From Sneathiella chungangensis (GTDB lineage: Bacteria; Pseudomonadota; Alphaproteobacteria; Sneathiellales; Sneathiellaceae), in assembly GCF_009882935.1 (NCBI RefSeq), contig NZ_WTVA01000004.1, positions 124,001 to 188,000 on the forward strand: a stretch of DNA of 64,000 bases. The letters are read 5' to 3'. The notes beneath the pieces are model-generated. The model worked only from the letters and a program-made list of their open reading frames with translations, was not told where the DNA came from and searched no databases. Shown here piece by piece: positions 1-64,000 of the stretch. The position numbers were made by a program, and so were the translations under genes. How positions within the stretch are numbered: the first letter of the stretch is position 1; each line of letters opens with the position of its first letter.

Positions 1-1440
1 GATGCCAAACCGGTTGCGATCATTGCGGCGTCCTGCGGATTGGAGCCGGGACGGACGATCGCCTATAAGCCGCTGATCGACGGTGCGATTGATATGTCCG
101 CGCATAAACCGAAAAGCGTTATCATTCTGCAGCGCCCCGAATGTGAGGCGGAGATGACCCCGGGCCGCGATCATGACTGGCGCGAACTGGAGGCGGCGGC
201 CGCCCCCGTTCCCTGCACGCCGGTTTTGGCGACCGACCCGCTATATATTCTGTATACCTCCGGCACGACAGGCGTTCCGAAGGGGGTGGTCCGCGATAAC
301 GGCGGTCATGCTGTGGCGCTCCGCTGGTCGATGAAGCATGTCTATAATATCAACCCCGGCGAGGTTTTCTGGGCCGCTTCCGATGTCGGCTGGGTTGTCG
401 GTCATTCCTACATTGTCTATGCGCCTCTCCTGCATGGTTGCACGACGATCATGTTCGAAGGCAAGCCCGTGGGCACGCCGGACGCGGGCACTTTCTGGCG
501 CGTGATCCAGGACCATAAGGTAAAAGCGCTATTCACGGCGCCGACGGCCTTTCGTGCCATCCGCCAGCAGGATCCTGAGGGGGAGTTCATCGCCAAATAT
601 GATTTCAGCGATTTTGACACGCTGTTTCTCGCCGGCGAAAGGGCCGACCCGGATACCATTATCTGGGCACAGGATCAGCTGAAAGTCCCGGTTATCGATC
701 ATTGGTGGCAAACGGAAACCGGCTGGGCGATTGGCGCGAATTGCATGGGATACGGCATGAAGCCCGTAAAGCTCGGCAGTCCGACGCTGCCGGTTCCGGG
801 CTATGACATCCGCATCATCAATGAAGAGGATGGCAAGACCGAGATGAAGCGCGGCGAAATCGGAGTGATCGCCGTGAAACTGCCGCTTCCGCCGGGCTCG
901 CTTCCGACACTCTGGCAGAACGATGAGGGCTTCTTCAAATCCTATATGGCGGATATTCCCGGTTACTATAAGACCGGGGATGCCGGATATATCGATGAGG
1001 ATGGCTATCTCTTCATCATGGCGCGGACTGACGATATCATCAATGTCGCTGGGCATCGCCTTTCTACGGGCGGAATGGAAGAAGTCCTGGCGAGCCATCG
1101 CGACGTTGCGGAATGCGCAGTGATCGGGATTCAGGACAAGCTGAAGGGCCAGATTCCGATGGGGTTTGTCGTGCTGAACGCCGGCGTCAATCGGCCCGCC
1201 GGAGAGATCGAGAAAGAACTCGTCGCGCTGGTGCGCGAGAAAATCGGTCCTGTCGCCGCCTTCAAGATCGCTTTGATCGTGAAGCGGCTCCCGAAAACGC
1301 GGTCCGGCAAGATATTGCGCGGGGTCATGCGGAAAATTGCAGATGGGGAAGCCTATAACGCACCGGCGACGATCGATGATCCGGCAATTCTAACGGAAAT
1401 CACTGAAGTTCTTGCGGCGGCGGGATATCCTGCGAAATAG
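1..1440 (+). CDS. prpE: Propionyl-CoA synthetase, 3' part (5' end outside window)
   Basis: Activates propionate with ATP and CoA through an acyl-adenylate. The reading frame is open from base 1, so the visible 479 residues are the C-terminal three quarters of a roughly 630-residue protein. The P-loop-like adenylation motif YTSGTTGVPKG is present, followed by the ASDVGWVVGHSY and WWQTETGW segments usual for PrpE/Acs enzymes. The C-terminal KTRSGKILRG carries the lysine that acts in adenylation. An SDR gene follows 16 bp downstream and may be cotranscribed. PrpE fits better than acetyl-CoA synthetase because of the AASCGLEPGR opening and the wording around the core motifs, but short-chain specificity cannot be proven from sequence. 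Confidence 0.9.
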   Translation, partial: DAKPVAIIAASCGLEPGRTIAYKPLIDGAIDMSAHKPKSVIILQRPECEAEMTPGRDHDWRELEAAAAPVPCTPVLATDPLYILYTSGTTGVPKGVVRDNGGHAVALRWSMKHVYNINPGEVFWAASDVGWVVGHSYIVYAPLLHGCTTIMFEGKPVGTPDAGTFWRVIQDHKVKALFTAPTAFRAIRQQDPEGEFIAKYDFSDFDTLFLAGERADPDTIIWAQDQLKVPVIDHWWQTETGWAIGANCMGYGMKPVKLGSPTLPVPGYDIRIINEEDGKTEMKRGEIGVIAVKLPLPPGSLPTLWQNDEGFFKSYMADIPGYYKTGDAGYIDEDGYLFIMARTDDIINVAGHRLSTGGMEEVLASHRDVAECAVIGIQDKLKGQIPMGFVVLNAGVNRPAGEIEKELVALVREKIGPVAAFKIALIVKRLPKTRSGKILRGVMRKIADGEAYNAPATIDDPAILTEITEVLAAAGYPAK

Positions 1441-1456
1441 AGAGTTGGAGGCATCA

Positions 1457-2227
1457 ATGCGGTTGAAAAACAAAGTCGCGATCGTTACAGGAGCGGCGCA
1501 GGGCATCGGGTTTAGCGTTGCGGAACTTTTCCTGCGTGAAGGAGCTGTTGTTTACCTTGCAGATGTAAATAGCGATGCAGTCGCCGCCGCGGCGGCGAAG
1601 CTTGGCGGTTCGGCTATTGCCAAATCCTGCGATGTCTCCAAAAAAGCAGCCTGCAGTCAACTGGTTGAAGACGTCATGAAAGAGCAGGGGCATCTGGATA
1701 TTCTGGTCAACAACGCCGGAATTCTTCGCACCGGTGACGTGCTGGAGATTTCGGAAGAGGATTTCGACGCGGTTCTGGGTGTCAATCTCAAGGGGGCATT
1801 TCTATTGAGCCAGGCGGCGGGCAAGGTCATGGTCGACCAGGAAACCGGCGGCAGTATCATTAATATGTCGTCGGTCAATGCCCTCCTCACGATCCCCAAC
1901 ATTCTCCCCTACAACGTCTCCAAGGGAGGGTTGAACCAGCTTACAAGAGTGATGGCGGTCGCGCTCGCGCAGAGGGGCGTCCGCGTGAACGGCGTCGGCC
2001 CCGGATCGATCGCGACAGAAATGCTGGAAAAGGTAATGGAGGATGACGCGGCCCGTCATGCAATCCTGTCACGTACGCCGATGGGCCGGACGGGTACGCC
2101 GGAAGAGATTGCTAGGGTTGCACTCTTCCTTGCTTCGGAAGATAGTTCCTACGTTACCGGGCAGATAATTTATGCCGATGGCGGGCGCCTCGGCCTCAAC
2201 TATACCTCGCCGGTTCCCGCTGCCTGA
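1457..2227 (+). CDS. SDR-family NAD(P)-dependent oxidoreductase
   Basis: Classical short-chain dehydrogenase of 256 residues. The cofactor motif TGAAQGIG lies at residues 11-18, NNAG at about 85-88, and the catalytic Ser ~139, Tyr152 and Lys156 (YNVSK) are all present. The C-terminal YVTGQIIYADGG is typical of the family. An in-frame ATG 45 bp upstream lies inside prpE. I choose ATG 1457 because GGAG sits 8 bp before it. The gene follows prpE closely, so a role with an acyl-CoA or hydroxy-acid intermediate is possible. The substrate is unknown. Confidence 0.88.
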   Translation: MRLKNKVAIVTGAAQGIGFSVAELFLREGAVVYLADVNSDAVAAAAAKLGGSAIAKSCDVSKKAACSQLVEDVMKEQGHLDILVNNAGILRTGDVLEISEEDFDAVLGVNLKGAFLLSQAAGKVMVDQETGGSIINMSSVNALLTIPNILPYNVSKGGLNQLTRVMAVALAQRGVRVNGVGPGSIATEMLEKVMEDDAARHAILSRTPMGRTGTPEEIARVALFLASEDSSYVTGQIIYADGGRLGLNYTSPVPAA

Positions 2228-2239
2228 GACGGGATTGTC

Positions 2240-2725
2240 CTAGATCGCTGCCTTGGCGGCGGCGAGGGCGCTCAGGATCGGCTCCGCCTTGGGATCGCTG
2301 TCATTCTTGATGCGGTTGGCGGTGACATAGCTCAAAAGGTCGAGATGTACGCGGATAAGCGGCAGGTTAAGGGATGCCGTCTCGATCTCCTTGTGGGTGA
2401 GACCGCAGATGCCTGCCCCGATCGTTCCCATGATAGGATAGTCGAAGGACCCGCCCAAACCCTTGAGGTCATGACCGTGGCGGAACAGGTCGGCCTGGGC
2501 CGTTTCGTCGCCCGCACCCGTCTCCAGCTGGCCCAGCGACTTTTCTATCGCGTCAATCATGGGCGGAATGCTCGAAAGGAAATCCTCGGTCAGCGCCGAC
2601 ATTTTCTTCGCCATCCGCTTTTCGATTTCCGCAAGCGACAAACCGCCCTTGGTGGTCACCTTGCTTTGCAGTTTCTGGACGGGGTGATGGATTTCATATC
2701 CGTCCATTTCGACTATTTTCGTCAT
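2240..2725 (-). CDS. HPt-domain phosphotransfer protein
   Basis: A 161-residue protein whose second half looks like a histidine-containing phosphotransfer domain. HGHDLKGLGGSF places the likely phospho-accepting histidine at residue 85, in the usual H-x-LKG context. HPt proteins pass phosphate between receiver domains. It lies 21 bp downstream of a CheY-like receiver gene on the same strand and is probably cotranscribed with it. GAGGG precedes the ATG. No kinase gene is nearby, so the phosphate donor must be encoded elsewhere. The N-terminal 40 residues have no domain I recognise. Confidence 0.8.
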   Translation of the reverse strand: MTKIVEMDGYEIHHPVQKLQSKVTTKGGLSLAEIEKRMAKKMSALTEDFLSSIPPMIDAIEKSLGQLETGAGDETAQADLFRHGHDLKGLGGSFDYPIMGTIGAGICGLTHKEIETASLNLPLIRVHLDLLSYVTANRIKNDSDPKAEPILSALAAAKAAI

Positions 2726-2746
2726 TTTCTGCCCTCTTGCGGTAAG

Positions 2747-3232
2747 TTATTTCCGCCGTTCCATGCCTTCATAGCCGCGCATCGCGCGCCGCCGATCCGG
2801 TCCGATATAAGTTGATGCCTTGATAAAAGGGCGCGGATTTTCGACCATCCAGACCATGCGGTCATGCAAGGACCCGACGGAAACGGGTTTTGCGAGGAAC
2901 TCGGTTGCGCCAGCGTCGCGCGCAGCCAGCACGTCCTTGATATTGGTCTGGCCGGAAAGAACAAGGATCGGCGTATAGCGATCGACGCCATGTTCTCCCT
3001 GGCGAATGCGGCGGATCAATTCCAGGCCATTTTCGGGATTTAAGGAAAGGTCGGTGATGATGAGATCCGGCGGCTCCTCACGCATTTCCTCGAAGCAACT
3101 TTCCGCGTCGAAACAGCCTCGCGAATTGACAATATTCATTGCCAACAACAGATTCTTGATGAGCGCATGCATGTTCTTGTTGTCGTCAACAAAAATGATA
3201 TCCAGATTCCTGAAATTGTAGTAATTCGACAT
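2747..3232 (-). CDS. CheY-like response regulator with short basic tail
   Basis: Single receiver domain of 161 residues. The acidic pair D16-D17, the likely phosphorylation site D61 (LIITDLS), S93 and K116 (AKPVS) make a complete active site. No DNA-binding or enzymatic output domain follows, only a tail of about 30 residues containing YIGPDRRR and ending in basic residues. That tail motif is common in alphaproteobacterial single-domain regulators. The HPt gene directly downstream is the obvious phosphotransfer partner. Output is probably through protein-protein contact. Start ATG 3232; the ribosome site is weak. Confidence 0.85.
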   Translation of the reverse strand: MSNYYNFRNLDIIFVDDNKNMHALIKNLLLAMNIVNSRGCFDAESCFEEMREEPPDLIITDLSLNPENGLELIRRIRQGEHGVDRYTPILVLSGQTNIKDVLAARDAGATEFLAKPVSVGSLHDRMVWMVENPRPFIKASTYIGPDRRRAMRGYEGMERRK

Positions 3233-3398
3233 CCAACCAACTTTTAACTCTGTATTTCGCTCTAACTGTTTATATTTATAAAAAATTAGCCATAATTTCC
3301 TAACATTTCATAAAGCTGCGCTTAGAAAATGGCTGTTATTGGATGAAAAGCCGGACAAATGCCGCACCATTGGGAACTTAATGTAACAGGAGGGAAAT

Positions 3399-3785
3399 TT
3401 GCCGAAAGCGATTGACATAGAAGCCGCCTTGAAAGGGCTGGCGCGGCTCAGAAACCGCGGTCCCGAGACCGCGCCGGAGGATGAAGAACCTGCGTTTGCA
3501 ACACTTGAAAAATTTGGAAATGGCGCGGTTTTCACCGGAAGCTTTGACGGCAGCAGCCCTTGGGAGCGGCATCGGGGCGGCGATGAACTCGTCCATATTT
3601 TGAAGGGCGAGACGCAATTAACGATCCTGTCCGGAGAGTCGGAGGATATTCTGACGTTAAAAGCCGGAATGCTGACGGTCGTGCCGCAAGGGTGCTGGCA
3701 TCGTTTTCAGGCGCCGAATGGCGTCACAGTCCTGACGGTGACACCGCAGCCGACGGACCATTCGACCGCGAGAGATCCGCGTTAA
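3399..3785 (+). CDS. Small cupin-domain protein
   Basis: A 128-residue single-domain cupin. The first cupin motif is seen as WERHRGGDELVHILKGE (residues about 55-72) and the second around PQGCWHRF. The histidines and glutamate or aspartate that usually bind metal are largely kept. Start is TTG 3399, chosen because a near-perfect AGGAGG lies 6 bp upstream and no ATG fits. Function is unknown: such proteins can be isomerases, dioxygenases or sugar- or ligand-binding proteins. It stands alone and converges with greA at a shared terminator. Confidence 0.8.
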   Translation: MPKAIDIEAALKGLARLRNRGPETAPEDEEPAFATLEKFGNGAVFTGSFDGSSPWERHRGGDELVHILKGETQLTILSGESEDILTLKAGMLTVVPQGCWHRFQAPNGVTVLTVTPQPTDHSTARDPR

Positions 3786-3803
3786 ATCCTCACCTAGGAC
3801 CAT

Positions 3804-3839
3804 AAAAAAGCCCTTGAGCGGAAGCACAAGGGCTTTTTC
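3804..3839. terminator. Bidirectional terminator between cupin gene and greA
   Basis: A GC-rich stem (AAGCCCTTG / CAAGGGCTT) with a 10-nt loop is flanked by an A-run on the left and a T-run on the right. It can end transcription from the cupin gene and from greA, which converge here. Confidence 0.85.
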
Positions 3840-3853
3840 AGCGAATAACAACG

Positions 3854-4330
3854 TCAACCCGAATAGCTGACTTCAATCACTTCATAGGCTTTGGATCCGC
3901 CGGGTGTCATCACCTCGATGCTGTCTCCCTGTTCCTTGCCGATCAGCGCACGGGCCAGCGGTGCGGTAATCGACAGGCGGCCTTCCTCAATATTGCTTTC
4001 GTCCTCGCCGACGATCTGATAGCTCGTTTCCTCGTCGGTGTCTTCGTCGGCAAGCAGAATGGTCGCGCCGAACTTGATCTGGCGGCCGGAAATAGAGGCC
4101 ACATCTATGACTTCCGCCCGCCCGAGTTTGTCCTGCAGTTCCGCAATGCGGCCCTCGATGTGAGACTGCTGCTCTTTCGCGGCATGATATTCGGCATTCT
4201 CCGAAAGATCCCCATGCTCACGCGCGGTCGCAATCGCCTGGATCACCGCCGGGCGAGCCGTCGATTTCAATTCTTTCAGTTCTTTTTCCAGCCGCGCATA
4301 GCCCGCGGCCGTCATTGGTAGTCTTTCCAT
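3854..4330 (-). CDS. greA: Transcription elongation factor GreA
   Basis: Rescues backtracked RNA polymerase by stimulating cleavage of the nascent transcript. The 158-residue length is exactly that of the family. The N-terminal coiled coil carries the [13 protein letters not shown] tip motif with the acidic residues inserted into the polymerase secondary channel. The C-terminal FKBP-like domain ends in [13 protein letters not shown]. It follows carB on the same strand with about 95 bp between them, so it may have its own promoter or be read through from carAB. Confidence 0.97.
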
Positions 4331-4425
4331 TTGAAATCTCGATTACGTCGTTTTGCAAAAATTACGTTTTTCGCCACTCGCAAAAGTCGCCTTGACTATA
4401 GTCTCATGGGTAGCTTGTCAAGAAA

Positions 4426-7400
4426 TTAAGAATAGGATTGAAGGGATTTGACTTCAAGGGTCCCCGTCATAATTTTCTCAATTGCCTGCACCGTCGCATA
4501 GGCGCCGGCGACTGTCGTCGAGTAGGGCGTTTTCATGACCAGAGCGGTATGACGGATATCATAACTGTCACGCAGCGCCTGGGCACCTTCGGTCGTATTG
4601 AAGACCAACGCGATGTCACCGTTTTTCATGGTATCGACGATGTTCGGCCGACCTTCCATGACCTTGTTGACCCGGGTGACCGCAAGGCCCTGGTCGCTAA
4701 GATATTTAGCCGTTCCCCCCGTCGATACAACCTTGAATCCAAGGTCGATCAGCTTGGCGACCGCATCCTTGATCGGTTCCTTGTCGAGATCTTTCACAGA
4801 AACGAAGACCGTTCCCGAGGTTGGCAGTTTTACGCCCGCGGCAATCTGGGATTTGAGAAAGGCGGCACCGAAATTGGTATCGATTCCCATAACCTCGCCA
4901 GTCGACCGCATTTCCGGACCCAGAACAACATCGACGCCAGGAAAGCGAGAAAACGGGAAAACGGCTTCCTTGACCGTCACATGGTTGAGCGTGCGGTATT
5001 CTAGGTTGAAGGAGGCTAGGCTTTCCCCGGCCATGACACGCGCAGCAATCTTCGCGATGGGATAATTAATGCTCTTGGCGACGAACGGAACGGTCCGGCT
5101 CGCCCGCGGGTTAACCTCGAGGATATAAATCACACCGCCTTTTACCGCGAACTGTACATTCATCAGCCCGACGACGTTGAGCGCTAGCGCGAGGGCCTCC
5201 GTTTGCCGTTTGATCTCGTCAATAATGTCGGCCGGCAGGGTATGGGGCGGCAGGGAGCAGGCGCTGTCGCCTGAATGGATGCCTGCCTCCTCAATATGCT
5301 CCATAATCCCGGCGACGAAGACGGTTTTGCCATCGCAAAGGCAATCGACGTCGACTTCGATGGCGTTCTGTAGATAGCCGTCGACCAGAACCGGATTATC
5401 GCCGGAGACAATTACCGCTTCGCGCATATAGCGATCGAGCGAGTCTCCATCGCGCACAATTTCCATCCCGCGACCACCCAGAACATAAGACGGCCGGACA
5501 ACGACCGGATATCCGATCCTTTCGGCAATATCGAATGCTTCGCTGACGGAACGCGCAATCCCGTTCTCAGGCTGTTTGAGGTCGAGTTTGTGTAGAAGCT
5601 GCTGAAATCTCTCCCGGTCTTCGGCAAGGTCGATCGCGTCCGGCGAGGTGCCCAGAATGGGAACGCCGGCCGCTTCCAGCCCTGCCGCCAGCTTAAGCGG
5701 TGTCTGGCCGCCGAACTGGACGATGACCCCATGGAGCGTGCCCTTGGACTGTTCCTTGCGGATGATCGCGAGGGTATCCTCGACCGTCAGCGGTTCGAAA
5801 TACAATCGGTCCGAGGTGTCATAGTCTGTGGAAACCGTCTCCGGGTTGCAGTTGACCATGATGGTCTCATAACCCGCTTCGGAAAGTGCATAAGCGGCGT
5901 GAACGCAGCAATAATCAAACTCGATGCCTTGGCCGATCCGGTTGGGGCCGCCGCCGAGAATAACGATCTTCCGGGCGTCTGTCGGTTCCGCCTCGCACAT
6001 CGCCTCATCCCATTCATTGCCTTCATAGGTCGAATACATGTAAGGCGTCTGCGAGGGAAACTCCCCGGCGCAGGTGTCGATGCGTTTGTAAACCGGCTCA
6101 ATTCCGAACTTCTTGCGCGCTGCCAGCACATGCTCTTCGCGGGTGTCGGCGAGATCGGCCAGGCGACGGTCGCTAAACCCCATGGATTTAAGTGCAAGAA
6201 GACCCCCTTTGGTCGTCGGGATGCCGCCTGTGCGCACGGCGGTCTCCATCTCGACGATGGATTCGATCTGGGCGAGGAACCAGGGCTCGTACTTGCTGGC
6301 GGTCTGAATTTCCTCAAGGGTGAGGCCTTCCCGAAATGCCTGCGCGATGTTCAGCAGGCGCTCAGGTGTCGGCTGCGCAAGGATCGCCTGAATACGCTGC
6401 TTGTCGACATGCTGCTCGCCATGGCCGCTGAAATTCTGTTCATTGAGCCCGGACAGTCCCGTTTCTAGGGAACGCAGGGCTTTTTGCAAGCTTTCGGCAA
6501 AAGTCCGTCCAATGGCCATGGCCTCGCCGACGGATTTCATTGCCGTGCCGAGCTTGGCCTCGGCGCCCGGGAATTTTTCAAAGGTGAAGCGCGGAATCTT
6601 GGTTACGACATAGTCGATCGTCGGCTCGAAAGAGGCCGGCGTGACGCCGGTAATATCATTGTCCAGCTCGTCCAGCGTATATCCGACTGCAAGCTTTGCT
6701 GCGATTTTTGCGATGGGGAAACCCGTCGCCTTGGACGCCAGCGCGCTGGAGCGGGAAACGCGGGGGTTCATCTCAATAATGATGAGGCGACCGTTCTCCG
6801 GATTGACGGCAAATTGCACGTTTGATCCGCCGGTTTCTACCCCGATTTCCCGCAGCACGGCAATCGAGGCATTCCGCATGATCTGGTATTCTTTATCGGT
6901 GAGAGTCAGCGCCGGGGCAACCGTGATGGAATCCCCCGTATGCACGCCCATCGGATCGACATTCTCAATGGAGCAGATGATTATGCAGTTGTCCGCCTTG
7001 TCGCGGATCACCTCCATCTCATATTCCTTCCAGCCGACAATGCTCTCTTCGACCAGCACTTCGGTAGTGGGGGAGGCATCGAGACCTCCGGTGACAATTT
7101 CCTCAAACTCTTCGCGGTTATAGGCGATCCCGCCGCCTGTTCCGCCCAGGGTGAAAGACGGGCGGATAATGCAGGGAAGCTTGACCTCTTCCAATACTTT
7201 CCAGGCTTCCTCGAGGGTATGCGCAACGGCGCTCGCCGGCATATCAAGCCCGATTTTCAGCATCGCCGTGCGGAACTGGTCGCGGTCCTCCGCCTTCGCG
7301 ATGGCTTCCCGGTTGGCGCCGATAAGCTGCACACCGTGGCGGTCGAGTGCACCGCTTTCGGCGAGTGCGAGCGCGGTGTTTAGCGCCGTCTGCCCGCCCA

Positions 7401-7668
7401 TGGTTGGGAGGATGGCATCCGGCCGTTCCTTCTCGATGATCTTCTCGACAATTTCCGGAGTGATCGGTTCCACATAAGTGGCGTCGGCGAGGCCCGGATC
7501 GGTCATGATCGTCGCCGGGTTGGAGTTCACCAGGATAACGCGATAGCCTTCTTCCTTCAAGGCCTTACAGGCCTGGGTGCCGGAATAGTCGAACTCGCAG
7601 GCCTGGCCGATAATGATGGGCCCGGCGCCGATGATCATGATGGAATGGATATCGGTACGTTTAGGCAT
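4426..7668 (-). CDS. carB: Carbamoyl-phosphate synthase, large subunit
   Basis: Makes carbamoyl phosphate from bicarbonate, ammonia (delivered by CarA) and two ATP, for arginine and pyrimidine synthesis. The 1080-residue length is normal. Two homologous ATP-grasp halves are visible, each opening with a nucleotide-loop signature ([21 protein letters not shown] and [19 protein letters not shown]) and containing the [18 protein letters not shown]-type motif. The C-terminal MGS-like allosteric domain begins near [15 protein letters not shown]. The start ATG lies within the last 8 bases of carA (ATGCCTAA), which indicates translational coupling. Confidence 0.98.
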
Positions 7669-8845
7669 TTTTTCTATCGACCAGATCTATGAACCGTTTG
7701 AAAAGATAGTAGCTGTCCTGCGGGCCCGGGCTCGCCTCGGGATGATACTGCACCGAGAAGACCGGCTTGCCGTCGATTTCAAGTCCCTCGACAACACCAT
7801 CGAAAAGGGACTTGTGAGTTTCCGTGACCCCGTCGGGCAGGCTTTCACGGGTGACAACGAAACCATGATTTTGCGAGGTGATCTCGACCTTCCCGGTCGT
7901 CAGATCCTTGACCGGCTGATTGGCGCCGCGATGCCCCTGATGCATTTTCTTGGTTTTCGCGCCAACCGCGAGCGCCAGCATCTGGTGACCGAGGCAAATT
8001 CCGAACGTCGGTATGCTGCTGTCGACACATTGCTGGATCACCGGCACAGCATACTCACCAGTCGCCGCCGGATCCCCGGGGCCGTTGGCAAGGAAGATCC
8101 CGTCTGGTTTAAATGCCATGATGTCATCGAAGGTGGCGGTTGCCGGCACGACGGTTACGCGGCAGCCGAGCTCCGCCAGGCAGCGGAGTATATTGCGCTT
8201 GACCCCGTAATCGACGGCGACGATATGGCGCGCCGGCGCGGTTTGTTCGCCGTAGCCCGAACCCATGGCCCAGCGGGTTTCCGTCCATTCGTAAGGTTCC
8301 TTGCAGGAAACTTCTTTGGCAAGGTCCATACCTTCCAGGCCGGGCCAGCTCGCGGCTTTCTCCGTGAGGGCGGGAATGTCAAACTTGCCGTCCTTGCTAT
8401 GGGCGATCACGCCGTTGGGGGCGCCGGACTTGCGGATGAAATGGGTCAGGCGCCGCGTATCGACGCCGGCGATGCCGATCAGGCCCCGGGATTTCAGCCA
8501 GTCGTCAAGCGGCCCGACCGCCCGCCAGTTGGCCGGGTCGGTAATGCTGGCCCGGATAATGAGGCCGGCTGCGGCGATGCCGGTCGTCTCAATATCCTCG
8601 TCATTGAACCCGACATTGCCGATATGGGGAAAGGTAAAGGTGATGAGCTGTCCGGCGAAGGACGGGTCGGTCAGGCTCTCCTGATAGCCGGTCATCGAGG
8701 TGTTGAAGCAGACTTCCCCGACGGTTTCACCCACGGCCCCAATGCCGAACCCGTGAAAAACGGTACCATCGCCCAGCACAAGAACCGCTGTCGCCGTCCG
8801 GTTGCTGTTCAGATCGACCGCGTCATCTTTGTTTGCATAAGACAT
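7661..8845 (-). CDS. carA: Carbamoyl-phosphate synthase, small (glutaminase) subunit
   Basis: Hydrolyses glutamine and channels ammonia to CarB. The 394 residues comprise the N-terminal CPSase small-subunit domain and a C-terminal class I glutamine amidotransferase domain. The nucleophile elbow is GICLGHQ, and [12 protein letters not shown] carries the catalytic His and Glu. It is first in the carAB operon and overlaps carB by 8 bp. The 220-bp region upstream, shared with the divergent YqeY-like gene, should hold the operon promoter. I see no clear leader peptide or attenuator there. Confidence 0.98.
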
Positions 8846-9065
8846 GATAATAGGGACCCTCTTGCGGTAGTTCCGCTGAGCCGAATTTCCTCTGGCCTGG
8901 TAGCTGAATATTGCGCAGCAACATAAGCAGTTTGCGCAGGCGCGTCAAGTTTTTCCACGCAAAAAAAACCCTTTAAAATCAACTGGTTAGAAAGAATTAT
9001 TGGTTTGCTATCAGGCGCGGTTTCAGCTAGTATTGCGCCTTTCTCCACAATAGATTCGGTTATTT

Positions 9066-9524
9066 ATGTTACGAAACGAAATAAAAGAGTCACTAAAAGA
9101 GGCAATGAAATCAAAGGATAAGCGGCGTATATCAACGCTTCGTCTGATCATTGCGACCCTGCAGGACCGGGATCTTGCGGCCCGCGACAAAGGCGCCGAA
9201 GGGGGAATCACGGATGACGAGATTCTGCAGATGCTGACAACCATGGTGCGGCAGCGCAAAGACTCCATAGCCGCTTATGAAAAAGGCGGGCGGGTTGATC
9301 TTGCCGCCTCTGAACAGGAGGAAATTGATATCATATCCGACTATCTCCCGAAGCAGTTTGACGAGGCGGAAACGCGCGCAGCCGTGGAGGAGGTTATCGC
9401 CGAAATCGAGGCGAAGGGTTTGAAGGATATGGGACGGACAATGGCGGAATTGAAAAATCGCTTCGCCGGACAAATGGATTTTTCAAAAGCGAGCGCTATT
9501 GTAAAGGACATGCTTGGCGCATGA
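9066..9524 (+). CDS. GatB/YqeY domain protein
   Basis: A 152-residue protein of the YqeY family, related to the tail domain of GatB in tRNA-dependent amidotransferases. The pattern of the N-terminal helical part (LRLIIATLQDRDLAARDKG) and the C-terminal GRTMAELKNRFAGQMDFSKAS-like end are characteristic. The exact role of free-standing YqeY proteins is not settled; a tRNA- or aminoacylation-related function is usually proposed. Its place between carA and dnaG is common in Alphaproteobacteria. Start ATG 9066. Confidence 0.9.
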   Translation: MLRNEIKESLKEAMKSKDKRRISTLRLIIATLQDRDLAARDKGAEGGITDDEILQMLTTMVRQRKDSIAAYEKGGRVDLAASEQEEIDIISDYLPKQFDEAETRAAVEEVIAEIEAKGLKDMGRTMAELKNRFAGQMDFSKASAIVKDMLGA

Positions 9525-9595
9525 GCCGGGCGGACGCGGGCCCGAAAGCCTGTAAAATAAAATTAACCGGTTAAATAGCAGGATTAGACGTAAGA

Positions 9596-11485
9596 ATGGC
9601 CTTTCCAACGCAATTCATGGAAGAGCTTAAAGCCCGCGTCAGCCTTGTTGATTTGATCGGTCGCCGGACGAAACTTGTCCGTAAAGGGCGGGAATATTCC
9701 GGCCTTTGTCCATTCCATAATGAGAAAACACCGTCTTTCACCGTCAGCGAGGAGAAGGGGTTCTATCATTGCTTCGGATGCGGCGCGAATGGTGATCTGA
9801 TCGAATTTGTGAAACAGACGGAAGGCGTCGGTTTTCCTGAGGCCGTCGAACGGTTGGCGGCCATTGCCGGATTGCAGATGCCGGTTCAGCGGCCCGAGGA
9901 GAAAGCCCGCCAGCAGCGAGCGGCGACTTTGCATGACGCCATGGAACTTGCGGCAAAATGGTTTACGGCGCAATTGGCGGGGCAGGCAGGCGGCGGTGCG
10001 CGGCAATATCTGGCCCGCCGTCAGGTATCCGAGGGAGCAATTTCGTCCTTTCGCCTTGGATATGCGCCCAACAGCCGGAGCGCTCTCAAAGAAGCGCTGC
10101 TGGCCCGTGGTGTGACGGAGGCGACGCTGATCGAAGGCGGTCTTGTCATCCAGCCCGATGACGGACGGGAAACATATGACCGTTTCCGCGAACGCCTCAT
10201 GTTCCCGATTTCCGATCGTCGCGGCCGCGTGATCGCCTTTGGCGGCCGGGCGCTCGGCGATGCTCCGGCAAAATATCTTAACTCACCCGAAACCCCGCTC
10301 TTTCACAAGGGGCATGTCCTCTACAATATGGCGACCGCCCGACAGAAGGCGTTTGAGATTGGCAGTATCATCGTTGCGGAAGGATATATGGACGTCATTG
10401 CCTTGAGCGACGCAGGATTTTCGCAGTCCGTTGCGCCGCTTGGAACCGCCATTACAGAGGACCAGTTGCAGATCCTCTGGCAAATGGCGGCGGAGCCGAT
10501 CATGTGCCTTGATGGTGACGCCGCCGGATGGCGGGCGGCGCTGCGGGCGTCGGAGCGGGCGCTGCCGTTATTGCGGCCGGGATATTCGCTCCGTTTTGCG
10601 CTTTTACCCGAAGGAGTTGATCCGGACGACCTGATCCGGAAAGACGGACCCGGCGCGATGAAGGAGATCCTGGATAACGCGCTGCCGCTTTCTGAAATCC
10701 TCTGGCGCAAAGAGACGGAGGGGCGGCCCGTCGATACGCCCGAACGCAAAGCGGCGCTAGAAAAGGCGCTCTACGGTCTTTGCGATGCCATCGGTGATCC
10801 GGCGGTGCAGAACCATTATCGCAACTTTTTCAAGGAGCGGCTCTGGCAGTCTTTCAGACCTAAACGGCAAATGCCTGAGCGACGAGGCGGTGCGACCTCG
10901 GGCAGCAATCGATTCGGTCGATTCGCGAATCAGTCAGGTGATTCGCGATTTCCGGTGTCCGGATCACTTCGCGGGCCGTCGACGCCGGATGGCGGCAGGC
11001 GGGAGGAATTAATCCTGCTAACTGTCGTAAACCACCCGAAAATAATAGAAAATCACTTTGAAACGCTGGCGTCGCTGCAGCTTTCCAGCCCCCAGCTTGA
11101 CAGATTGCGGCGGGCGATAATAGATATTGCAACAGTCGAATCATCCCTTGACTATGCGGGCTTGGCTCACCATCTAGCTAAGCGTAAATTGTCTGAACAG
11201 GTAAAGGGGTTGCACGGAGCGACGACCAGGTCTTTGGATTGGTTCGCTGATCCCGAAGCGGCCTATGAAGATGCGCTGAACGCCTGGCTGCATATTGTGG
11301 CTCGCCACAAACTGGAGGCACTGCAGAAAGAACTCGAAATGGCGGAGCGTCAATTGGGGGAAAATGCGACGGCGGAAAATCTGGATAGATTGAAGTTGGC
11401 GAAGAAGGCGCTGGAGGATGCCTCCGGCAATGAAGCTAATCTGGATGGATTTGGAATGGCGTCCGGGCGCAGCAAGAATGTTTAG
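9596..11485 (+). CDS. dnaG: DNA primase
   Basis: Synthesises RNA primers at the replication fork with the DnaB helicase. The protein has 629 residues. The N-terminal CHC2 zinc finger is intact (CPFHNEKTPSF ... FYHCFGCG, about residues 40-63). The TOPRIM catalytic core has the EGYMD motif near residue 265 and the LDGDAAG acidic triad further on. The C-terminal helicase-binding part is more variable. rpoD begins 70 bp downstream, so the two genes form the classic macromolecular-synthesis arrangement. Confidence 0.98.
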   Translation: MAFPTQFMEELKARVSLVDLIGRRTKLVRKGREYSGLCPFHNEKTPSFTVSEEKGFYHCFGCGANGDLIEFVKQTEGVGFPEAVERLAAIAGLQMPVQRPEEKARQQRAATLHDAMELAAKWFTAQLAGQAGGGARQYLARRQVSEGAISSFRLGYAPNSRSALKEALLARGVTEATLIEGGLVIQPDDGRETYDRFRERLMFPISDRRGRVIAFGGRALGDAPAKYLNSPETPLFHKGHVLYNMATARQKAFEIGSIIVAEGYMDVIALSDAGFSQSVAPLGTAITEDQLQILWQMAAEPIMCLDGDAAGWRAALRASERALPLLRPGYSLRFALLPEGVDPDDLIRKDGPGAMKEILDNALPLSEILWRKETEGRPVDTPERKAALEKALYGLCDAIGDPAVQNHYRNFFKERLWQSFRPKRQMPERRGGATSGSNRFGRFANQSGDSRFPVSGSLRGPSTPDGGRREELILLTVVNHPKIIENHFETLASLQLSSPQLDRLRRAIIDIATVESSLDYAGLAHHLAKRKLSEQVKGLHGATTRSLDWFADPEAAYEDALNAWLHIVARHKLEALQKELEMAERQLGENATAENLDRLKLAKKALEDASGNEANLDGFGMASGRSKNV

Positions 11486-11554
11486 GAGAATCAGGATCTG
11501 GCCAGAACCGCGATGCGGGTTCCAGTGGCGGATACTTTTCAGGAGTTAAAATTT

Positions 11555-13627
<2,073 letters not shown>

Positions 13628-13651
13628 TCAGGCGCGCCTGCGTGCCGATAA

Positions 13652-13679
13652 AATTGGCGAAAATGTCATTTCGCCAATT
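13652..13679. other. Hairpin after rpoD
   Basis: A perfect 11-bp inverted repeat (AATTGGCGAAA / TTTCGCCAATT, 6-nt loop) starts 24 bp after the rpoD stop. There is no T-run after it, so it is not a standard intrinsic terminator. It may protect the rpoD 3' end or assist termination. Confidence 0.5.
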
Positions 13680-13755
13680 GCGTCCCTATTGTGAACAGGC
13701 TAAATAGTCACGGATAGCCGATTGTCACGTCAGGTATTATGACGGATCGAAATTC

Positions 13756-13832
13756 GGGCCTGTAGCTCAGCTGGTTAGAGCCGTCCGCTCATAACGGACT
13801 GGTCGTAGGTTCAAGTCCTACCGGGCCCACCA
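13756..13832 (+). tRNA. tRNA with CAU anticodon (Ile2 or elongator Met)
   Basis: A 77-nt cloverleaf with encoded CCA. The acceptor stem GGGCCTG pairs with CGGGCCC (one T-G pair), the D arm is GTAGCTCAGCTGGTTAGAGC, the anticodon stem GTCCG/CGGAC closes the loop CTCATAA, and the T arm is GTAGGTTCAAGTCCTAC. The anticodon is CAU. This could be elongator tRNA-Met or tRNA-Ile2, whose C34 is modified to lysidine. The GGGCC acceptor start leans toward Ile2, but sequence alone does not settle it. The CCA end directly abuts mobile-element DNA, so the gene is the probable integration site. Confidence 0.93.
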
Positions 13833-13834
13833 CT
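13827..13834 (+). other. Candidate attachment core CCACCACT at tRNA 3' end
   Basis: The last tRNA bases and the next two bases (CCACCACT) recur at 55275-55282, in both places followed by the same hairpin block and the 3' end of a serine recombinase gene. This is the left edge of homology between the two copies. It is an inferred attachment core; no strand-exchange evidence is visible. Confidence 0.45.
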
Positions 13835-13842
13835 AACACTGA

Positions 13843-13893
13843 GGCGAACCTGGCTCCAGTCCAGGTTCGCCCCTGAACCCCGCAGAACCGGGG
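13843..13893. repeat. Paired hairpins at the element end, copy A
   Basis: First hairpin: GGCGAACCTGG / CCAGGTTCGCC, 11-bp perfect stem and 7-nt loop. Second: CCCCG / CGGGG with a 6-nt loop. Both recur in diverged form at 55291-55340. They lie between the tRNA and the recombinase stop codon, where recombinase-binding or attachment sites would be expected. Confidence 0.6.
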
Positions 13894-13955
13894 CCTTCGG
13901 GGTTATCCAGTGATGGCAGAGACTCTCTGTTAAAGGCTTCTTCCTTATAATTTCC

Positions 13956-13989
13956 CATTCGTCTCTGTCGCCCTGTTTCAGGGTCCAGT
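13956..13989. repeat. Identical 34-bp block shared with 55404-55437
   Basis: A block beginning CATTCGTCTCTGTCGCC and containing the small inverted repeat CCCTG-TTT-CAGGG is identical at 55404-55437, although the DNA on either side has diverged. Identity preserved only here suggests a functional site such as a recombinase-binding site or a transcript end. Confidence 0.6.
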
Positions 13990-14009
13990 TCATGGGATAT
14001 TACGATGGA

Positions 14010-15692
14010 CTATTGATGGAAACCGAGGCGCTTTTGTTGCTCATTCCAGTCGGATGGGAGGGAACTTGTTCTTTTGAGGGATTTAACGTTCAACGTCTCC
14101 GGCTGACGACCGTTAAGAATATCCTCAATGATGGCGGGCGCCAGAAAGGCGAGGGGAAGGACCCGGGTTATCTCCGTATCAAAGACCATTTCCCGTTCGG
14201 CAATTTCCTTCACTGATCCGGCTTCCCCTGACGCCAACTGATCAAACCAGTGTCTCGCTTGTGCGATCAAGCGGCAGAGATCTGGGTCGGGCTGTCGAAC
14301 ACGCGAGTGTCCGGCAATTGCCAGCTTTGCCTCAATTCCCTTGCGTTGCAAGGTAATGGCATGGTTCAGAGAAATAATATCATTGTGCTCATTATTGGTG
14401 ACGGTCTCTTCCATCGTTAACAATCTGGCCAGTGCCTTTCGGCTTAGATCAATTGTGATGGTGTCGGCGGACAGGCCAACTCTGTGTATGAGTGCTTGCA
14501 AGATGGCCTGCTGATGCCCGGTATCGTCATCAACCAACTTGCCGGCCAATTCATCCGCCTCGACTTTTAATCTTTGCAACAGGGATGGAGCGGGGTTGGC
14601 AAGTTGGAGAAAATCCATCAGCCTTTGCTGGTCGTGCAGCAGATCCCGAACAGGATGGATAACCGTCGCCTCCAATGTTCGGGCCGATAACCGCCATCCA
14701 CCTGCTTCCGGTTCCGCATTCTGCGCCAACTGTTTCGAGATATAGTAGCGATAGCGCTTGCCGTTTTTGCTGGCCTGGGCCTGATATAGCGGTTCTCCCG
14801 CTTCGTCGAAGACCAGCCCCGTCAGCAGAAACGGTGCTTTCACATTTGTCGGCGAAGACCGCTCCCGGCGATTGCCGCTCATCATCTGCTGAACCTGGTC
14901 CCAGACCTCCTGGTCAACGATGGCTTTATGCATCCCCGGAAAGGTTTCTCCTTTATGTGGGATCAATCCTATGTAAAGCGGATTGGAGAGCAGCCGATAC
15001 AGGTTACCCCGCAAGAAGGGCTTGCCGCCTGTAACAGATCCATCCTTTCGGATAATTTTCTTGGTAACAATGCCGAGACGGTCTGCCTCTGCTTTTAAAA
15101 GCCGGACCGTCCCGAGCTCGACATAGAGATCGAACAATAATCTTACTGTTGCGGCTTCCTCCTTATTGATCACCAGCTTGCGATCCTCAACATCGTAACC
15201 TAGGGGCAGATTGCCGCCCATCCATATGCCTTTCTTCTTGGAGGCCGCGATCTTGTCTCGGATCCGCTCGGCGGTGACCTCCCGTTCAAACTGGGCAAAG
15301 GAGAGAAGCACATTCAATGTCAGCCGACCCATGGAGGAGGTGGTATTGAATGCCTGCGTCACCGAGACAAAAGACACGTCCTGTTTATCCAGCCTCTCAA
15401 TGATCTTGGAGAAGTCAGCGAGGGACCGGGTGAGGCGATCCACCTTATAGACGACGATAATATCAACCTCGTGCCGCTCAACAGCCGCCAGCAGTTTTGT
15501 AAGGGCAGGGCGATCCATGGTACCGCCGGAGAAGCCCCCATCGTCATAGTCTGTGGTTAGAGGTTTCCAGCCCTCATGGCGCTGGCTCTTGATATAGGCT
15601 TCACAGGCCTCACGCTGGGCTTGTAGGGAATTAAAATCCTGCTCCAGACCATCCTCGGTCGATTTACGGGTATAGATGGCGCAACGCTGCAT
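14010..15692 (-). CDS. Large serine recombinase
   Basis: Site-specific DNA recombinase of the resolvase/invertase superfamily, 560 residues. The N-terminal catalytic domain has the YTRKSTEDG motif with the likely nucleophile Ser11, and VYKVDRLTRSLADF and LLSFAQFEREVTAERIRDK further on. A recombinase domain and a zinc-ribbon-like region follow, then a long C-terminal part. It is the third gene of a DUF3489-DUF2924-recombinase set, a recurring combination in alphaproteobacterial mobile DNA. The gene reads toward the tRNA and ends about 180 bp from it. The 3' end of a close relative lies at 55458-55655. It is probably the integrase of this element. Confidence 0.92.
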   Translation of the reverse strand: MQRCAIYTRKSTEDGLEQDFNSLQAQREACEAYIKSQRHEGWKPLTTDYDDGGFSGGTMDRPALTKLLAAVERHEVDIIVVYKVDRLTRSLADFSKIIERLDKQDVSFVSVTQAFNTTSSMGRLTLNVLLSFAQFEREVTAERIRDKIAASKKKGIWMGGNLPLGYDVEDRKLVINKEEAATVRLLFDLYVELGTVRLLKAEADRLGIVTKKIIRKDGSVTGGKPFLRGNLYRLLSNPLYIGLIPHKGETFPGMHKAIVDQEVWDQVQQMMSGNRRERSSPTNVKAPFLLTGLVFDEAGEPLYQAQASKNGKRYRYYISKQLAQNAEPEAGGWRLSARTLEATVIHPVRDLLHDQQRLMDFLQLANPAPSLLQRLKVEADELAGKLVDDDTGHQQAILQALIHRVGLSADTITIDLSRKALARLLTMEETVTNNEHNDIISLNHAITLQRKGIEAKLAIAGHSRVRQPDPDLCRLIAQARHWFDQLASGEAGSVKEIAEREMVFDTEITRVLPLAFLAPAIIEDILNGRQPETLNVKSLKRTSSLPSDWNEQQKRLGFHQ

Positions 15693-15701
15693 GACGGAGC
15701 C

Positions 15702-16115
15702 TCACAGGCCGAAGAACCGAGGTCCGGACCAGCGGGCCCCGGTAATGGTTCGGGCAACCTCTGAAAGAGAACCAAAAGATTTTCCCTCATAAAGGAAGCC
15801 GTCACTTCGGACATCGACCATATGCGTCCGACCCCGCCATTCCCGAACCAGCCTGGTTCCAGGCATTGGCTTTGCAGTCGCTGTTGGTGTTTCAATGGCC
15901 GGACTTGTCTTATGAGGCGCAGGAACATATCGCCCAAGCTGGCGAAGGGTTGATTTCCGAAGCCCGCCATATTCCTTTGCCTGACGGTTGTAATGAATGG
16001 CATAGCGAAGAAGCCGGGTGCTCAGTCCCTTGGGCGGAGGTCCGCTGTAAGCTTCGATCCAGGCGTCAATAAGGTTATCCCGGGAAAGTTGGCATTCAGA
16101 GGAGATATTCGCCAT
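15702..16115 (-). CDS. DUF2924 protein
   Basis: A 137-residue member of the DUF2924 family, recognised by GPPPKGLSTRLLRYAIHY near the N-terminus and by PGTRLVREWRGRTHMVDV ... GARWSGPRFFGL at the C-terminus. The family has no established activity and is repeatedly found beside a serine recombinase and a DUF3489 gene, so an accessory role in recombination is a reasonable guess. Start ATG 16115 was chosen over upstream options because GAGGG precedes it and it lies 4 bp after the DUF3489 stop. The recombinase starts 9 bp downstream. Confidence 0.85.
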   Translation of the reverse strand: MANISSECQLSRDNLIDAWIEAYSGPPPKGLSTRLLRYAIHYNRQAKEYGGLRKSTLRQLGRYVPAPHKTSPAIETPTATAKPMPGTRLVREWRGRTHMVDVRSDGFLYEGKSFGSLSEVARTITGARWSGPRFFGL

Positions 16116-16119
16116 ACCG

Positions 16120-16446
16120 TCATCCCTCAACCGCTTTATATAAGGTCTTTCCCGAAGCCGTCCGGGTGAGATTAATCCGGATCCCATTTTTGCGCAGTCC
16201 CGAAAGTCCCGCCCGGATACTATGGGCCTGCCATCCGGTTGCCTTCTGCAGGTCCTGCATGCGGGCGCCGTTGGAGCGCCTGATAAGCTTCAGGATGATA
16301 TCGGGCTTTTTAGGGGTGGGCATTGACTGCTTCAGTGTGCGGGACGAGGATGCCTGTTTGCCAACAGGTTTGGCTGAAGTGGCGTTAGTCTTAGCGGCTT
16401 TTTCCTTAGCTGGGATTAGATCTGATTGTGATGATGTCGCTGTCAT
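16120..16446 (-). CDS. DUF3489 protein (small winged-helix-like)
   Basis: A 108-residue protein. The N-terminal half is Ala/Lys/Ser/Pro-rich and probably disordered. The C-terminal half (KPDIILKLIRRSNGARMQDL ... GWQAHSIRAGLSGLRKNGI) matches DUF3489, which looks like a small winged-helix DNA-binding domain. ATG 16446 is preceded by GGAGG. It is the first gene of the recombinase operon and a candidate regulator or directionality factor. No function has been established. Confidence 0.82.
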   Translation of the reverse strand: MTATSSQSDLIPAKEKAAKTNATSAKPVGKQASSSRTLKQSMPTPKKPDIILKLIRRSNGARMQDLQKATGWQAHSIRAGLSGLRKNGIRINLTRTASGKTLYKAVEG

Positions 16447-16544
16447 ATTGACCTCCGTGATATTGCTCCGGCCCGATGCCGGAGCTTGCACTGAGGAAGG
16501 CCTGCCTCGAATTGGGTCGAAGGTCAGGCATACGGTGAGGCGGG

Positions 16545-16583
16545 ATAAAAAAGAGCGTCACTGCACAATGACAGTGACGCTCT
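16545..16583 (-). terminator. Intrinsic terminator after the terminase operon
   Basis: A perfect 12-bp inverted repeat (AGAGCGTCACTG / CAGTGACGCTCT, 8-nt loop) is followed, on the minus strand, by six T residues. It lies 20 bp after the terminase stop and separates the methyltransferase-DUF5681-terminase operon from the DUF3489-DUF2924-recombinase operon. Confidence 0.88.
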
Positions 16584-16602
16584 GTTCGCTCCGGAAGTCC
16601 AG

Positions 16603-18093
16603 TCAAAAAAGATTATCGAAAACACCCATTCCCGTGCGCGCAAAGTAATTGTCTTGGTAGGTTATTTCATGGCTGCCGCCTGTGAATTTGTGCACGGTAA
16701 TGGCAAGTTTAGGAATTTGGGATTCCTTTGCCCAAAGCAGAAACTGGGTCATTGAGTCAACCTGATCCGCATACTTGCTTCCGGGGAAGCTGAATATTTC
16801 ATGCTCAAAGGTCTGGAGCCATTCCGCCTTCTCTGGCAGGAATACCTTGCCTGCCTCGACAATAGGTGTCGCCATCTTGGCGCGGCTTTCTTTGTCTCCT
16901 GTCGGCTTTATCGGAATTGCCGGTACGTTCGTATGTTGCAGATTTTGATAGACCTGAATACCGCTTGAGGCATGCTCTACAAGCACGGCATTCGCCTTAT
17001 GGATATGCGCCAGCTCAACTATCGTTTTCAGCAGTTCCGGATATTCGAGCTTAAATCTTTGGCAGTCCAGCAGGAAATATCTTCCGCCACGGATACCCCA
17101 AGACGTGCAGCAGGAATAGGCGTTGTTTGGTCCAGTTCCAGCCGCGGTATCCCAACTGTCAACGATACTGTCGAACTTTTCCAAATATATGACATCGGTA
17201 TATAGCCGAAGCCATTTTTTCTTGAATAAAGTACCACCTGGGGGTGCGGGGTTCTGTTGATACTGAGCTTCAAAATCATAAATGCCGGCTTCTTTCCTGA
17301 TGCCTTCAAGTATCTCGAGGCTTTCCCGCTCTGCATGCAGTGGTTCTCCGGGCTCGCGCTCATAGCATTCATCGTCGCCAATTGGATAGCTTGTACATTC
17401 CGTCTCAATCGCCGGAATATCGAGATAGCACCATTCTTTTTCATTTATTTCCCGAAGATGGCCGATGAGATCATCGCAATGTACGCGTTGGGAGATGATG
17501 ATAATCCGGCCCGTATTCTTGTTGTTTAACCGGCTGAAAGCTGTGTGGTGATACCAGTCATTTACTTTCTTCCGCTCTGCCTCCGACATGGCTTCATTTG
17601 GTTTGATCGGATCATCGATAATCAAATAGTCGCAGCCAAACCCGGTGAGTGTCCCACCAACCGACGTCGTATAAATGCCTCCGCCTTCGGTCATAAAAAT
17701 GCTTTTTTCTGTATTCTTCAGCTTGCTGATCTTGAGCTTTGGAAATAGCTTGTTGATAAAGGGATCTTCCAGAAGCTTGCGTCTCTTCGCGGAGAAATCA
17801 GCGGCAAGCCCGTCCGAGTAGCTTACGCAGATGATCTTGGCCGTTGGATCATTTCCCAAAATCCAGATCGGGAGGGCAATTGATGCGCAAAAGGATTTCA
17901 AATATCTCGGGCCAACGGCAATCATCAATCTCTTCGTATCTCGCGTAACACAGCATTCCAAATAATAGGCCATGCAGTCAATATGCCAGTTTTCCAGACA
18001 TTTCTTGCCCTCAAAAAGCTCAAACAACTTGAGGCAAAAGCCTTTGAAGACAGTTCTGTATAGAGCGTTGACGGCCTGAATATTATTCTTCAT
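16603..18093 (-). CDS. Phage-type terminase large subunit
   Basis: A 496-residue protein of the terminase large-subunit type: an N-terminal ATPase and a C-terminal RNase H-like nuclease. The Walker-A-like segment is GPRYLKS (residues 61-67), of the variant lacking the standard GK[ST]. Walker B is LIIDDP (about 157-162), followed by GRIIIISQRVHCDDL. The nuclease part contains IVDSWDTAAG and AVLVEHASSG acidic motifs. In phages this enzyme packages DNA into capsids. Here no capsid, portal or tail gene is present. The start overlaps the DUF5681 gene by 11 bp. Confidence 0.85.
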   Translation of the reverse strand: MKNNIQAVNALYRTVFKGFCLKLFELFEGKKCLENWHIDCMAYYLECCVTRDTKRLMIAVGPRYLKSFCASIALPIWILGNDPTAKIICVSYSDGLAADFSAKRRKLLEDPFINKLFPKLKISKLKNTEKSIFMTEGGGIYTTSVGGTLTGFGCDYLIIDDPIKPNEAMSEAERKKVNDWYHHTAFSRLNNKNTGRIIIISQRVHCDDLIGHLREINEKEWCYLDIPAIETECTSYPIGDDECYEREPGEPLHAERESLEILEGIRKEAGIYDFEAQYQQNPAPPGGTLFKKKWLRLYTDVIYLEKFDSIVDSWDTAAGTGPNNAYSCCTSWGIRGGRYFLLDCQRFKLEYPELLKTIVELAHIHKANAVLVEHASSGIQVYQNLQHTNVPAIPIKPTGDKESRAKMATPIVEAGKVFLPEKAEWLQTFEHEIFSFPGSKYADQVDSMTQFLLWAKESQIPKLAITVHKFTGGSHEITYQDNYFARTGMGVFDNLF

Positions 18094-18478
18094 CGGATTT
18101 CTCCATAAATTTAGTTCTTGAAATAATTTTTGCGGTAAATGCGTCTAAAACGGCTTTATCGGTCGCCGTCAGTTCCTGTTCTTCTGTAATTTCCCCCTCA
18201 TCAGTCAAAAGTTTTATCGTCATGGTTAGTAAGGTGTTTGCGGCGCGCGGATCGCCCTGCACAGCCTTAACCGCAAGGCTTTTGAGCACCGCCCTTTGCT
18301 TCGAGATCTTTTTCGGCTTGCCGCCTTCCTTGATGGTGATCATTTCGCCAAGCTCCTCCATCAGGTCTGTCTTGAGGTTCTTCGCCCCCTTCGGGCGGCC
18401 TTTCTTGTTGCCGGACTGACCTGGCTTGAACTGGTGCTTTTTGGGTGGCTTTTTATAGCCGATATCGTCGTCACTCAT
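18083..18478 (-). CDS. DUF5681 protein
   Basis: A 131-residue, very basic protein. The KPPKKHQFKPGQSGNKKGRP segment followed by KGAKNLKTDLMEEL matches DUF5681, a family often encoded beside terminase genes. By position it may serve as a small terminase subunit that recognises DNA, but this is not demonstrated. ATG 18478 is preceded by AGGAGG and overlaps the end of the methyltransferase gene by 8 bp. The three genes are therefore translationally coupled. Confidence 0.8.
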   Translation of the reverse strand: MSDDDIGYKKPPKKHQFKPGQSGNKKGRPKGAKNLKTDLMEELGEMITIKEGGKPKKISKQRAVLKSLAVKAVQGDPRAANTLLTMTIKLLTDEGEITEEQELTATDKAVLDAFTAKIISRTKFMEKSDEE

Positions 18479-19913
18479 GGCTTTGTCCTCCTTCCGGCAC
18501 ATAGGTTGAAGGGGGCGGTAAAAGCTTGAGGCCTGACCGACCCTGATCCCGTATCTGATCGAAGGTCAGTCCCAGTTCGGCATGGATCGCCTGTTGTCCG
18601 GTAAAATCCTGCCAGCGCTTGACCGCTACGTCCACATAGCGGGGGTCGAGTTCCATACCTCTGCCCTTGCGACCGGTTTTTTCCGCGGCCATGATCAGGG
18701 TGCCGCTTCCGAGGAACGGATCGAGGATTGCGTCTCCCGGCGCCGAGCTATCCAGAATTGCATCGGCGATCATGGCGACGGGTTTGACCGTCGGGTGCAG
18801 GTCGAGATTTTCCTGGCGGTCCGGTCCGAAACTGTTCGTTCCGGTATACTCCCAGACGTTTGTCCGGTTGCGACCGTACTTTCCCAATTGAATATTGTTG
18901 AGATGCATTGCTGTCCCATTTTTGCAGACGAGAACGAGTTCATGGCGGGACCGGTAGAAGGACCCCATCCCCCCATTGTTTTTTACCCAGATGCAGAGAT
19001 TCAGCTGTTCGTGATAGAGATGTTCACAAACAGCCTGCAGCTGCGGCAAATGCCGCCAGTCCATAAATATGTAATGAACTGAGCCATCCTGGCTGAACTT
19101 GGTAAGATTAATGATTGCGTCGATCAAGAATTCGGTGAATTCTTTATCTGACATTTCGCCGGACGCCATTATGAATTCTTCATGATCGCGTTTCTCCGAA
19201 ACCCTTATGTGGCCCTTCACTTTCACATTGTAGGGAGGGTCTGCTATCACCTGCCGGGCAAATTCGCCGTCCAATAGACGGTCATAGCAGGCCTCATTCA
19301 GGGCATCTCCGCAGAGCACCCTGTGGCCACCAAGAAGCCAAAGGTCGCCGAGCCGGGAAACAGGAGGGTTTTTTAGATCGGGATGCGGAATCTCATCATC
19401 TTGCGTATTGTCAGCGGAATGCTGCAGCGTTTCAAAAGTGAAATCAATCTCCGGAATGTCAAATCCGGTTATCTCCAAATCGATGCCAACCTCCAGGAGA
19501 TCCGCAAATTCAATAGCAAGACGCTGATGATCCCACGAAGCCTCTTCGGATAAGCGATTGTCTGCGAGACGAAAGGCCTTGACCTGTGCTGCTGTCAAGT
19601 GATCTGCGAATATGACCGGCAGCTTCTTTATGCCAAGTTCCAGGGCGGCGAGCACCCTTGCGTGTCCCGCAATGACCGTGCCGTTCGTATCAACCAGGAC
19701 AGGGAGAATAAACCCGAATTCAGTGATACTGACTTTCAGTTTCCTGATCAGGCTTTTTGGGTGCTTTCGCGGGTTATTTTTGTATATTTTCAGCTGATCA
19801 ATCGGTACGCGCTCCATCCTGATAGAGACGTGCGGATTGTCTTCAGCTTTTTGGTTGTGGGATTTTTCAGCCGCAAGGTAATGTGCCTGTTGTTTGTTTT
19901 TACGCTTTGCCAT
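18471..19913 (-). CDS. ParB-like domain fused to a DNA methyltransferase
   Basis: A 480-residue two-domain protein. The N-terminal part (about residues 35-140) is a ParB/sulfiredoxin-like domain with IYKNNPRKHPKSL, VIAGHARVLAALELG and LADNRLSEEASWD. The C-terminal part is a beta-class DNA methyltransferase with the catalytic DPPYNV motif and the SAM-binding LDPFLGSGT motif. It probably modifies adenine N6 or cytosine N4 in a specific sequence. No restriction endonuclease is nearby. An upstream in-frame start exists, but ATG 19913 has an AAGGAA site, which lies in the arm of an inverted repeat (see 19919-19958). Confidence 0.9.
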   Translation of the reverse strand: MAKRKNKQQAHYLAAEKSHNQKAEDNPHVSIRMERVPIDQLKIYKNNPRKHPKSLIRKLKVSITEFGFILPVLVDTNGTVIAGHARVLAALELGIKKLPVIFADHLTAAQVKAFRLADNRLSEEASWDHQRLAIEFADLLEVGIDLEITGFDIPEIDFTFETLQHSADNTQDDEIPHPDLKNPPVSRLGDLWLLGGHRVLCGDALNEACYDRLLDGEFARQVIADPPYNVKVKGHIRVSEKRDHEEFIMASGEMSDKEFTEFLIDAIINLTKFSQDGSVHYIFMDWRHLPQLQAVCEHLYHEQLNLCIWVKNNGGMGSFYRSRHELVLVCKNGTAMHLNNIQLGKYGRNRTNVWEYTGTNSFGPDRQENLDLHPTVKPVAMIADAILDSSAPGDAILDPFLGSGTLIMAAEKTGRKGRGMELDPRYVDVAVKRWQDFTGQQAIHAELGLTFDQIRDQGRSGLKLLPPPSTYVPEGGQSHE

Positions 19914-19918
19914 CTTCT

Positions 19919-19958
19919 GTTCCTTTCGTCTACATAACGAACTTGCAGACGAAGGAAC
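19919..19958 (-). promoter_or_regulatory. Inverted repeat masking the methyltransferase ribosome site
   Basis: On the minus strand GTTCCTTCGTCT pairs with AGACGAAAGGAAC (12 bp with a one-base bulge, 15-nt loop). The 3' arm contains the AAAGGA ribosome-binding site of the ParB-methyltransferase gene, 5 nt before its ATG. In RNA this would hide the site; as DNA it could be an operator. Either way it lies where autoregulation would act. Confidence 0.5.
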
Positions 19959-20319
19959 CGGAGGGCCTGACGTCAGCAAGTAAACCTGCTTCCGTCTTCT
20001 CGATCAACGCCCTCCTTGGCTCACGAGAAAACTACTTAATGTAATAAATATAGTGCTCCAGGAACGCTGTCAACACAAGATATGCGAAAAAGCAATTCGT
20101 TTACTGTGCAATGCGTTCTTGTTTTCATTCTATCAAGTATTCGTGCTTAACTCACTTATCGTTCGGCCAAAAGATCTTCAATATCTCGGTAGCTAAGAGT
20201 AAACCGAGCATAGAACCAGACCGCATGCTGAATTATTTGAGATGGAAAACGATGCCGGGAATAAGAGATCTTTTGCCTCGAAGAAAACTAAACCAAGGTC
20301 GAATTCCTTTCCACGAAGC
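19959..20319. other. Non-coding stretch upstream of the methyltransferase
   Basis: About 360 bp without a convincing gene. It should contain the promoter of the leftward methyltransferase operon, but I see no strong -35/-10 pair. Open frames here lack ribosome sites and recognisable protein sequence. The right edge of the tRNA-proximal mobile module probably falls in this interval. Confidence 0.4.
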
Positions 20320-20417
20320 TAATGTGATGGGATGGACGCCTCCTGTTGATGAAGTTCTGCAACTTCCATTATGGCGCAAACAATGCCGGAACAGGAGGCG
20401 TCCATCCCATCACATTA
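20320..20417. repeat. Perfect 28-bp inverted repeat of unknown family
   Basis: Two identical 28-bp arms (20320-20347 and 20390-20417) face each other across 42 bp. The arms contain GATGGGATGGACGCCTCCTG. The core TGGACGCCTCCTG occurs again at 20490-20518 and 41322-41350. Such a structure could be a small non-autonomous element, the joined ends of an insertion sequence or a strong cruciform. No transposase of a matching family is recognised here. Confidence 0.75.
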
Positions 20418-20489
20418 ACTCAAAACTCGCCCGATTTAGTCATATTGAAGGAATTGGGAACCTCCTAAATCGTTGAAATACAACGACCC

Positions 20490-20518
20490 GCATTTTAGGA
20501 GGCGTCCATAGATGACAA
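20490..20518 (-). repeat. 29-bp repeat, inverted partner of 41322-41350
   Basis: Matches the reverse complement of 41322-41350 at 28 of 29 positions, around GGAGGCGTCCATAGATGAC. It directly abuts the IS6-family remnant at 20522 as the other copy lies just left of the complete IS6 element. The two copies enclose most of catabolic locus A. Confidence 0.75.
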
Positions 20519-20521
20519 TAC

Positions 20522-20641
20522 CATCATCACTGCTAAGCGAATGATCTCGGGTGAAGTTTTGAAATAACGAAATAGATTCTTCATTGGCCGATCGTAAATC
20601 CAGCTTCAACACGGCTCAAGTGATTTTTCTCTGACAAAGCC
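20522..20641 (-). pseudogene. Remnant of an IS6-family element (end and start of transposase)
   Basis: On the minus strand an ATG at 20584 opens a frame reading MKNLFRYFKTSPEIIRLAVM, almost the same as the first 20 residues of the intact transposase at 41540-42238. The outer end, with CTCTGACAA, resembles the right end of the complete element. Everything downstream of about codon 21 is missing, and the break falls next to the 29-bp repeat. Confidence 0.85.
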
Positions 20642-20758
20642 CTGATTTGATGTCATTAGACATTTAAATTGGTCAAACCGGCAATGGCACATCTCCAGAA
20701 ACGTTGCGATGATCATATAAAGTCTAATTCATTGCCAATAAATCGGAGGTATACAACA

Positions 20759-21772
20759 TTGGCGCGAAATCCAACTGATCGTCCGGAGTGGTTTGCACAA
20801 GTACAGGAAGATGTGATTGAACCTGAGATGCCAATTCTGGATCCGCATTTCCATTTTTTTACGGGACGCGGGCATGAGTTTCTGGCGCAGAATTTTCTGG
20901 ATTACGTAGATCAAGGCCACAAGATTGTTGGTGCGATCCACGTCGAAGCCAACGCTGATTTTTTTGCTGGCGGCGGCGCTTGCGGGGAAATGAGATTTGC
21001 CATCAATCAAGGTGCCATAATGCGTAAGCTCCAGCAGGGACGGGAAACGATTTGTGATCCTACATCCGGTGTGGTCGGTTATACCGATCTGCGGGGAGGG
21101 GAGGTGGAGGCGGAATTGGAGGTACTTCAGGAGGCCGCTGAGAACAGACTGTGTGCCATCAGAAATTCAGCCGCGTGGGACGAGGACGAAAAGGTGCCAA
21201 ATGGCCACACCAAGCCACCGCAAGGGTTGTTGATTGATCCTAATTTCCAAAAGGGAATCCGCCAATTGGCCCAAAAAAATCTATGCTTTGATTCATTTTG
21301 CTACTTTACGCAAATTCCGGAACTGATCGCACTTGCACAGGCAGTGCCCGAGGCAAAAATCGTTTGTGAACATTTAGGAGGAATTGTTGGTGTAGGACGT
21401 TACCAAGACCAACAAAAGGCGTATTTTGATCAGTGGCGTGCTAATATCTCGGAACTGGCGACATGCGAAAATGTAGTCATAAAATTAGGTGCCGTGGCGA
21501 TGTCACTTAGTGGTTTCGGTTGGCACAAACAGGGCAAACCACTTGGGTCAAATGAATATGCCGATTTTTATTCTCCCTGGTTTCTCCATGCCATAGAGGC
21601 ATTCGGGCCGGAACGCTGCATGTTCGAGAGCAATTTTCCTGTCGATGGTGTATCGATTTCGTACGGCGTTTTATGGAATGCTTTCAAGCGCATCGCTGGT
21701 TCTTTCTCAGTCGACGAGAAGGCATTCCTCTTCCATAAAACCGCCGCCACGACCTATCGGTTGGACATTTAG
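20759..21772 (+). CDS. Amidohydrolase-family metal-dependent hydrolase
   Basis: A 337-residue TIM-barrel hydrolase of the amidohydrolase_2 group, which includes pyrone-dicarboxylate lactonase-like enzymes and decarboxylases. The metal-binding HxH appears as DPHFHFF near the N-terminus, CEHLGG is in the middle, and MFESNFPVDG near the end carries the acidic residue. It is a soluble enzyme. Start TTG 20759 is preferred to GTG/ATG options upstream because CGGAGG lies 9 bp before it and the next residues fit the family start. The gene converges with the FadH-like gene. The substrate is unknown; ring-opening or lactone hydrolysis would suit the context. Confidence 0.85.
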   Translation: MARNPTDRPEWFAQVQEDVIEPEMPILDPHFHFFTGRGHEFLAQNFLDYVDQGHKIVGAIHVEANADFFAGGGACGEMRFAINQGAIMRKLQQGRETICDPTSGVVGYTDLRGGEVEAELEVLQEAAENRLCAIRNSAAWDEDEKVPNGHTKPPQGLLIDPNFQKGIRQLAQKNLCFDSFCYFTQIPELIALAQAVPEAKIVCEHLGGIVGVGRYQDQQKAYFDQWRANISELATCENVVIKLGAVAMSLSGFGWHKQGKPLGSNEYADFYSPWFLHAIEAFGPERCMFESNFPVDGVSISYGVLWNAFKRIAGSFSVDEKAFLFHKTAATTYRLDI

Positions 21773-21780
21773 CATTCTCG

Positions 21781-23805
21781 CTAGAATGGGAGTGCCTCCA
21801 GAGCCTTGCCGGAGGGCGCCGCGCGAATTGTGAAGTCGCGCATCACTCTATATGCTTCATGTACGGCGTCCCCAATTCTGCGAACATCAGAGGCATCACC
21901 GATCGTCACGCATTCGATCCCGGCGGCCTGCACTTCCTCAAAAGAAGAGGAGTTCGGCAACCGTCCGACCGCCAAAAGAACCTGCCCAGCATTCCAAATA
22001 ACTTCTTTTCCCTCACGTTGCATGCGGACGATGCCGGGTTCAATGGAACGCAATTCGGCTCCCAGTTCAATTCGGATATTCTTATAGGCCTTTATCGTTT
22101 CCACAAACTGTTCGCGGTATATTCTGAGGTTATTGGATCGCGACAGGGCACCCTCGTCACTGGATCTTGTCGCCAGCACGACATCATATCCTCGATCCGC
22201 TGCATATTTAGCCGCCTCACACCCGACTTCACCAGCGCCGTATATTATGATCGGGTTTTGCCCGATTTCCTCGGCCCTGCTGAGGACGTCATACGCTGAC
22301 TTGACAAATGGCAAGTCCAATCCAGAGACATTTTCCAGTTTTCGGTCGACGCCCCCTGTCGCCACAACTACCAAACGAGGAGAACGTTCAACCAAGTGCG
22401 AAGCCTCGACGTTAAAATTCAGCTGCACATCGACATCGGAAGTTTCGAGCTTTTGAAGAAGATAGTCTCGGTACCAATGAAATTTTTCTTTTTTCGGAGC
22501 CGCAGCAGATGCCACCAATCCAGGCGCCAGATTGCCGGTGCGTTCGAAGAGTGTTACATTATATCCGGCTTGGTCCAACATTAGCGCAGCTGCGATGCCC
22601 CCAGGGCCGGAACCGACGACAAGGGCACGCTCACTATTGCCGACATAAACTGGATAGGTCTCGGTTTCGTGACCCGTTCGTGGGTTTTCCGCGCATCCAA
22701 CAGGAGTATGGCCAGTCCCAATCTGCGCGACACACCAGTTGCAGGATGTACAAGGCCGAATTTCATTCGCTTGGCCCACTCGTGCCTTGTTTGGCCATTC
22801 CGGGTCCGCCAAGAGCGCCCTACCCAGTGCAATAAAATCGGCTGAACCGTCCTTTAGCGCCTGTTCAGCGATCTGGGGACGTCTTATTACTCCAACTGTA
22901 ATAACAGGTTTGTCTATAACCTGGCGTACTGCCCGTGCCAAGGGGATGCGCCAACCCTCGGGCATCCATGCAGGCTCTACGTTCCGGTCAATACGCTCAT
23001 GACATCCGGTCGATACATGTATAGCATCCACTCCGGCCTCTACGAGTCTTTTGGCTGTATCTTTTGCCTCTTCGATCTTAGTTCCATCCTCGACAAATTC
23101 ATCTGCGGACAACCGGAAAATAAGGGCTTTGTCTGCCAAGTTTTTTCGAACGGCAGAAACGATCATTAATGGAAAGCGCTGGCGATTTTCGAGTGATCCT
23201 CCAAATTCATCCTCCCGCTTGTTTGATGCAGCGGACAGAAAATTAGCAGGTAAATAACCGTGCGCACCGTGAATTTCAACAGAATCATAGCCGGCCTCAA
23301 CTGCACGTCGCGCGGCGTGGCCATACATCTCGGTAACTCTCAGAATGTCGTCGCGGTCCATTTGACGCGGCATCTTGCGATACATCGGACACGGAATAGG
23401 CGAGGCAGAGATAGGCTGGAGACCATTAGTAAATTTAGGATGCGTTTGTCTGCCTGCGTGAAATAATTGTACGCAAGCCTTGCTACCTGCTTTATGGATA
23501 CTCTTTACTAAACTGCGATGGCTATCGATCAAACTATCGTCATCAATCCCGAGAGAAGGATCTCCTCCTCGTCCAATGGGTCGATCGATACAGGTGTATT
23601 CAACGATGACCATGCCCACCCCACCCGCCGCGCGTGCGACGTAATATTCACGCATAAGGTCGGAGACGGCCCCGTCTTTCGCGGCCAGATTTGACTCCAT
23701 CGGCGCCATAAATACTCTGTTCCGCAATTCCAGATTTCTAATTTTTCCGGCCTGAAAAAGATGCGGGTAATAAATACTATCGGACTTTTCTCGAACTGAG
23801 GCCAT
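21781..23805 (-). CDS. FadH-like NADH:flavin oxidoreductase (FMN, 4Fe-4S, FAD)
   Basis: A 674-residue multidomain flavoenzyme like 2,4-dienoyl-CoA reductase and trimethylamine dehydrogenase. The N-terminal old-yellow-enzyme barrel includes VEIHGAHGYLPANFLS. A cysteine cluster CTSCNWC ... GC follows (C-x2-C-x2-C-x12-C, slightly different spacing from E. coli FadH). The C-terminal half is an FAD/NAD(P)-binding module (VVGSGPGGIAAALMLDQAGY). It likely reduces an alpha,beta-unsaturated or dienoyl-CoA intermediate. It follows the ECH gene at 24707-23937 on the same strand after 131 bp. Confidence 0.88.
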   Translation of the reverse strand: MASVREKSDSIYYPHLFQAGKIRNLELRNRVFMAPMESNLAAKDGAVSDLMREYYVARAAGGVGMVIVEYTCIDRPIGRGGDPSLGIDDDSLIDSHRSLVKSIHKAGSKACVQLFHAGRQTHPKFTNGLQPISASPIPCPMYRKMPRQMDRDDILRVTEMYGHAARRAVEAGYDSVEIHGAHGYLPANFLSAASNKREDEFGGSLENRQRFPLMIVSAVRKNLADKALIFRLSADEFVEDGTKIEEAKDTAKRLVEAGVDAIHVSTGCHERIDRNVEPAWMPEGWRIPLARAVRQVIDKPVITVGVIRRPQIAEQALKDGSADFIALGRALLADPEWPNKARVGQANEIRPCTSCNWCVAQIGTGHTPVGCAENPRTGHETETYPVYVGNSERALVVGSGPGGIAAALMLDQAGYNVTLFERTGNLAPGLVASAAAPKKEKFHWYRDYLLQKLETSDVDVQLNFNVEASHLVERSPRLVVVATGGVDRKLENVSGLDLPFVKSAYDVLSRAEEIGQNPIIIYGAGEVGCEAAKYAADRGYDVVLATRSSDEGALSRSNNLRIYREQFVETIKAYKNIRIELGAELRSIEPGIVRMQREGKEVIWNAGQVLLAVGRLPNSSSFEEVQAAGIECVTIGDASDVRRIGDAVHEAYRVMRDFTIRAAPSGKALEALPF

Positions 23806-23936
23806 AGCTACATCCTATCCTTGGAAATACGAATAACTACTTTATGGTTTGCTTCACAGTATTCCATGACAGAATATGACAATTGAATTGCCAAATTAAC
23901 CAGGGTCAAAGGTAATGCCATAGTCTGGTCAGTGAC

Positions 23937-24707
23937 TTATTTTGCTTTTTTAAAAAACTGAGAAATTCTGGCACATGCTTCACGGGTTTCCCATGAATCT
24001 GCAGAAATTTGCGCTACGTCTTCTATCGCATCATCCAGGTTTCTGTCGGCCACCGTCTCGATCATTTTTTTGGTTATGCTCATAGCATCTGATGCTGCAG
24101 CTAAATGACCATCAATCACCGTTGCCAATGCGTTCTTAAGTGATTGCTCGTTAGCGCAAATTTGATCAATTAAACCGATCCGTTGTGCTTCTTCACCATC
24201 AAATGTGGCGCCGGATAACATTACTCTGCGGGCATTTACTGCACCTATCCTGCGCACGATATAGGGAAAGAAAGTTGCGGGCACCAATCCCAGCCTGGTT
24301 TCCGAAAATCCAAATTTAAAGTCGGGTAAGGCAAATGTTATATCACATACGGATATCAATCCCACGCCGGCACCAAAGGCAGGCCCGTTGATTGATCCAA
24401 TTAATGGCTTGGATAAAGAATACAATGATCGGTAAAGGCCGCCAAGAACCCGGCTTCGTTCCATTCTCTGTTCACGATTTTCAACAATGGCGTCCTTGAA
24501 ACTATTCAGATCCCCCCCAGAGCAGAAGCTTTTGCCGGTTGCCGTCAGAATAACCAATCGGATTTCGGGGTTCTCGTTCATCTGTTGAACTGCATGCTGC
24601 AATTCAGACATCATGATGTCGCCAAGCGCATTGTGCTTTTCGGGACGCATCAGGGTCAGCGTATAAACACCTTGTTCGTCCAATGAGGTATCGATTGCCT
24701 GGTACAT
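23937..24707 (-). CDS. Enoyl-CoA hydratase/isomerase family protein
   Basis: A 256-residue crotonase-fold protein. The first oxyanion-hole segment is GKSFCSGGDLNSF and the second is GPAFGAGVGLISVCD. The second catalytic glutamate position of classical hydratases appears as SETRLGLVP, so a catalytic acid is kept nearby. It starts 6 bp after the ligase stop, so the two genes are cotranscribed. It may hydrate or isomerise an enoyl-CoA made from the ligase product. Confidence 0.9.
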   Translation of the reverse strand: MYQAIDTSLDEQGVYTLTLMRPEKHNALGDIMMSELQHAVQQMNENPEIRLVILTATGKSFCSGGDLNSFKDAIVENREQRMERSRVLGGLYRSLYSLSKPLIGSINGPAFGAGVGLISVCDITFALPDFKFGFSETRLGLVPATFFPYIVRRIGAVNARRVMLSGATFDGEEAQRIGLIDQICANEQSLKNALATVIDGHLAAASDAMSITKKMIETVADRNLDDAIEDVAQISADSWETREACARISQFFKKAK

Positions 24708-24713
24708 CAGGGA

Positions 24714-26354
24714 TTATGCCTGTACATTCGAAGATAATCGGGTAGCGGCATCTTGCCGCAAGTCCACTTTCCGAATCTTTCCCGATGCCGTCATTGGGTA
24801 TTCATCGACAAATACAATATGTTTCGGAATCTTGTAACTCGCCAATTTGTTACGGCAGAATTCAATAATATTTTCTTTTGTTATCGAACTGTTATCTTTC
24901 TTCTGGATATACGCTATCGGGACTTCACCCAACCTCGGGTCATATACCCCAACCACACTAATTTGCTGTATACCATCCAGACCGAGAATATACCCTTCGA
25001 CTTCCATGGGGTCGACGTTTTCTCCGCCGACCTTCAGCATGTCTTTAAGTCTACCGACGAAACGCAGGTGCCCGTCTTCCCGGAAATATCCCAGATCACC
25101 TGACTTCAACCAGCCATCCTCTGTAAATGTTTCTTTCGTTTCCTTGGGCTTATTGTAATACCCTCTGGTGACCGTGAGCCCCCTGATTTGGATCTCTCCT
25201 TCAACACCTGCCGGCAGCGGCTCGTTCGTTTGTGGATCAGCAACCCTGACTTCGGATGTCATCGCTGGCGTGGCGGATGCTTCGAAACGTTGTTCCTCCG
25301 TATCGTCGAGTGCGCTAATACAGGCGCCAGTCCATATCTCCGTCATGCCAAATCCTGTCAGGCTTTTCCATGTAGGGAAAACATCCTTGGCTTTTCTCGC
25401 GACAGGTGTAACATTCGAAGGGCCAGCAGGCAACCAGCCAAACCTGAGCGAGTCGGTACGTCGCGGTTTTTTCTGCTGTGCATCTATCAACATCTTAATT
25501 TGGATGTCGAACCCGTGCATTATCGTCACTTTTTCGCGTTCTATCAAATCCAGCGCTTCATCGGGGATAAAATTTTCTGTCAGCACCTGCATCGATCCGG
25601 TCAGCATTGACATCAATGATCCTTCGGATAGTCCAAATGCATGGAATAGTGGCATATAGTTTATAATCACATCCTTCGATGTAATATTCAGGCGATATGC
25701 ACGTTCTTCCATCGCACGGATAATATTATGCGAATGCATAACGCCTTTCGGAAAACCCGTTGATCCGGAAGTATACAGGATAATGGTCACATCGTCGGGA
25801 TCGACATGCTCACTACGTTCTTTAAGCTCGCTTTCGTTAATAGATTTTCCGGCTTCCTTGGCATCGCGCCACAGAATAGTTCCCGAGTGTTTCGTATCGC
25901 TGAGTATGACAATCTTTTTTAAACTTGGAAAATCGGGGTCCGTGATATCTGTGCCATTGTCAGGTATTTTGACGGCTTCTTTGAGGAGAGCAAGATAATC
26001 GATTGGCCCGGAAACATCGTGCGTAATAAGTAGCTTGCTGTCTGACTGCCGCAAAACATAATCGATATCATGTGACCGAAAGCGAGTATTCAGGGGAACA
26101 ATGATGGCGCCTATCTTTGATATTGCGTATTGCAAGAATAGCCAATCTGGGCTGTTATTCAGCCAAACAGCAACATGGTCACCTTGCTGGATTCCGAGGC
26201 TCATTAATGCGCGCGCCGCACTATCCACATGATCAGCCATTTCAGCAAATGTGTATTTTCTGCCATTGAAAGACAGCCCTGTTTTGCCGCCCATTTGTCG
26301 GGCAAGGTCGTCTACCAAATTACCGATACATTTCTTAGGGTACCATTCAGTCAT
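24714..26354 (-). CDS. AMP-binding acyl-CoA ligase
   Basis: A 546-residue ANL-superfamily acyl-CoA ligase. Motifs in order: YTSGSTGFPKGVMHSH (P-loop), GFGMTEIW, SGDLGYFREDGHLRFVGRLKDM (hinge) and the C-terminal MTASGKIRK with the catalytic lysine. ATG 26354 is chosen because GGGAGG lies 8 bp before it; an earlier in-frame start adds only five residues. It is first in a ligase-ECH pair, just after the TRAP genes on the same strand. It activates an imported or internal carboxylate; chain length is unknown. Confidence 0.92.
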   Translation of the reverse strand: MTEWYPKKCIGNLVDDLARQMGGKTGLSFNGRKYTFAEMADHVDSAARALMSLGIQQGDHVAVWLNNSPDWLFLQYAISKIGAIIVPLNTRFRSHDIDYVLRQSDSKLLITHDVSGPIDYLALLKEAVKIPDNGTDITDPDFPSLKKIVILSDTKHSGTILWRDAKEAGKSINESELKERSEHVDPDDVTIILYTSGSTGFPKGVMHSHNIIRAMEERAYRLNITSKDVIINYMPLFHAFGLSEGSLMSMLTGSMQVLTENFIPDEALDLIEREKVTIMHGFDIQIKMLIDAQQKKPRRTDSLRFGWLPAGPSNVTPVARKAKDVFPTWKSLTGFGMTEIWTGACISALDDTEEQRFEASATPAMTSEVRVADPQTNEPLPAGVEGEIQIRGLTVTRGYYNKPKETKETFTEDGWLKSGDLGYFREDGHLRFVGRLKDMLKVGGENVDPMEVEGYILGLDGIQQISVVGVYDPRLGEVPIAYIQKKDNSSITKENIIEFCRNKLASYKIPKHIVFVDEYPMTASGKIRKVDLRQDAATRLSSNVQA

Positions 26355-26469
26355 TGTGCCCTCCCACACTTCATTTTCTTAATATTACTCAAATAGATGA
26401 GCCGGTTTTCTTTTCAGAATCTTTCAAATCAAGAAACTTAGCAGCAATGCTCCGCCATTCTGACCATTT

Positions 26470-27786
26470 CTACCCCTTCATTTTTGCGGGTAACCATGTG
26501 GCGATATCGGGAAATATGATCAATATTGCCAGAAACCCGAATTCCAGGAGAACGAAAGGAAGAATACCTTTGAATATCTGATTAGCGCTCACCTCTCCCT
26601 TGCTGGCGGCCATAACTGCGTACAGGTTCAATCCGACCGGAGGTGTGATCGCCGCGATCTCAACCATTTTGATCAAAAGTACCGAGAACCAGACGGGATT
26701 CAGGCCGAGTGATTGCGATAACGGGAAGACAAACGACAAGGTAATAACCATGACCGATACGGAATCGATAAACATACCGAGCACGAAATACATGAGTATT
26801 ATAATCGCTAAAAAAGTACTTTCTGAAATTCCGTATGCAAGAATCATGTCATTTAGGTCGCTTATGAACCCCATTATCAACAACGCGCGGCTAAGCAATA
26901 ATCCCCCGATGAAAACAAAAAACAAAACCGTCGAGATGCGTGCGGCTTCAAGAAGGGACTCCCAAAAATCCTTCAAGCTCAATCGACGGGAAAATGCCGC
27001 TATTAATGCTGCCCCCGCGGCACCAACGGCACCTGCAGCCGACGGTGCGAAGAATCCCATGTAAATCCCGCCCATAACGAGGAGTACAAGCAACAAAACC
27101 GTCCAGATCCGGGACAAGGCCTGAAATTTTTCACGCCACGAGTAGGTTTCGTTTGTTGGTGGTGCCCAGGATGGCCGGAAGAGAACAAAAAAGCGAATGC
27201 CGACAATGTAGATGAGTGCAGTCAACAGTCCCGGTATAAGTCCGGCCATTAATAGCGTACCGATTGATTGATCCGTTAGCACTGCAAGGATAACCATGAT
27301 AATTGACGGTGGAATAAGCGCCGCCAAGGTCCCGGCAGCAGCGATACAGCCGGCTGACACTCCCAGATTGTAATTAAAGCGCTTCATTTCAGGCAAGGAA
27401 ATTGTCGTGAATACGCTTGAGGCAACCACCGTCGAACCAGATGCTGCGCCGAACCCGGCAGAGGCGAGGATCGTTGAAAAATAAAGACCACCTCGGACAC
27501 GGCTCATGAATCGGTGGGCTGCCCGGTAAAGGTCTGCTATAATTCCCGCCTTTGCCGAAAGAACCCCCATTAGTACAAACATTGGCACCACAACATAAGT
27601 GTAATTGGAGGTAACTGCATAAGGTAGCGACTTAAAATTTGCCTGGCTGAAATCAAACCCGGCGACGAGCCACATTGCAGCACCAGCAACGGCAATCATT
27701 GCAACAGAAACTGGCACGCCTATGGACAACAATCCCAAAACAGAGGCAATTGTGATCGCGCCTTGCTCTAAACCAGATAAGGTCAT
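26470..27786 (-). CDS. dctM: TRAP transporter large permease subunit (DctM-type)
   Basis: A 438-residue inner-membrane protein with about a dozen hydrophobic segments and the family signatures ASAGFGAASGSTVV and PPSIIMVILAVL. It forms the ion-coupled translocation channel of a tripartite TRAP importer. The 4-bp overlap with the small-permease gene indicates coupling. The matching binding-protein gene is at 28708-29739, divergently oriented. Confidence 0.93.
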   Translation of the reverse strand: MTLSGLEQGAITIASVLGLLSIGVPVSVAMIAVAGAAMWLVAGFDFSQANFKSLPYAVTSNYTYVVVPMFVLMGVLSAKAGIIADLYRAAHRFMSRVRGGLYFSTILASAGFGAASGSTVVASSVFTTISLPEMKRFNYNLGVSAGCIAAAGTLAALIPPSIIMVILAVLTDQSIGTLLMAGLIPGLLTALIYIVGIRFFVLFRPSWAPPTNETYSWREKFQALSRIWTVLLLVLLVMGGIYMGFFAPSAAGAVGAAGAALIAAFSRRLSLKDFWESLLEAARISTVLFFVFIGGLLLSRALLIMGFISDLNDMILAYGISESTFLAIIILMYFVLGMFIDSVSVMVITLSFVFPLSQSLGLNPVWFSVLLIKMVEIAAITPPVGLNLYAVMAASKGEVSANQIFKGILPFVLLEFGFLAILIIFPDIATWLPAKMKG

Positions 27787-28301
27787 CGGCGACTCCCCGC
27801 TGAACGATCAAACTTTTCGCAATGCCAACATAAAAAACGGCATAAGCATATAAGTGCCGCGACAAACAGGCCCAAAGTTGCTGCAAATTTGACGGGGTAA
27901 ATCGGGAAGGTGAAAATTGAAAGCGACTGTTCCTTTACTTCCCAGCTTGCGGCAAACAAGTCCCACATTGCATAGGCCATGGCAGCGTAGACAGCACAAC
28001 TGATCAATGTGGCTGACCATTCGCATAATCGCTGCACTGAAACAGGCAGAATATTTATGAACAGGTCGACTTTAATGTGCTCCTGACGCAATACAACATG
28101 CGGAAGAGCCAGAAAGATACTCACCACAAATAAGGACTGGGAAACATCAACAGTGCCTGGCGGTCGATATCCGATCGTATTGCCGAGCACAACGTCCGCA
28201 GCGCCGACGACCATAATCATAAATATGCAAACTCCACATATCTGAAAAGCGTAACGATCAATATTTGAGGCCATCCGCACTATTCTTGCCGCCATAGTCA
28301 T
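27783..28301 (-). CDS. dctQ: TRAP transporter small permease subunit (DctQ-type)
   Basis: A 172-residue membrane protein with four hydrophobic segments, as expected for DctQ. VLRQEHIKVDLF is a family-typical stretch. It partners the large permease, whose start it overlaps by 4 bp, and the periplasmic binding protein encoded divergently. Start ATG 28301. Confidence 0.88.
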   Translation of the reverse strand: MTMAARIVRMASNIDRYAFQICGVCIFMIMVVGAADVVLGNTIGYRPPGTVDVSQSLFVVSIFLALPHVVLRQEHIKVDLFINILPVSVQRLCEWSATLISCAVYAAMAYAMWDLFAASWEVKEQSLSIFTFPIYPVKFAATLGLFVAALICLCRFLCWHCEKFDRSAGSRR

Positions 28302-28707
28302 AGAGCTCTCCCAAAACCCAAATTCAATTTCTTTGGATGCCGGCGCCTGTTAATCAGGCCATTCTCGGCTTTTATTGTCCAACTATGAGACTATAAATAC
28401 TATCCATACATACCGAAAGCAGCCATTATGCTGCACAAATCATTAGAATAATTGTTTCCCCATTCACGGCAACCAGTCCCGAGAACAAAGGCACCTATAA
28501 CAGTTTCTCGGAGTCTGATATCTGTCATTTTAGCATACGATAATGTCGGGGTCGGTTATTTACAGAACCATCGGTCGAGCTAGTATTTATCATGCAAGAA
28601 GGCGTATTGAAGCGCTTCTCACTCACAGGCTTGAATATTGAGCCCGATTATAAATAGCGGCGTTCTTACGCCTGCTGCAGTACTATAAAATGGGAGGAAA
28701 CTATACT
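28302..28707. other. Divergent intergenic region between dctQ and dctP
   Basis: A 406-bp AT-rich gap that should carry promoters for both halves of the first TRAP transporter. I do not find a convincing -35/-10 pair or operator. No gene is visible. GGGAGG at 28689-28694 is the ribosome site of dctP. Confidence 0.4.
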
Positions 28708-29739
28708 ATGTTGGTCCGGATACTATTTGCGTTGGCCCTTATTTCGCCGTTGACAACAATTCAAGTTGTTGCCGCTGAGGAATATCCAGAGCTTTCATTC
28801 ACTTACGCTCACATCGTTCCGTCGAACCATACCTTGGCGAAATTCGATAGACGGTGGACTGAATTGGTTACTAAACGAAGCGGCGGGAAAATAAAATTTA
28901 AAATGTTCTGGGCTGGTTCCATGGGCGGCCCCACTGAAATTCCCGATCTGGTTTCCTCCGGCGCACTGGATTTTGGATCAACCGCATTGGGGTATTTACC
29001 CAGCGAGTTCCCATTAGCCGGCGTGGTTGGAAACATGCAGCGGACATTCGCAACGCCATCAGATGCACATGAAGCATCGATGGATATTTTCGATCTACCG
29101 GCTGTCGACGAGGAACTGAAAAAGCATAACTTGCTTATTCTAAACACAACGACGGCGAACCCTTACAACCTTACTTGCACCAAGCCAATCACAAATTTGG
29201 AAGAAATGAAGGGTACGCGGGTGCGAGCAAATGGAAAATATCCACCAATATTCTTTAACTCACTCGGGATGAGCCCGCAAACTATGTCATTCGCGGAAAT
29301 GTACGAAGGGCTGGAAAAGGGCTTGATCGATTGTTCTTGGATGTCACATGACTTGGCGATTTCCTCCAAATTATATGAAGTCGCAAAATATGCGATAGAT
29401 CTGAACCTGGGGGCGGTGCCTGCGACGCAACTGCTAACCAACCGCACAAAATTCGAAAAGCTTCCGAAGAATGTGCAAACCTTGATGAAGGAAGCGGCCC
29501 ACGGTTCAAGCGTCGAAGAGGCCAAGTATCTAAAGGAAGTTTTTGATAGGACGATCAATGTAGATATGCCTGAAAATGATATGACTTACGTCCATTTTAA
29601 AGATGTCGGTGAGTTCAAGAAAATCGAGCCAGACATGCCGAAAGTCTGGGCGGACGACACAACTGAAGCCGGCATGCCGGAGGCTGCCAAGGAGATTTAC
29701 AAGATACTCGAGGATGCCAGATCTAAACTCGTGAATTAA
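28708..29739 (+). CDS. dctP: TRAP transporter substrate-binding protein (DctP-type)
   Basis: A 343-residue periplasmic receptor. The N-terminus is a signal peptide (hydrophobic LVRILFALALISPL, cleavage likely after VVA-A). The mature part has the DctP pattern TRVRANGKYPPIFFNSLG, with the arginine that usually binds the substrate carboxylate. Start ATG 28708 is chosen because it follows GGGAGG at 28689-28694 and begins the signal peptide. It is transcribed away from its permease genes and ends at a strong terminator. The substrate is probably an organic acid of locus A. Confidence 0.92.
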   Translation: MLVRILFALALISPLTTIQVVAAEEYPELSFTYAHIVPSNHTLAKFDRRWTELVTKRSGGKIKFKMFWAGSMGGPTEIPDLVSSGALDFGSTALGYLPSEFPLAGVVGNMQRTFATPSDAHEASMDIFDLPAVDEELKKHNLLILNTTTANPYNLTCTKPITNLEEMKGTRVRANGKYPPIFFNSLGMSPQTMSFAEMYEGLEKGLIDCSWMSHDLAISSKLYEVAKYAIDLNLGAVPATQLLTNRTKFEKLPKNVQTLMKEAAHGSSVEEAKYLKEVFDRTINVDMPENDMTYVHFKDVGEFKKIEPDMPKVWADDTTEAGMPEAAKEIYKILEDARSKLVN

Positions 29740-29762
29740 TGACTTGCGACATACGGGAAATC

Positions 29763-29794
29763 CGGGGCATTCTCTAAAGAATGCCCCGTTTTTT
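29763..29794 (+). terminator. Intrinsic terminator after dctP
   Basis: An 11-bp perfect stem (CGGGGCATTCT / AGAATGCCCCG, 4-nt loop) is followed by six T residues. It ends dctP transcription before the convergent ligase gene. Confidence 0.92.
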
Positions 29795-29808
29795 ATAGTA
29801 GCTAAAGT

Positions 29809-31320
29809 TTATGGTTTTTGAGCGTCAATGATATTGGCATGGTTTTCCTGCAGCAGGTTTCGTTTGATTTTCTCCGTTTCCGTTCTTGGAATTTGTTGTA
29901 GGAACTGCAGATACCTCGGGAACATGAATTTCGGAATCCGTCGTGACAAAAACTCCTGCAACTCAGTCGCAGAAAATTGCTCTTCCGCAACAATACAAGC
30001 CTTAATCTCATCGCCCATGATGGAATCGGGAACTGCGACGACCGCGACATCCCTGATTTTCGGGAACTCCAACATTGCCTGTTCAAGCTCTATCGGTGAA
30101 ATATTCTCGCCGCCCTTGCGTACTATTTCCCTGTCGCGGCCGAGGAAATAAAGAAACCCATCCTCATCAAAGCGACCAATATCCCCCGTGTGGAACCAAA
30201 AGTTTCTGGAAGCCCCACATGAAGCCACCGGATTATCCCAGTACTCCATCAGAAGTCGAAATGGCAGTCGAGGACGTAAAGCGATTTCGCCAGATTCTCC
30301 TGCTGGCAAAATACTGTCTTCCTTGTCGACAATGACAAGCTCCAGGTCGTCCCGGACTTTCCCACAAGAGCCGATGCGATAATCTTGGAAGGAGTTTGCG
30401 CTTGCCCATCCGGCAGTCTCCGACATTCCATATAATTCAAATGGCTTGATCCCGAATGAATCCTGCAACTTTAACCAGGTCGCTTCGGAGCAGCCCCCGC
30501 CCACACATCTATCGAGGTTGTGGTCAGTGTCTCCCTCGGGGAAACGTGCTGCGATCATCGCAAGAATAGTGCCGACGTAGGTGAACATCGTCGCCTTGAA
30601 TTGACGGGCATCCTCAAAAAACCGGCTGGCTGAGAATTTTGGCCGGACCACCATTGTGCTGCCCGTAAGTAAGGCGCTCATAACGGCATAAATCTGCGGA
30701 TTGGCATGGAAGAGGGGGAGTACTATCATAATACGCTCTTCTGGCCGGATCCGAAGCGCGTCGACCATTCGCTCGCCACTCGCAATATATGCCTGGTGGC
30801 AGTTCAATACCCCTTTCGGGCGGCCGGTTGTTCCCGACGTATAAATGAGCGTGACCGGATCTGATCCGTGCAACTCACAAAGATCATCTTCTTCCTCCTG
30901 CTGGATATCCTGAAAAAAATGCCGGTCGTCTTCAATCCGGATTAACTGAACCTCCGGGGGCAAACTGGAAATTTCTTCGGAGACTTGAGGATACAGGGTG
31001 TCATCAACTAACAGGTAGCTGGACTTCGATTGTGTTATGGCGTACTGGAAACCCTCACTGACTAAACCGGTATTCACGCAAACAGTGACGGCACCACGGT
31101 TTGCGATCGCAAACCAGGAAATCAGGAACGCCGCCCGATTACCGCAAAACAAGGCAACATGGTCCCCTTTTTTTACGCCGGCGTTTCTCAGCCGCGCCGA
31201 CATCTTGAATGACAGGGTGCCTAATTCAGCCCAGCTAAGCGAGACATCGTCCGTCTCTATGGCAATGGCTTGACTATATTGAGTTACACATTCGGCCAGT
31301 TTGTGGACTATTGAGGTCAT
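29809..31320 (-). CDS. AMP-binding acyl-CoA ligase
   Basis: A 503-residue ANL-superfamily ligase: YTSGTTGRPKGVLNCH, YGMSETAGWAS, HTGDIGRFDEDGFLYFLGRDRE, and C-terminal PRTETEKIKRNLL with a lysine in place. ATG 31320 shares one base with the stop of the upstream acyl-CoA dehydrogenase (TGATG), so the genes are coupled. It is the last gene of the seven-gene DUF35-to-ligase operon and may activate the carboxylate degraded by that operon. Confidence 0.92.
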   Translation of the reverse strand: MTSIVHKLAECVTQYSQAIAIETDDVSLSWAELGTLSFKMSARLRNAGVKKGDHVALFCGNRAAFLISWFAIANRGAVTVCVNTGLVSEGFQYAITQSKSSYLLVDDTLYPQVSEEISSLPPEVQLIRIEDDRHFFQDIQQEEEDDLCELHGSDPVTLIYTSGTTGRPKGVLNCHQAYIASGERMVDALRIRPEERIMIVLPLFHANPQIYAVMSALLTGSTMVVRPKFSASRFFEDARQFKATMFTYVGTILAMIAARFPEGDTDHNLDRCVGGGCSEATWLKLQDSFGIKPFELYGMSETAGWASANSFQDYRIGSCGKVRDDLELVIVDKEDSILPAGESGEIALRPRLPFRLLMEYWDNPVASCGASRNFWFHTGDIGRFDEDGFLYFLGRDREIVRKGGENISPIELEQAMLEFPKIRDVAVVAVPDSIMGDEIKACIVAEEQFSATELQEFLSRRIPKFMFPRYLQFLQQIPRTETEKIKRNLLQENHANIIDAQKP

Positions 31321-32510
31321 CAACGCAGACCTTTGCCATCTTGCAGGCCCGATAAAGACAATAGGCATTTGGCAATCGTATTCTTTAATATTTCTGCGGA
31401 CCCGCCCGCCACTTGGTATGCCTTAGCATCGCGAATGTATCGACCGAACGGAGCGTTCTCCATAATGCCATAGGCGCCGCAGATTTGCGCTGCCTGTGAT
31501 GCGACGTAGGTAGCAACAGCCGCTGCCTTGTACTTTGCTTCACTTCCCCAACGCGGTACTTGATCACCACTATCAAGAGATTGCGCCGCACGATGGATTA
31601 AAAGTCGAGAGGCATCTATTTCTGTGAGCATATCGGCCAAATACCACTGTATCCCCTGAAACTCCACGACCCGTTGATTGAAGGCCTTGCGGTCTCGGGC
31701 AAATGCCAATGCTCCTTCGAAGGCGGCCCGCGCAACGCCTAGGGAAACGGCACCTGCAAGAGTGCGGGAATAATTAAGGACGGAAACCGCTTGGCGCACT
31801 CCCTTACCTTCCGTCCCGATCATATGATCATCAGGCACACGGACGTTATCGAAAATGACGTTCATATGTGGCCCATTCCGGAGGCCAAAGGTAGAAGAAT
31901 TTTCGCCCGTATATTTTGAGACCCCCTCAAAATCTGAAGGAACCGCGAATACGGACACACCAACCTCTGTCTCGGCAAGAAGAATGTAGAATTCGGTGGC
32001 CATGCTGGAGGTAATAAAATGCTTCTCTCCATTAATTACCCACCCATTGCTATCGTGAACTGCTTTCGTATCCAGCTTGGTTATGTCACTCCCGTGATTG
32101 GATTCAGTGAGCGCATATGCACAAATCAACCCCTCCGCAAACCGGGGTAGATACTTTTGTTTTAGGCTTTCCTGGCCAAATAAACGTATCATTATTTGCG
32201 CCTGATAAATCGTAATCAGGCAAATACCGGTCGCTGCGCTCGCGACTGAAATTTCTTCAAATGCGCTGGCGGCGTGCAGGAAAGATAACCCACCTCCTCC
32301 GAACTCGGGCTCGAGAGTTAATGTATTATAGCCGTGTTTCGCAAGAGACTTGACGATTTCCGTCGGGTAAATGTCTTCGCGGTCTATTCGATCGCCCTCA
32401 GGCGCGATGTCGCGTGCGACGATAGCTTGTAGGTTATCGACAAAATCCCGCTCTACGTTTGAAGGCCAAAGATTTTTGGTATCGATCTTTAAATTATTAC
32501 TTGTCGACAT
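31320..32510 (-). CDS. Acyl-CoA dehydrogenase family protein with atypical active site
   Basis: A 396-residue flavoprotein of the acyl-CoA dehydrogenase fold. AYALTESNHGSD (FAD/substrate loop), GEKHFITSS and AFNQRVVEFQGIQ are all family-like. The usual catalytic glutamate in the YEGTxEI segment is absent (QVAGGSAEI, residues 366-374), and the alternative glutamate of the isovaleryl/long-chain group is replaced too (NYSR at 247-250). It may use another base or not be a simple dehydrogenase. It lies between ECH and ligase genes in the operon. Confidence 0.88.
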   Translation of the reverse strand: MSTSNNLKIDTKNLWPSNVERDFVDNLQAIVARDIAPEGDRIDREDIYPTEIVKSLAKHGYNTLTLEPEFGGGGLSFLHAASAFEEISVASAATGICLITIYQAQIMIRLFGQESLKQKYLPRFAEGLICAYALTESNHGSDITKLDTKAVHDSNGWVINGEKHFITSSMATEFYILLAETEVGVSVFAVPSDFEGVSKYTGENSSTFGLRNGPHMNVIFDNVRVPDDHMIGTEGKGVRQAVSVLNYSRTLAGAVSLGVARAAFEGALAFARDRKAFNQRVVEFQGIQWYLADMLTEIDASRLLIHRAAQSLDSGDQVPRWGSEAKYKAAAVATYVASQAAQICGAYGIMENAPFGRYIRDAKAYQVAGGSAEILKNTIAKCLLSLSGLQDGKGLR

Positions 32511-32597
32511 CGCTCGTTTTCCTTCCTGTTTTTTTCTAATTAGTGGCTAAAGCACATGATGACCGTGTAGTCGTCATCGTCCTGCTCACATAGAGAT

Positions 32598-33416
32598 TCA
32601 GAATCGTTTAGCGTCCCCCGTCTGCCTGTTGAAGATAGGGGCACGGCGTTCAATCAATGCATTTACTGACTCTTTATGTTCGCGGGTTTGATGAAAGACA
32701 CCTTGATATATAGCTGCCATGTCGAGAATATTATCCAGGCCAGACTGGAGGCTTTCCCGCATCAGTCGCTTCGAAGCCCGTAATTGTTGCGGTGGATGTC
32801 TAGCGATGCGCGCAGCCAATGAATTTGCACTAGCCAAGAGTTCCTTTCCCGGCACGACAGATGAGACAAGGCCCCATTTAAGAGCGGTTGCTGCATCTAC
32901 AGGGTCGGCAGTAAAGGTCATTTCGGCGGCGCGGGACAATCCTATTTGCTTTGGTAACAACCAGGACCCGCCATCTCCAGAAATCAGTCCTAGCTCAAGA
33001 AAATTTTCGGCGAAGGAAGCTGTCGGGGCTGCAATTCTTATATCTGCCATCATCGCCAGATCGCAGCCCGCCCCATAAGCAGGCCCGTTTACGGCGGCGA
33101 TTACCGGTAGCTTGCAATTCCAGATCGCTTTTGCAAGCCGTTGAACGCTAGATCGATACTGATCCATTACCTCAAGGGAATCCCCAGCGAAAATCGACTT
33201 TTTGTCGCGTATATCCTTGATATTCCCACCTGAGCAGAAAACATCCCCCGTTCCGGTCAAAATGATGCAATGAACATTCAAATTCTGGCTGAACTGGTCA
33301 AATTTCTGGATAAGCGGCAAACAAACATCAGGATCTGAAAGCGCATTCTTTGTTATCGGCGCGTTCAATGTAAGGGTCGCTATATGCTGCCTTACTTCAA
33401 CTATCAACTTGTCCAC
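32598..33416 (-). CDS. Enoyl-CoA hydratase/isomerase family protein
   Basis: A 272-residue crotonase-fold protein. The oxyanion-hole loops are VFCSGGNIKDIRD and GPAYGAGCDLAMMADI. The position of the second catalytic acid reads ELGLISGDGGSWLLPKQIG, resembling hydratases that keep only part of the canonical pair. GTG 33416 is the start, with AAGGAAATAAGG upstream. It follows the two MaoC genes by 28 bp, giving three candidate hydratases in a row in this operon. Confidence 0.9.
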   Translation of the reverse strand: MDKLIVEVRQHIATLTLNAPITKNALSDPDVCLPLIQKFDQFSQNLNVHCIILTGTGDVFCSGGNIKDIRDKKSIFAGDSLEVMDQYRSSVQRLAKAIWNCKLPVIAAVNGPAYGAGCDLAMMADIRIAAPTASFAENFLELGLISGDGGSWLLPKQIGLSRAAEMTFTADPVDAATALKWGLVSSVVPGKELLASANSLAARIARHPPQQLRASKRLMRESLQSGLDNILDMAAIYQGVFHQTREHKESVNALIERRAPIFNRQTGDAKRF

Positions 33417-33444
33417 AACCTTATTTCCTTTGCACTTGCGCTTA

Positions 33445-33855
33445 TTACAGCTTTACCACTGACTTTCCAGACATCACAGTGCGGCCATCTTGCGCAACGA
33501 CAAGAATGGATATGTCTGCATGCCGCTCTTCCAGAACCTCCCGAATTCCGATAATCTTCCCGGTATACCGCAAGGCATTGCCTACATTGACGATGTCAAG
33601 AAATCTTCCTTCCAGATGCAGCAAATTTCGTTGGGGGCGCCAGTCCGTCAGCAAGCGCGCCATATTCGCCATAACATACATGCCGTGAGCGAAGACATCG
33701 TCTCGACCCATCTGTCGGACATAATCAATATCTATATGTATCGGCGTATGATCATGAGATGCACCGGCAAACAGTGCCAAATTTGCCCGGGTGATCGGAG
33801 GCAATCTGAGTTCCGGCAGGTCGCTGCCGATGATCACACTTTCTGCAAAAGACAA
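33445..33855 (-). CDS. MaoC-like hotdog dehydratase, C-terminal-type half
   Basis: A 136-residue single hotdog-fold protein. The hydratase-2 motif is seen in LFAGASHDHTPIHID and AHGMYVMANMARLLTDW, which keep the catalytic Asp/His arrangement. TTG is the start, preceded by GAGAGG. The N-terminal-type partner lies 10 bp upstream. The pair probably forms a heteromeric enoyl-CoA hydratase, as in ChsH1/ChsH2 of steroid side-chain degradation. Confidence 0.85.
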   Translation of the reverse strand: MSFAESVIIGSDLPELRLPPITRANLALFAGASHDHTPIHIDIDYVRQMGRDDVFAHGMYVMANMARLLTDWRPQRNLLHLEGRFLDIVNVGNALRYTGKIIGIREVLEERHADISILVVAQDGRTVMSGKSVVKL

Positions 33856-33865
33856 ATCACACCTC

Positions 33866-34318
33866 TCAATTTTTTATTATGAGGACCATCGTCATTCCGG
33901 CAACGAACTCATTGAGTTGATTTCTTAACTGAGATTCCGAAACAGCGAATTGCAACGTTCCCGTTTTCTTCTTCTTTTCGTAAATGTCGATGATTTTCTC
34001 ATTAATGGAAATGCAGTCGCCCGCACAGATGGGCTCACCAAACTGGAAGCGTTGTTCCCCATGCAGCGACCGCCCGATTTCATCGTCGGACAGATCGAGT
34101 GCGGTTACCAAAGGCAGTTGGTCAGCGGCTCCGCGCACGCAGCTGAATGCGAATGTTGGCGGCGCAATTATTGAACGGTATCCTGCCGACTGTGCCGCTT
34201 CTTCATCAAAATAGATGGGGTTTGTTTCGCCCACCGTTTTTGAAAAGAAACGCAATTGACCCAGTTCGACCCTATATTTCAGGGTCGGCAGGTGGTATCC
34301 GATTTTGCTCCTGTCCAA
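33866..34318 (-). CDS. MaoC-like hotdog dehydratase, N-terminal-type half
   Basis: A 150-residue hotdog protein similar to the N-terminal (FAS1-type) dehydratase domain. The opening KIGYHLPTLKYRVELGQLRF and then GETNPIYFDEEAAQSAGYRS are characteristic. It usually lacks the catalytic Asp/His and pairs with an active partner, here the next gene. The TTG start has AGGAG 8 bp upstream. A scrambled copy of the same two-gene arrangement is left at 42417-42803. Confidence 0.85.
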   Translation of the reverse strand: MDRSKIGYHLPTLKYRVELGQLRFFSKTVGETNPIYFDEEAAQSAGYRSIIAPPTFAFSCVRGAADQLPLVTALDLSDDEIGRSLHGEQRFQFGEPICAGDCISINEKIIDIYEKKKKTGTLQFAVSESQLRNQLNEFVAGMTMVLIIKN

Positions 34319-34385
34319 TAAGAAATCTCCTGTTTCGTTTTGGATTAATCACTAGCTGCTGTGCCGGTTTTTACCCGGTTGTTAC

Positions 34386-35525
34386 TTAAGCAACATTTGT
34401 CAGCACGGCAGTTGCCGCAGCGAAGAACATACCGCCGACACCTTGTGCCACCGATATCTCTACATTGTCGACTTGTGCGGGTGCGGTCCCTCTCAACTGT
34501 CGAATGCATTCCTGCAATATAAACATGCCATAACGGCCCGGGTGCGTATAACACAGACCTCCGCCATTTGTGTTGAGGGGTAACCTACCGCCAGGCGCTG
34601 TATTCCCCTCGGCGATGAAGTCACCAGCCTCCCCCCGGCCTACAAAACCGAGAGCTTCCAACCCATAGATGGGAAGATGAGAGAAAGCGTCGTAAATCAT
34701 GAGATGATCAATATCATCAAGTGTGATTCCGGCCTCCTGAAACGCCTTTTTCGACGAAACACTGAATACTTCGGCGAAGGTGAAGTCAGGCATCTGACTA
34801 ACATTATTCAACAATGCGGTCTCGCCACCGCCCATGAAATATACCGGTTTTTGTGGCATATCCTTGGCACGCTCGGCAGAGGTAAGGATAATCGCGCCGC
34901 CTGCATCCGTAACAAGACAACACATCAGTTTGGTTATGGGATCTGCAATCATTGTCGAGTTGAGTACATCCTCAATGGTAACCGGGTCACGCAGCATTGC
35001 CCGTGGGTTTTTTGCGGCCCATTCACGTTGGCGAACGTGAACCCATGCTAAGTGTTCTTTCGTCAACCCGGTCTCATACATATACCGGCGTACAGGCAGG
35101 GTGAACATGGTAGGGGGCATTGTTGCACCATACGGCAATTCGAACTGCCGATGATTGTCAGTGTATTTCATATCCATGCCGGTCGTGCCGATTTTCGACC
35201 TTCCACTTTCGCCATGCGTAATCAATATGGTTTTTGCATGTCCCGCTTCTATTGCGGCAACGGCGTGACGAAGGTGGTGAATGTAAGCGCACCCTCCGAC
35301 ATCCGTCCCGTCGACCCAAGTCGGGGTAATCCCGAGAGCTGCAGCAATCGTCCAGGGGACCTCTTCGGCAGAGGCTATCCCATCTATATCCTTTGCGGTT
35401 AGTCCGGCATCATTCATCGCTCTCAAGGCCGCATTGCAATGCAACTGCACCTGACTCATGGTTTCAACGACGCCGATTTCGCTGGTCTCTGCCGCGCCGA
35501 CGATCGCCACTTTGTTCTTTGGCAT
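34386..35525 (-). CDS. Thiolase-fold aldolase, Ltp2-like
   Basis: A 379-residue thiolase-superfamily protein. Instead of the usual NxCxS nucleophile segment it has DVGGCAYIHHLRHA (about residues 75-88). By alignment to the thiolase encoded at 50615, the catalytic cysteine position falls on a glycine, as in Ltp2-type retro-aldolases. The C-terminal NGGGLCYTHPGRYGMFILQE carries the other conserved loop. It starts directly after the DUF35 stop with no gap. Ltp2 and DUF35 proteins form complexes that cleave beta-hydroxyacyl-CoA side chains, and that is the likely role here. Confidence 0.87.
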   Translation of the reverse strand: MPKNKVAIVGAAETSEIGVVETMSQVQLHCNAALRAMNDAGLTAKDIDGIASAEEVPWTIAAALGITPTWVDGTDVGGCAYIHHLRHAVAAIEAGHAKTILITHGESGRSKIGTTGMDMKYTDNHRQFELPYGATMPPTMFTLPVRRYMYETGLTKEHLAWVHVRQREWAAKNPRAMLRDPVTIEDVLNSTMIADPITKLMCCLVTDAGGAIILTSAERAKDMPQKPVYFMGGGETALLNNVSQMPDFTFAEVFSVSSKKAFQEAGITLDDIDHLMIYDAFSHLPIYGLEALGFVGRGEAGDFIAEGNTAPGGRLPLNTNGGGLCYTHPGRYGMFILQECIRQLRGTAPAQVDNVEISVAQGVGGMFFAAATAVLTNVA

Positions 35526-35936
35526 TTATACGACCTCCGTCAGCTTGAATTTTACCAGATTAATTTCATCGCTTGCTGGTTCGAAGACCGCCTCTACATC
35601 CATCTCCATCTTGATGACGTCTGAACTCTGTTCGCAACCGACGATATTGGTGAGCATTCGTGGACCTTCCTCCAGCTCTACCACAGCGATCGAATAGGGC
35701 GTATCGAAGCCCGGCGAGCGAAAGTTAGAGATAATGAAAGTATGGATTTTTCCCTTACCGCTTGATGTAATTATTTCGATTTCTTTGGAGCTACATGCTG
35801 GGCAAAACGGCCGCGGCGGGAAATAAACGCTGTAGCAGGATACGCATTTTTGTAATCTCAACTCGCCCATCCGTGTCCCATCCCAGAAATGCTGTGTTTC
35901 CGGGGTTGGGACTGGGATTATTTTCTGTCGGCTCAA
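35526..35936 (-). CDS. DUF35 zinc-ribbon/OB-fold protein
   Basis: A 136-residue protein with an N-terminal zinc ribbon (Cys31, Cys34, Cys45, Cys48 in CVSCY ... CPACSS) and a C-terminal OB-fold CoA-binding domain. Such proteins partner thiolase-like aldolases or MaoC hydratases and help bind the acyl-CoA. It is the first gene of the operon. The start is TTG 35936 with a strong AGGAGG upstream. The stop is followed at once by the ATG of the Ltp2-like gene, strongly implying a complex of the two products. Confidence 0.9.
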   Translation of the reverse strand: MSRQKIIPVPTPETQHFWDGTRMGELRLQKCVSCYSVYFPPRPFCPACSSKEIEIITSSGKGKIHTFIISNFRSPGFDTPYSIAVVELEEGPRMLTNIVGCEQSSDVIKMEMDVEAVFEPASDEINLVKFKLTEVV

Positions 35937-36155
35937 CTTTTCCTCCTACATATTCACGGCGAGGACACAAACAGGCCCCTGCATAATCTCTTGATATTTC
36001 AACCCAAGCCACAACGACCTTGTTCTGCAGGTCAGTTCATCTGTTTCCCGGGAGGTCTAGTATCCAATGAGTGGCCCGCGCCAAGAATACCCGATCCCGA
36101 CATTCTACTGTCCATGTGAGCTTTCGTTCGACAAGGGTTTAATGCGGGCGGATAT

Positions 36156-36926
36156 TCAAACTGTCATCCCACCATTGACTTCTAGAATAGACCCGGTCAG
36201 ATAGTCATTTTCGAAAATTTGAACGACAGCCTGAGCGATGTTTTCTATTTGCCCGATCCGGCGAAGAGGTATGGTTGCGGCAAGCGCGGTCAGGCTGTCA
36301 GCAGACATTGAACGCAACAGGTCCGTCTCGACCGCGCCTGGTGCGATAATCATGGATCGTATATTGAAGCGGCCATATTCCTTTGCCCAGACCCTGCTCA
36401 TGGCAACGAGCCCGGCTTTCGCCGCGGAATAATTCGTCTGTCCGAAATTGCCGCGGAATGCGCCGGAGGAGATATTGATAATAACCCCGGCCTCGCAACC
36501 ACTTTCAATCATGCTTGATACGCCTTCGCGTGCGCAGAGGAACGCGCCTCGCAAACATACTCCGAGGACAAATTCGAAGTCATCCAGACTAAGCTTTGAG
36601 ACGACCTTTCCGCCTTTAGCCTTCACCATTAGTCCATCGCGAATGGTCCCGGCGTTGTTCACCAGTCCATCTACTCGTCCAAAGTCCGTGACGATATTTC
36701 GAAAGGTAGTGACAACTTCGTCTTCATTCGTAATGTCACATTTATAGGCAATTGCAGTCACACCTTCTGCTTCAATTAACTTGACGGTTTCTCGCATTCC
36801 AGACTCATCCAGATCCAGAATAGCCAATTGCGCGCCCAGTGTTGCAAGCCGGCAAGCGATGCCCCGTCCGATACCGCGACCGGCTCCGGTTACCACAACA
36901 ACTTTGTTTCCAAAGACTTCCAGCAT
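36156..36926 (-). CDS. SDR-family oxidoreductase
   Basis: A 256-residue classical SDR. TGAGRGIGRG binds the cofactor, NNAG is present, the serine is in NISSG and the catalytic pair is YSAAK. The end DYLTGSILEVNGGMTV is usual for FabG-like hydroxyacyl-CoA or hydroxyacyl-ACP dehydrogenases. The open frame extends 70 codons upstream, but MLEVFGNKVVVVTG at 36926 is the natural family start. It lies between the DUF35 operon and the AraC gene and may supply a 3-hydroxyacyl-CoA dehydrogenase step. Confidence 0.87.
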   Translation of the reverse strand: MLEVFGNKVVVVTGAGRGIGRGIACRLATLGAQLAILDLDESGMRETVKLIEAEGVTAIAYKCDITNEDEVVTTFRNIVTDFGRVDGLVNNAGTIRDGLMVKAKGGKVVSKLSLDDFEFVLGVCLRGAFLCAREGVSSMIESGCEAGVIINISSGAFRGNFGQTNYSAAKAGLVAMSRVWAKEYGRFNIRSMIIAPGAVETDLLRSMSADSLTALAATIPLRRIGQIENIAQAVVQIFENDYLTGSILEVNGGMTV

Positions 36927-37083
36927 TTCCCATTTCCTCTTGCAGACAAAAACCATGCGAGTTAGTCGCACACTCAAATCGACAAAAAGAATATCGACGC
37001 TTGAAAGTTGGAGAATAGCCAAAGAATACAAACCGTTGTGCAACAGCGGACAATCTAAACACAAAGCCGAGGGCGAATGCCTG

Positions 37084-38085
37084 TTACCGGTTTCGGTATT
37101 CCTCCGGAGGGACGCCGGTCCAATTCTTGAAGGCACGACTGAAGGCGCTTGGGGTGGAGAAGTTTAGTTTTTCCGAGATTTCAGCAATTGTGTACTTGTC
37201 TTCTGTGAGGTGAAAAACTGCAGAATCCAGACGCAGGCTATCTTTTATTTTCTGCACGGAACTCCCTTCCGAACGCAATTTTCGGCGTAAAGTTTGTTCC
37301 GTCATGGCAAGTTCACTCGCAACCGTTTTCGCATCTTGCGCGTCATCGCAGTCCTTTTTACTTAAAACGGCGTAAACACGATTGGTGAAACTGTCACTGC
37401 CGACCAGTTTATTTAGCAAATCCGCTGGGGCACGACTTATATAAGACCGTATATCGGATGCCGTCTTGAGGACTGGAAAATTCAGAAAATCTGCATCGAA
37501 CGCTAAAATATTCGGGCCCGTTCCCGCGAAGCGGTGTTCACAGGGAAACAGGAATATATACTCGTTTTTATTTTCAACAGGTTCATAAGAAAATTGACAA
37601 AATTTTAGCGGGATAGCGCGACCGGCAAGCCAGGAGGAAAGCCTGAAACCGATACAGAGAAACGTCTCAACCAGAAAAAATACCTTGTCAAGTTCCGGCT
37701 TTCGAAGTTTTATCGAGAAATGAGCCTCTTTCCCGACAATTTGTAAATCGAGTTTTAAATCATCGGTGACAACGCTGTAAAATCTGCTGATTTTTTCTAA
37801 TGCCCGCCCGATTGTTTCTGCAGTGCCTGCATATTCACAGGCAATTGCAAATGTCCCAAAGCGCAAAGGATGCTCAAGATACCCAAAGGATTCGTCATTA
37901 ATGTAGGGGGCGATTTTTTGATACAACTTGACGTGGCTCTCAATGGGTACGCGGGCTCTGCTGTCATTAATAACTGATGGAGAAATTTGAGCATCCGACA
38001 AGAACTCGGCACAGAGGCCTTTCTGATCCTGGATACAATGCAAAATGGTTCTCGGATAATGGGTACTCAGTGTGAGCGTTTTCAT
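37084..38085 (-). CDS. AraC-family transcriptional regulator
   Basis: A 333-residue regulator with an N-terminal arabinose-binding-like ligand domain (the type found in OruR/ArgR-like regulators) and a C-terminal double helix-turn-helix. The latter includes KDSLRLDSAVFHLTEDKYTI and FSTPSAFSRAFKNWTGVPPEEYR. It is the probable activator of the adjacent catabolic operons. It is followed by the SDR after 157 bp and preceded by the TetR gene on the same strand. Confidence 0.9.
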   Translation of the reverse strand: MKTLTLSTHYPRTILHCIQDQKGLCAEFLSDAQISPSVINDSRARVPIESHVKLYQKIAPYINDESFGYLEHPLRFGTFAIACEYAGTAETIGRALEKISRFYSVVTDDLKLDLQIVGKEAHFSIKLRKPELDKVFFLVETFLCIGFRLSSWLAGRAIPLKFCQFSYEPVENKNEYIFLFPCEHRFAGTGPNILAFDADFLNFPVLKTASDIRSYISRAPADLLNKLVGSDSFTNRVYAVLSKKDCDDAQDAKTVASELAMTEQTLRRKLRSEGSSVQKIKDSLRLDSAVFHLTEDKYTIAEISEKLNFSTPSAFSRAFKNWTGVPPEEYRNR

Positions 38086-38129
38086 CTCTTGAATTCTCTA
38101 TTTATGCATTTAAAAATCTGCGCTATTTG

Positions 38130-38747
38130 CTATTTAGCTTTCGCCAACGCCTCCACAATCTTCACGAAGATATCGCATATCCACTCTGAACTTTCGTCGC
38201 TTTCGGCAAAGCGCTCATAAAATTCGACCCTTGCCATGGTTAGCATAGTTGCAACCACTTCAAGTTCCTTTTCGCTGAATTTCTGGAACTCGCCCTGTTC
38301 TTTTTGCCGGCGGAGGACTTTGCTATAGCGCCGCAGAATATTTGCAAGATACTCATTATAAGCATCTGGGGCATATACTTCTGCTTCCTTGAACACCCTC
38401 ATAATCGATTTATCAGAATCTAGATAATCGAAATAAGCACGGATAGCTCGCTTCTCCCCCTCAACCGCATCTTTTACGCTGGACGATTCTTGCCCCAATG
38501 TTGCAATAAGGCGGGACCCGACGGCGGGAAGGAGTTGATTAAACAGATCTCCACGACTTTCAAAATATTGATAAAAAAGGCCGAGGGAAAGGCCGGCTCT
38601 GCTTGTAACTTCAGCAATTGTCGCACCCTCGTATCCTTTCTCACCAACTGTCTTTGCCGCAGCGTTAATAAGGGACTCTCGGTTTTCCCGAGCCCTTTGT
38701 TCCCAAGAACGACGCTTGCGTGCCGGTTTCACTGCTCTAACCCCCAT
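38130..38747 (-). CDS. TetR-family transcriptional regulator
   Basis: A 205-residue regulator. The N-terminal helix-turn-helix is typical (ATIAEVTSRAGLSLGLFYQYF, about residues 41-61) and the rest is an all-helical ligand-binding domain. TetR proteins of acyl-CoA pathways usually bind an acyl-CoA and repress nearby genes. It lies 18 bp downstream of the acyl-CoA dehydrogenase gene, so probably in its operon, and would repress that operon or the divergent racemase gene. Confidence 0.9.
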   Translation of the reverse strand: MGVRAVKPARKRRSWEQRARENRESLINAAAKTVGEKGYEGATIAEVTSRAGLSLGLFYQYFESRGDLFNQLLPAVGSRLIATLGQESSSVKDAVEGEKRAIRAYFDYLDSDKSIMRVFKEAEVYAPDAYNEYLANILRRYSKVLRRQKEQGEFQKFSEKELEVVATMLTMARVEFYERFAESDESSEWICDIFVKIVEALAKAK

Positions 38748-38765
38748 AAAAATAAAATAACTTTC

Positions 38766-39926
38766 TCAGAGCCCATAATCTTCAATAACCTTCGGCATGG
38801 ATTTGGCGATAATTTGGCGCATAATTTCATTGGTTCCACCGACTATACGCTGTGAGCGCGCATCGGCAAATGCTCTCGTAATCGGGTAGTCCCAGATAAA
38901 ACCGTATCCCCCATGCAATTGTACACAGCCATCAAGGACCTTTCCTTCAAGTTCCGTAACCCAAGCTTTCGCCATAGCAGCGGTCACGGCGTCTAAGGTA
39001 CCGTCAACGGAGCGCTGGATGCAATCATCGACAAAAACCCGGGCAGCTTTTGCGGCCATCGCATAGTCAGCCAGTTTAAATTGAGTATTCTGGTACTGCG
39101 AAAGAGGCATACCGAACACATCTCGTTCGCTGGCATACTGGTATGTATCGGCTATTGCTTTCTCAATGACGGCAATTGCCTGAATAGCAATTAATATTCT
39201 TTCCCATGCGAGTTCTGTCATTAGGTAAGCAAACCCTTTACCCACTTCTCCGAGGAGGCTTTCCTTCGGCACCCGCATGTCTTCGAAGAACAGTTCCGCG
39301 GTATCCTGCGCCTTCATGCCTAACTTTTTCAATAACTTACCTTTATTGAAGCCCGGTGTATCGGATTCTACAAGAAACAACGAAATTCCTTTTGCTCCGG
39401 CATTTAAATCCGTTTTCGCGACGACCAGAACAAGATCCGCTAAATATCCATTTGAAATGAAGATCTTGGAGCCGTTGATAATATAGTCATCTCCATCCTG
39501 ATCCGCACGGGTCCGTATGGCCGCCAGGTTCGACCCGCCACCGGGTTCGCTCATGGCGATCGCCATGATCTTCTTCCCGCTGGCCAATTGCGGAATCCAG
39601 TTCGTCTTTTGGGCACCGGTTCCATAGTGAAGTATGTAAGGAGTGGCCATATCTGAATGAAGCCAGAATGCTGGTCCGGTCTGGCCTGCGTACGCGGCCT
39701 CTTCCAGAATTACCGCTGAAAACTTTCTGTCGCATCCTGCGCCACCAAGTTCAGGCGGGGCTACTGTGCAAAGGAAGCCCAGTTCACCAGCACGTTCCCA
39801 AATGCTTCTGTCAACATACCCCTGGGTTTCAAATTTTTCCCGATGTGGGGCGACTTCGTCTTCGAAAAAGCGGCGCGCCGATGCGCGGAAGAGTTGGTGT
39901 TCTTCTGAGAAAATTGTCCTTTGCAT
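38766..39926 (-). CDS. Acyl-CoA dehydrogenase, long-chain/isovaleryl type
   Basis: A 386-residue flavoprotein. AMSEPGGGSNLAAIRT and GSKIFISNGYLADL are FAD/substrate segments. The end reads VGGTNEIMRQIIAKSM with glycine at the medium-chain Glu position, and the helix glutamate of the isovaleryl/long-chain group is kept in ELAWERI. It is therefore a complete enzyme of that type. ATG 39926 with an AGGAGG upstream is preferred over a start 14 codons earlier. It is divergent from the racemase gene. Confidence 0.92.
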   Translation of the reverse strand: MQRTIFSEEHQLFRASARRFFEDEVAPHREKFETQGYVDRSIWERAGELGFLCTVAPPELGGAGCDRKFSAVILEEAAYAGQTGPAFWLHSDMATPYILHYGTGAQKTNWIPQLASGKKIMAIAMSEPGGGSNLAAIRTRADQDGDDYIINGSKIFISNGYLADLVLVVAKTDLNAGAKGISLFLVESDTPGFNKGKLLKKLGMKAQDTAELFFEDMRVPKESLLGEVGKGFAYLMTELAWERILIAIQAIAVIEKAIADTYQYASERDVFGMPLSQYQNTQFKLADYAMAAKAARVFVDDCIQRSVDGTLDAVTAAMAKAWVTELEGKVLDGCVQLHGGYGFIWDYPITRAFADARSQRIVGGTNEIMRQIIAKSMPKVIEDYGL

Positions 39927-40117
39927 GACGCGAATGCCTCCTGTGGAATTGTAATAATCACCTTGCATAAACAGGCCTTATTCGCAGAACAATAGGGCAT
40001 TCACTCAAACCAATCAACAAAATTAAAAAATGGTTCAATTTTTAATTTTGTTGATTAACAGTTTCTCTAATGATTAAATGTATGGCATGTATCAACGAAC
40101 TTTACAGGGAGCAAAAC

Positions 40118-41233
40118 ATGAGCGGCCCACTAGACGGCATTCGAGGAATTGAGTTAGCAGGCATTGGGCCGGCTCCCTTGGCGGCGATGCTGCTCGCGGA
40201 TCTTGGCGCAGAGATACTGAGAATTGAAGCCCCCTTTGAAAGGGAGCCGGCGGTGACGATTAAAAGAGATAAAGATGTAACTCTGCGGGGCCGGAAGGCT
40301 ATGATACTGGACCTCAAATCGAAGAAGGGCCGCGAATATCTGTTGGAGCTATGTACGAAAGCAGATCTCTTGATAGAAGGATTTCGCCCCGGTGTGATGG
40401 AGAGATTGGGGCTTGGGCCGGAAGATGTTTTCAAAGAAAACCCGAAACTTGTGTATGGCCGCATGACAGGCTGGGGGCAGACTGGGCCAATGGCGGACCG
40501 CGTTGGGCATGACATAAACTACATTGGTTTGGGAGGTGCGCTCAATCCTATTGGTCCTGCAGATCGCGTGCCGCCGCCGCCATTGAATCTGGTCGGCGAT
40601 AGCGGGGGAGGAACAATGTTTCTGGTGCTGGGGCTGCTATCGGCCTATATCGAAACTCAAAAATCCGGGTTAGGGCAAGTCGTGGATGCGGCCATCGTCG
40701 ATGGCACTGTGGCCCTTATGGCACCTTTTTTTGGTATGCTCGCATCGGGAAAATGGAAGAATGAGCGGGAGTCGAATATGATTGATGGCTCATGTCCTTG
40801 GTACCGCGTTTATGAAACAGCAGACGGTAAATATATATCAGTCGGTGCAATTGAAACGAAATTTTACAAGTCACTGATAACCCAACTTGGTCTAGATACT
40901 GGAGAGCTGCCCGATCAGTTCGACGAATCCCGTTGGAACGAAATCGGAGCTTCCTTTGAGAGGGCTTTCGCGACAAAGACACGGGACGAATGGGCGGCAA
41001 TCCTAGAACAGCATGACTGCTGCGCCACACCTGTTCTCTCTTTGCATGAAATGGGCTCACATCCGCATATTCAAGCACGGGGAACTGTGGTTGAACATGA
41101 TGGAGTACCGCAACCTGCCCCGGCACCAAGGTTTAGCCGAACACCGGGGAAAATTGCACATATCGCAGGAACCGCCTTTTGGGAAACCGAAGAACTTTTA
41201 TCCAGATGGGGCATTGTCAGCCCAGGTTGGTAA
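40118..41233 (+). CDS. Alpha-methylacyl-CoA racemase (CaiB/BaiF family)
   Basis: A 371-residue family III CoA-transferase-fold protein. IELAGIGPAPLAAMLLADLG near the N-terminus and RMTGWGQTGPMADRVGHD in the middle match alpha-methylacyl-CoA racemase rather than a CoA-transferase. The catalytic His131 (GHDINYI) and Asp161 (VGDSGGG) are present. The reaction is inversion at C2 of 2-methylacyl-CoA. ATG 40118 is preceded by AGGGAG. Its presence suggests that locus A handles methyl-branched acyl chains such as isoprenoid or steroid side chains. Confidence 0.85.
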   Translation: MSGPLDGIRGIELAGIGPAPLAAMLLADLGAEILRIEAPFEREPAVTIKRDKDVTLRGRKAMILDLKSKKGREYLLELCTKADLLIEGFRPGVMERLGLGPEDVFKENPKLVYGRMTGWGQTGPMADRVGHDINYIGLGGALNPIGPADRVPPPPLNLVGDSGGGTMFLVLGLLSAYIETQKSGLGQVVDAAIVDGTVALMAPFFGMLASGKWKNERESNMIDGSCPWYRVYETADGKYISVGAIETKFYKSLITQLGLDTGELPDQFDESRWNEIGASFERAFATKTRDEWAAILEQHDCCATPVLSLHEMGSHPHIQARGTVVEHDGVPQPAPAPRFSRTPGKIAHIAGTAFWETEELLSRWGIVSPGW

Positions 41234-41486
41234 GTGGGGGCCATGCTTTTAGAGGAAGTTGAACAACCATTTTCTGTTATTGTCTCAAATGCGACTGATG
41301 GGAAACTTATAAAAATAGGCGTTGTCATCTATGGACGCCTCCTGAAATGCAAGAGTTTTTTTGATCTGAGGCAGGGTGGGTTTGCAGTCATCTATCCGGC
41401 CTCTGTGTGCAGCATCCTGCTGCGGGCCCTGATGGAATCCATGGATCGATGTCCTATCACATTAACGGGCTGTGAGCCCGGACAAC
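41234..41486. other. Non-coding DNA between racemase gene and IS6 element
   Basis: No convincing gene; the open frame that crosses it lacks recognisable protein sequence. It contains the 29-bp repeat at 41322-41350 and, near 41452, TCCTATCACATTAAC, which matches the right edge of the palindrome near 20405-20419 at 14 of 15 positions. It is likely debris of the same unknown element. Confidence 0.5.
41322..41350 (+). repeat. 29-bp repeat, partner of 20490-20518
   Basis: One copy of the repeat with core TGGACGCCTCCTG, in inverted orientation to the copy at 20490-20518 (28 of 29 positions). It lies about 135 bp left of the IS6 element. Confidence 0.75.
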
Positions 41487-42295
41487 GGCACTGTCAGATT
41501 AAAATAACCCGGCGCCAAATTGAAGCGTATCGTAACTTTTCAGGCAGCGAGCTGACGCCAGTCTGCAAGAGTAGCTTCTCGATTAAGTTTGAATTGTTGT
41601 CGGCTTGTGAGATGGCGTTCTAAATTAAAATGATTATGAATTGACGATTGGACTGAGGCAAATTTTTGTAGCGTCTTTCCTTTCCTAAATTTGATCATTG
41701 CCTGTTCTCGTCGTCGGAAGGGCTGATGTGAATTCTCAGCGCGATTGTTAGCCCACCGACCGGTTTCCTGGCGATCCGCGTTGCCGATATCTTTCATTGC
41801 GGCTTGATAGGAGCGAAGCTTATCCGTTACGATCACTTTCGGACTGCCATACTTCTTCATGGTTTTCTTCAAGAACTTCATGGCAGCCTTGCGATCCCGT
41901 CTTTTGGTGACAAAGGCCTCCAATACTTCACCTTCATGATCGACGGCTCTCCAGAGATAATGGACTTCGCCGTTGATCCGGACGAAAACTTCATCCAGAT
42001 GCCATCTCCACTGAGGTGAGTTATGGAAGGAAACAGAGCGGGCTTTTCTGATTTCTGCCGCAAACACTGGCCCGAAACGATTCCACCATGCTCGGACTGT
42101 TTCATAGCTCACGTCAATACCCCGCTCATTCAGGAGATCTTCGACTTGTCGCAATGAAAGCGGATATCGAACATACATCATGACGGCTAGACGGATAATT
42201 GCAGGTGATGTTTTGTAATAACGGAATGGATTTTTCATGCGCTGACCGTAATTCCACTACAATAACTGCTCAAGCCGTATTCCTCTGACAACACC
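41487..42295 (-). mobile_element. Complete IS6-family insertion sequence (about 809 bp)
   Basis: Encodes one transposase. The right end reads, inward, GGTGTTGTCAGAGG; the left end candidate is GGCACTGTCAGATT, matching it at 9 of 14 positions. The length fits the IS6 family. No 8-bp target duplication is seen (flanks CGGACAAC and TAATCTTG), as expected if the copy was joined by recombination or deletion. The left boundary is less sure than the right, where the neighbouring thiolase frame resumes within two bases. Confidence 0.8.
41540..42238 (-). CDS. IS6-family (IS26-like) transposase
   Basis: A 232-residue DDE transposase. An N-terminal helix-turn-helix segment (SLRQVEDLLNERGIDVSYETV) precedes the catalytic core with WHLDEVFVRI (first Asp), VIVTDKLRSY (second Asp) and RAENSHQPFRRRE (Glu). 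The length matches IS6-family enzymes and no frameshift is seen, so it is probably active. Family members move by replicative transposition and create deletions and composite structures, which fits the scars around it. Confidence 0.95.
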   Translation of the reverse strand: MKNPFRYYKTSPAIIRLAVMMYVRYPLSLRQVEDLLNERGIDVSYETVRAWWNRFGPVFAAEIRKARSVSFHNSPQWRWHLDEVFVRINGEVHYLWRAVDHEGEVLEAFVTKRRDRKAAMKFLKKTMKKYGSPKVIVTDKLRSYQAAMKDIGNADRQETGRWANNRAENSHQPFRRREQAMIKFRKGKTLQKFASVQSSIHNHFNLERHLTSRQQFKLNREATLADWRQLAA

Positions 42296-42296
42296 T

Positions 42297-42347
42297 AATC
42301 TTGGGCTCGGTGGTGCTTGTGTTGTCACACTCTATCAAGCTGCCTGA
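42297..42347 (+). pseudogene. 3' remnant of an SCP2/SCPx-type thiolase gene
   Basis: Immediately right of the IS end the frame reads NLGLGGACVVTLYQAA and stops. This matches the C-terminal NxGxGGAVVVTLY signature of SCP2/SCPx thiolases. Only the last 16 codons survive. The rest was lost with the IS insertion or a deletion starting from it. Confidence 0.7.
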
Positions 42348-42416
42348 GTTCGTCCTCCCACAGGGGCGTTTTGCTTTCGCGAGACGCTCCTGATTTATTA
42401 TCAATGAGTTGCTCCA

Positions 42417-42803
42417 ATGATTGACCGCAGTGATATCGGATTTGATTTAGGTGTCCACTTGACCGATATTGAAATAGGCTGGCTCCGGTTTTTTGCAAAC
42501 GCCACTGGCGAGACCAATCCGTATCGATATTGATGTCGTCCGGGAAGCGGCGATGGAAGGCGTGTACTCCCATGACACGAATTTGGCGCAGATGCTGACA
42601 AGCTGGATGTCGCAGACCGCATTGCGGAACATTGGGGGTCTTTTTACTGCGATTATGCATGGGAAGGACAGGATTAGCTGTTCTGGTAAAAATACTGAAA
42701 CATTTTGATGAAAATGGCAAAACCCGAAGTCACTTTGCCGTGCAGGACGTCAAACAGGACAGAAGTATCAAGCTTGCAGGGCGCGCCGTCGTTGCTCTTC
42801 CTT
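42417..42803 (+). pseudogene. Scrambled MaoC-type hydratase gene remnant
   Basis: From ATG 42417 the frame reads MIDRSDIGFDLGVHL ... RFFANATGETNPYRY and stops at 42531; this is the start of an N-terminal-type MaoC protein (compare 33866-34318). In another frame the sequence continues as a C-terminal-type MaoC protein (DTNLAQMLTSW, then FTAIMHGKDRISCSGK). One extra A near 42690 then shifts it into the frame ending AGRAVVALP at 42803. An internal deletion apparently fused two adjacent hydratase genes and a frameshift followed. Confidence 0.75.
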
Positions 42804-42829
42804 AATACAACGAAAACAGAGTTAGAAAA

Positions 42830-43654
42830 ATGAAAAAACTAGAAGGAAAAGTTGCCTATGTGACCGGTTCAGGCCGGGGGATAGGCCGTGCCGTTGCGCT
42901 CAAGCTGGCGCGCGAAGGCGCGAAAGTTGTGGTTAATGATTTGGATCGAGAACCGGCCGGTGAAGCGGTGGCGGCAATTGAAGCCCTTGATGGAAATGCA
43001 ATAGCAGCTATTGGCAGCGTGACAGATGCCGATTTTGCCGACAGGTTTATCAATACCGGGATTGATGCGTTCGGCGGGGTGGATATCATCGTCAACAATG
43101 CGGGTTACACCTGGGACGCCTTGGTGCATAAGATGGGCGATGAGCAGTTCGATGCAATGATTGACGTTCACCTGAAGGCGCCGTTCCGGATTATTCGCGC
43201 AGCCTCTGGCTTTATCCGGGCCGAGGCAGAGAAGGAAGCGGCGGAAGGCCGCGAAGTTTTCCGTAAGATCGTCAATATTTCCTCTATCGCCGGAATGGGC
43301 GGCAACGCGGGCCAGATCAACTATTCATCGGCGAAATCCGGTGTTCTCGGGATGACCAAAACCATGGCCAAGGAATGGGGGCATCTGAAGGTTAATGTCA
43401 ATTGTATTGCCTTCGGCTTTATCGAAACGCGCCTGACGGAGGCCTCGGACGAGAAAAAAACCATTGTTGTCGAGGGCAATGAAGTGGGCATTGGTATTCC
43501 AAAAAAGCTGGTTGCGGGCATGCAGATGATGATCCCGATAGGCCGCGCCGGCACACCGGAAGAAGCCGCAGATGGCGTTTATCTTTTATGCTCTCCTGAA
43601 TCCAATTATGTAAGCGGCCAAACACTGATTGTTGGCGGCGGCCTCACGATATAA
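42830..43654 (+). CDS. SDR-family oxidoreductase (hydroxyacyl-CoA dehydrogenase-like)
   Basis: A 274-residue SDR. TGSGRGIGRA binds the cofactor, NNAGYTWD is present, and SSIAG with YSSAK completes the active site. The long VHKMGDEQFDAMIDVHLKAP region resembles the dehydrogenase domain of peroxisomal multifunctional enzyme type 2. It is preceded by remnants of a thiolase and MaoC gene, so it was probably the last gene of a beta-oxidation operon cut by the IS6 element. It now lacks an obvious native promoter. Confidence 0.88.
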   Translation: MKKLEGKVAYVTGSGRGIGRAVALKLAREGAKVVVNDLDREPAGEAVAAIEALDGNAIAAIGSVTDADFADRFINTGIDAFGGVDIIVNNAGYTWDALVHKMGDEQFDAMIDVHLKAPFRIIRAASGFIRAEAEKEAAEGREVFRKIVNISSIAGMGGNAGQINYSSAKSGVLGMTKTMAKEWGHLKVNVNCIAFGFIETRLTEASDEKKTIVVEGNEVGIGIPKKLVAGMQMMIPIGRAGTPEEAADGVYLLCSPESNYVSGQTLIVGGGLTI

Positions 43655-43794
43655 CTGGGATCGACGGGAATACGCGATGAAGTTTGAGGAGCCGTTGTTT
43701 GGAATTAAGGATCTTGGCGGTTGGCCAAGCCAGCCCATGCCGTTTATTTAGATGTGGAAATACGGGCTGAGGAGCTGGACAAATTTTTTGATGT

Positions 43795-44304
43795 TTAATC
43801 TACTATGTCCTCAAGGAAATAAGTCTCGTCTTTCCATACTACGTCGAGTTGACGCCGACCTTTTTCGTTTATCATTGCATAAACCGTGCGTGCATATCCG
43901 TTTGCATTCTCGAAGCCTACGCTCTCGTAGGCTTTTTTTAGGTGGGCCCGTTGACATTCAATAACACCGTTCCAGGCCGACAATCCTTTCTTTGTCAAAT
44001 ATAGATGACGGCTGCGACGATCTTTTAGGTTTTCTTTCTGCGTGATATATCCGTCAGCAATTAAGGTCTTGATCGTCGGGCTGAATGACTGTTGAGTAAC
44101 GTCCAAAAAGGTAAGAATTTCCTTCACCGTTGCGCCCGGTTTGCGCTGGATTACATAGAGTACTCTAAAATGCGGTCGACGCAGGCCGATGGATTCCAGA
44201 TAATTATCACCCGCTTCGAGTATGCTGTTATACCCTATAAACATAACTGCAAAAAGCCAGCGTGCATGTTCTTCCGGGCAGAGGCTGTCTATGTCTTGCG
44301 TCAT
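43795..44304 (-). CDS. MarR-family transcriptional regulator
   Basis: A 169-residue winged-helix regulator. The recognition region is around VKEILTFLDVTQQSFSPTIK, and the wing carries the family signature DRRSRHLYLTKKG. MarR proteins usually repress degradative genes until an aromatic acid or acyl-CoA binds. It lies between the two SDR genes and near the Liv transporter and may control them. Start ATG 44304. Confidence 0.9.
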   Translation of the reverse strand: MTQDIDSLCPEEHARWLFAVMFIGYNSILEAGDNYLESIGLRRPHFRVLYVIQRKPGATVKEILTFLDVTQQSFSPTIKTLIADGYITQKENLKDRRSRHLYLTKKGLSAWNGVIECQRAHLKKAYESVGFENANGYARTVYAMINEKGRRQLDVVWKDETYFLEDIVD

Positions 44305-44603
44305 CTTGGTGATTACTCCTTGTAAAATTTGGCGAAAAGGTTTGTGGCACGCCGATGGTATTCTTATAACTGATTGTATTGTGGTCTCATATAATTACAC
44401 CTTAACATGAAACCCCTTTTATAAAGAACGGTTGAACATTTCCGCAATTTTCTTGTGGTGGAGGAAGACGAAAAATAGAGACGGCACTCCGAAGATGAAG
44501 GTTTATCCATAATATTGCTTAGTGCACTTAACCCAAATTGACTCCCGATAAACGAAGGAGAATCTATCTATTTTAATGTTCTTATTCCACTTGCAAGCCG
44601 AAT

Positions 44604-45395
44604 TCATTTATCCCCACTAGCCGTCATATCCAGTTTTCCTGTTTGTGTCATTCCAGATGAATAATATCCTCCATCAACGGTTAATATTGCTCCGTTTACA
44701 TAACCGGTTCCGGGGTTTGCCAGATAGCAAACAGCATCACCAATATCTGAGCATTTTCCGAAACGCCCTACTGGGATCATTGGCAAAAGGCGGGAAATAG
44801 TTTCTTCAGTATAGTTAGCTTCTATCAACGGAGTCATGATGGGGCCCGGAGCAATGGCATTTGCAGTTATCCCATAGGGAGCCATTTCCAGCGCTATTTG
44901 CCGGGTCAGTCCAATAATCGCCGCTTTCGATGTACCATAAGCTGTCCGACCGACCCCGGCCCGAAGACCGCTGACTGACGACATGTTGATAATTCTTCCG
45001 TAAGACTGTTTTGCCATATCGCGCGCGGCACGTTGAGCGCAAAGGAAGCTGCCGGTGAGGTTGACTTGCATGACCTGATGCCAGTCCTGTGGGGTGTAGT
45101 CGAGAAAGGTCTGAATATTGACAATGCCGGCATTATTTACCAACACATCGACACATTTATCCCACTGCTCGGCAGCCGAAAATGCGGCTTCTATTTCGTC
45201 CGGATTGGAGACATCAAGTCTTTGACCCAACGCTTTGCCGCCCATTTCTTCAATTTTACGCACTGTATCTGAGATTCCCGCCTCAGAAATATCAGTGACG
45301 ACTACCCTTGCGCCTTTTTCGGCCAAGAGCATGGCCGTTGTTTGTCCAATCCCCGAACCGGCCCCGGTAACCAATGCAACTCCATATTCTTCCAT
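44604..45395 (-). CDS. SDR-family oxidoreductase
   Basis: A 263-residue classical SDR with TGAGSGIGQT (cofactor), NNAGIV, NMSSVSG (Ser) and YGTSK (Tyr/Lys). ATG 45395 is preferred because GGGAGG lies 8-10 bp upstream; a TTG two codons earlier is too close to that site. It is divergent from the livK-type gene across 674 bp. The substrate is unknown; a hydroxyacyl-CoA or cyclic alcohol would fit the locus. Confidence 0.88.
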   Translation of the reverse strand: MEEYGVALVTGAGSGIGQTTAMLLAEKGARVVVTDISEAGISDTVRKIEEMGGKALGQRLDVSNPDEIEAAFSAAEQWDKCVDVLVNNAGIVNIQTFLDYTPQDWHQVMQVNLTGSFLCAQRAARDMAKQSYGRIINMSSVSGLRAGVGRTAYGTSKAAIIGLTRQIALEMAPYGITANAIAPGPIMTPLIEANYTEETISRLLPMIPVGRFGKCSDIGDAVCYLANPGTGYVNGAILTVDGGYYSSGMTQTGKLDMTASGDK

Positions 45396-46069
45396 GACCA
45401 ACTCCTCCCTTATCCTAGTGTCTTCTCGAATTTACATCTGCAACAATGGCGGATGATATTTTAGAGAAAATTTTTAATAACTTGCATATTTGAACCTCGA
45501 TATTCATGTCGAATTTGCAGTAGATAATTGCGTTCGTAGCCGTCTTTTTCCTGTCGTTTTGATCACTGATTCTTACTTTTTTTTTGGGCGTAACAGCCTC
45601 ATTTTTGTGGCGCTTAAATAAATTGTTTGCCAGCAGTAACCATCATTTTCGAGGGATATTTAATAGACAGTTAGCCTTATTATATCAATATATTTGTTAT
45701 ATTATAATTTCGAAAGGGGTGTTGGCTACGTATGGGTATGCCGGGAATTTGAGCAACTTCGTCGAACCAGTTGAAACAGTTTCAGTCGACATAAACGGGT
45801 GTAGATAGGTGGCGATTTTCCGAAAAATACCGTCTGTTATGAGTGATCCAAGTTTCATTTTGGGCGATGAAAAATTTACTAGAATATACCATGCGACATT
45901 TTCTGTTTGTATATAACATATAAATTGACTTAAACAGTTATCCTGTTATACAATTTCACCGGCTTTGGGGAAAGTGTGCGGCGGGTGTCTTGCGCACACT
46001 GAAATTAAAAAAAGTATCAAATCGGTTCGGCAAAAAGCCGGTAAAAACCACTAATTAAAGGGAGACATA
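45396..46069. other. AT-rich divergent regulatory region upstream of the Liv operon
   Basis: A 674-bp gap without a convincing gene. It holds a sigma-70-like promoter at 45925-45954 and a 7-bp perfect hairpin (GTGTGCG / CGCACAC, 45974-45999) between that promoter and the livK-type start. The stretch near 45680-45720 is extremely AT-rich. MarR control of one or both directions is plausible. Confidence 0.5.
45925..45954 (+). promoter_or_regulatory. Sigma-70-type promoter with internal palindrome
   Basis: TTGACT and TACAAT are separated by 18 bp. The spacer contains the inverted repeat AACAG-TTATC-CTGTT (45934-45947 region), well placed for a repressor such as the nearby MarR protein. It precedes the Liv-type operon. 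Confidence 0.55.
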
Positions 46070-47260
46070 ATGAATATAGTTAAATCCACCATGATGGGTG
46101 TGGCATGTGCTGCGCTCATTAGCGTTGCCGGGGCATCTCCTGTATATGCGGATGATCCGGATGCCTTCAAGATCGGTGCAGTGCTGCCATTTTCCGGACC
46201 ATACGGAATTATTGGAAAGGGTATGAAGCAGGGCGCCCAGCTGGCAATTGAAATGCGCGGCGGCACAGTGCTCGGCAAGCCGGTCGAAGTGACTTGGGAA
46301 GATAGTGAAACGAAGCCTCAGCCTGCGGTACAGAAAGCGACGCGCCTGATTTCCTCCGGCGCCCAGATGATTTTTGGGGCCGCAAGCTCTGCTTCTACGG
46401 CGGCCTTGCAAGGTATTACGGAGCAACGTAAAATTCCGCTTCTGGTTACAATCTCCGCAGATGATAAAATCACGCGCGCCAACGGATATCGCTATACTTT
46501 CCGGACATCTAACACGCTTGGCATGGAAATCCGCATGGCGATGGAATACACCAAGGCGGCGGGTCTGAAGAAAATCTACGCGGTTGGCGCTGATTATGCC
46601 GTCACCCGTGATGGTTTGGAAGCCTACAGCGCGGCAGCTAAGGAAGCTGGCGTCGAAATCATCGGCGTTGATTATGCCCCGCTAGGCAATCGTGATTACT
46701 CCGTTATTATTGATAAAATCGCCAAGACGGATGCCGATGGCGTTGTCCTTATTGTTACGGGCAGCGATGGCGTTACGTTCCTGAAGCAGGCCGGTCAGGC
46801 GGGCCTCGGTAAGACCAAGACCTTGTTTGGCCCCGTCCTGCAGGATGAAGTTCTGGCAGCGGCAGTTGGGCCCGATTCAATAGGTGCCGCCTCAGGTGTT
46901 CGGTATCACTATTCTTTTGATAATCCTGCCAATAAGGCGTTTGTAGAAGCATATCGTGCGAAGTACAACGAATGGCCGGACAGCTTTGCCGGAGAAGCAT
47001 TCGATGGCATGAGCTGGTTTCTGGATGTTGTTGACAGCACTAACTCCTGGAATCGTGAAGATTGGATCAAGGCATTTGAAGGAAGTGTCCGTGAAAATTC
47101 TGTAGAAGGCCGAAAAGAAATGCGTGCTTGTGATCACCAGGCACTGCAGGTTGGTCTATGGGGTGTCGTTGAAAAGGGTGAGGCCCCTTACCCTGATCTG
47201 AAGATGAAGATTACGAACGTCTTCCAGCCGGATGTACTCTTTCCCGAGTGCGCTGAATAG
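46070..47260 (+). CDS. Branched-chain-amino-acid-type ABC transporter, binding protein
   Basis: A 396-residue periplasmic receptor of the LivK/type I solute-binding class. The signal peptide is MNIVKSTMMGVACAALISVA with cleavage near VYA-D. The mature start FKIGAVLPFSGPYGIIGKG is family-typical. ATG 46070 follows GGGAGA. It begins a tight operon of five transporter genes followed by a thiolase and two CoA ligases, so the ligand is more likely an aromatic or alicyclic acid than an amino acid. Confidence 0.92.
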   Translation: MNIVKSTMMGVACAALISVAGASPVYADDPDAFKIGAVLPFSGPYGIIGKGMKQGAQLAIEMRGGTVLGKPVEVTWEDSETKPQPAVQKATRLISSGAQMIFGAASSASTAALQGITEQRKIPLLVTISADDKITRANGYRYTFRTSNTLGMEIRMAMEYTKAAGLKKIYAVGADYAVTRDGLEAYSAAAKEAGVEIIGVDYAPLGNRDYSVIIDKIAKTDADGVVLIVTGSDGVTFLKQAGQAGLGKTKTLFGPVLQDEVLAAAVGPDSIGAASGVRYHYSFDNPANKAFVEAYRAKYNEWPDSFAGEAFDGMSWFLDVVDSTNSWNREDWIKAFEGSVRENSVEGRKEMRACDHQALQVGLWGVVEKGEAPYPDLKMKITNVFQPDVLFPECAE

Positions 47261-47336
47261 GCTGATTTAAAAGACCGGGCGGTCGCACGTATCGTGTCGA
47301 TCGCCCTCATTTAATTGCAGGTTAGGTGATCCGGTT

Positions 47337-48194
47337 ATGTCTACCATTGTGATAGGCCTTTCTATGGGCATGCTGCTGTTTTTGCTGGCGGCGGGGTTGA
47401 CGCTTATTTTCGGCATGTTGCGGGTAATTAACTTTGCGCATGGCTCGTTATATATGCTTGGTGCATACCTTGCATTTCAGGTGGTGAACGTCACTGGAAT
47501 TTTTTGGGCGGGACTGATTGCGGCTCCGATTATTGCGGCGGTTGTTGGTGCGCTGATGGAGCGAATTGCCCTTCGTCCGGTCTATAACCGTGATCATGTT
47601 TATCAGCTTTTGCTGACGTTTGGTTTCATTCTTGTCATCGACGAAGCGGTCCGGATTTTGTGGGGGCTGGAATACAAGCAGATGTATCCGCCGGAATTGC
47701 TGTCCGGAGCAATAGAAATGTTCGGTAGTTCGGTGCCCAGTTACCGCCTGTTTATTATAGGATTTGGTGCCGCGGTATCTGCAGCTTTATTTTTCATGCT
47801 CGATCGGAGTCGATACGGCATGATAATTCGCGCGGCCAGCGGCGACCCTGAAATGGTCCGAACGCTTGGCATTAATGTGTCCTTGGTTCGTACCGGGGTT
47901 TTCTCCTTCGGCGCTGGCCTCGCGGCCCTTGGCGGCGCAGCCGCAGGTCCGTTATTTCCCATCGAGCTTGGGATGGGATTTAACATTATCATCGATAGCT
48001 TCATCGTTGTGATAATTGGAGGGCTTGGCAATATTCGCGGAGCCGTTATGGCAGCCTTGTTGATCGGAATGACGCGTGCTCTCGGTTACAGTTATGCTCC
48101 GAGCTGGGTCGATTTTCTCACATTTATCCTCTTGATCGGTACACTTATTCTCCGACCAGAAGGGTTATTCAGTCGTAAGGGGCGGACGGCATGA
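47337..48194 (+). CDS. ABC transporter permease, LivH-type
   Basis: A 285-residue inner-membrane protein with about eight hydrophobic segments. The family patterns LTLIFGMLRVINFAHGSLYM and VVIIGGLGNIRGAVMAALLIG are present. It pairs with the LivM-type permease, whose start overlaps its end by 4 bp. It forms half of the membrane channel of the importer. Confidence 0.93.
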   Translation: MSTIVIGLSMGMLLFLLAAGLTLIFGMLRVINFAHGSLYMLGAYLAFQVVNVTGIFWAGLIAAPIIAAVVGALMERIALRPVYNRDHVYQLLLTFGFILVIDEAVRILWGLEYKQMYPPELLSGAIEMFGSSVPSYRLFIIGFGAAVSAALFFMLDRSRYGMIIRAASGDPEMVRTLGINVSLVRTGVFSFGAGLAALGGAAAGPLFPIELGMGFNIIIDSFIVVIIGGLGNIRGAVMAALLIGMTRALGYSYAPSWVDFLTFILLIGTLILRPEGLFSRKGRTA

Positions 48195-49138
48195 ACGCGC
48201 AGCGCTTATTGGCATTACTTGTTGCCATCATTATTTCTGTGCCTTTGTTGTTCCCGGATGGACAGAGTGTCAGCTTGGTGAATGCCATTCTGATCTGGTC
48301 GATATTCGCGATCGGGTTTGATCTGGTATTTGGTGTTGCGGGAATGCTCTCCTTTGGGCATGCGGCATTTTTTGGCGTTGGCGCATATACGCTCTCCCTT
48401 CTAACAATGCGCATGGGCTGGGATTTCATTCCATCGCTCGGAGCCGCCGGTGTAGTTGGTGGAGCGGTGGCGCTGTTATTTAGTTATTTTGCGATCCGGG
48501 TTTCGGGGTTGTTCTTTGCACTTCTTACGCTGGCTCTTTCTCAATTGATTTATATTATGGCGGGAACCAAGCTCCGGATGTTGACAGGGGGTGTTGATGG
48601 TATCGCCGGAGTGCCGCGTCCAGACCTTTTCGGGATCGACTTCTATGATGACGGAAATTATTACTTCTTTTTGTTAGCTTTGTTTATCCTGGCCTTGCTG
48701 ATTTCCGGCCTTATCCGGATATCGCCACTGGGGCAAGCATTGAAAGCCATCAAATCCAATGAGGTAAGAGCGGAGCAGATCGGCTTTAATGTTCAGCGGC
48801 TTCAACGATCAGTCTTTACGATTTCCGGAATTTATGCCGGTATTAGTGGCGGCTTGCTTGCTTCGCTGATTTTCTACGTCGGTCCGCAGATGCTCCACTG
48901 GAGCACGTCCGGTGATATCGTAATCATGGTTCTGCTGGGGGGGATGGGTACGTTATTCGGGCCTATTCTCGGTGTTGCCATTTTCGAGATTATGCGTGAA
49001 TGGCTGTCGACCCAGACATCGCACTGGTACGGCATACTTGGCCTTGTCTTCATTATTTGCACGATTGGGATGCCGAAAGGGATTGCGGGATTGGTAACGC
49101 AGCTTTGGGACCGTATCACGCCGGGGGGCAAGTCATGA
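48191..49138 (+). CDS. ABC transporter permease, LivM-type
   Basis: A 315-residue inner-membrane protein. FGVAGMLSFGHAAFFGVGAY and VIMVLLGGMGTLFGPILG are characteristic of LivM. It overlaps both neighbours by 4 bp, showing tight translational coupling through the permease and ATPase genes. Confidence 0.93.
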   Translation: MNAQRLLALLVAIIISVPLLFPDGQSVSLVNAILIWSIFAIGFDLVFGVAGMLSFGHAAFFGVGAYTLSLLTMRMGWDFIPSLGAAGVVGGAVALLFSYFAIRVSGLFFALLTLALSQLIYIMAGTKLRMLTGGVDGIAGVPRPDLFGIDFYDDGNYYFFLLALFILALLISGLIRISPLGQALKAIKSNEVRAEQIGFNVQRLQRSVFTISGIYAGISGGLLASLIFYVGPQMLHWSTSGDIVIMVLLGGMGTLFGPILGVAIFEIMREWLSTQTSHWYGILGLVFIICTIGMPKGIAGLVTQLWDRITPGGKS

Positions 49139-49899
49139 GCGGTGCAGAACAAGCAAAACACGTATTGCGTTGTGAGGATATTGAGGTGTCCTATGGCGCA
49201 TTCAAGGCCGTAACCAATGTCAGCTATGAGTTTAAACCTGGTCTGTTGTACGGTTTGATAGGGCCGAATGGTGCAGGGAAGACGACGCTTATGAATGCGT
49301 TGTCGGGGCGCGCCCAACTCAGCAACGGGCGCGTGTTTCTCAATGAACAGGAGATTACGAAGCAGCCACCTCATGCTCGGACATGGGCAGGCCTTGGTCG
49401 AAGTTTCCAGATTACCCAGATATTTTCGGAGATGACGGTCTTTGAAAACCTGCGTCTTGCGGCACAGGCACATCATTTCAGGTTGCAACCATTCTGGCGT
49501 CCGGTCGGGAAGTTCAGAGAGATTGCGAATGATGCCGAAAGAGTGTTGCAGGAGATTGGACTCGAGAGTTTCGGTCATATCAGTGCCGGAAGCCTCTCCC
49601 ATGGGGATCAGCGCGCGCTCGAAATCGGACTTGCCTTGCTAAGCGAGCCGCAAGTTCTACTGCTGGATGAGCCACTTGCCGGGGTCGGGCATGATGTCGC
49701 GGAAAAGGCCGTCGAATTAATCCGTCGTGTATCGCAAGGGCGCACAGTCTTGCTGATTGAGCATAACATGGACGTCGTAATGGAAATTTCCGATGAGATT
49801 ATTGTCATGCTGGCGGGTGAAATACTGGCGTCAGGCGAGGCTGAGACGATCAAGAGTGATCCTCGTGTTCGAACCGCATATCTGGGAGAGGAAGAATGA
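49135..49899 (+). CDS. ABC transporter ATP-binding protein, LivG-type
   Basis: A 254-residue ATPase. Walker A is GPNGAGKTT, the signature motif is degenerate (LSHGDQRALEIG instead of LSGGQ), and Walker B is VLLLDEPLAG. This LSxGxQR form is normal for LivG-type subunits. The open frame extends upstream into livM, but ATG 49135 overlaps the LivM stop as ATGA and starts the domain correctly. Confidence 0.94.
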   Translation: MSGAEQAKHVLRCEDIEVSYGAFKAVTNVSYEFKPGLLYGLIGPNGAGKTTLMNALSGRAQLSNGRVFLNEQEITKQPPHARTWAGLGRSFQITQIFSEMTVFENLRLAAQAHHFRLQPFWRPVGKFREIANDAERVLQEIGLESFGHISAGSLSHGDQRALEIGLALLSEPQVLLLDEPLAGVGHDVAEKAVELIRRVSQGRTVLLIEHNMDVVMEISDEIIVMLAGEILASGEAETIKSDPRVRTAYLGEEE

Positions 49900-50597
49900 G
49901 CATTCTGGAAATGCAGAATTGCAATGTCTTCTACGGTAAGGCTCAGGCATTGCATGATGTTTCAATCATAGTGGGAGATGGCGAGATAGTTTCCCTGATC
50001 GGTCGAAACGGCGCCGGTAAAAGCACCTTGCTGAAGGCAATCATGGGCCTGAACCCAATAAAATCTGGTACACGTAAATTCGAAGGCCGCGATGTCACCA
50101 ATGCGACCACCGAGATGCTAGGACGGTCCGGCATCGCATTCGTGCCAGAAGATCGGCGAATTTTTGCAACATTGAGCGTTGATGAGAACTTGCGTATTGC
50201 GACAGTGATGGGACGCAAGGGGCCATGGAATCTAGAGCGCGTTTACAATCTATTTCCGAGGCTGAAGGAGCGGATGAATTCTCGCGGGGATACATTGTCT
50301 GGTGGGGAACAGCAAATGCTCGCCGTCGGTCGTGGGCTGCTCACAAATCCGAAGCTGTTGCTATTGGACGAACCCACAGAAGGTCTTGCGCCTTTGGTGG
50401 TCGCGGATCTCATCAAAGCTATGGAACTTATCAACGCGGAAGGCGTCGCAATTCTTCTTGTCGAGCAAAATTTGAAAGTGCCACTGAAACTCGCCAAACG
50501 GCAGTATCTGATTGATAACGGACATATCCGATGGTCCGGAAAAACAGATGAACTGTTGGCAGAACGGGAAAAAATCGAAGCACTCATAAGCCTCTAA
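49896..50597 (+). CDS. ABC transporter ATP-binding protein, LivF-type
   Basis: A 233-residue ATPase. Walker A is GRNGAGKST, the signature is LSGGEQQML and Walker B is LLLLDEPTEG. It forms the ATPase pair with the LivG-type protein. It overlaps that gene by 4 bp and is followed after 17 bp by the thiolase gene, so transport and catabolism are in one transcription unit. Confidence 0.94.
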   Translation: MSILEMQNCNVFYGKAQALHDVSIIVGDGEIVSLIGRNGAGKSTLLKAIMGLNPIKSGTRKFEGRDVTNATTEMLGRSGIAFVPEDRRIFATLSVDENLRIATVMGRKGPWNLERVYNLFPRLKERMNSRGDTLSGGEQQMLAVGRGLLTNPKLLLLDEPTEGLAPLVVADLIKAMELINAEGVAILLVEQNLKVPLKLAKRQYLIDNGHIRWSGKTDELLAEREKIEALISL

Positions 50598-50614
50598 AAT
50601 TGGGAGTTAAGCGA

Positions 50615-51853
50615 ATGTCAGATGTATATATCATTGGAATAGGGATGTCGCAGTTTGGGAAGTTCTTGAACCGTTCCGTCAAGGACATGACTGCTGAAGT
50701 AGTTGAAGAGGCTCTGAAAGACTCCGGTCTGGAACGAGAGAATATTCAAGCGGCATTTTTTGCAAACGCCTCCCAGGCGGCAGTTGAGGCGCAGTATCTG
50801 GTGCCGGGGCAGATTGCCTTGCGTTCTGCTGGGTTCGAAGGGATTCCGATTACCAATATCGAGAATGCCTGCGCCAGTGCGAGTACTGCCCTCAACTCAG
50901 CCTGTGCCTTTGTCCAGTCCGGGCAGGGCGATATCGCGCTTGCAATTGGAACCGACAAGATGAACTCGACGGACCGTGCCCGCTCCTTTGCGGTTTTCGA
51001 CGGTGGGTGGGATGTCCATACGGCTGACGAATCCATTGCCCGGTTACAGGCTATGTCAAAAGACTTGCCGTTGCCGCCAGAAGCGGAAGATAACGGCGGA
51101 CAACGCAGCGTCTTTATGGATGTCTATGCATCTCTGGCGCGTAATCATATGAACGCATTCGGGATAACACAAGCCCAGATTGCGGCCGCTTGTGCAAAAA
51201 ACCATACTCATTCCCAATATAACCCCAAGGCGCAATATCAAAACAAGATGACAGTGGAAGAAGTACTGCGGGACCGACCCGTTGCCTGGCCGCTGACACT
51301 TGCCATGTGCGCCCCGATTAGTGATGGCGCTGCAGCGGCTATTGTGGTTTCGGAAGAAAAAGCGCGCCAGATCGGCATGGGACGTGCCGTAAGGATCGCG
51401 GCGTCTGTCCTCCGGTCGGGCACAAACCGCAAGCATGACGAATTCAACAAGCAGATCACCCATCTGGCCGCAAATGCCGCCTATGAAAAGGCGGGTCTGT
51501 CCCCGAAAGATATGGACGTAGCGGAAGTCCATGACGCAACGGCTTTTGCGGAGCTGCTTCAGGTTGAAGCTTTGGGATTCTGTGAGTTTGGGGAAGGCGG
51601 CCGCCTGTCCGAGGAAGGTCATACGACAGTTGGCGGGCGCATTCCTGTCAATCCCTCCGGGGGCTTGGAGTCCCGTGGTCATCCCATTGGGGCAACCGGC
51701 CTCGCGCAGGTTTATGAACTCGTAACCCAACTGCGCGGGGAGGCGGGCCCTCGTCAGGTGGAGGGAGCGCGGACAGCCATAGCCGAAAACGGAGGTGGGT
51801 TCCTGGGCTATGAAGAAGCCGCTGCCTGCATCACCATATTGCAGAAGAATTAA
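50615..51853 (+). CDS. SCPx-type thiolase
   Basis: A 412-residue thiolase-superfamily enzyme. The nucleophile segment NACASAS contains Cys86, and the conserved histidine loop is SRGHPIGATG. The C-terminal loop is ENGGGFLGYEEAA rather than the CxGGG of standard thiolases, which places it in the SCPx/lipid-transfer-protein group. Likely reaction: CoA-dependent cleavage of a 3-ketoacyl-CoA. ATG 50615 is preceded by GGGAG; a start five codons earlier has no site. It resembles the kind of gene whose tail survives at 42297-42347. Confidence 0.88.
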   Translation: MSDVYIIGIGMSQFGKFLNRSVKDMTAEVVEEALKDSGLERENIQAAFFANASQAAVEAQYLVPGQIALRSAGFEGIPITNIENACASASTALNSACAFVQSGQGDIALAIGTDKMNSTDRARSFAVFDGGWDVHTADESIARLQAMSKDLPLPPEAEDNGGQRSVFMDVYASLARNHMNAFGITQAQIAAACAKNHTHSQYNPKAQYQNKMTVEEVLRDRPVAWPLTLAMCAPISDGAAAAIVVSEEKARQIGMGRAVRIAASVLRSGTNRKHDEFNKQITHLAANAAYEKAGLSPKDMDVAEVHDATAFAELLQVEALGFCEFGEGGRLSEEGHTTVGGRIPVNPSGGLESRGHPIGATGLAQVYELVTQLRGEAGPRQVEGARTAIAENGGGFLGYEEAAACITILQKN

Positions 51854-51874
51854 TCGAAGACGGGAAAAACAGTC

Positions 51875-53425
51875 ATGCGCGTAATAGACTATTTCGATCG
51901 TGGTGTTGCGCTGGATCCGGAACGGACTTGCCTGAAGGACAGCCGTATTTCTCGAAGCTATGCGGATGTGCAGGAGCGAAATTACAGGATTGCTAATGCT
52001 CTTATTCGGATGGTCGTAAAGCCTCAGGCGAAAGGCGCTGTTTTCAGTTCCAATGCCGTGCCGGCATTTGAATGTTGCCTTGGTATGTTACGCGCGGGCG
52101 TCGTATGGGTCCCACTCAACGCGAAAAATGAAGTCAAGGAAAACGCCTATATCCTCGATAACTGCGATGTCGAAGTTCTTTTCTATCATAGTGAATTTGA
52201 GGAAAAAGCCGGAGAATTTGCCAAGCTTTGCCCGAAAATCCGGCATTTCATCTGTATCGATAAGTCGGGTGGTCGCGGCGTCTATCTGGAAGACTTGATA
52301 GAAGGCGAGGAGAGCACCGATCCGGATATCCCGAGTGATCAGGACACATTAGCCTCTATCTTTTCATCTGGCGGAACAACAGGCCTTCCCAAGGGTGTGC
52401 TTTGGAGCAATCGTATTTGGGATGCCATGATTACGGCTTTCTATACTACGATGCCTATGAAGAAACCGCCGGTTCATCTGGTCGTTGCCCCGATGTCCCA
52501 TGCGGCAGGTGTCCTCGCTATTCTCTCTATGGCGAATGGCGGAACTCAGGTAATTCTTCCGCAGTTTGATGCGGAAATGGTTGCGAAGACAATCGAGAGC
52601 GAAGGCGTCACACATCTCTTCCTTCCGCCGACGGCAATTTACATGCTACTCGCGTATCCGGACGTGAAGAAATATGAATACAGCAGTCTGGAGCATTTTA
52701 TCTACGCGGCGGCACCCATGTCAGTTGATAAGTTGAAGGAATGTCTGGATATCTTTGGTCCGGTCATGAGCCAGTCATTCGGGCAAGCTGAGGCACCGAT
52801 GTTTTGCACCTATTTATCACCTCAAGATCACCTTGTAATAGGAAGTAATACAAAGGAAAAGCGTCTGGCGAGTTGCGGGCGCCAAACCCTGCAGACCCGT
52901 GTCCGGATCATGGATGATGAGGGCAATCTCCTGCCGCCGAATGAGCGCGGGGAAATTGTCGTTAAAGGCAATCTGGTGATGACAGGCTATTATAAAAATC
53001 CAGAAGCAACTGCGGAGGTTTCCACATTCGATTGGCACCATACCGGCGATATCGGATATATCGACGAAGACGGGTATGTGTACATTGTCGACCGGAAGAA
53101 AGACATGATCATTACCGGTGGTTTCAATGTTTACCCGAGTGAGATCGAGCAAGTGATTTGGGGGCATCCTTCCGTTCAGGATTGTGCGGTGGTAGGCGTA
53201 CCCGACGAAAAATGGGGTGAAGCCGTGAAGGCGGTGATTGAGTTGAAACCAGGCTGCACGCTTGAGGAAGAGGAAATTATTAACCTCTGCAAGAAAAATC
53301 TTGGCAGTGTTAAGGCTCCGAAGTCCGTCGAAATCTGGAAAAGTCTACCCCGCACACCGGTTGGAAAAGTGCGCAAGAAGGATATTCGTACGAGCTACTG
53401 GACGGACAAGGAGCGGGCGATCTAG
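51875..53425 (+). CDS. AMP-binding acyl-CoA ligase
   Basis: A 516-residue ANL-superfamily ligase. FSSGGTTGLPKGVLWS is the P-loop, followed by SQSFGQAEAPM, HTGDIGYIDEDGYVYIVDRK and the C-terminal RTPVGKVRKKD with the catalytic lysine. It starts 21 bp after the thiolase and is followed by a second ligase. The two ligases differ enough to have different substrates, for instance the imported acid and a downstream acid intermediate. Confidence 0.92.
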   Translation: MRVIDYFDRGVALDPERTCLKDSRISRSYADVQERNYRIANALIRMVVKPQAKGAVFSSNAVPAFECCLGMLRAGVVWVPLNAKNEVKENAYILDNCDVEVLFYHSEFEEKAGEFAKLCPKIRHFICIDKSGGRGVYLEDLIEGEESTDPDIPSDQDTLASIFSSGGTTGLPKGVLWSNRIWDAMITAFYTTMPMKKPPVHLVVAPMSHAAGVLAILSMANGGTQVILPQFDAEMVAKTIESEGVTHLFLPPTAIYMLLAYPDVKKYEYSSLEHFIYAAAPMSVDKLKECLDIFGPVMSQSFGQAEAPMFCTYLSPQDHLVIGSNTKEKRLASCGRQTLQTRVRIMDDEGNLLPPNERGEIVVKGNLVMTGYYKNPEATAEVSTFDWHHTGDIGYIDEDGYVYIVDRKKDMIITGGFNVYPSEIEQVIWGHPSVQDCAVVGVPDEKWGEAVKAVIELKPGCTLEEEEIINLCKKNLGSVKAPKSVEIWKSLPRTPVGKVRKKDIRTSYWTDKERAI

Positions 53426-53496
53426 CTTCCCCAGGCGCGTGCGGCCTGAGGGAACAAATAACCCTGAAAAAGCAAAAAGAATGGGGAAATGATGTA

Positions 53497-55032
53497 ATGA
53501 ATATTTCCAGCTTTTTACCCAGCGTTGCCAATGTTCATGGCGACAAGCCGGCTGTCTCTCTCGGAACGAAGCGATTGCATACCTACCGCGCGTTCTCGGA
53601 TCGTGTCACCGGCCTCGCCGGAGCGTTACGTGGCGAACTTAGGTTAAGCGTGGGTGATCGCGTTGGTCTTGCGATGACGAATACACCGCAATATCTTGAA
53701 ATTTTGGTTGCCTGTTGGCATGCGGGGCTCTGTGTTGTGCCGATGAACTCAAAACTTCATCCAAAGGAGTTCTCCTACATCTTGGATCATGCCGGCGTTA
53801 AAATCTGCTTTGTCACTGAAAACCTGACGGAGGGCGTTAGCGAGTCCCTTGGTACGGTCGATGGATTTAAACAGGTTATCTGTGTTAATGATGATGAATA
53901 TGAAACTCTGATCAAACACGCGCCTATCAACAAGGTTGATGTCTCTGCCACGGATCCAGCGTGGATATTCTATACCAGCGGAACAACTGGACGCCCAAAG
54001 GGGGCAACACTCACCCATCAAACCTTGCTCGCTATGACATTGCGATACTACGCGGATATAGATCAACCTTCACCGGAGGATAACTATTTCCACACGGCTC
54101 CGATGTCTCATGCGGATGGTCTTTACGCCCTTCCGCATCTAATAAAGGCATCACATCATATCGTGCCGGAAAGCGGTGGATTTGATGTGGCGGAGATTTT
54201 CGGCCTTCTTGAAACCTATAAGAACGCAACCTTCATGGCTGCGCCGACGATGCTGACGCGGATGACGAATCATCCGAAGGCAAGCGAAGCCAGGTCCGAG
54301 AATATCAAGACAATCTATTATGGCGGGGCCCCTATGTATCTGGAGGATACGAAACGCGCCATTGCCACATTCGGACCCTGTTTTGTGCAGATTTTCGGAC
54401 AGGGCGAATCGCCGAACACTGGCACTAGTCTCAGCAAGGAATTGCATGCAGACTATGATAACCCGAAATATGAAAAGCGACTTTCAAGTGTTGGTTTGCC
54501 GCGCACAGGGGTGGAAGTCAGAATTGTCGACGAAGAGGACAATGAAGTTCCGACCGGAGAAATTGGCGAGATTGTCTTAAAAAGTGATGTCGTCATGGCG
54601 GGTTACTGGAATGATCCGGAGGCTACGAGCCGGACAATCAGAAATGGATGGCTCCATACAGGAGATGTCGGATTTTTGGATGAAGACGGATTTCTCACCC
54701 TGAAGGACCGCTCCAAAGATATGATAATTAGCGGTGGAACCAATATATATCCGCGTGAGATTGAAGAAGTGCTGCTCATGGACAGCCGCCTGGAAGAGGT
54801 GTCTGTAATCGGCCGTCCTGAGGCGGACTGGGGCGAGGAAGTCGTTGCCTTTGTCGTGCTGAGGGAAGGAGCATCCATTACAACGGAAGAACTCGAGAAT
54901 CTTTGCCTGAATAATATTGCCAGGTTCAAGCGGCCCAAGGAGTATTTTTTCGTCGATCAATTGCCAAAAAGTAATTACGGGAAGATCCTGAAAACTGAGC
55001 TCAGAAAGCACTTTCACCTGAAAAATTCATAA
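53497..55032 (+). CDS. AMP-binding acyl-CoA ligase
   Basis: A 511-residue ANL-superfamily ligase. FYTSGTTGRPKGATLTH, QIFGQGESPN, HTGDVGFLDEDGFLTLKDRS and the end KSNYGKILKTEL with the catalytic lysine are in order. It is the last gene of the Liv-thiolase-ligase operon. GGGGAAA lies before ATG 53497. The DNA changes character right after its stop, where TTCCCTG repeats begin. Confidence 0.92.
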   Translation: MNISSFLPSVANVHGDKPAVSLGTKRLHTYRAFSDRVTGLAGALRGELRLSVGDRVGLAMTNTPQYLEILVACWHAGLCVVPMNSKLHPKEFSYILDHAGVKICFVTENLTEGVSESLGTVDGFKQVICVNDDEYETLIKHAPINKVDVSATDPAWIFYTSGTTGRPKGATLTHQTLLAMTLRYYADIDQPSPEDNYFHTAPMSHADGLYALPHLIKASHHIVPESGGFDVAEIFGLLETYKNATFMAAPTMLTRMTNHPKASEARSENIKTIYYGGAPMYLEDTKRAIATFGPCFVQIFGQGESPNTGTSLSKELHADYDNPKYEKRLSSVGLPRTGVEVRIVDEEDNEVPTGEIGEIVLKSDVVMAGYWNDPEATSRTIRNGWLHTGDVGFLDEDGFLTLKDRSKDMIISGGTNIYPREIEEVLLMDSRLEEVSVIGRPEADWGEEVVAFVVLREGASITTEELENLCLNNIARFKRPKEYFFVDQLPKSNYGKILKTELRKHFHLKNS

Positions 55033-55074
55033 GTGCCTGACAACATAAAATTTCCGGGATGATCGCTAATTTTG

Positions 55075-55241
55075 TTTCCCTGTTTAAAAAAATCTCCCTG
55101 ATACATGTCTAATTTTCCCTGTTAACTTTTTTAGGGAATAAGGAAAAACAATAATGAGAATAGAGAGTTATCACGTATTCTAAGAGGAATTTACGTTGAA
55201 ATAGCTAAATTCCCCGTATTTTCCCTGTTTATCAGGGAAAT
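55075..55241. repeat. Cluster of TTCCCTG direct and inverted repeats
   Basis: TTCCCTG occurs at about 55076, 55126 and 55220, a variant CTCCCTG at 55094, and inverse AGGGAA copies at about 55133 and 55235. The last pair forms a hairpin (TTTCCCTG-TTTAT-CAGGGAAA-like). Such iterated motifs often bind a recombinase, replication or partition protein. The cluster sits just left of the second recombinase remnant. Confidence 0.6.
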
Positions 55242-55457
55242 AGGTGGAGACGGGTTCGCTTCTGACTGCTACCTCCACCACTCATTCAGAGGCGAACCCT
55301 GGTCCAATCCAGGTTCGCCCCTGAACGCCGCAGTTCCGGGGCCTTTGGTGATACCCTCCGTGAACAGAGACACATCAATAGGAGCATTAAAGCCGTAAAT
55401 CGGCATTCGTCTCTGTCGCCCTGTTTCAGGGTCCAGTCCATGGTATATTAAGATAGT
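55242..55457. repeat. Element end, copy B (homologous to 13827-14009)
   Basis: Starts at CCACCACT (55275-55282) and contains the GGCGAACC-type hairpin (55291-55319), the GCCG/CCGGGG region and the 34-bp block identical to 13956-13989 (55404-55437). It is the diverged partner of the DNA between the tRNA and the intact recombinase gene. Left of the core, GGTGGAG (55242) and CTCCACC could pair, but no tRNA is formed. Confidence 0.8.
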
Positions 55458-55655
55458 CTATTGATGGAAACCGAGATGCTTTCGCTGCTCATTCCAGTCG
55501 GTTGGAAGAGGGTTTATTCTCTTGAGGGACCTAACAGTCAGCGTCTCGGGCTGGCGGCCTGCAAGAATTCCCTCAATGATGGAGGGCGCCAGGCATACAA
55601 TCATAAGTGCTAGAGAGATTTTGGTGTCGTCCTCTTTTTGGGCAATTGTCCCGAA
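55458..55655 (-). pseudogene. 3' fragment of a second serine recombinase gene
   Basis: The minus-strand frame reads LAPSIIEGILAGRQPETLTV ... then DWNEQRKHLGFHQ and stops, very close to the last residues of the intact recombinase (LAPAIIEDILNGRQPETL ... DWNEQQKRLGFHQ). Similarity fades near IAQKEDDTK, and the N-terminal catalytic domain is missing. It is the remnant of a second, related element. Confidence 0.85.
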
Positions 55656-55685
55656 TAGTTTGGTTATTTCATTATAATGGTTTTT

Positions 55686-55698
55686 CTCTGACAACACC
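55686..55698. repeat. IS6-type terminal fragment
   Basis: CTCTGACAACACC is identical to the last 13 bp of the complete IS6 element at 42283-42295, and a similar end is found at 20629-20641. It lies where the recombinase fragment loses homology, so an IS6 event probably cut that gene. The match is short and could be accidental. Confidence 0.4.
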
Positions 55699-55740
55699 GC
55701 CCGCTTCCTGATAGAATACCCGAGATTTAAACCAATATTA

Positions 55741-56574
55741 ATGAGAAATTCAGTGGCGCTATCTTCAAAGGTTACCAAGAAAAAATCTAAGCCATCTCCA
55801 GCTTACCAGGGGCCGCGTTCTACTCTCAGGACATTGCAACTAATAGAGAGAATATCGGCTCAGCCCGAGGCTACCACGTTGGCTCAGTTAAGTCAGGACC
55901 TGGAGATGCCTAAGAGCAGTCTGTTGGGATTACTTCGCGCTTTAACACAACATGGATATCTTCAACATGAATCCAACAATTATACGCTTGGGCCTGCGGC
56001 TCATCGACTTGCGATGGCCATAATACCGAACCTGTCGCTCCCTAAAGTGGCTAGACCTATCATGCGTGATCTTTCTGTTGAAACGGGGGAAACGGTAGTC
56101 CTGGCAGTACTAGATGATGAGTTGCGGCGCGTTGTTTATGTGGATAAGACGGAAAGTACCAGCGCGATACGTTATACTGTTCCGATTGGGACAAGTCGGC
56201 CACTTTATTGTAGTGCAGCTGGCCGGATATTATTGGCTTTTCAATCTCCTCAGTGGATTTTGGATTATCTTTCCACAGCGCCTTTTGAGAAACTTACTCA
56301 GAATACTGTGACAAATGTCGAAGACCTAAAATCTATCATAATGCAGGTAAAGAAAGACAAATTTTCAACTACCTTCGGAGAAACTTCCGAAGATGTCGCG
56401 GGCTTTTCTGCAGCAGTATTTGATATTGACTTGAAAATTGCCTTCGCTTTGAATATTGGAGCTCCATTGGAGAGGGGCCGCAAAAACTCGGCTTTATATA
56501 TCGATGCAATACAACAGGCCGCAGAGAAGCTTTCTTTACGACTGGGGTCGGTTAATACAAATAAGGGAGCCTGA
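55741..56574 (+). CDS. IclR-family transcriptional regulator
   Basis: A 277-residue regulator with an N-terminal winged helix (TTLAQLSQDLEMPKSSLLGLL, about residues 43-63) and a C-terminal GAF-like effector domain that includes VYVDKTESTSAIRY and AAGRILLAF. IclR proteins control uptake and catabolism of small organic acids. It converges with the TRAP genes of locus C and is the best candidate for binding the palindromes at 59727-59742 and 60209-60222. There is no good ribosome site at ATG 55741, so the start is uncertain. Confidence 0.9.
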   Translation: MRNSVALSSKVTKKKSKPSPAYQGPRSTLRTLQLIERISAQPEATTLAQLSQDLEMPKSSLLGLLRALTQHGYLQHESNNYTLGPAAHRLAMAIIPNLSLPKVARPIMRDLSVETGETVVLAVLDDELRRVVYVDKTESTSAIRYTVPIGTSRPLYCSAAGRILLAFQSPQWILDYLSTAPFEKLTQNTVTNVEDLKSIIMQVKKDKFSTTFGETSEDVAGFSAAVFDIDLKIAFALNIGAPLERGRKNSALYIDAIQQAAEKLSLRLGSVNTNKGA

Positions 56575-56608
56575 GTAACTTTATAGGCCACAAACGGAGC
56601 AGAGGAAG

Positions 56609-57895
56609 TTAATGCATTTGATCCGGTAACCATAGTGTTAGCTCGGGTAAGAGCAGCAAAATAGCGATGGCTACAATATGCGCGATGACATGTGGGAATG
56701 TTCCCATAAAGACATCCAGCAACGAGGTATCTGAATATTTAGCTACAACAAAACAATTCAGTCCAAAAGGTGGAGTGACCATACCAATTTCTGCACAAAC
56801 TATTATTATAACGCCTAGCCACACGAGATCGAAACCAAGTGATGCCACAACCGGAGCAACAATTGGAACTGTTAGAACAAGAATTGCCATTTGGTCCAAG
56901 AAGCAGCCAAGTGCTATATAGATCAAAACTAAAACAATCAGAATCATCCATGGGTCTAATGGCAGGCTTCCTACCCAACCTACGAGATTTTGGGTAGTTT
57001 GTGTGAGAGCAAAGAAAACCGAGAAAATATGAGCTCCAAGCATAATGATTGCGAGCATACATGTGGTTTTAACGGCTCGGGATATGAGTGAATATACTTC
57101 ACCTGGGGTCCTTTTGCCTCTAGTAAAGTAGATGATGGCTGAAACGAGTGCTCCCAAAGCGGCCGCTTCAGTAGGTGTGGCAATACCGGTATAGATAACT
57201 CCGGTTACGGATAAGAACAACACCAAGATTGGTCCGACTTTTCGTAGTGTAGAAATCTTTTCACGCAAAGGCACACGTGCGCCTAGCGGCGCACGTTTAG
57301 GATCTTGCCACGCCAAAAGATACGTTGTGATCATGATCGTCATCATTATCAGAATCCCCGGACCGACACCGGCTATCAGGAGTTTGGCGATGTTGACGTC
57401 TGCAAGAAGGCCATAAACCACCATTGCAATACTCGGTGGGATGAGCATGGCAAGTGTCCCTGAAACCGCGACTACTCCGGCGGCCATTCGAGGTTCATAA
57501 CCACGTTTCCTCATAGCAGGCAGAGATGTTGAGGAGAGCGTTGCGGCCGCCGCAGTTGACGAGCCGCATATAGCGCCGAATCCAGCGCCTGCAAGCGCGG
57601 TGGCCATCCCAAGTCCTCCTCGTACTCGCCCGAACCAGGCGGCAGCTGAGTTAAACAGATCGTCTGCGATTCCAGAACGAAGTACGAATTCAGCCATTAG
57701 CAGGAACATCGGGATCGTAACAAACTCGAATGTCATAGCTGTATCACGGGGCATGCTAGACAATATAGCGATAGCCGCTGAAGTTCCGCCGACCCAATAT
57801 AATCCAATCATGCCTGAAATGGCTAATGCAAAGCCTATAGGGATTCCAAAAACCAAAAGGACTAGTAGCAGAAGTGAAATTACTGTGGCGATCAT
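56609..57895 (-). CDS. dctM: TRAP transporter large permease subunit (DctM-type)
   Basis: A 428-residue membrane protein with multiple hydrophobic segments. GAGFGAICGSSTAAAATL and PPSIAMVVYGLLADV are family signatures. It overlaps the small-permease gene by 4 bp and completes the second TRAP importer of the window. Its neighbours suggest uptake of a small dicarboxylic acid. Confidence 0.93.
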   Translation of the reverse strand: MIATVISLLLLVLLVFGIPIGFALAISGMIGLYWVGGTSAAIAILSSMPRDTAMTFEFVTIPMFLLMAEFVLRSGIADDLFNSAAAWFGRVRGGLGMATALAGAGFGAICGSSTAAAATLSSTSLPAMRKRGYEPRMAAGVVAVSGTLAMLIPPSIAMVVYGLLADVNIAKLLIAGVGPGILIMMTIMITTYLLAWQDPKRAPLGARVPLREKISTLRKVGPILVLFLSVTGVIYTGIATPTEAAALGALVSAIIYFTRGKRTPGEVYSLISRAVKTTCMLAIIMLGAHIFSVFFALTQTTQNLVGWVGSLPLDPWMILIVLVLIYIALGCFLDQMAILVLTVPIVAPVVASLGFDLVWLGVIIIVCAEIGMVTPPFGLNCFVVAKYSDTSLLDVFMGTFPHVIAHIVAIAILLLLPELTLWLPDQMH

Positions 57896-58407
57896 TCTAC
57901 AGCCTCGTCCTCAAGACAGACATAATTATCTCGTCCGAATTTAACCAACATATAAAGGTGATGAATGAATCTTAAGCAGAGTATTCCTGCACCGATTGCA
58001 ATTGGCAGATATGAGAGCCAGCCAGGCCACATAATATATCCGGGCAGAAATTCGTTGCGAAAAAAACCGTCGATAGCATGTGACGTCGCTCCGTAAGCGA
58101 TTATAAAAAATGCTATAGCTGCGAGCGTTGTACCCATGAATTCTGAAATAGCTTTCATGCGATCAGGAAGATGGGCGCTGATCAGTGTAATCCTGATATG
58201 ATCACCCGAACGAAAAGTAGGCGACAAGGCGAAATATATCAGAATGCTCATGATATAGTATGTAGCAAGATCGGCGGCCCATTGAATTGGCGAATTTATA
58301 CTGTATCGGAGCACCGCGTCGAGGCTGATCACAATCATGAGGATTATCATGGCCCCTATTGTTATTGTGAGCGCCACTTGTTCTAGCCGCCTGATGATCG
58401 ATTCCAT
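57892..58407 (-). CDS. dctQ: TRAP transporter small permease subunit (DctQ-type)
   Basis: A 171-residue protein with four hydrophobic segments, matching DctQ. FRSGDHIRITLI is a typical stretch. ATG 58407 is chosen because AGGGAG lies 7 bp upstream; an earlier in-frame start is not supported. It is transcribed after the binding-protein gene and separated from it by a strong hairpin. Confidence 0.87.
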   Translation of the reverse strand: MESIIRRLEQVALTITIGAMIILMIVISLDAVLRYSINSPIQWAADLATYYIMSILIYFALSPTFRSGDHIRITLISAHLPDRMKAISEFMGTTLAAIAFFIIAYGATSHAIDGFFRNEFLPGYIMWPGWLSYLPIAIGAGILCLRFIHHLYMLVKFGRDNYVCLEDEAVE

Positions 58408-58487
58408 CTTTGCTCCCTGCTCGTGGTAAAAGAGAGATTTCTTGTTCACCACTTTTTCTTTTTTTAATTCACTAAGACTTTGATAAT

Positions 58488-58509
58488 GCCGCCCTCAATT
58501 GAGGGCGGC
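58488..58509. promoter_or_regulatory. Perfect palindromic hairpin between dctP and dctQ
   Basis: A 22-bp perfect palindrome GCCGCCCTCAATTGAGGGCGGC lies in the 171-bp gap between dctP and dctQ of locus C. There is no long T-run. Such a structure usually protects the upstream dctP message or causes partial termination, so that more binding protein than permease is made. Confidence 0.7.
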
Positions 58510-58578
58510 AAGAGTCTTTGCTCGGTTGATTGATCTTCAAATTTAGTTACTTATTCAATCAACATTTTTTGAACAGGA

Positions 58579-59706
58579 CTACTGGGAGGAGTTTGCTTGT
58601 TGGAATGCTTTGAGGACTTCTTTCCCCTTTTTCCCAACGCCATTCATCTCATTAGCCCAGTCTGCTGCAACACTTTCGACTTGCTGATGCCATTCGGCTA
58701 TCTCCTCAGCAGTGAGCGTCTTGGGCTTTAATTTTCCGGAGGAGACAAGTTTATTGCGGACTTTCTTTTCATCTTCGTCCATCCATTTACAAAGCCGCTT
58801 TTGCGTCATCTCGGCTGCGTTCGTCATGACCTTTTGTGTTTCCGCCGACAGCGTGTTCCATTTTTTTTCTGTCATTGCAATGATGATGCCGGCGGAACCA
58901 AGTTGAGGGCCCTCCACCATATAGTTCAAGACTTGATCCAAGCTGTATTGTTCGAGAGCGTTAAGAGTAAACAAGGCTCCGTCAACCGTTCCACGTGAAA
59001 CAGCATCATAAAGTTCTGGTGAAGAAGCGCGAACAGGAACGGCGTTCAGCGCGTGCATGGTCTTGTTCATTGCGCTGCCGTTAGCTCGTATTTTCAGTCC
59101 ATCAAGATCTTCAATTTTGGAAACTTCCTTCGAGGAAGTAAGAATGCGATAAGGAATTAATACGGCAGCAAAAAGAGGATACAATCCAAGTGGTTTTAAT
59201 TCTTCTTCGTACAAAATTCCACCGGGCTTGGCAATCTCCCAAAACTTGGATGTTCCTTCGCAAGAATCGGCGTACATCCCCGGTAATTCCGATACTGTTG
59301 ACAAGGGCATTTTGTCCGAAGAATAAGAAGGAATAATCAAGGCAAGGTCGGCCAGGCCTGAATTTAGGACGGCCAAATTGTCTTTTCCGAGCTGGGCGGC
59401 TGGGTAGACTTCAAACGCTACGTTACCGTTCGTGCCAGCGGTTACCTCTTCAGTAAAAATTTTGGCGCCTTCAGTCCACAAATAATGTGTTGCGGGAAGC
59501 ACATATGCGTATTTCAGTGTTTGCTGTTCTTGAGCGGCCGCGCTGGACATTGTTGTCAAACATGCCGCGACAAACGCCAATGCTTTGCCGGCTTTTCCAG
59601 CTCTCGACCAAAAGGTCTCCGATTTCGGGCGTGAGAGATGTAAATTTCTCGTATTGCCCTCCATTGGCAAGTGTGTCCAGGTGTTATTTCGACGCTTCTG
59701 TATCAT
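58579..59706 (-). CDS. dctP: TRAP transporter substrate-binding protein (DctP-type)
   Basis: A 375-residue periplasmic receptor. After an unusually long N-terminal region comes a hydrophobic signal core (KALAFVAACLTTMSSAAA), with cleavage likely before QEQQ. The mature part has the DctP pattern EDLDGLKIRANGSAMNKTMHAL with the substrate-binding arginine. ATG 59706 follows GAGGGG; an internal ATG at 59664 would give a more normal signal peptide but has no ribosome site. It is first of the dctPQM operon. Confidence 0.9.
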   Translation of the reverse strand: MIQKRRNNTWTHLPMEGNTRNLHLSRPKSETFWSRAGKAGKALAFVAACLTTMSSAAAQEQQTLKYAYVLPATHYLWTEGAKIFTEEVTAGTNGNVAFEVYPAAQLGKDNLAVLNSGLADLALIIPSYSSDKMPLSTVSELPGMYADSCEGTSKFWEIAKPGGILYEEELKPLGLYPLFAAVLIPYRILTSSKEVSKIEDLDGLKIRANGSAMNKTMHALNAVPVRASSPELYDAVSRGTVDGALFTLNALEQYSLDQVLNYMVEGPQLGSAGIIIAMTEKKWNTLSAETQKVMTNAAEMTQKRLCKWMDEDEKKVRNKLVSSGKLKPKTLTAEEIAEWHQQVESVAADWANEMNGVGKKGKEVLKAFQQANSSQ

Positions 59707-59726
59707 TATTTTTCCCCTCGCTCTTA

Positions 59727-59769
59727 GTTCATAATTTAGAACGCTATTCAAAAAAAATATATTTGTCAA
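59727..59769 (-). promoter_or_regulatory. Promoter and operator candidate for dctPQM
   Basis: On the minus strand TTGACA (59764-59769) is followed after 17 bp by TAGCGT (59741-59746). The palindrome GTTCTAAATTATGAAC (59727-59742) overlaps the downstream edge. It shares GTTCTAAA and GAA with the palindrome at the divergent promoter near 60208. Confidence 0.5.
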
Positions 59770-60202
59770 TTTTTTTGGCCAAATTTTAATGGCGTAATCC
59801 TGATTTGTTTGAGTGTATCTAGTAACTAGTACAATTACCTGATACTGGACAATCTGAAGCATTGATAACTCGGTATTTTATCTAACATAAAGAAATATAT
59901 AATATTATTAACTTAAATCTTGCTTTCTTGCGTGAGTGTCAGATTGAAATGATTTTCAACTACGATTGAGCGGAATTAATTTTTTTGAAGATTCGCTATT
60001 CAAAATAGCGCTTTTTTTCTCAGTCCGGAAGTTTATGCATGATCACCCCTAATGGGCTGAAGCGGCGAGAGCTGAATATAAGCCAAATAGCATAATGTAG
60101 GCCGGAATTCTGCACTTTCTGTGTGTTTGAGATTGCGGCTGGATTTCATAACTCCACCTCCATTCTATTTTTATGTAATTCGGTTTACATAAATTTTTCG
60201 TA
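59770..60202. other. Long AT-rich divergent region of locus C
   Basis: About 430 bp with no convincing protein gene. It contains a small terminator-like hairpin at 59994-60018 that reads rightward, with no annotated gene before it. An unannotated small RNA or attenuator is possible. Confidence 0.45.
59994..60018 (+). terminator. Orphan terminator-like hairpin
   Basis: CGCTATT-CAA-AATAGCG followed by C and seven T residues. It sits about 240 bp before the acyl-CoA dehydrogenase gene on the same strand, with no gene upstream to terminate. Confidence 0.6.
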
Positions 60203-60231
60203 TTGACGTTCTAAAAATAGAATTGTATTCG
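60203..60231 (+). promoter_or_regulatory. Promoter with palindromic operator candidate
   Basis: TTGACG (60203-60208) and TATTCG (60226-60231) are 17 bp apart. TTCTA-AAAA-TAGAA (60209-60222) fills the spacer exactly. Preceded by G it matches GTTCTAAA...GAA at the dctP promoter. IclR binding is inferred from position only. Confidence 0.5.
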
Positions 60232-60255
60232 ATAAATAGAACAATGGAGGAATTG

Positions 60256-61419
60256 ATGGATTTCCAGTTTGATGAGCGATTTGAGGATCTGCAACGCCAG
60301 ATTTATTCGCTGTGTGAGGGATTTGATGATCAGTATTGGCTTGATCGGGATAATGACGGCCGTTTTCCGGAGGAGTTTTATCAGGAAGTGGCCCAAAACG
60401 GTTGGCTAGGGATTGCTATGCCGGAAGCTTACGGTGGAGCCGGGCTGGGAATATCTGAAGCGGCTGCAATTTTGCAGGTTGTTGCGGAAAGAGGCGGATT
60501 AAGCGCAACTTCTGCAATTCACATGAATATTTTCGGATTGCATCCTGTAGTTGTGTTCGGTACCGACGAACAGAAATCCCGAATGTTGACTCCGCTTATC
60601 AAAGGGGAAACAAAAGCTTGTTTCGCCGTGACAGAGCCTACGACTGGCCTGAATACGACGAAATTGAAAACCAAAGCTACACGACGCGGCGACACCTATT
60701 ACATTTCGGGGCAGAAGGTGTGGATATCCACTGCTCAAGTAGCAGATCATATGTTGATCATTGCGCGAACCACGCCATTGGAGGATGTCAAAAGACCAAC
60801 TGAGGGTCTGACTCTGTTCTACACAAAACTCGATCGAAACTATGTCGATGTCAGAGATATTCCGAAGATGGGTCGAAAAGCAGTCGACTCGAATGAATTA
60901 TTTATAAACGACCTCCCTGTTCCAGCCGAAGATATGATTGGAGAAGAAGGTCGCGGTTTTGAATGTATTCTCCATGGTATGAATCCGGAGCGAATTCTGG
61001 TTTCGGCGGAGGCCGTCGGCGTGGGCAGATCGGCTTTGTCGCGTGCCGCTAACTATGCGCGAGAACGTATCGTATTTGACCGCCCAATTGGCCAGAACCA
61101 AGGAATTCAACATCCTCTTGCTAAATCATGGATTGAGCTTGAGGCAGCCCATTTGATGGCATTTCGTGCAGCCCAACTATATGACAGTGGTCTGCCATGC
61201 GGTCCCGAAGCCAATGCCGCGAAATACTTTGCGTCAGAAGCAGCCTTTAAAGCATGTGAGAATGCGTTCTTTACTCATGGCGGATTTGGATATGCCAAAG
61301 AGTTTCATATTGAAAGATTGCTGCGCGAGATCATGATTTTCCGCGTAGCTCCGATTAGTCCGCAACTAATTTTGTGCAGTATCGCAGAGAAAAAGCTCGG
61401 CCTGCCAAAATCTTACTAG
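60256..61419 (+). CDS. Acyl-CoA dehydrogenase family protein
   Basis: A 387-residue flavoprotein. AVTEPTTGLNTTKLKT and GQKVWISTAQVADH are FAD/substrate segments, and DRPIGQNQGIQ is typical. The medium-chain glutamate segment is replaced by MIFRVAPISPQLI, but the helix glutamate of the isovaleryl/long-chain group is kept in MNPERILV. ATG 60256 follows GGAGG; the frame extends 11 codons further upstream without support. It is the first gene of the dehydrogenase-lyase-hydratase-ligase operon. Confidence 0.9.
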   Translation: MDFQFDERFEDLQRQIYSLCEGFDDQYWLDRDNDGRFPEEFYQEVAQNGWLGIAMPEAYGGAGLGISEAAAILQVVAERGGLSATSAIHMNIFGLHPVVVFGTDEQKSRMLTPLIKGETKACFAVTEPTTGLNTTKLKTKATRRGDTYYISGQKVWISTAQVADHMLIIARTTPLEDVKRPTEGLTLFYTKLDRNYVDVRDIPKMGRKAVDSNELFINDLPVPAEDMIGEEGRGFECILHGMNPERILVSAEAVGVGRSALSRAANYARERIVFDRPIGQNQGIQHPLAKSWIELEAAHLMAFRAAQLYDSGLPCGPEANAAKYFASEAAFKACENAFFTHGGFGYAKEFHIERLLREIMIFRVAPISPQLILCSIAEKKLGLPKSY

Positions 61420-61431
61420 GGGACTCTTGAT

Positions 61432-62310
61432 ATGGATCCGATACGATCAATGCTCTTTATCCCGGCAAACAAGCCTACCTGGATTGAGCGCTCTCCGACA
61501 TTTGGGGCAGATGCAGTAATTCTTGACCTTGAGGACAGTGTGCCAACTAAGGATAAGGAGCTTGCGCGGGAAAATTCTGCCTCAATGATACCGTCACTGA
61601 CGGACGCCGGTCAGCGGGTTTATATCCGTATTAACCGCTCAAATTATATGTATGATTTTGATGATATCCTCGCCCTGACCTGTCCGGGAGTTGAAGGGCT
61701 TATGCTTCCGAAAGTCAGCGGAATCGATGATATATCGTTAGTAGATGCGCTTATAGGTGAAGCTGAATTCCGGAAAGGGCTGAAACCCGGTTCGATTGCG
61801 TTGGCGCCGGTATTGGAAACAGCGTCGGCAATTATAAAAGCATATGAAATCGCATCACATCCCCGAGTGGCGCTGGTAGTTGCTGCGAGTGCAAAGAATG
61901 GAGATGTCGCAAGATCTCTGGGATTTCAGTGGACTATAGAAGGCACAGAAACACTTTATATGCGGTCCAGTTCCATCTCTGCCGCACGCGCCGCAGGGAA
62001 GGTTGCAATTGGTGGATTGTGGCAAGACGTCCACGATATGGCTGGACTCGAAAAATGGGTTAAAGGAAACCGGCAACTCGGTTTTCATGGGGAACTTGCC
62101 CTGCATCCATCGAATGTAGCTGTAATTAACGATATCTATACGCCCTCAGACACTGAGATCGCCTACTACTCAAGAATGATAGCTGCCTTCGAAGCCGCAC
62201 AGAGGGATGGGCGCGGTGCCTTGATGTTTGAGGGAGATCATATTGATCTGGCCCACATCGAAACGGCCCGCAGCATAATTTCACTCAACCAAAAAATCAA
62301 AAGCAAGTGA
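61432..62310 (+). CDS. CitE-like HpcH/HpaI-family CoA lyase
   Basis: A 292-residue TIM-barrel lyase of the citrate lyase beta-subunit-like group, which includes malyl-CoA, citramalyl-CoA and methylmalyl-CoA lyases. SMLFIPANKPTWIERSP and DAVILDLEDSVP at the start and GELALHPSNVAVINDIY near the end are diagnostic and include metal-binding acidic residues. Cleavage of a beta-hydroxyacyl-CoA to a 2-oxoacid and an acyl-CoA is likely. It starts 12 bp after the dehydrogenase and is followed by a MaoC hydratase that could make its substrate. Confidence 0.88.
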   Translation: MDPIRSMLFIPANKPTWIERSPTFGADAVILDLEDSVPTKDKELARENSASMIPSLTDAGQRVYIRINRSNYMYDFDDILALTCPGVEGLMLPKVSGIDDISLVDALIGEAEFRKGLKPGSIALAPVLETASAIIKAYEIASHPRVALVVAASAKNGDVARSLGFQWTIEGTETLYMRSSSISAARAAGKVAIGGLWQDVHDMAGLEKWVKGNRQLGFHGELALHPSNVAVINDIYTPSDTEIAYYSRMIAAFEAAQRDGRGALMFEGDHIDLAHIETARSIISLNQKIKSK

Positions 62311-62316
62311 GGAACC

Positions 62317-62823
62317 ATGTCAAACGCACATCATTCTGGTCGATACTATGAGGAGCTTATCATTGGCGACACCTACCAACATTCAATTCGTCGCACAGTA
62401 ACGGAAACGGACAATCTTCTGTTTACAGCGCTTACGCATAATACTCAGCCCCTTCATCTCGACGAGGAGTTCGCAAAAGGAGAGCTATTTGGGACTCGCG
62501 TCGTCAACAGTATCTATACCTTGGGGTTCGCGGTTGGTGTGGGTGTCACAGAGCTAACACTTGGAACCACCCTCGGAAATCTCGGATTTGGCCGGATTGA
62601 TTTCCCTAAACCTGTTCGTATTGGCGATACCTTGCGTGCTGAGACGACAGTGGTCGAAAAAAGGGATTCAAAATCAAGATCGGACGCGGGTATCGTCGAG
62701 TTTGAAACCCGAGGCTATAACCAGCGTGACGAAGTTGTTGTGATCGCTCGCAGAAAGGCATTCATGAAGAAATCTCCAAGCCAGAGAAGAACAAATTCGG
62801 CTAAGGAGGAGACTCAAAAATGA
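62317..62823 (+). CDS. MaoC-family hydratase (mesaconyl-CoA hydratase-like)
   Basis: A 168-residue hotdog-fold hydratase. LLFTALTHNTQPLHLDEEFA carries the catalytic Asn/His-type motif, and FGRIDFPKPVRIGDTLRAET is typical of hydratases acting next to CitE-like lyases. It likely adds water to a branched unsaturated dicarboxylyl-CoA. It overlaps the next ligase gene by 4 bp (ATGA). Confidence 0.87.
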   Translation: MSNAHHSGRYYEELIIGDTYQHSIRRTVTETDNLLFTALTHNTQPLHLDEEFAKGELFGTRVVNSIYTLGFAVGVGVTELTLGTTLGNLGFGRIDFPKPVRIGDTLRAETTVVEKRDSKSRSDAGIVEFETRGYNQRDEVVVIARRKAFMKKSPSQRRTNSAKEETQK

Positions 62824-64000
62824 CTTCAGATGTTGTTTGGCGCCCAAATGCAGAAATTATTTCAAATAGTAATCTTGTTGCATTTATGGAGCGCCATGGC
62901 ATCGGCAATTATGCTGAATTGCAACAGAAAGCTGAGCTAGAGCCAGAATGGTTCTGGGAAGCGATTCTCGAAAATATCGACTTTCAGGCTCCATATAAAG
63001 AATTGCGAGATGAACGACGAGGGCCGGAGTTTACTTCGTGGTGTATTGGAGGAAAGGCAAATATCGCTCAAAATTGCCTTGCTCGCCATAAGCATACGCC
63101 CATTTGGGAATCTGATGCCATCGTCTACGAAAAGGAAGACGGGAGTACTCAGACATGGACGTATCAACGGCTTTCCGATGAGGTTGATGCTCTTGCAAAT
63201 GGCTTGCGGGAAATTGGGTGTTCCCGGGGTGACGTAATCGGGCTTTATCTTCCTAATTTGCCAGAGGCATTCGCAGCCTTTCTGGCAACAGCAAAAATTG
63301 GTGCGATTGTGCTGCCGCTTTTTTCCGGGTTTGGTGCAGCCGCTCTTACGGATCGTCTTAAAGATGCGGGTGCTAGTGCCATCATAACCGTCGATGGAAC
63401 CATTCGGCGTGGGCGTCTCGTCGAAATGAAGTCCGTTGTTGACGAGGTGGCAACGAATCTCCCTCAACTTGAAAGAGTAATTGTGCTCAAGCGGGCGATC
63501 TGCGCCGGAGTGGAGACCTATGATCGAGATTATAACTATGACGAACTGATCGCTAAGGGTACAGGGGCGAGCCATATCGAGGAGACAAACGCGGATGACC
63601 CGCTGATGCTCATGTATACTTCCGGCACTACCGGAAAGCCTAAGGGAACGGTTCATACACATGTCGGATTTCTAGCCAAGCTAATACTGGATATGGGGCT
63701 AATGCTTGATCTCAAATCGACAGACAGGTTGCTCTGGATAAGCGATATGGGATGGCTTGTAGGACCCTTGATTGCTGTTGGCGCAACTAATTCCGGAGCA
63801 ACAACTCTTATCGTTGAAGGCGGACCTGACTTTCCAGATGCAGGACGCATGTGGCGTCTTATTGATGAACATCAAATTTCATTTCTGGGGTTGGCGCCGA
63901 CGATTGCCCGCTCATTTATGAAAGCAGATGGCGCTGGTGTTGAAGATAGAAAACTATCGTCTCTCCGGGTTTTGGTTTCTACTGGAGAGGCATGGACTGC
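62820..64000 (+). CDS. AMP-binding acyl-CoA synthetase, 5' part (continues beyond window)
   Basis: The frame from ATG 62820 is open to the window end, giving 393 residues of an ANL-superfamily synthetase. MYTSGTTGKPKGTVHTH is the P-loop, and WISDMGWLVGP resembles acetyl-CoA synthetase-like enzymes. The long N-terminal region (WRPNAEIISNSNLVAFMERH) suggests a larger protein of 600 residues or more. The start overlaps the MaoC stop. It is the probable CoA-activating enzyme for the acid imported by the locus C TRAP system. Confidence 0.9.
   Translation, partial: MTSDVVWRPNAEIISNSNLVAFMERHGIGNYAELQQKAELEPEWFWEAILENIDFQAPYKELRDERRGPEFTSWCIGGKANIAQNCLARHKHTPIWESDAIVYEKEDGSTQTWTYQRLSDEVDALANGLREIGCSRGDVIGLYLPNLPEAFAAFLATAKIGAIVLPLFSGFGAAALTDRLKDAGASAIITVDGTIRRGRLVEMKSVVDEVATNLPQLERVIVLKRAICAGVETYDRDYNYDELIAKGTGASHIEETNADDPLMLMYTSGTTGKPKGTVHTHVGFLAKLILDMGLMLDLKSTDRLLWISDMGWLVGPLIAVGATNSGATTLIVEGGPDFPDAGRMWRLIDEHQISFLGLAPTIARSFMKADGAGVEDRKLSSLRVLVSTGEAWT

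Follow-up and report, generated by a model that had tools for sequence, protein, structure and literature searches.

A probable tandem array of tRNA-targeted islands with a large serine recombinase at a tRNA-Met gene of Sneathiella chungangensis

Integration at tRNA ends has been credited mainly to tyrosine integrases, and serine recombinases at tRNAs have been called rare (PMC3218068). The Islander set of tyrosine-integrase islands comprises 3919 islands and lists 125 tandems with at least two members and 4 with at least three (PMC4383910). Like these, the islands described here have a tRNA 3' end as target, a restored tRNA and a tandem arrangement; unlike them, the Sneathiella array has a serine recombinase and shares just a core of 6–8 bases. 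Serine recombinases integrating at tRNAs, as here, are described for phage phiRSM1 (tRNA-Ser) and eight Mycobacterium AICEs (tRNA-Leu) (PMC3218068), and for phiPam-6 of Paracoccus at tRNA-Met, with flanking repeats of 17 bp ending in CTACCAT (PMC3925955, PMC6536676). These are isolated cases with one tRNA each. A reported integration site of phage WO is a magnesium chelatase gene (PMC9203015). The recombinases of WO and AcaML1 are 34–55% identical to ours over the matched part and have a DUF2924 gene just upstream, as here, and no tRNA was found near them in the two record stretches examined. Finally, the staphylococcal SCC elements also carry large serine recombinases (LSRs), insert at the 3' end of a gene and form composite tandem arrays, their target being rlmH and not a tRNA as in Sneathiella.

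The window (the whole stretch of DNA analysed, 64,000 nucleotides of one S. chungangensis contig) contains a tRNA-Met gene followed by an element that we call unit 1, and the start of a second one. We read the locus as a tandem array of site-specific islands at the tRNA-Met 3' end, integrated by a clade of LSRs that uses tRNA 3' ends as attB, and give this reading a probability of roughly 0.85. The features that define the ends of the units are the following:

13756..13832, + strand, tRNA-Met (CAT), the target gene, with encoded CCA at 13830-13832
13827..13834, + strand, shared core CCACCACT
13833..14009, + strand, left end (LE) of unit 1, an att arm that carries a GCGAACC hairpin and reaches the stop codon of the recombinase
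55247..55274, + strand, right end (RE) of unit 1, GAGACGGGTTCGC-N4-GACTGC-N5, a T-arm-like half-site
55275..55282, + strand, core CCACCACT, joint of units 1 and 2
55283..55592, + strand, LE of unit 2 and recombinase 3'-end remnant (coding on the - strand)

A diverged repeat at 13827 and 55275, proposed in an earlier sequence-only reading of this DNA, was recovered by both local alignment and blastn. Positions 13827-14144 pair with 55275-55592 (local alignment of 13700-14400 against 55150-55900; score 286 vs. at most 27 in 100 shuffles), with 77.6% identity over 321 columns in blastn. The nucleotide match holds up to 55592 and does not reach the proposed end at 55655, although recombinase-like protein similarity runs on past 55592 to window position 55643 (contig position 179643). 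All the shared parts that had been listed are there, namely the core CCACCACT (found in the window at 13827 and 55275 only), the GGCGAACC..GGTTCGCC hairpin, an identical block of 34 bases and the end of the recombinase coding sequence. The count of two copies is too low, as the genome has six matches, all on the same contig and strand. This contig carries five element heads, four of them joined as right end-core-left end, so that the two elements first supposed become at least five. What is repeated is the joint between units of a tandem array that the window covers only in part; unit 2 starts at 55275 and extends to position 196936 of this contig (contig 15), past the window end. A dispersed repeat unrelated to integration could also place the head several times in one genome, and it is refuted by the joint structure: the six matches share one contig and strand, the five heads are joined to the tRNA or to an RE at one core, and the phase-locking to tRNAs and the core identity recur in other genomes (see below). 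We attach practically no weight to it.

The best reading remains the one first suggested, in which related elements inserted in tandem at a single tRNA. The outer element had been taken for a remnant, and what stands right of the second core is indeed a conserved left end whose recombinase has decayed; left of that core there is a conserved right end. The array units measure 41.4, 17.7, 9.4, and 47.5 kb, their heads are 69–95% identical to one another (5–31% difference) and their REs 74–85%. Copying of an element end in tandem by homologous recombination, without repeated integration, would account for every copy lying on one strand of one contig; however, heads this far apart and units so unequal in size cannot be one duplicated segment, and other heads with other cargo occupy the same tRNA in related genomes, so that we reject segmental duplication as very improbable. 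The outer end of the array was not located since the scan for REs past contig position 253905 found none. The occupied interval of the contig extends over approximately 311 kb, of which just 116 kb lie between recognised heads.

Among the 14 other Sneathiella genomes listed, ten have a head at the same tRNA-Met, including one diverged head judged by eye (G012) and two that sit behind a piece of ca. 220 bp (G013 and G019); in another genome, G003, the tRNA is followed by CCACCACT and a head is lacking. An empty tRNA site in a relative, which the sequence-only reading had suggested looking for, does exist in G010, where the right flank matches contig 15 of S. chungangensis from about 449.4 kb on. 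Conservation of the joints is observed beyond our genome. In nine Sneathiella joints (four from S. chungangensis; the G020 joint at 26456, whose core has decayed, was excluded), self-complementarity peaks at the CC centre, 0.48 vs. 0.13–0.39 at 26 other centres. Taking these joints as attP, they show the feature of a dyad attP with a short central core, and the dyad centre falls between 13827 and 13828 (tRNA nt 71/72), from which we infer CC at tRNA nt 71/72 as the crossover dinucleotide. In the same test on eight class-wide joints the GACTG/CAGTC pairs were present by construction.

Next to the left end of unit 1 stands the recombinase together with a group of genes on the same strand:

14010..15692, - strand, intact LSR, 560 aa, with Resolvase and Recombinase domains
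15702..16187, - strand, DUF2924 protein, constant neighbour of the recombinase
16120..16491, - strand, DUF3489 protein, second frequent neighbour
16603..18093, - strand, terminase large subunit
18083..18502, - strand, DUF5681 protein adjoining the terminase
18471..19979, - strand, ParB-like / N6-N4 DNA methyltransferase

The recombinase matches PF00239 (2.4e-39) and then PF07508 (6.1e-13), and its best fold matches are the Bxb1, SPbeta, phiC31, and A118 LSRs, with a low whole-chain TM. Residues R9, S11, D85, R86, L87, and R89 are invariant in 32 recombinase sequences and have the same spacing as R8, S10, D81, R82, L83, and R85, listed for Bxb1 in PMC12884075. The CxxC of the zinc ribbon was found after residue 275 in none of 81 clade sequences, and in a survey of LSRs (see below) in 4/18 clade members vs. 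16/22 others; the protein is an LSR by its other domains, though without this zinc motif. Its C-terminus is conserved and helical, with no convincing Pfam family. The DUF2924 protein, whose constancy as neighbour is observed, is a candidate directionality or accessory factor, a role in recombination that is only inferred; its fold had no PDB match at E 0.001.

The terminase large subunit, DUF5681 protein and ParB-methyltransferase of unit 1 raise the possibility that the units are phages in decay, with the recombinase simply their integrase. Relatives of the three genes stand upstream of the recombinase, at up to 10 kb from it, in 8, 11, and 13 of the 80 loci examined, respectively, and phages AcaML1 and WO have a related recombinase with DUF2924 upstream. 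Against this, capsid, portal, and tail genes are absent among the 35 unit 1 proteins scanned (small proteins left out). Three delimited elements in other genomes likewise show none of them among 18 large proteins, which include restriction, sensor, and transporter proteins. The same scan of 35 proteins found no lysis genes (again without small ORFs) and no relaxase or conjugation genes. We consider a prophage origin doubtful.

The recombinase belongs to a broad clade present in many Alphaproteobacteria, whose association with tRNAs was observed directly. In 50 of its 80 closest relatives a tRNA lies 169–476 bp past the recombinase, always convergent and of 11 isotypes, whereas upstream of the recombinase none of the 80 has a tRNA within 700 bp, 71 of them having 1 kb or more of sequence on that side. 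Across 11 isotypes a motif stays phase-locked to the tRNA, at +3..+7 after CCA. With the integrase beside the 3' end of an intact tRNA, one criterion of a tRNA-integrated island is fulfilled. Another 23 of the 80 have at least 700 bp downstream and no tRNA within 700 bp; eight of these 23 have a convergent tRNA at 0.8–9.8 kb, two of the 23 have a predicted joint, and the rest are unexplained. The survey of LSRs (58 listed matches, 43 with a frame of at least 430 aa, 40 used after dropping two recombinases of the array itself and G089:C1:1049677) gave a tRNA within 700 bp in 7/18 clade members vs. 0/20 other LSRs (p=0.0025), leaving 11/18 clade members without one. A recombinase was counted as a clade member if its highest identity to the first set reached 35%; the value next below this limit is 29%. 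Two of the seven positives (G046 and G089) had already been met earlier in the analysis, and without them the values are 5/16 vs. 0/20 (p ~0.012).

The RE motif, which resembles the tRNA T-arm, is kept across the class, with 50 matches vs. 4 for the reversed pattern. Of the 50 places, 30 were taken on as loci, two of which (L229 and L230, the latter tRNA-Ala itself) are chance matches, dropped from the later profile and still included in the RE letter counts. Out of 21 REs followed up, seven led to a recombinase-adjacent tRNA (G089 counted once), and the core equals the last six bases of the tRNA in all seven, an observed identity that is partly constrained because the RE pattern allowed just four core types. 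Two more (G063 and G058) reached a tRNA without a recombinase, with a mismatched core. The remaining 12 had no tRNA in the stretch available: none in 60 kb for G116 (recombinase search without the last 40 kb) and none in the 0.6–26 kb fetched or left on the contig for the other 11 (G139 counted twice); at the G109 RE the contig end was reached, and a recombinase starts there. The far-end tRNA fragment at 55275 is likewise the last six tRNA bases only, with nothing longer seen. The pattern GACTG-N6-core-NN-CAGTC was weakly enriched (10 matches vs. 5 in the control), and two of the ten (L192 and L197) looked like chance.

No excision or integration has been observed, and the following mechanism is a proposal. 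The attP of the incoming circle would be a dyad in three parts: the RE (GGTTCGC-N4-GACTGC), the LE (NN-CAGTC-like) and, between them, a core identical to the six terminal bases of the tRNA. The recombinase would pair it with the 3' half of the tRNA, where the T-arm GGTTC may stand in for the RE motif, an inferred recognition. The strands would be exchanged at CC (tRNA nt 71/72), with the tRNA end restored by the element. A restored tRNA-core site would thereby remain beside the tRNA, so that the next element could enter there, pushing the older ones outward, and older units would lose their recombinase.

The catabolic cargo of unit 1 lies in two loci:

20669..40000, mostly - strand, cargo locus A
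41540..42238, - strand, IS6/IS240-type transposase, between both catabolic loci
46070..55032, + strand, cargo locus B, with a branched-chain-type ABC transporter, thiolase, and two acyl-CoA ligases

Locus A encodes an amidohydrolase, FMN oxidoreductase, acyl-CoA ligases and dehydrogenases, enoyl-CoA hydratases, a TRAP transporter, thiolase, SDR, and AraC and TetR regulators. An ARAGORN tRNA-Arg call at 48838-48921 was discarded, being inside a transporter gene and without an Rfam match. The suggestion that these loci arrived in or between the elements fits their position, both inside the first unit (41,448 bp), and the finding that would have refuted it, related strains without either element that still carry A and B at the same place, was looked for and did not turn up. 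A probe for locus A (24700-32500) gave short matches only in the 14 other Sneathiella genomes. One for locus B (46070-53500) matched at nearly full length in five of them, and the locus is absent from G010, G008, and G011, which have the tRNA without a head (headless G003 was left out of the search). Linkage of locus B to the tRNA can be read in two of the five carriers, G017 and G021: both have the same operon 41–50 kb to the right of this tRNA, though its flanks differ. The other three, G002, G013, and G019, have locus and tRNA on separate contigs. These differing contexts, along with IS6-type transposases in several units, would also suit an array built elsewhere that entered once, or one rearranged by IS6 elements and by recombination between joints. 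However, the arrays that relatives G021, G022, and G020 have at this site are different, each with two or three heads recognised, the pattern expected from serial gain and loss, and we regard en bloc entry or rearrangement as unlikely. Serial insertion at the tRNA, the reading we prefer, is itself an inference.

An array of this kind explains how islands, catabolic and other, can accumulate on a contig to over 100 kb at a single site. The clade described here is found next to tRNAs of 11 isotypes and its attP follows a readable rule, by which its islands can be found by sequence. It offers candidate tRNA-targeted integrases as tools, and DUF2924 and DUF3489, unnamed protein families, gain a testable role. 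More generally, we lean somewhat towards the view that this large LSR clade has become a general tRNA-end integrase, one that has DUF2924 as an obligate partner and reads the T-arm GGTTC and the acceptor end through an attP mimicking the T-arm. If true, the features read would be common to all tRNA genes, and the isotype could therefore be switched by a change of the six-base core alone; the same property would let islands stack without limit at one tRNA.

Alignment of window 13827–14144 with 55275–55592, the repeat claimed by the sequence-only reading, gave 77.6% identity and a score of 286, versus no more than 27 in 100 shuffles. The tRNA named there is tRNA-Met (CAT; window 13756–13832), and the core CCACCACT, hairpin and 34-base block described for the repeat were each confirmed. 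The proposal of two related elements in tandem at this tRNA is correct in kind, but the number is too low, as the contig carries five heads (a head being the left end, LE, plus recombinase 3′ end of one island). The window corresponds to contig 15:124001–188000 of a 3.81-Mb genome and the array extends beyond it; searching the source genome with the head retrieved six matches, all on contig 15 and all on the plus strand:

Head matches on contig 15 (contig coordinates)
137827, + strand, head
179275, + strand, head
194321, + strand, sixth match, a recombinase piece without head
196937, + strand, head
206372, + strand, head
253905, + strand, head

The four inner heads share a preceding right end (RE) made up of the inverted repeat CCCTGTT..CAGGGAAA, then GACGGGTTCGC, about 15 bases and the core, which is CGACCACT in the last inner joint (RE-core-LE) and CCACCACT in the remaining ones. 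The units measure 41,448, 17,662, 9,435, and 47,533 bp, with G+C contents of 47–50% versus 56% left of the tRNA. Only the tRNA-adjacent unit (unit 1) has an intact recombinase, a large serine recombinase (LSR); protein searches of the outer units recovered either recombinase fragments (23, 63, and 475 codons) or nothing. IS6-type transposase sequences lie within array units (window 41540–42238, C15:195709–196516, and C15:224566–225361) and also appear in arrays of relatives. At window 20317–20420, within a 121-codon frame that matches no family, two 31-nt arms separated by 42 nt form an inverted repeat with 97% complementarity.

The DNA 3′ of tRNA-Met was compared in 15 Sneathiella genomes, our own included, and a head was present at the tRNA in 11 of them, the diverged one of G012 being assigned by eye; in G013 and G019 an extra piece of ~220 bp intervenes between tRNA and head. 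No head was seen at the tRNA in the other four (G010, G008, G003, and G011), although G003 nevertheless has CCACCACT. An empty tRNA site was identified in G010, whose right flank is collinear with our contig 15 from ~450 kb, so that ~311 kb separates the tRNA from its native flank in our genome, of which only 116 kb is bounded by recognised heads. A G003 reading frame also matches contig 15 at ~450 kb (41%); for G008 and G011, whose flanks are short, no match was obtained. A 6-kb probe from 366 kb was found near full length in four of ten Sneathiella genomes searched, in the same orientation and 96–196 kb right of the tRNA in G017, G021, and G022, and in G013 on a contig other than that of the tRNA. 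Several heads but no match to the recombinase were seen in G020, the assembly of which is 86% complete. The ~220-bp piece (774–992 of locus L074 in G013, 830–1048 of L076 in G019), with the tRNA on one side and LE on the other, starts with a distinct left end (..TGTTATyACAGGGTTTTTT..) and terminates in an apparent decayed tRNA 3′ end; a G020 joint (16289 of its joined flank) shows RE followed by a left end resembling it. Either a mini-element or the terminus of a different element family could account for this piece.

Unit 1 carries, in order, the recombinase module, a terminase-DUF5681-ParB/methyltransferase trio, and acyl-CoA and transport genes. The trio (window 16603–19979) recurs near the recombinase module, in either orientation, at L117, L121, L126, L137, L138, L139, L147, and L178. 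Among 14 other Sneathiella genomes, matches to the locus A probe were all short, and the locus B probe was near full length in five, lying right of the same tRNA in both genomes with readable linkage. Most likely, the cargo arrived with the islands.

Scanning a collection of 84,980 species gave at least 587 relatives of the recombinase. In 50 of the best 80 of these, a tRNA lies 169–476 bp past the recombinase 3′ end, always convergent (Gln 12, Ser 11, Met 8, Tyr 4, Arg 4, Ala 3, Leu 3, Lys 2, Asp 1, Thr 1, and Val 1); on the opposite side no tRNA was seen inside 700 bp in any of the 80 (71 have at least 1 kb there). Of the remainder, seven have too little downstream DNA for a tRNA call and 23 have at least 700 bp yet no tRNA within that distance; the latter are dispersed through a quick tree of the set, eight have a convergent tRNA at 0.8–9.8 kb, and two (L129 and L133) have a predicted element joint. 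After the encoded CCA, positions +3 to +7 hold the strongly conserved element letters (C.70, A.74, G.40, T.72, C.66), and CAGTC with at most one mismatch occurs there in 21/50 loci versus 0–4/50 at each of 52 other offsets. This mark is phase-fixed to the tRNA end across 11 isotypes, as site-specific integration would leave it. A second recombinase subfamily, similar in the catalytic domain but not in the C-terminus, is found near tRNA-Ser or tRNA-Met (L016, L017, and L020), and not near them in L317 (G000:C11:1136019–1137107).

As a control, LSRs were picked independently of the clade by a PF07508 search of 67 genomes of the class, and 40 were examined, 18 from the clade and 22 others (20 usable). 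A tRNA lay within 700 bp in 7/18 clade members versus 0/20 others (Fisher, p = 0.0025), and within 1.7 kb in 11/18, all convergent, versus 1/20 (p = 0.00024). Two of the seven had already been encountered earlier in the analysis; excluding both, p is ~0.012. DUF2924 is encoded upstream of the recombinase in 14/18 clade members versus 0/22 other LSRs, and among the best 80 of at least 587 relatives, directly upstream wherever the DNA on that side reaches 1 kb or more (71/71 loci; DUF3489 in 58/71). In phage AcaML1 (L346) the recombinase is divided between two genes, the smaller matching only the clade C-terminal domain (residues ~420–539), and gp4, upstream of it, is a DUF2924 protein.

Matches to the RE pattern GGTTCG-N5-GACTG-N6-CMRCCA numbered 50, spread over 31 of the 385 class genomes, versus four for the reversed pattern; at least two of the 50 are due to chance. 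Letter frequencies from 30 loci, two chance ones among them, show further conservation of the preceding GAGA (.93.90.97.80), the C following GACTG (.83), and the CA preceding the core (.97.80). When 21 REs were traced to the opposite element end, seven, on elements of ~1.8 to 61 kb, had a recombinase or remnant beside a tRNA there, the core equalling the last six tRNA bases in 7/7:

RE-traced elements with matching tRNA
G089 and G385, tRNA-Gln
G177, tRNA-Tyr
G228 and G183, tRNA-Ser
G219, tRNA-Val
G230, tRNA-Lys

Two more (G063 and G058) had a tRNA without recombinase and a mismatched core, and the other 12 no tRNA within the stretch available. The pattern is restricted to four core types, and therefore the core/tRNA match is not free. 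At L230 (1450–1528), a tRNA-Ala gene with another CCA behind it itself fits the pattern, so RE and tRNA 3′ half are closely alike.

Self-complementarity of nine Sneathiella joints peaks at 0.48 about the centre that separates the two core C residues (0.13–0.39 at other centres); this dyad centre is tRNA nt 71/72. LE departs from the G010 empty site right after CCA, which places the exchange within or before the core. GGTTCGC in RE stands three bases farther out than GGTTCRA of the tRNA T-arm, and other LSRs are known to have a comparable offset of attP relative to attB half-sites. We infer that the recombinase would read the T-arm motif in attB and a T-arm mimic in attP. The CxxC zinc motif is absent from it (0/81 clade sequences); its C-terminus has a conserved helical segment, without convincing Pfam match, that to us looks like a helix-turn-helix. 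The best matches of its structural model (mean pLDDT 83.6, pTM 0.39) are the Bxb1, SPbeta, phiC31, and A118 LSRs.

In the literature, serine recombinases at tRNAs are called rare, with phiRSM1 and eight Mycobacterium AICEs named (PMC3218068), phiPam-6 is a further case (PMC3925955), and of the mycobacterial PICIs shown, those with tyrosine integrases lie at tRNAs, unlike the single one with a serine integrase (PMC10654092). DUF2924 is mentioned in three papers of the literature searched, all of them about Wolbachia. Within that literature, subscription papers being mostly out of reach, we found no published account of the clade, the T-arm-like attP or the arrays. Islands at tRNA ends are known; those described here appear to be run by a serine-recombinase clade.
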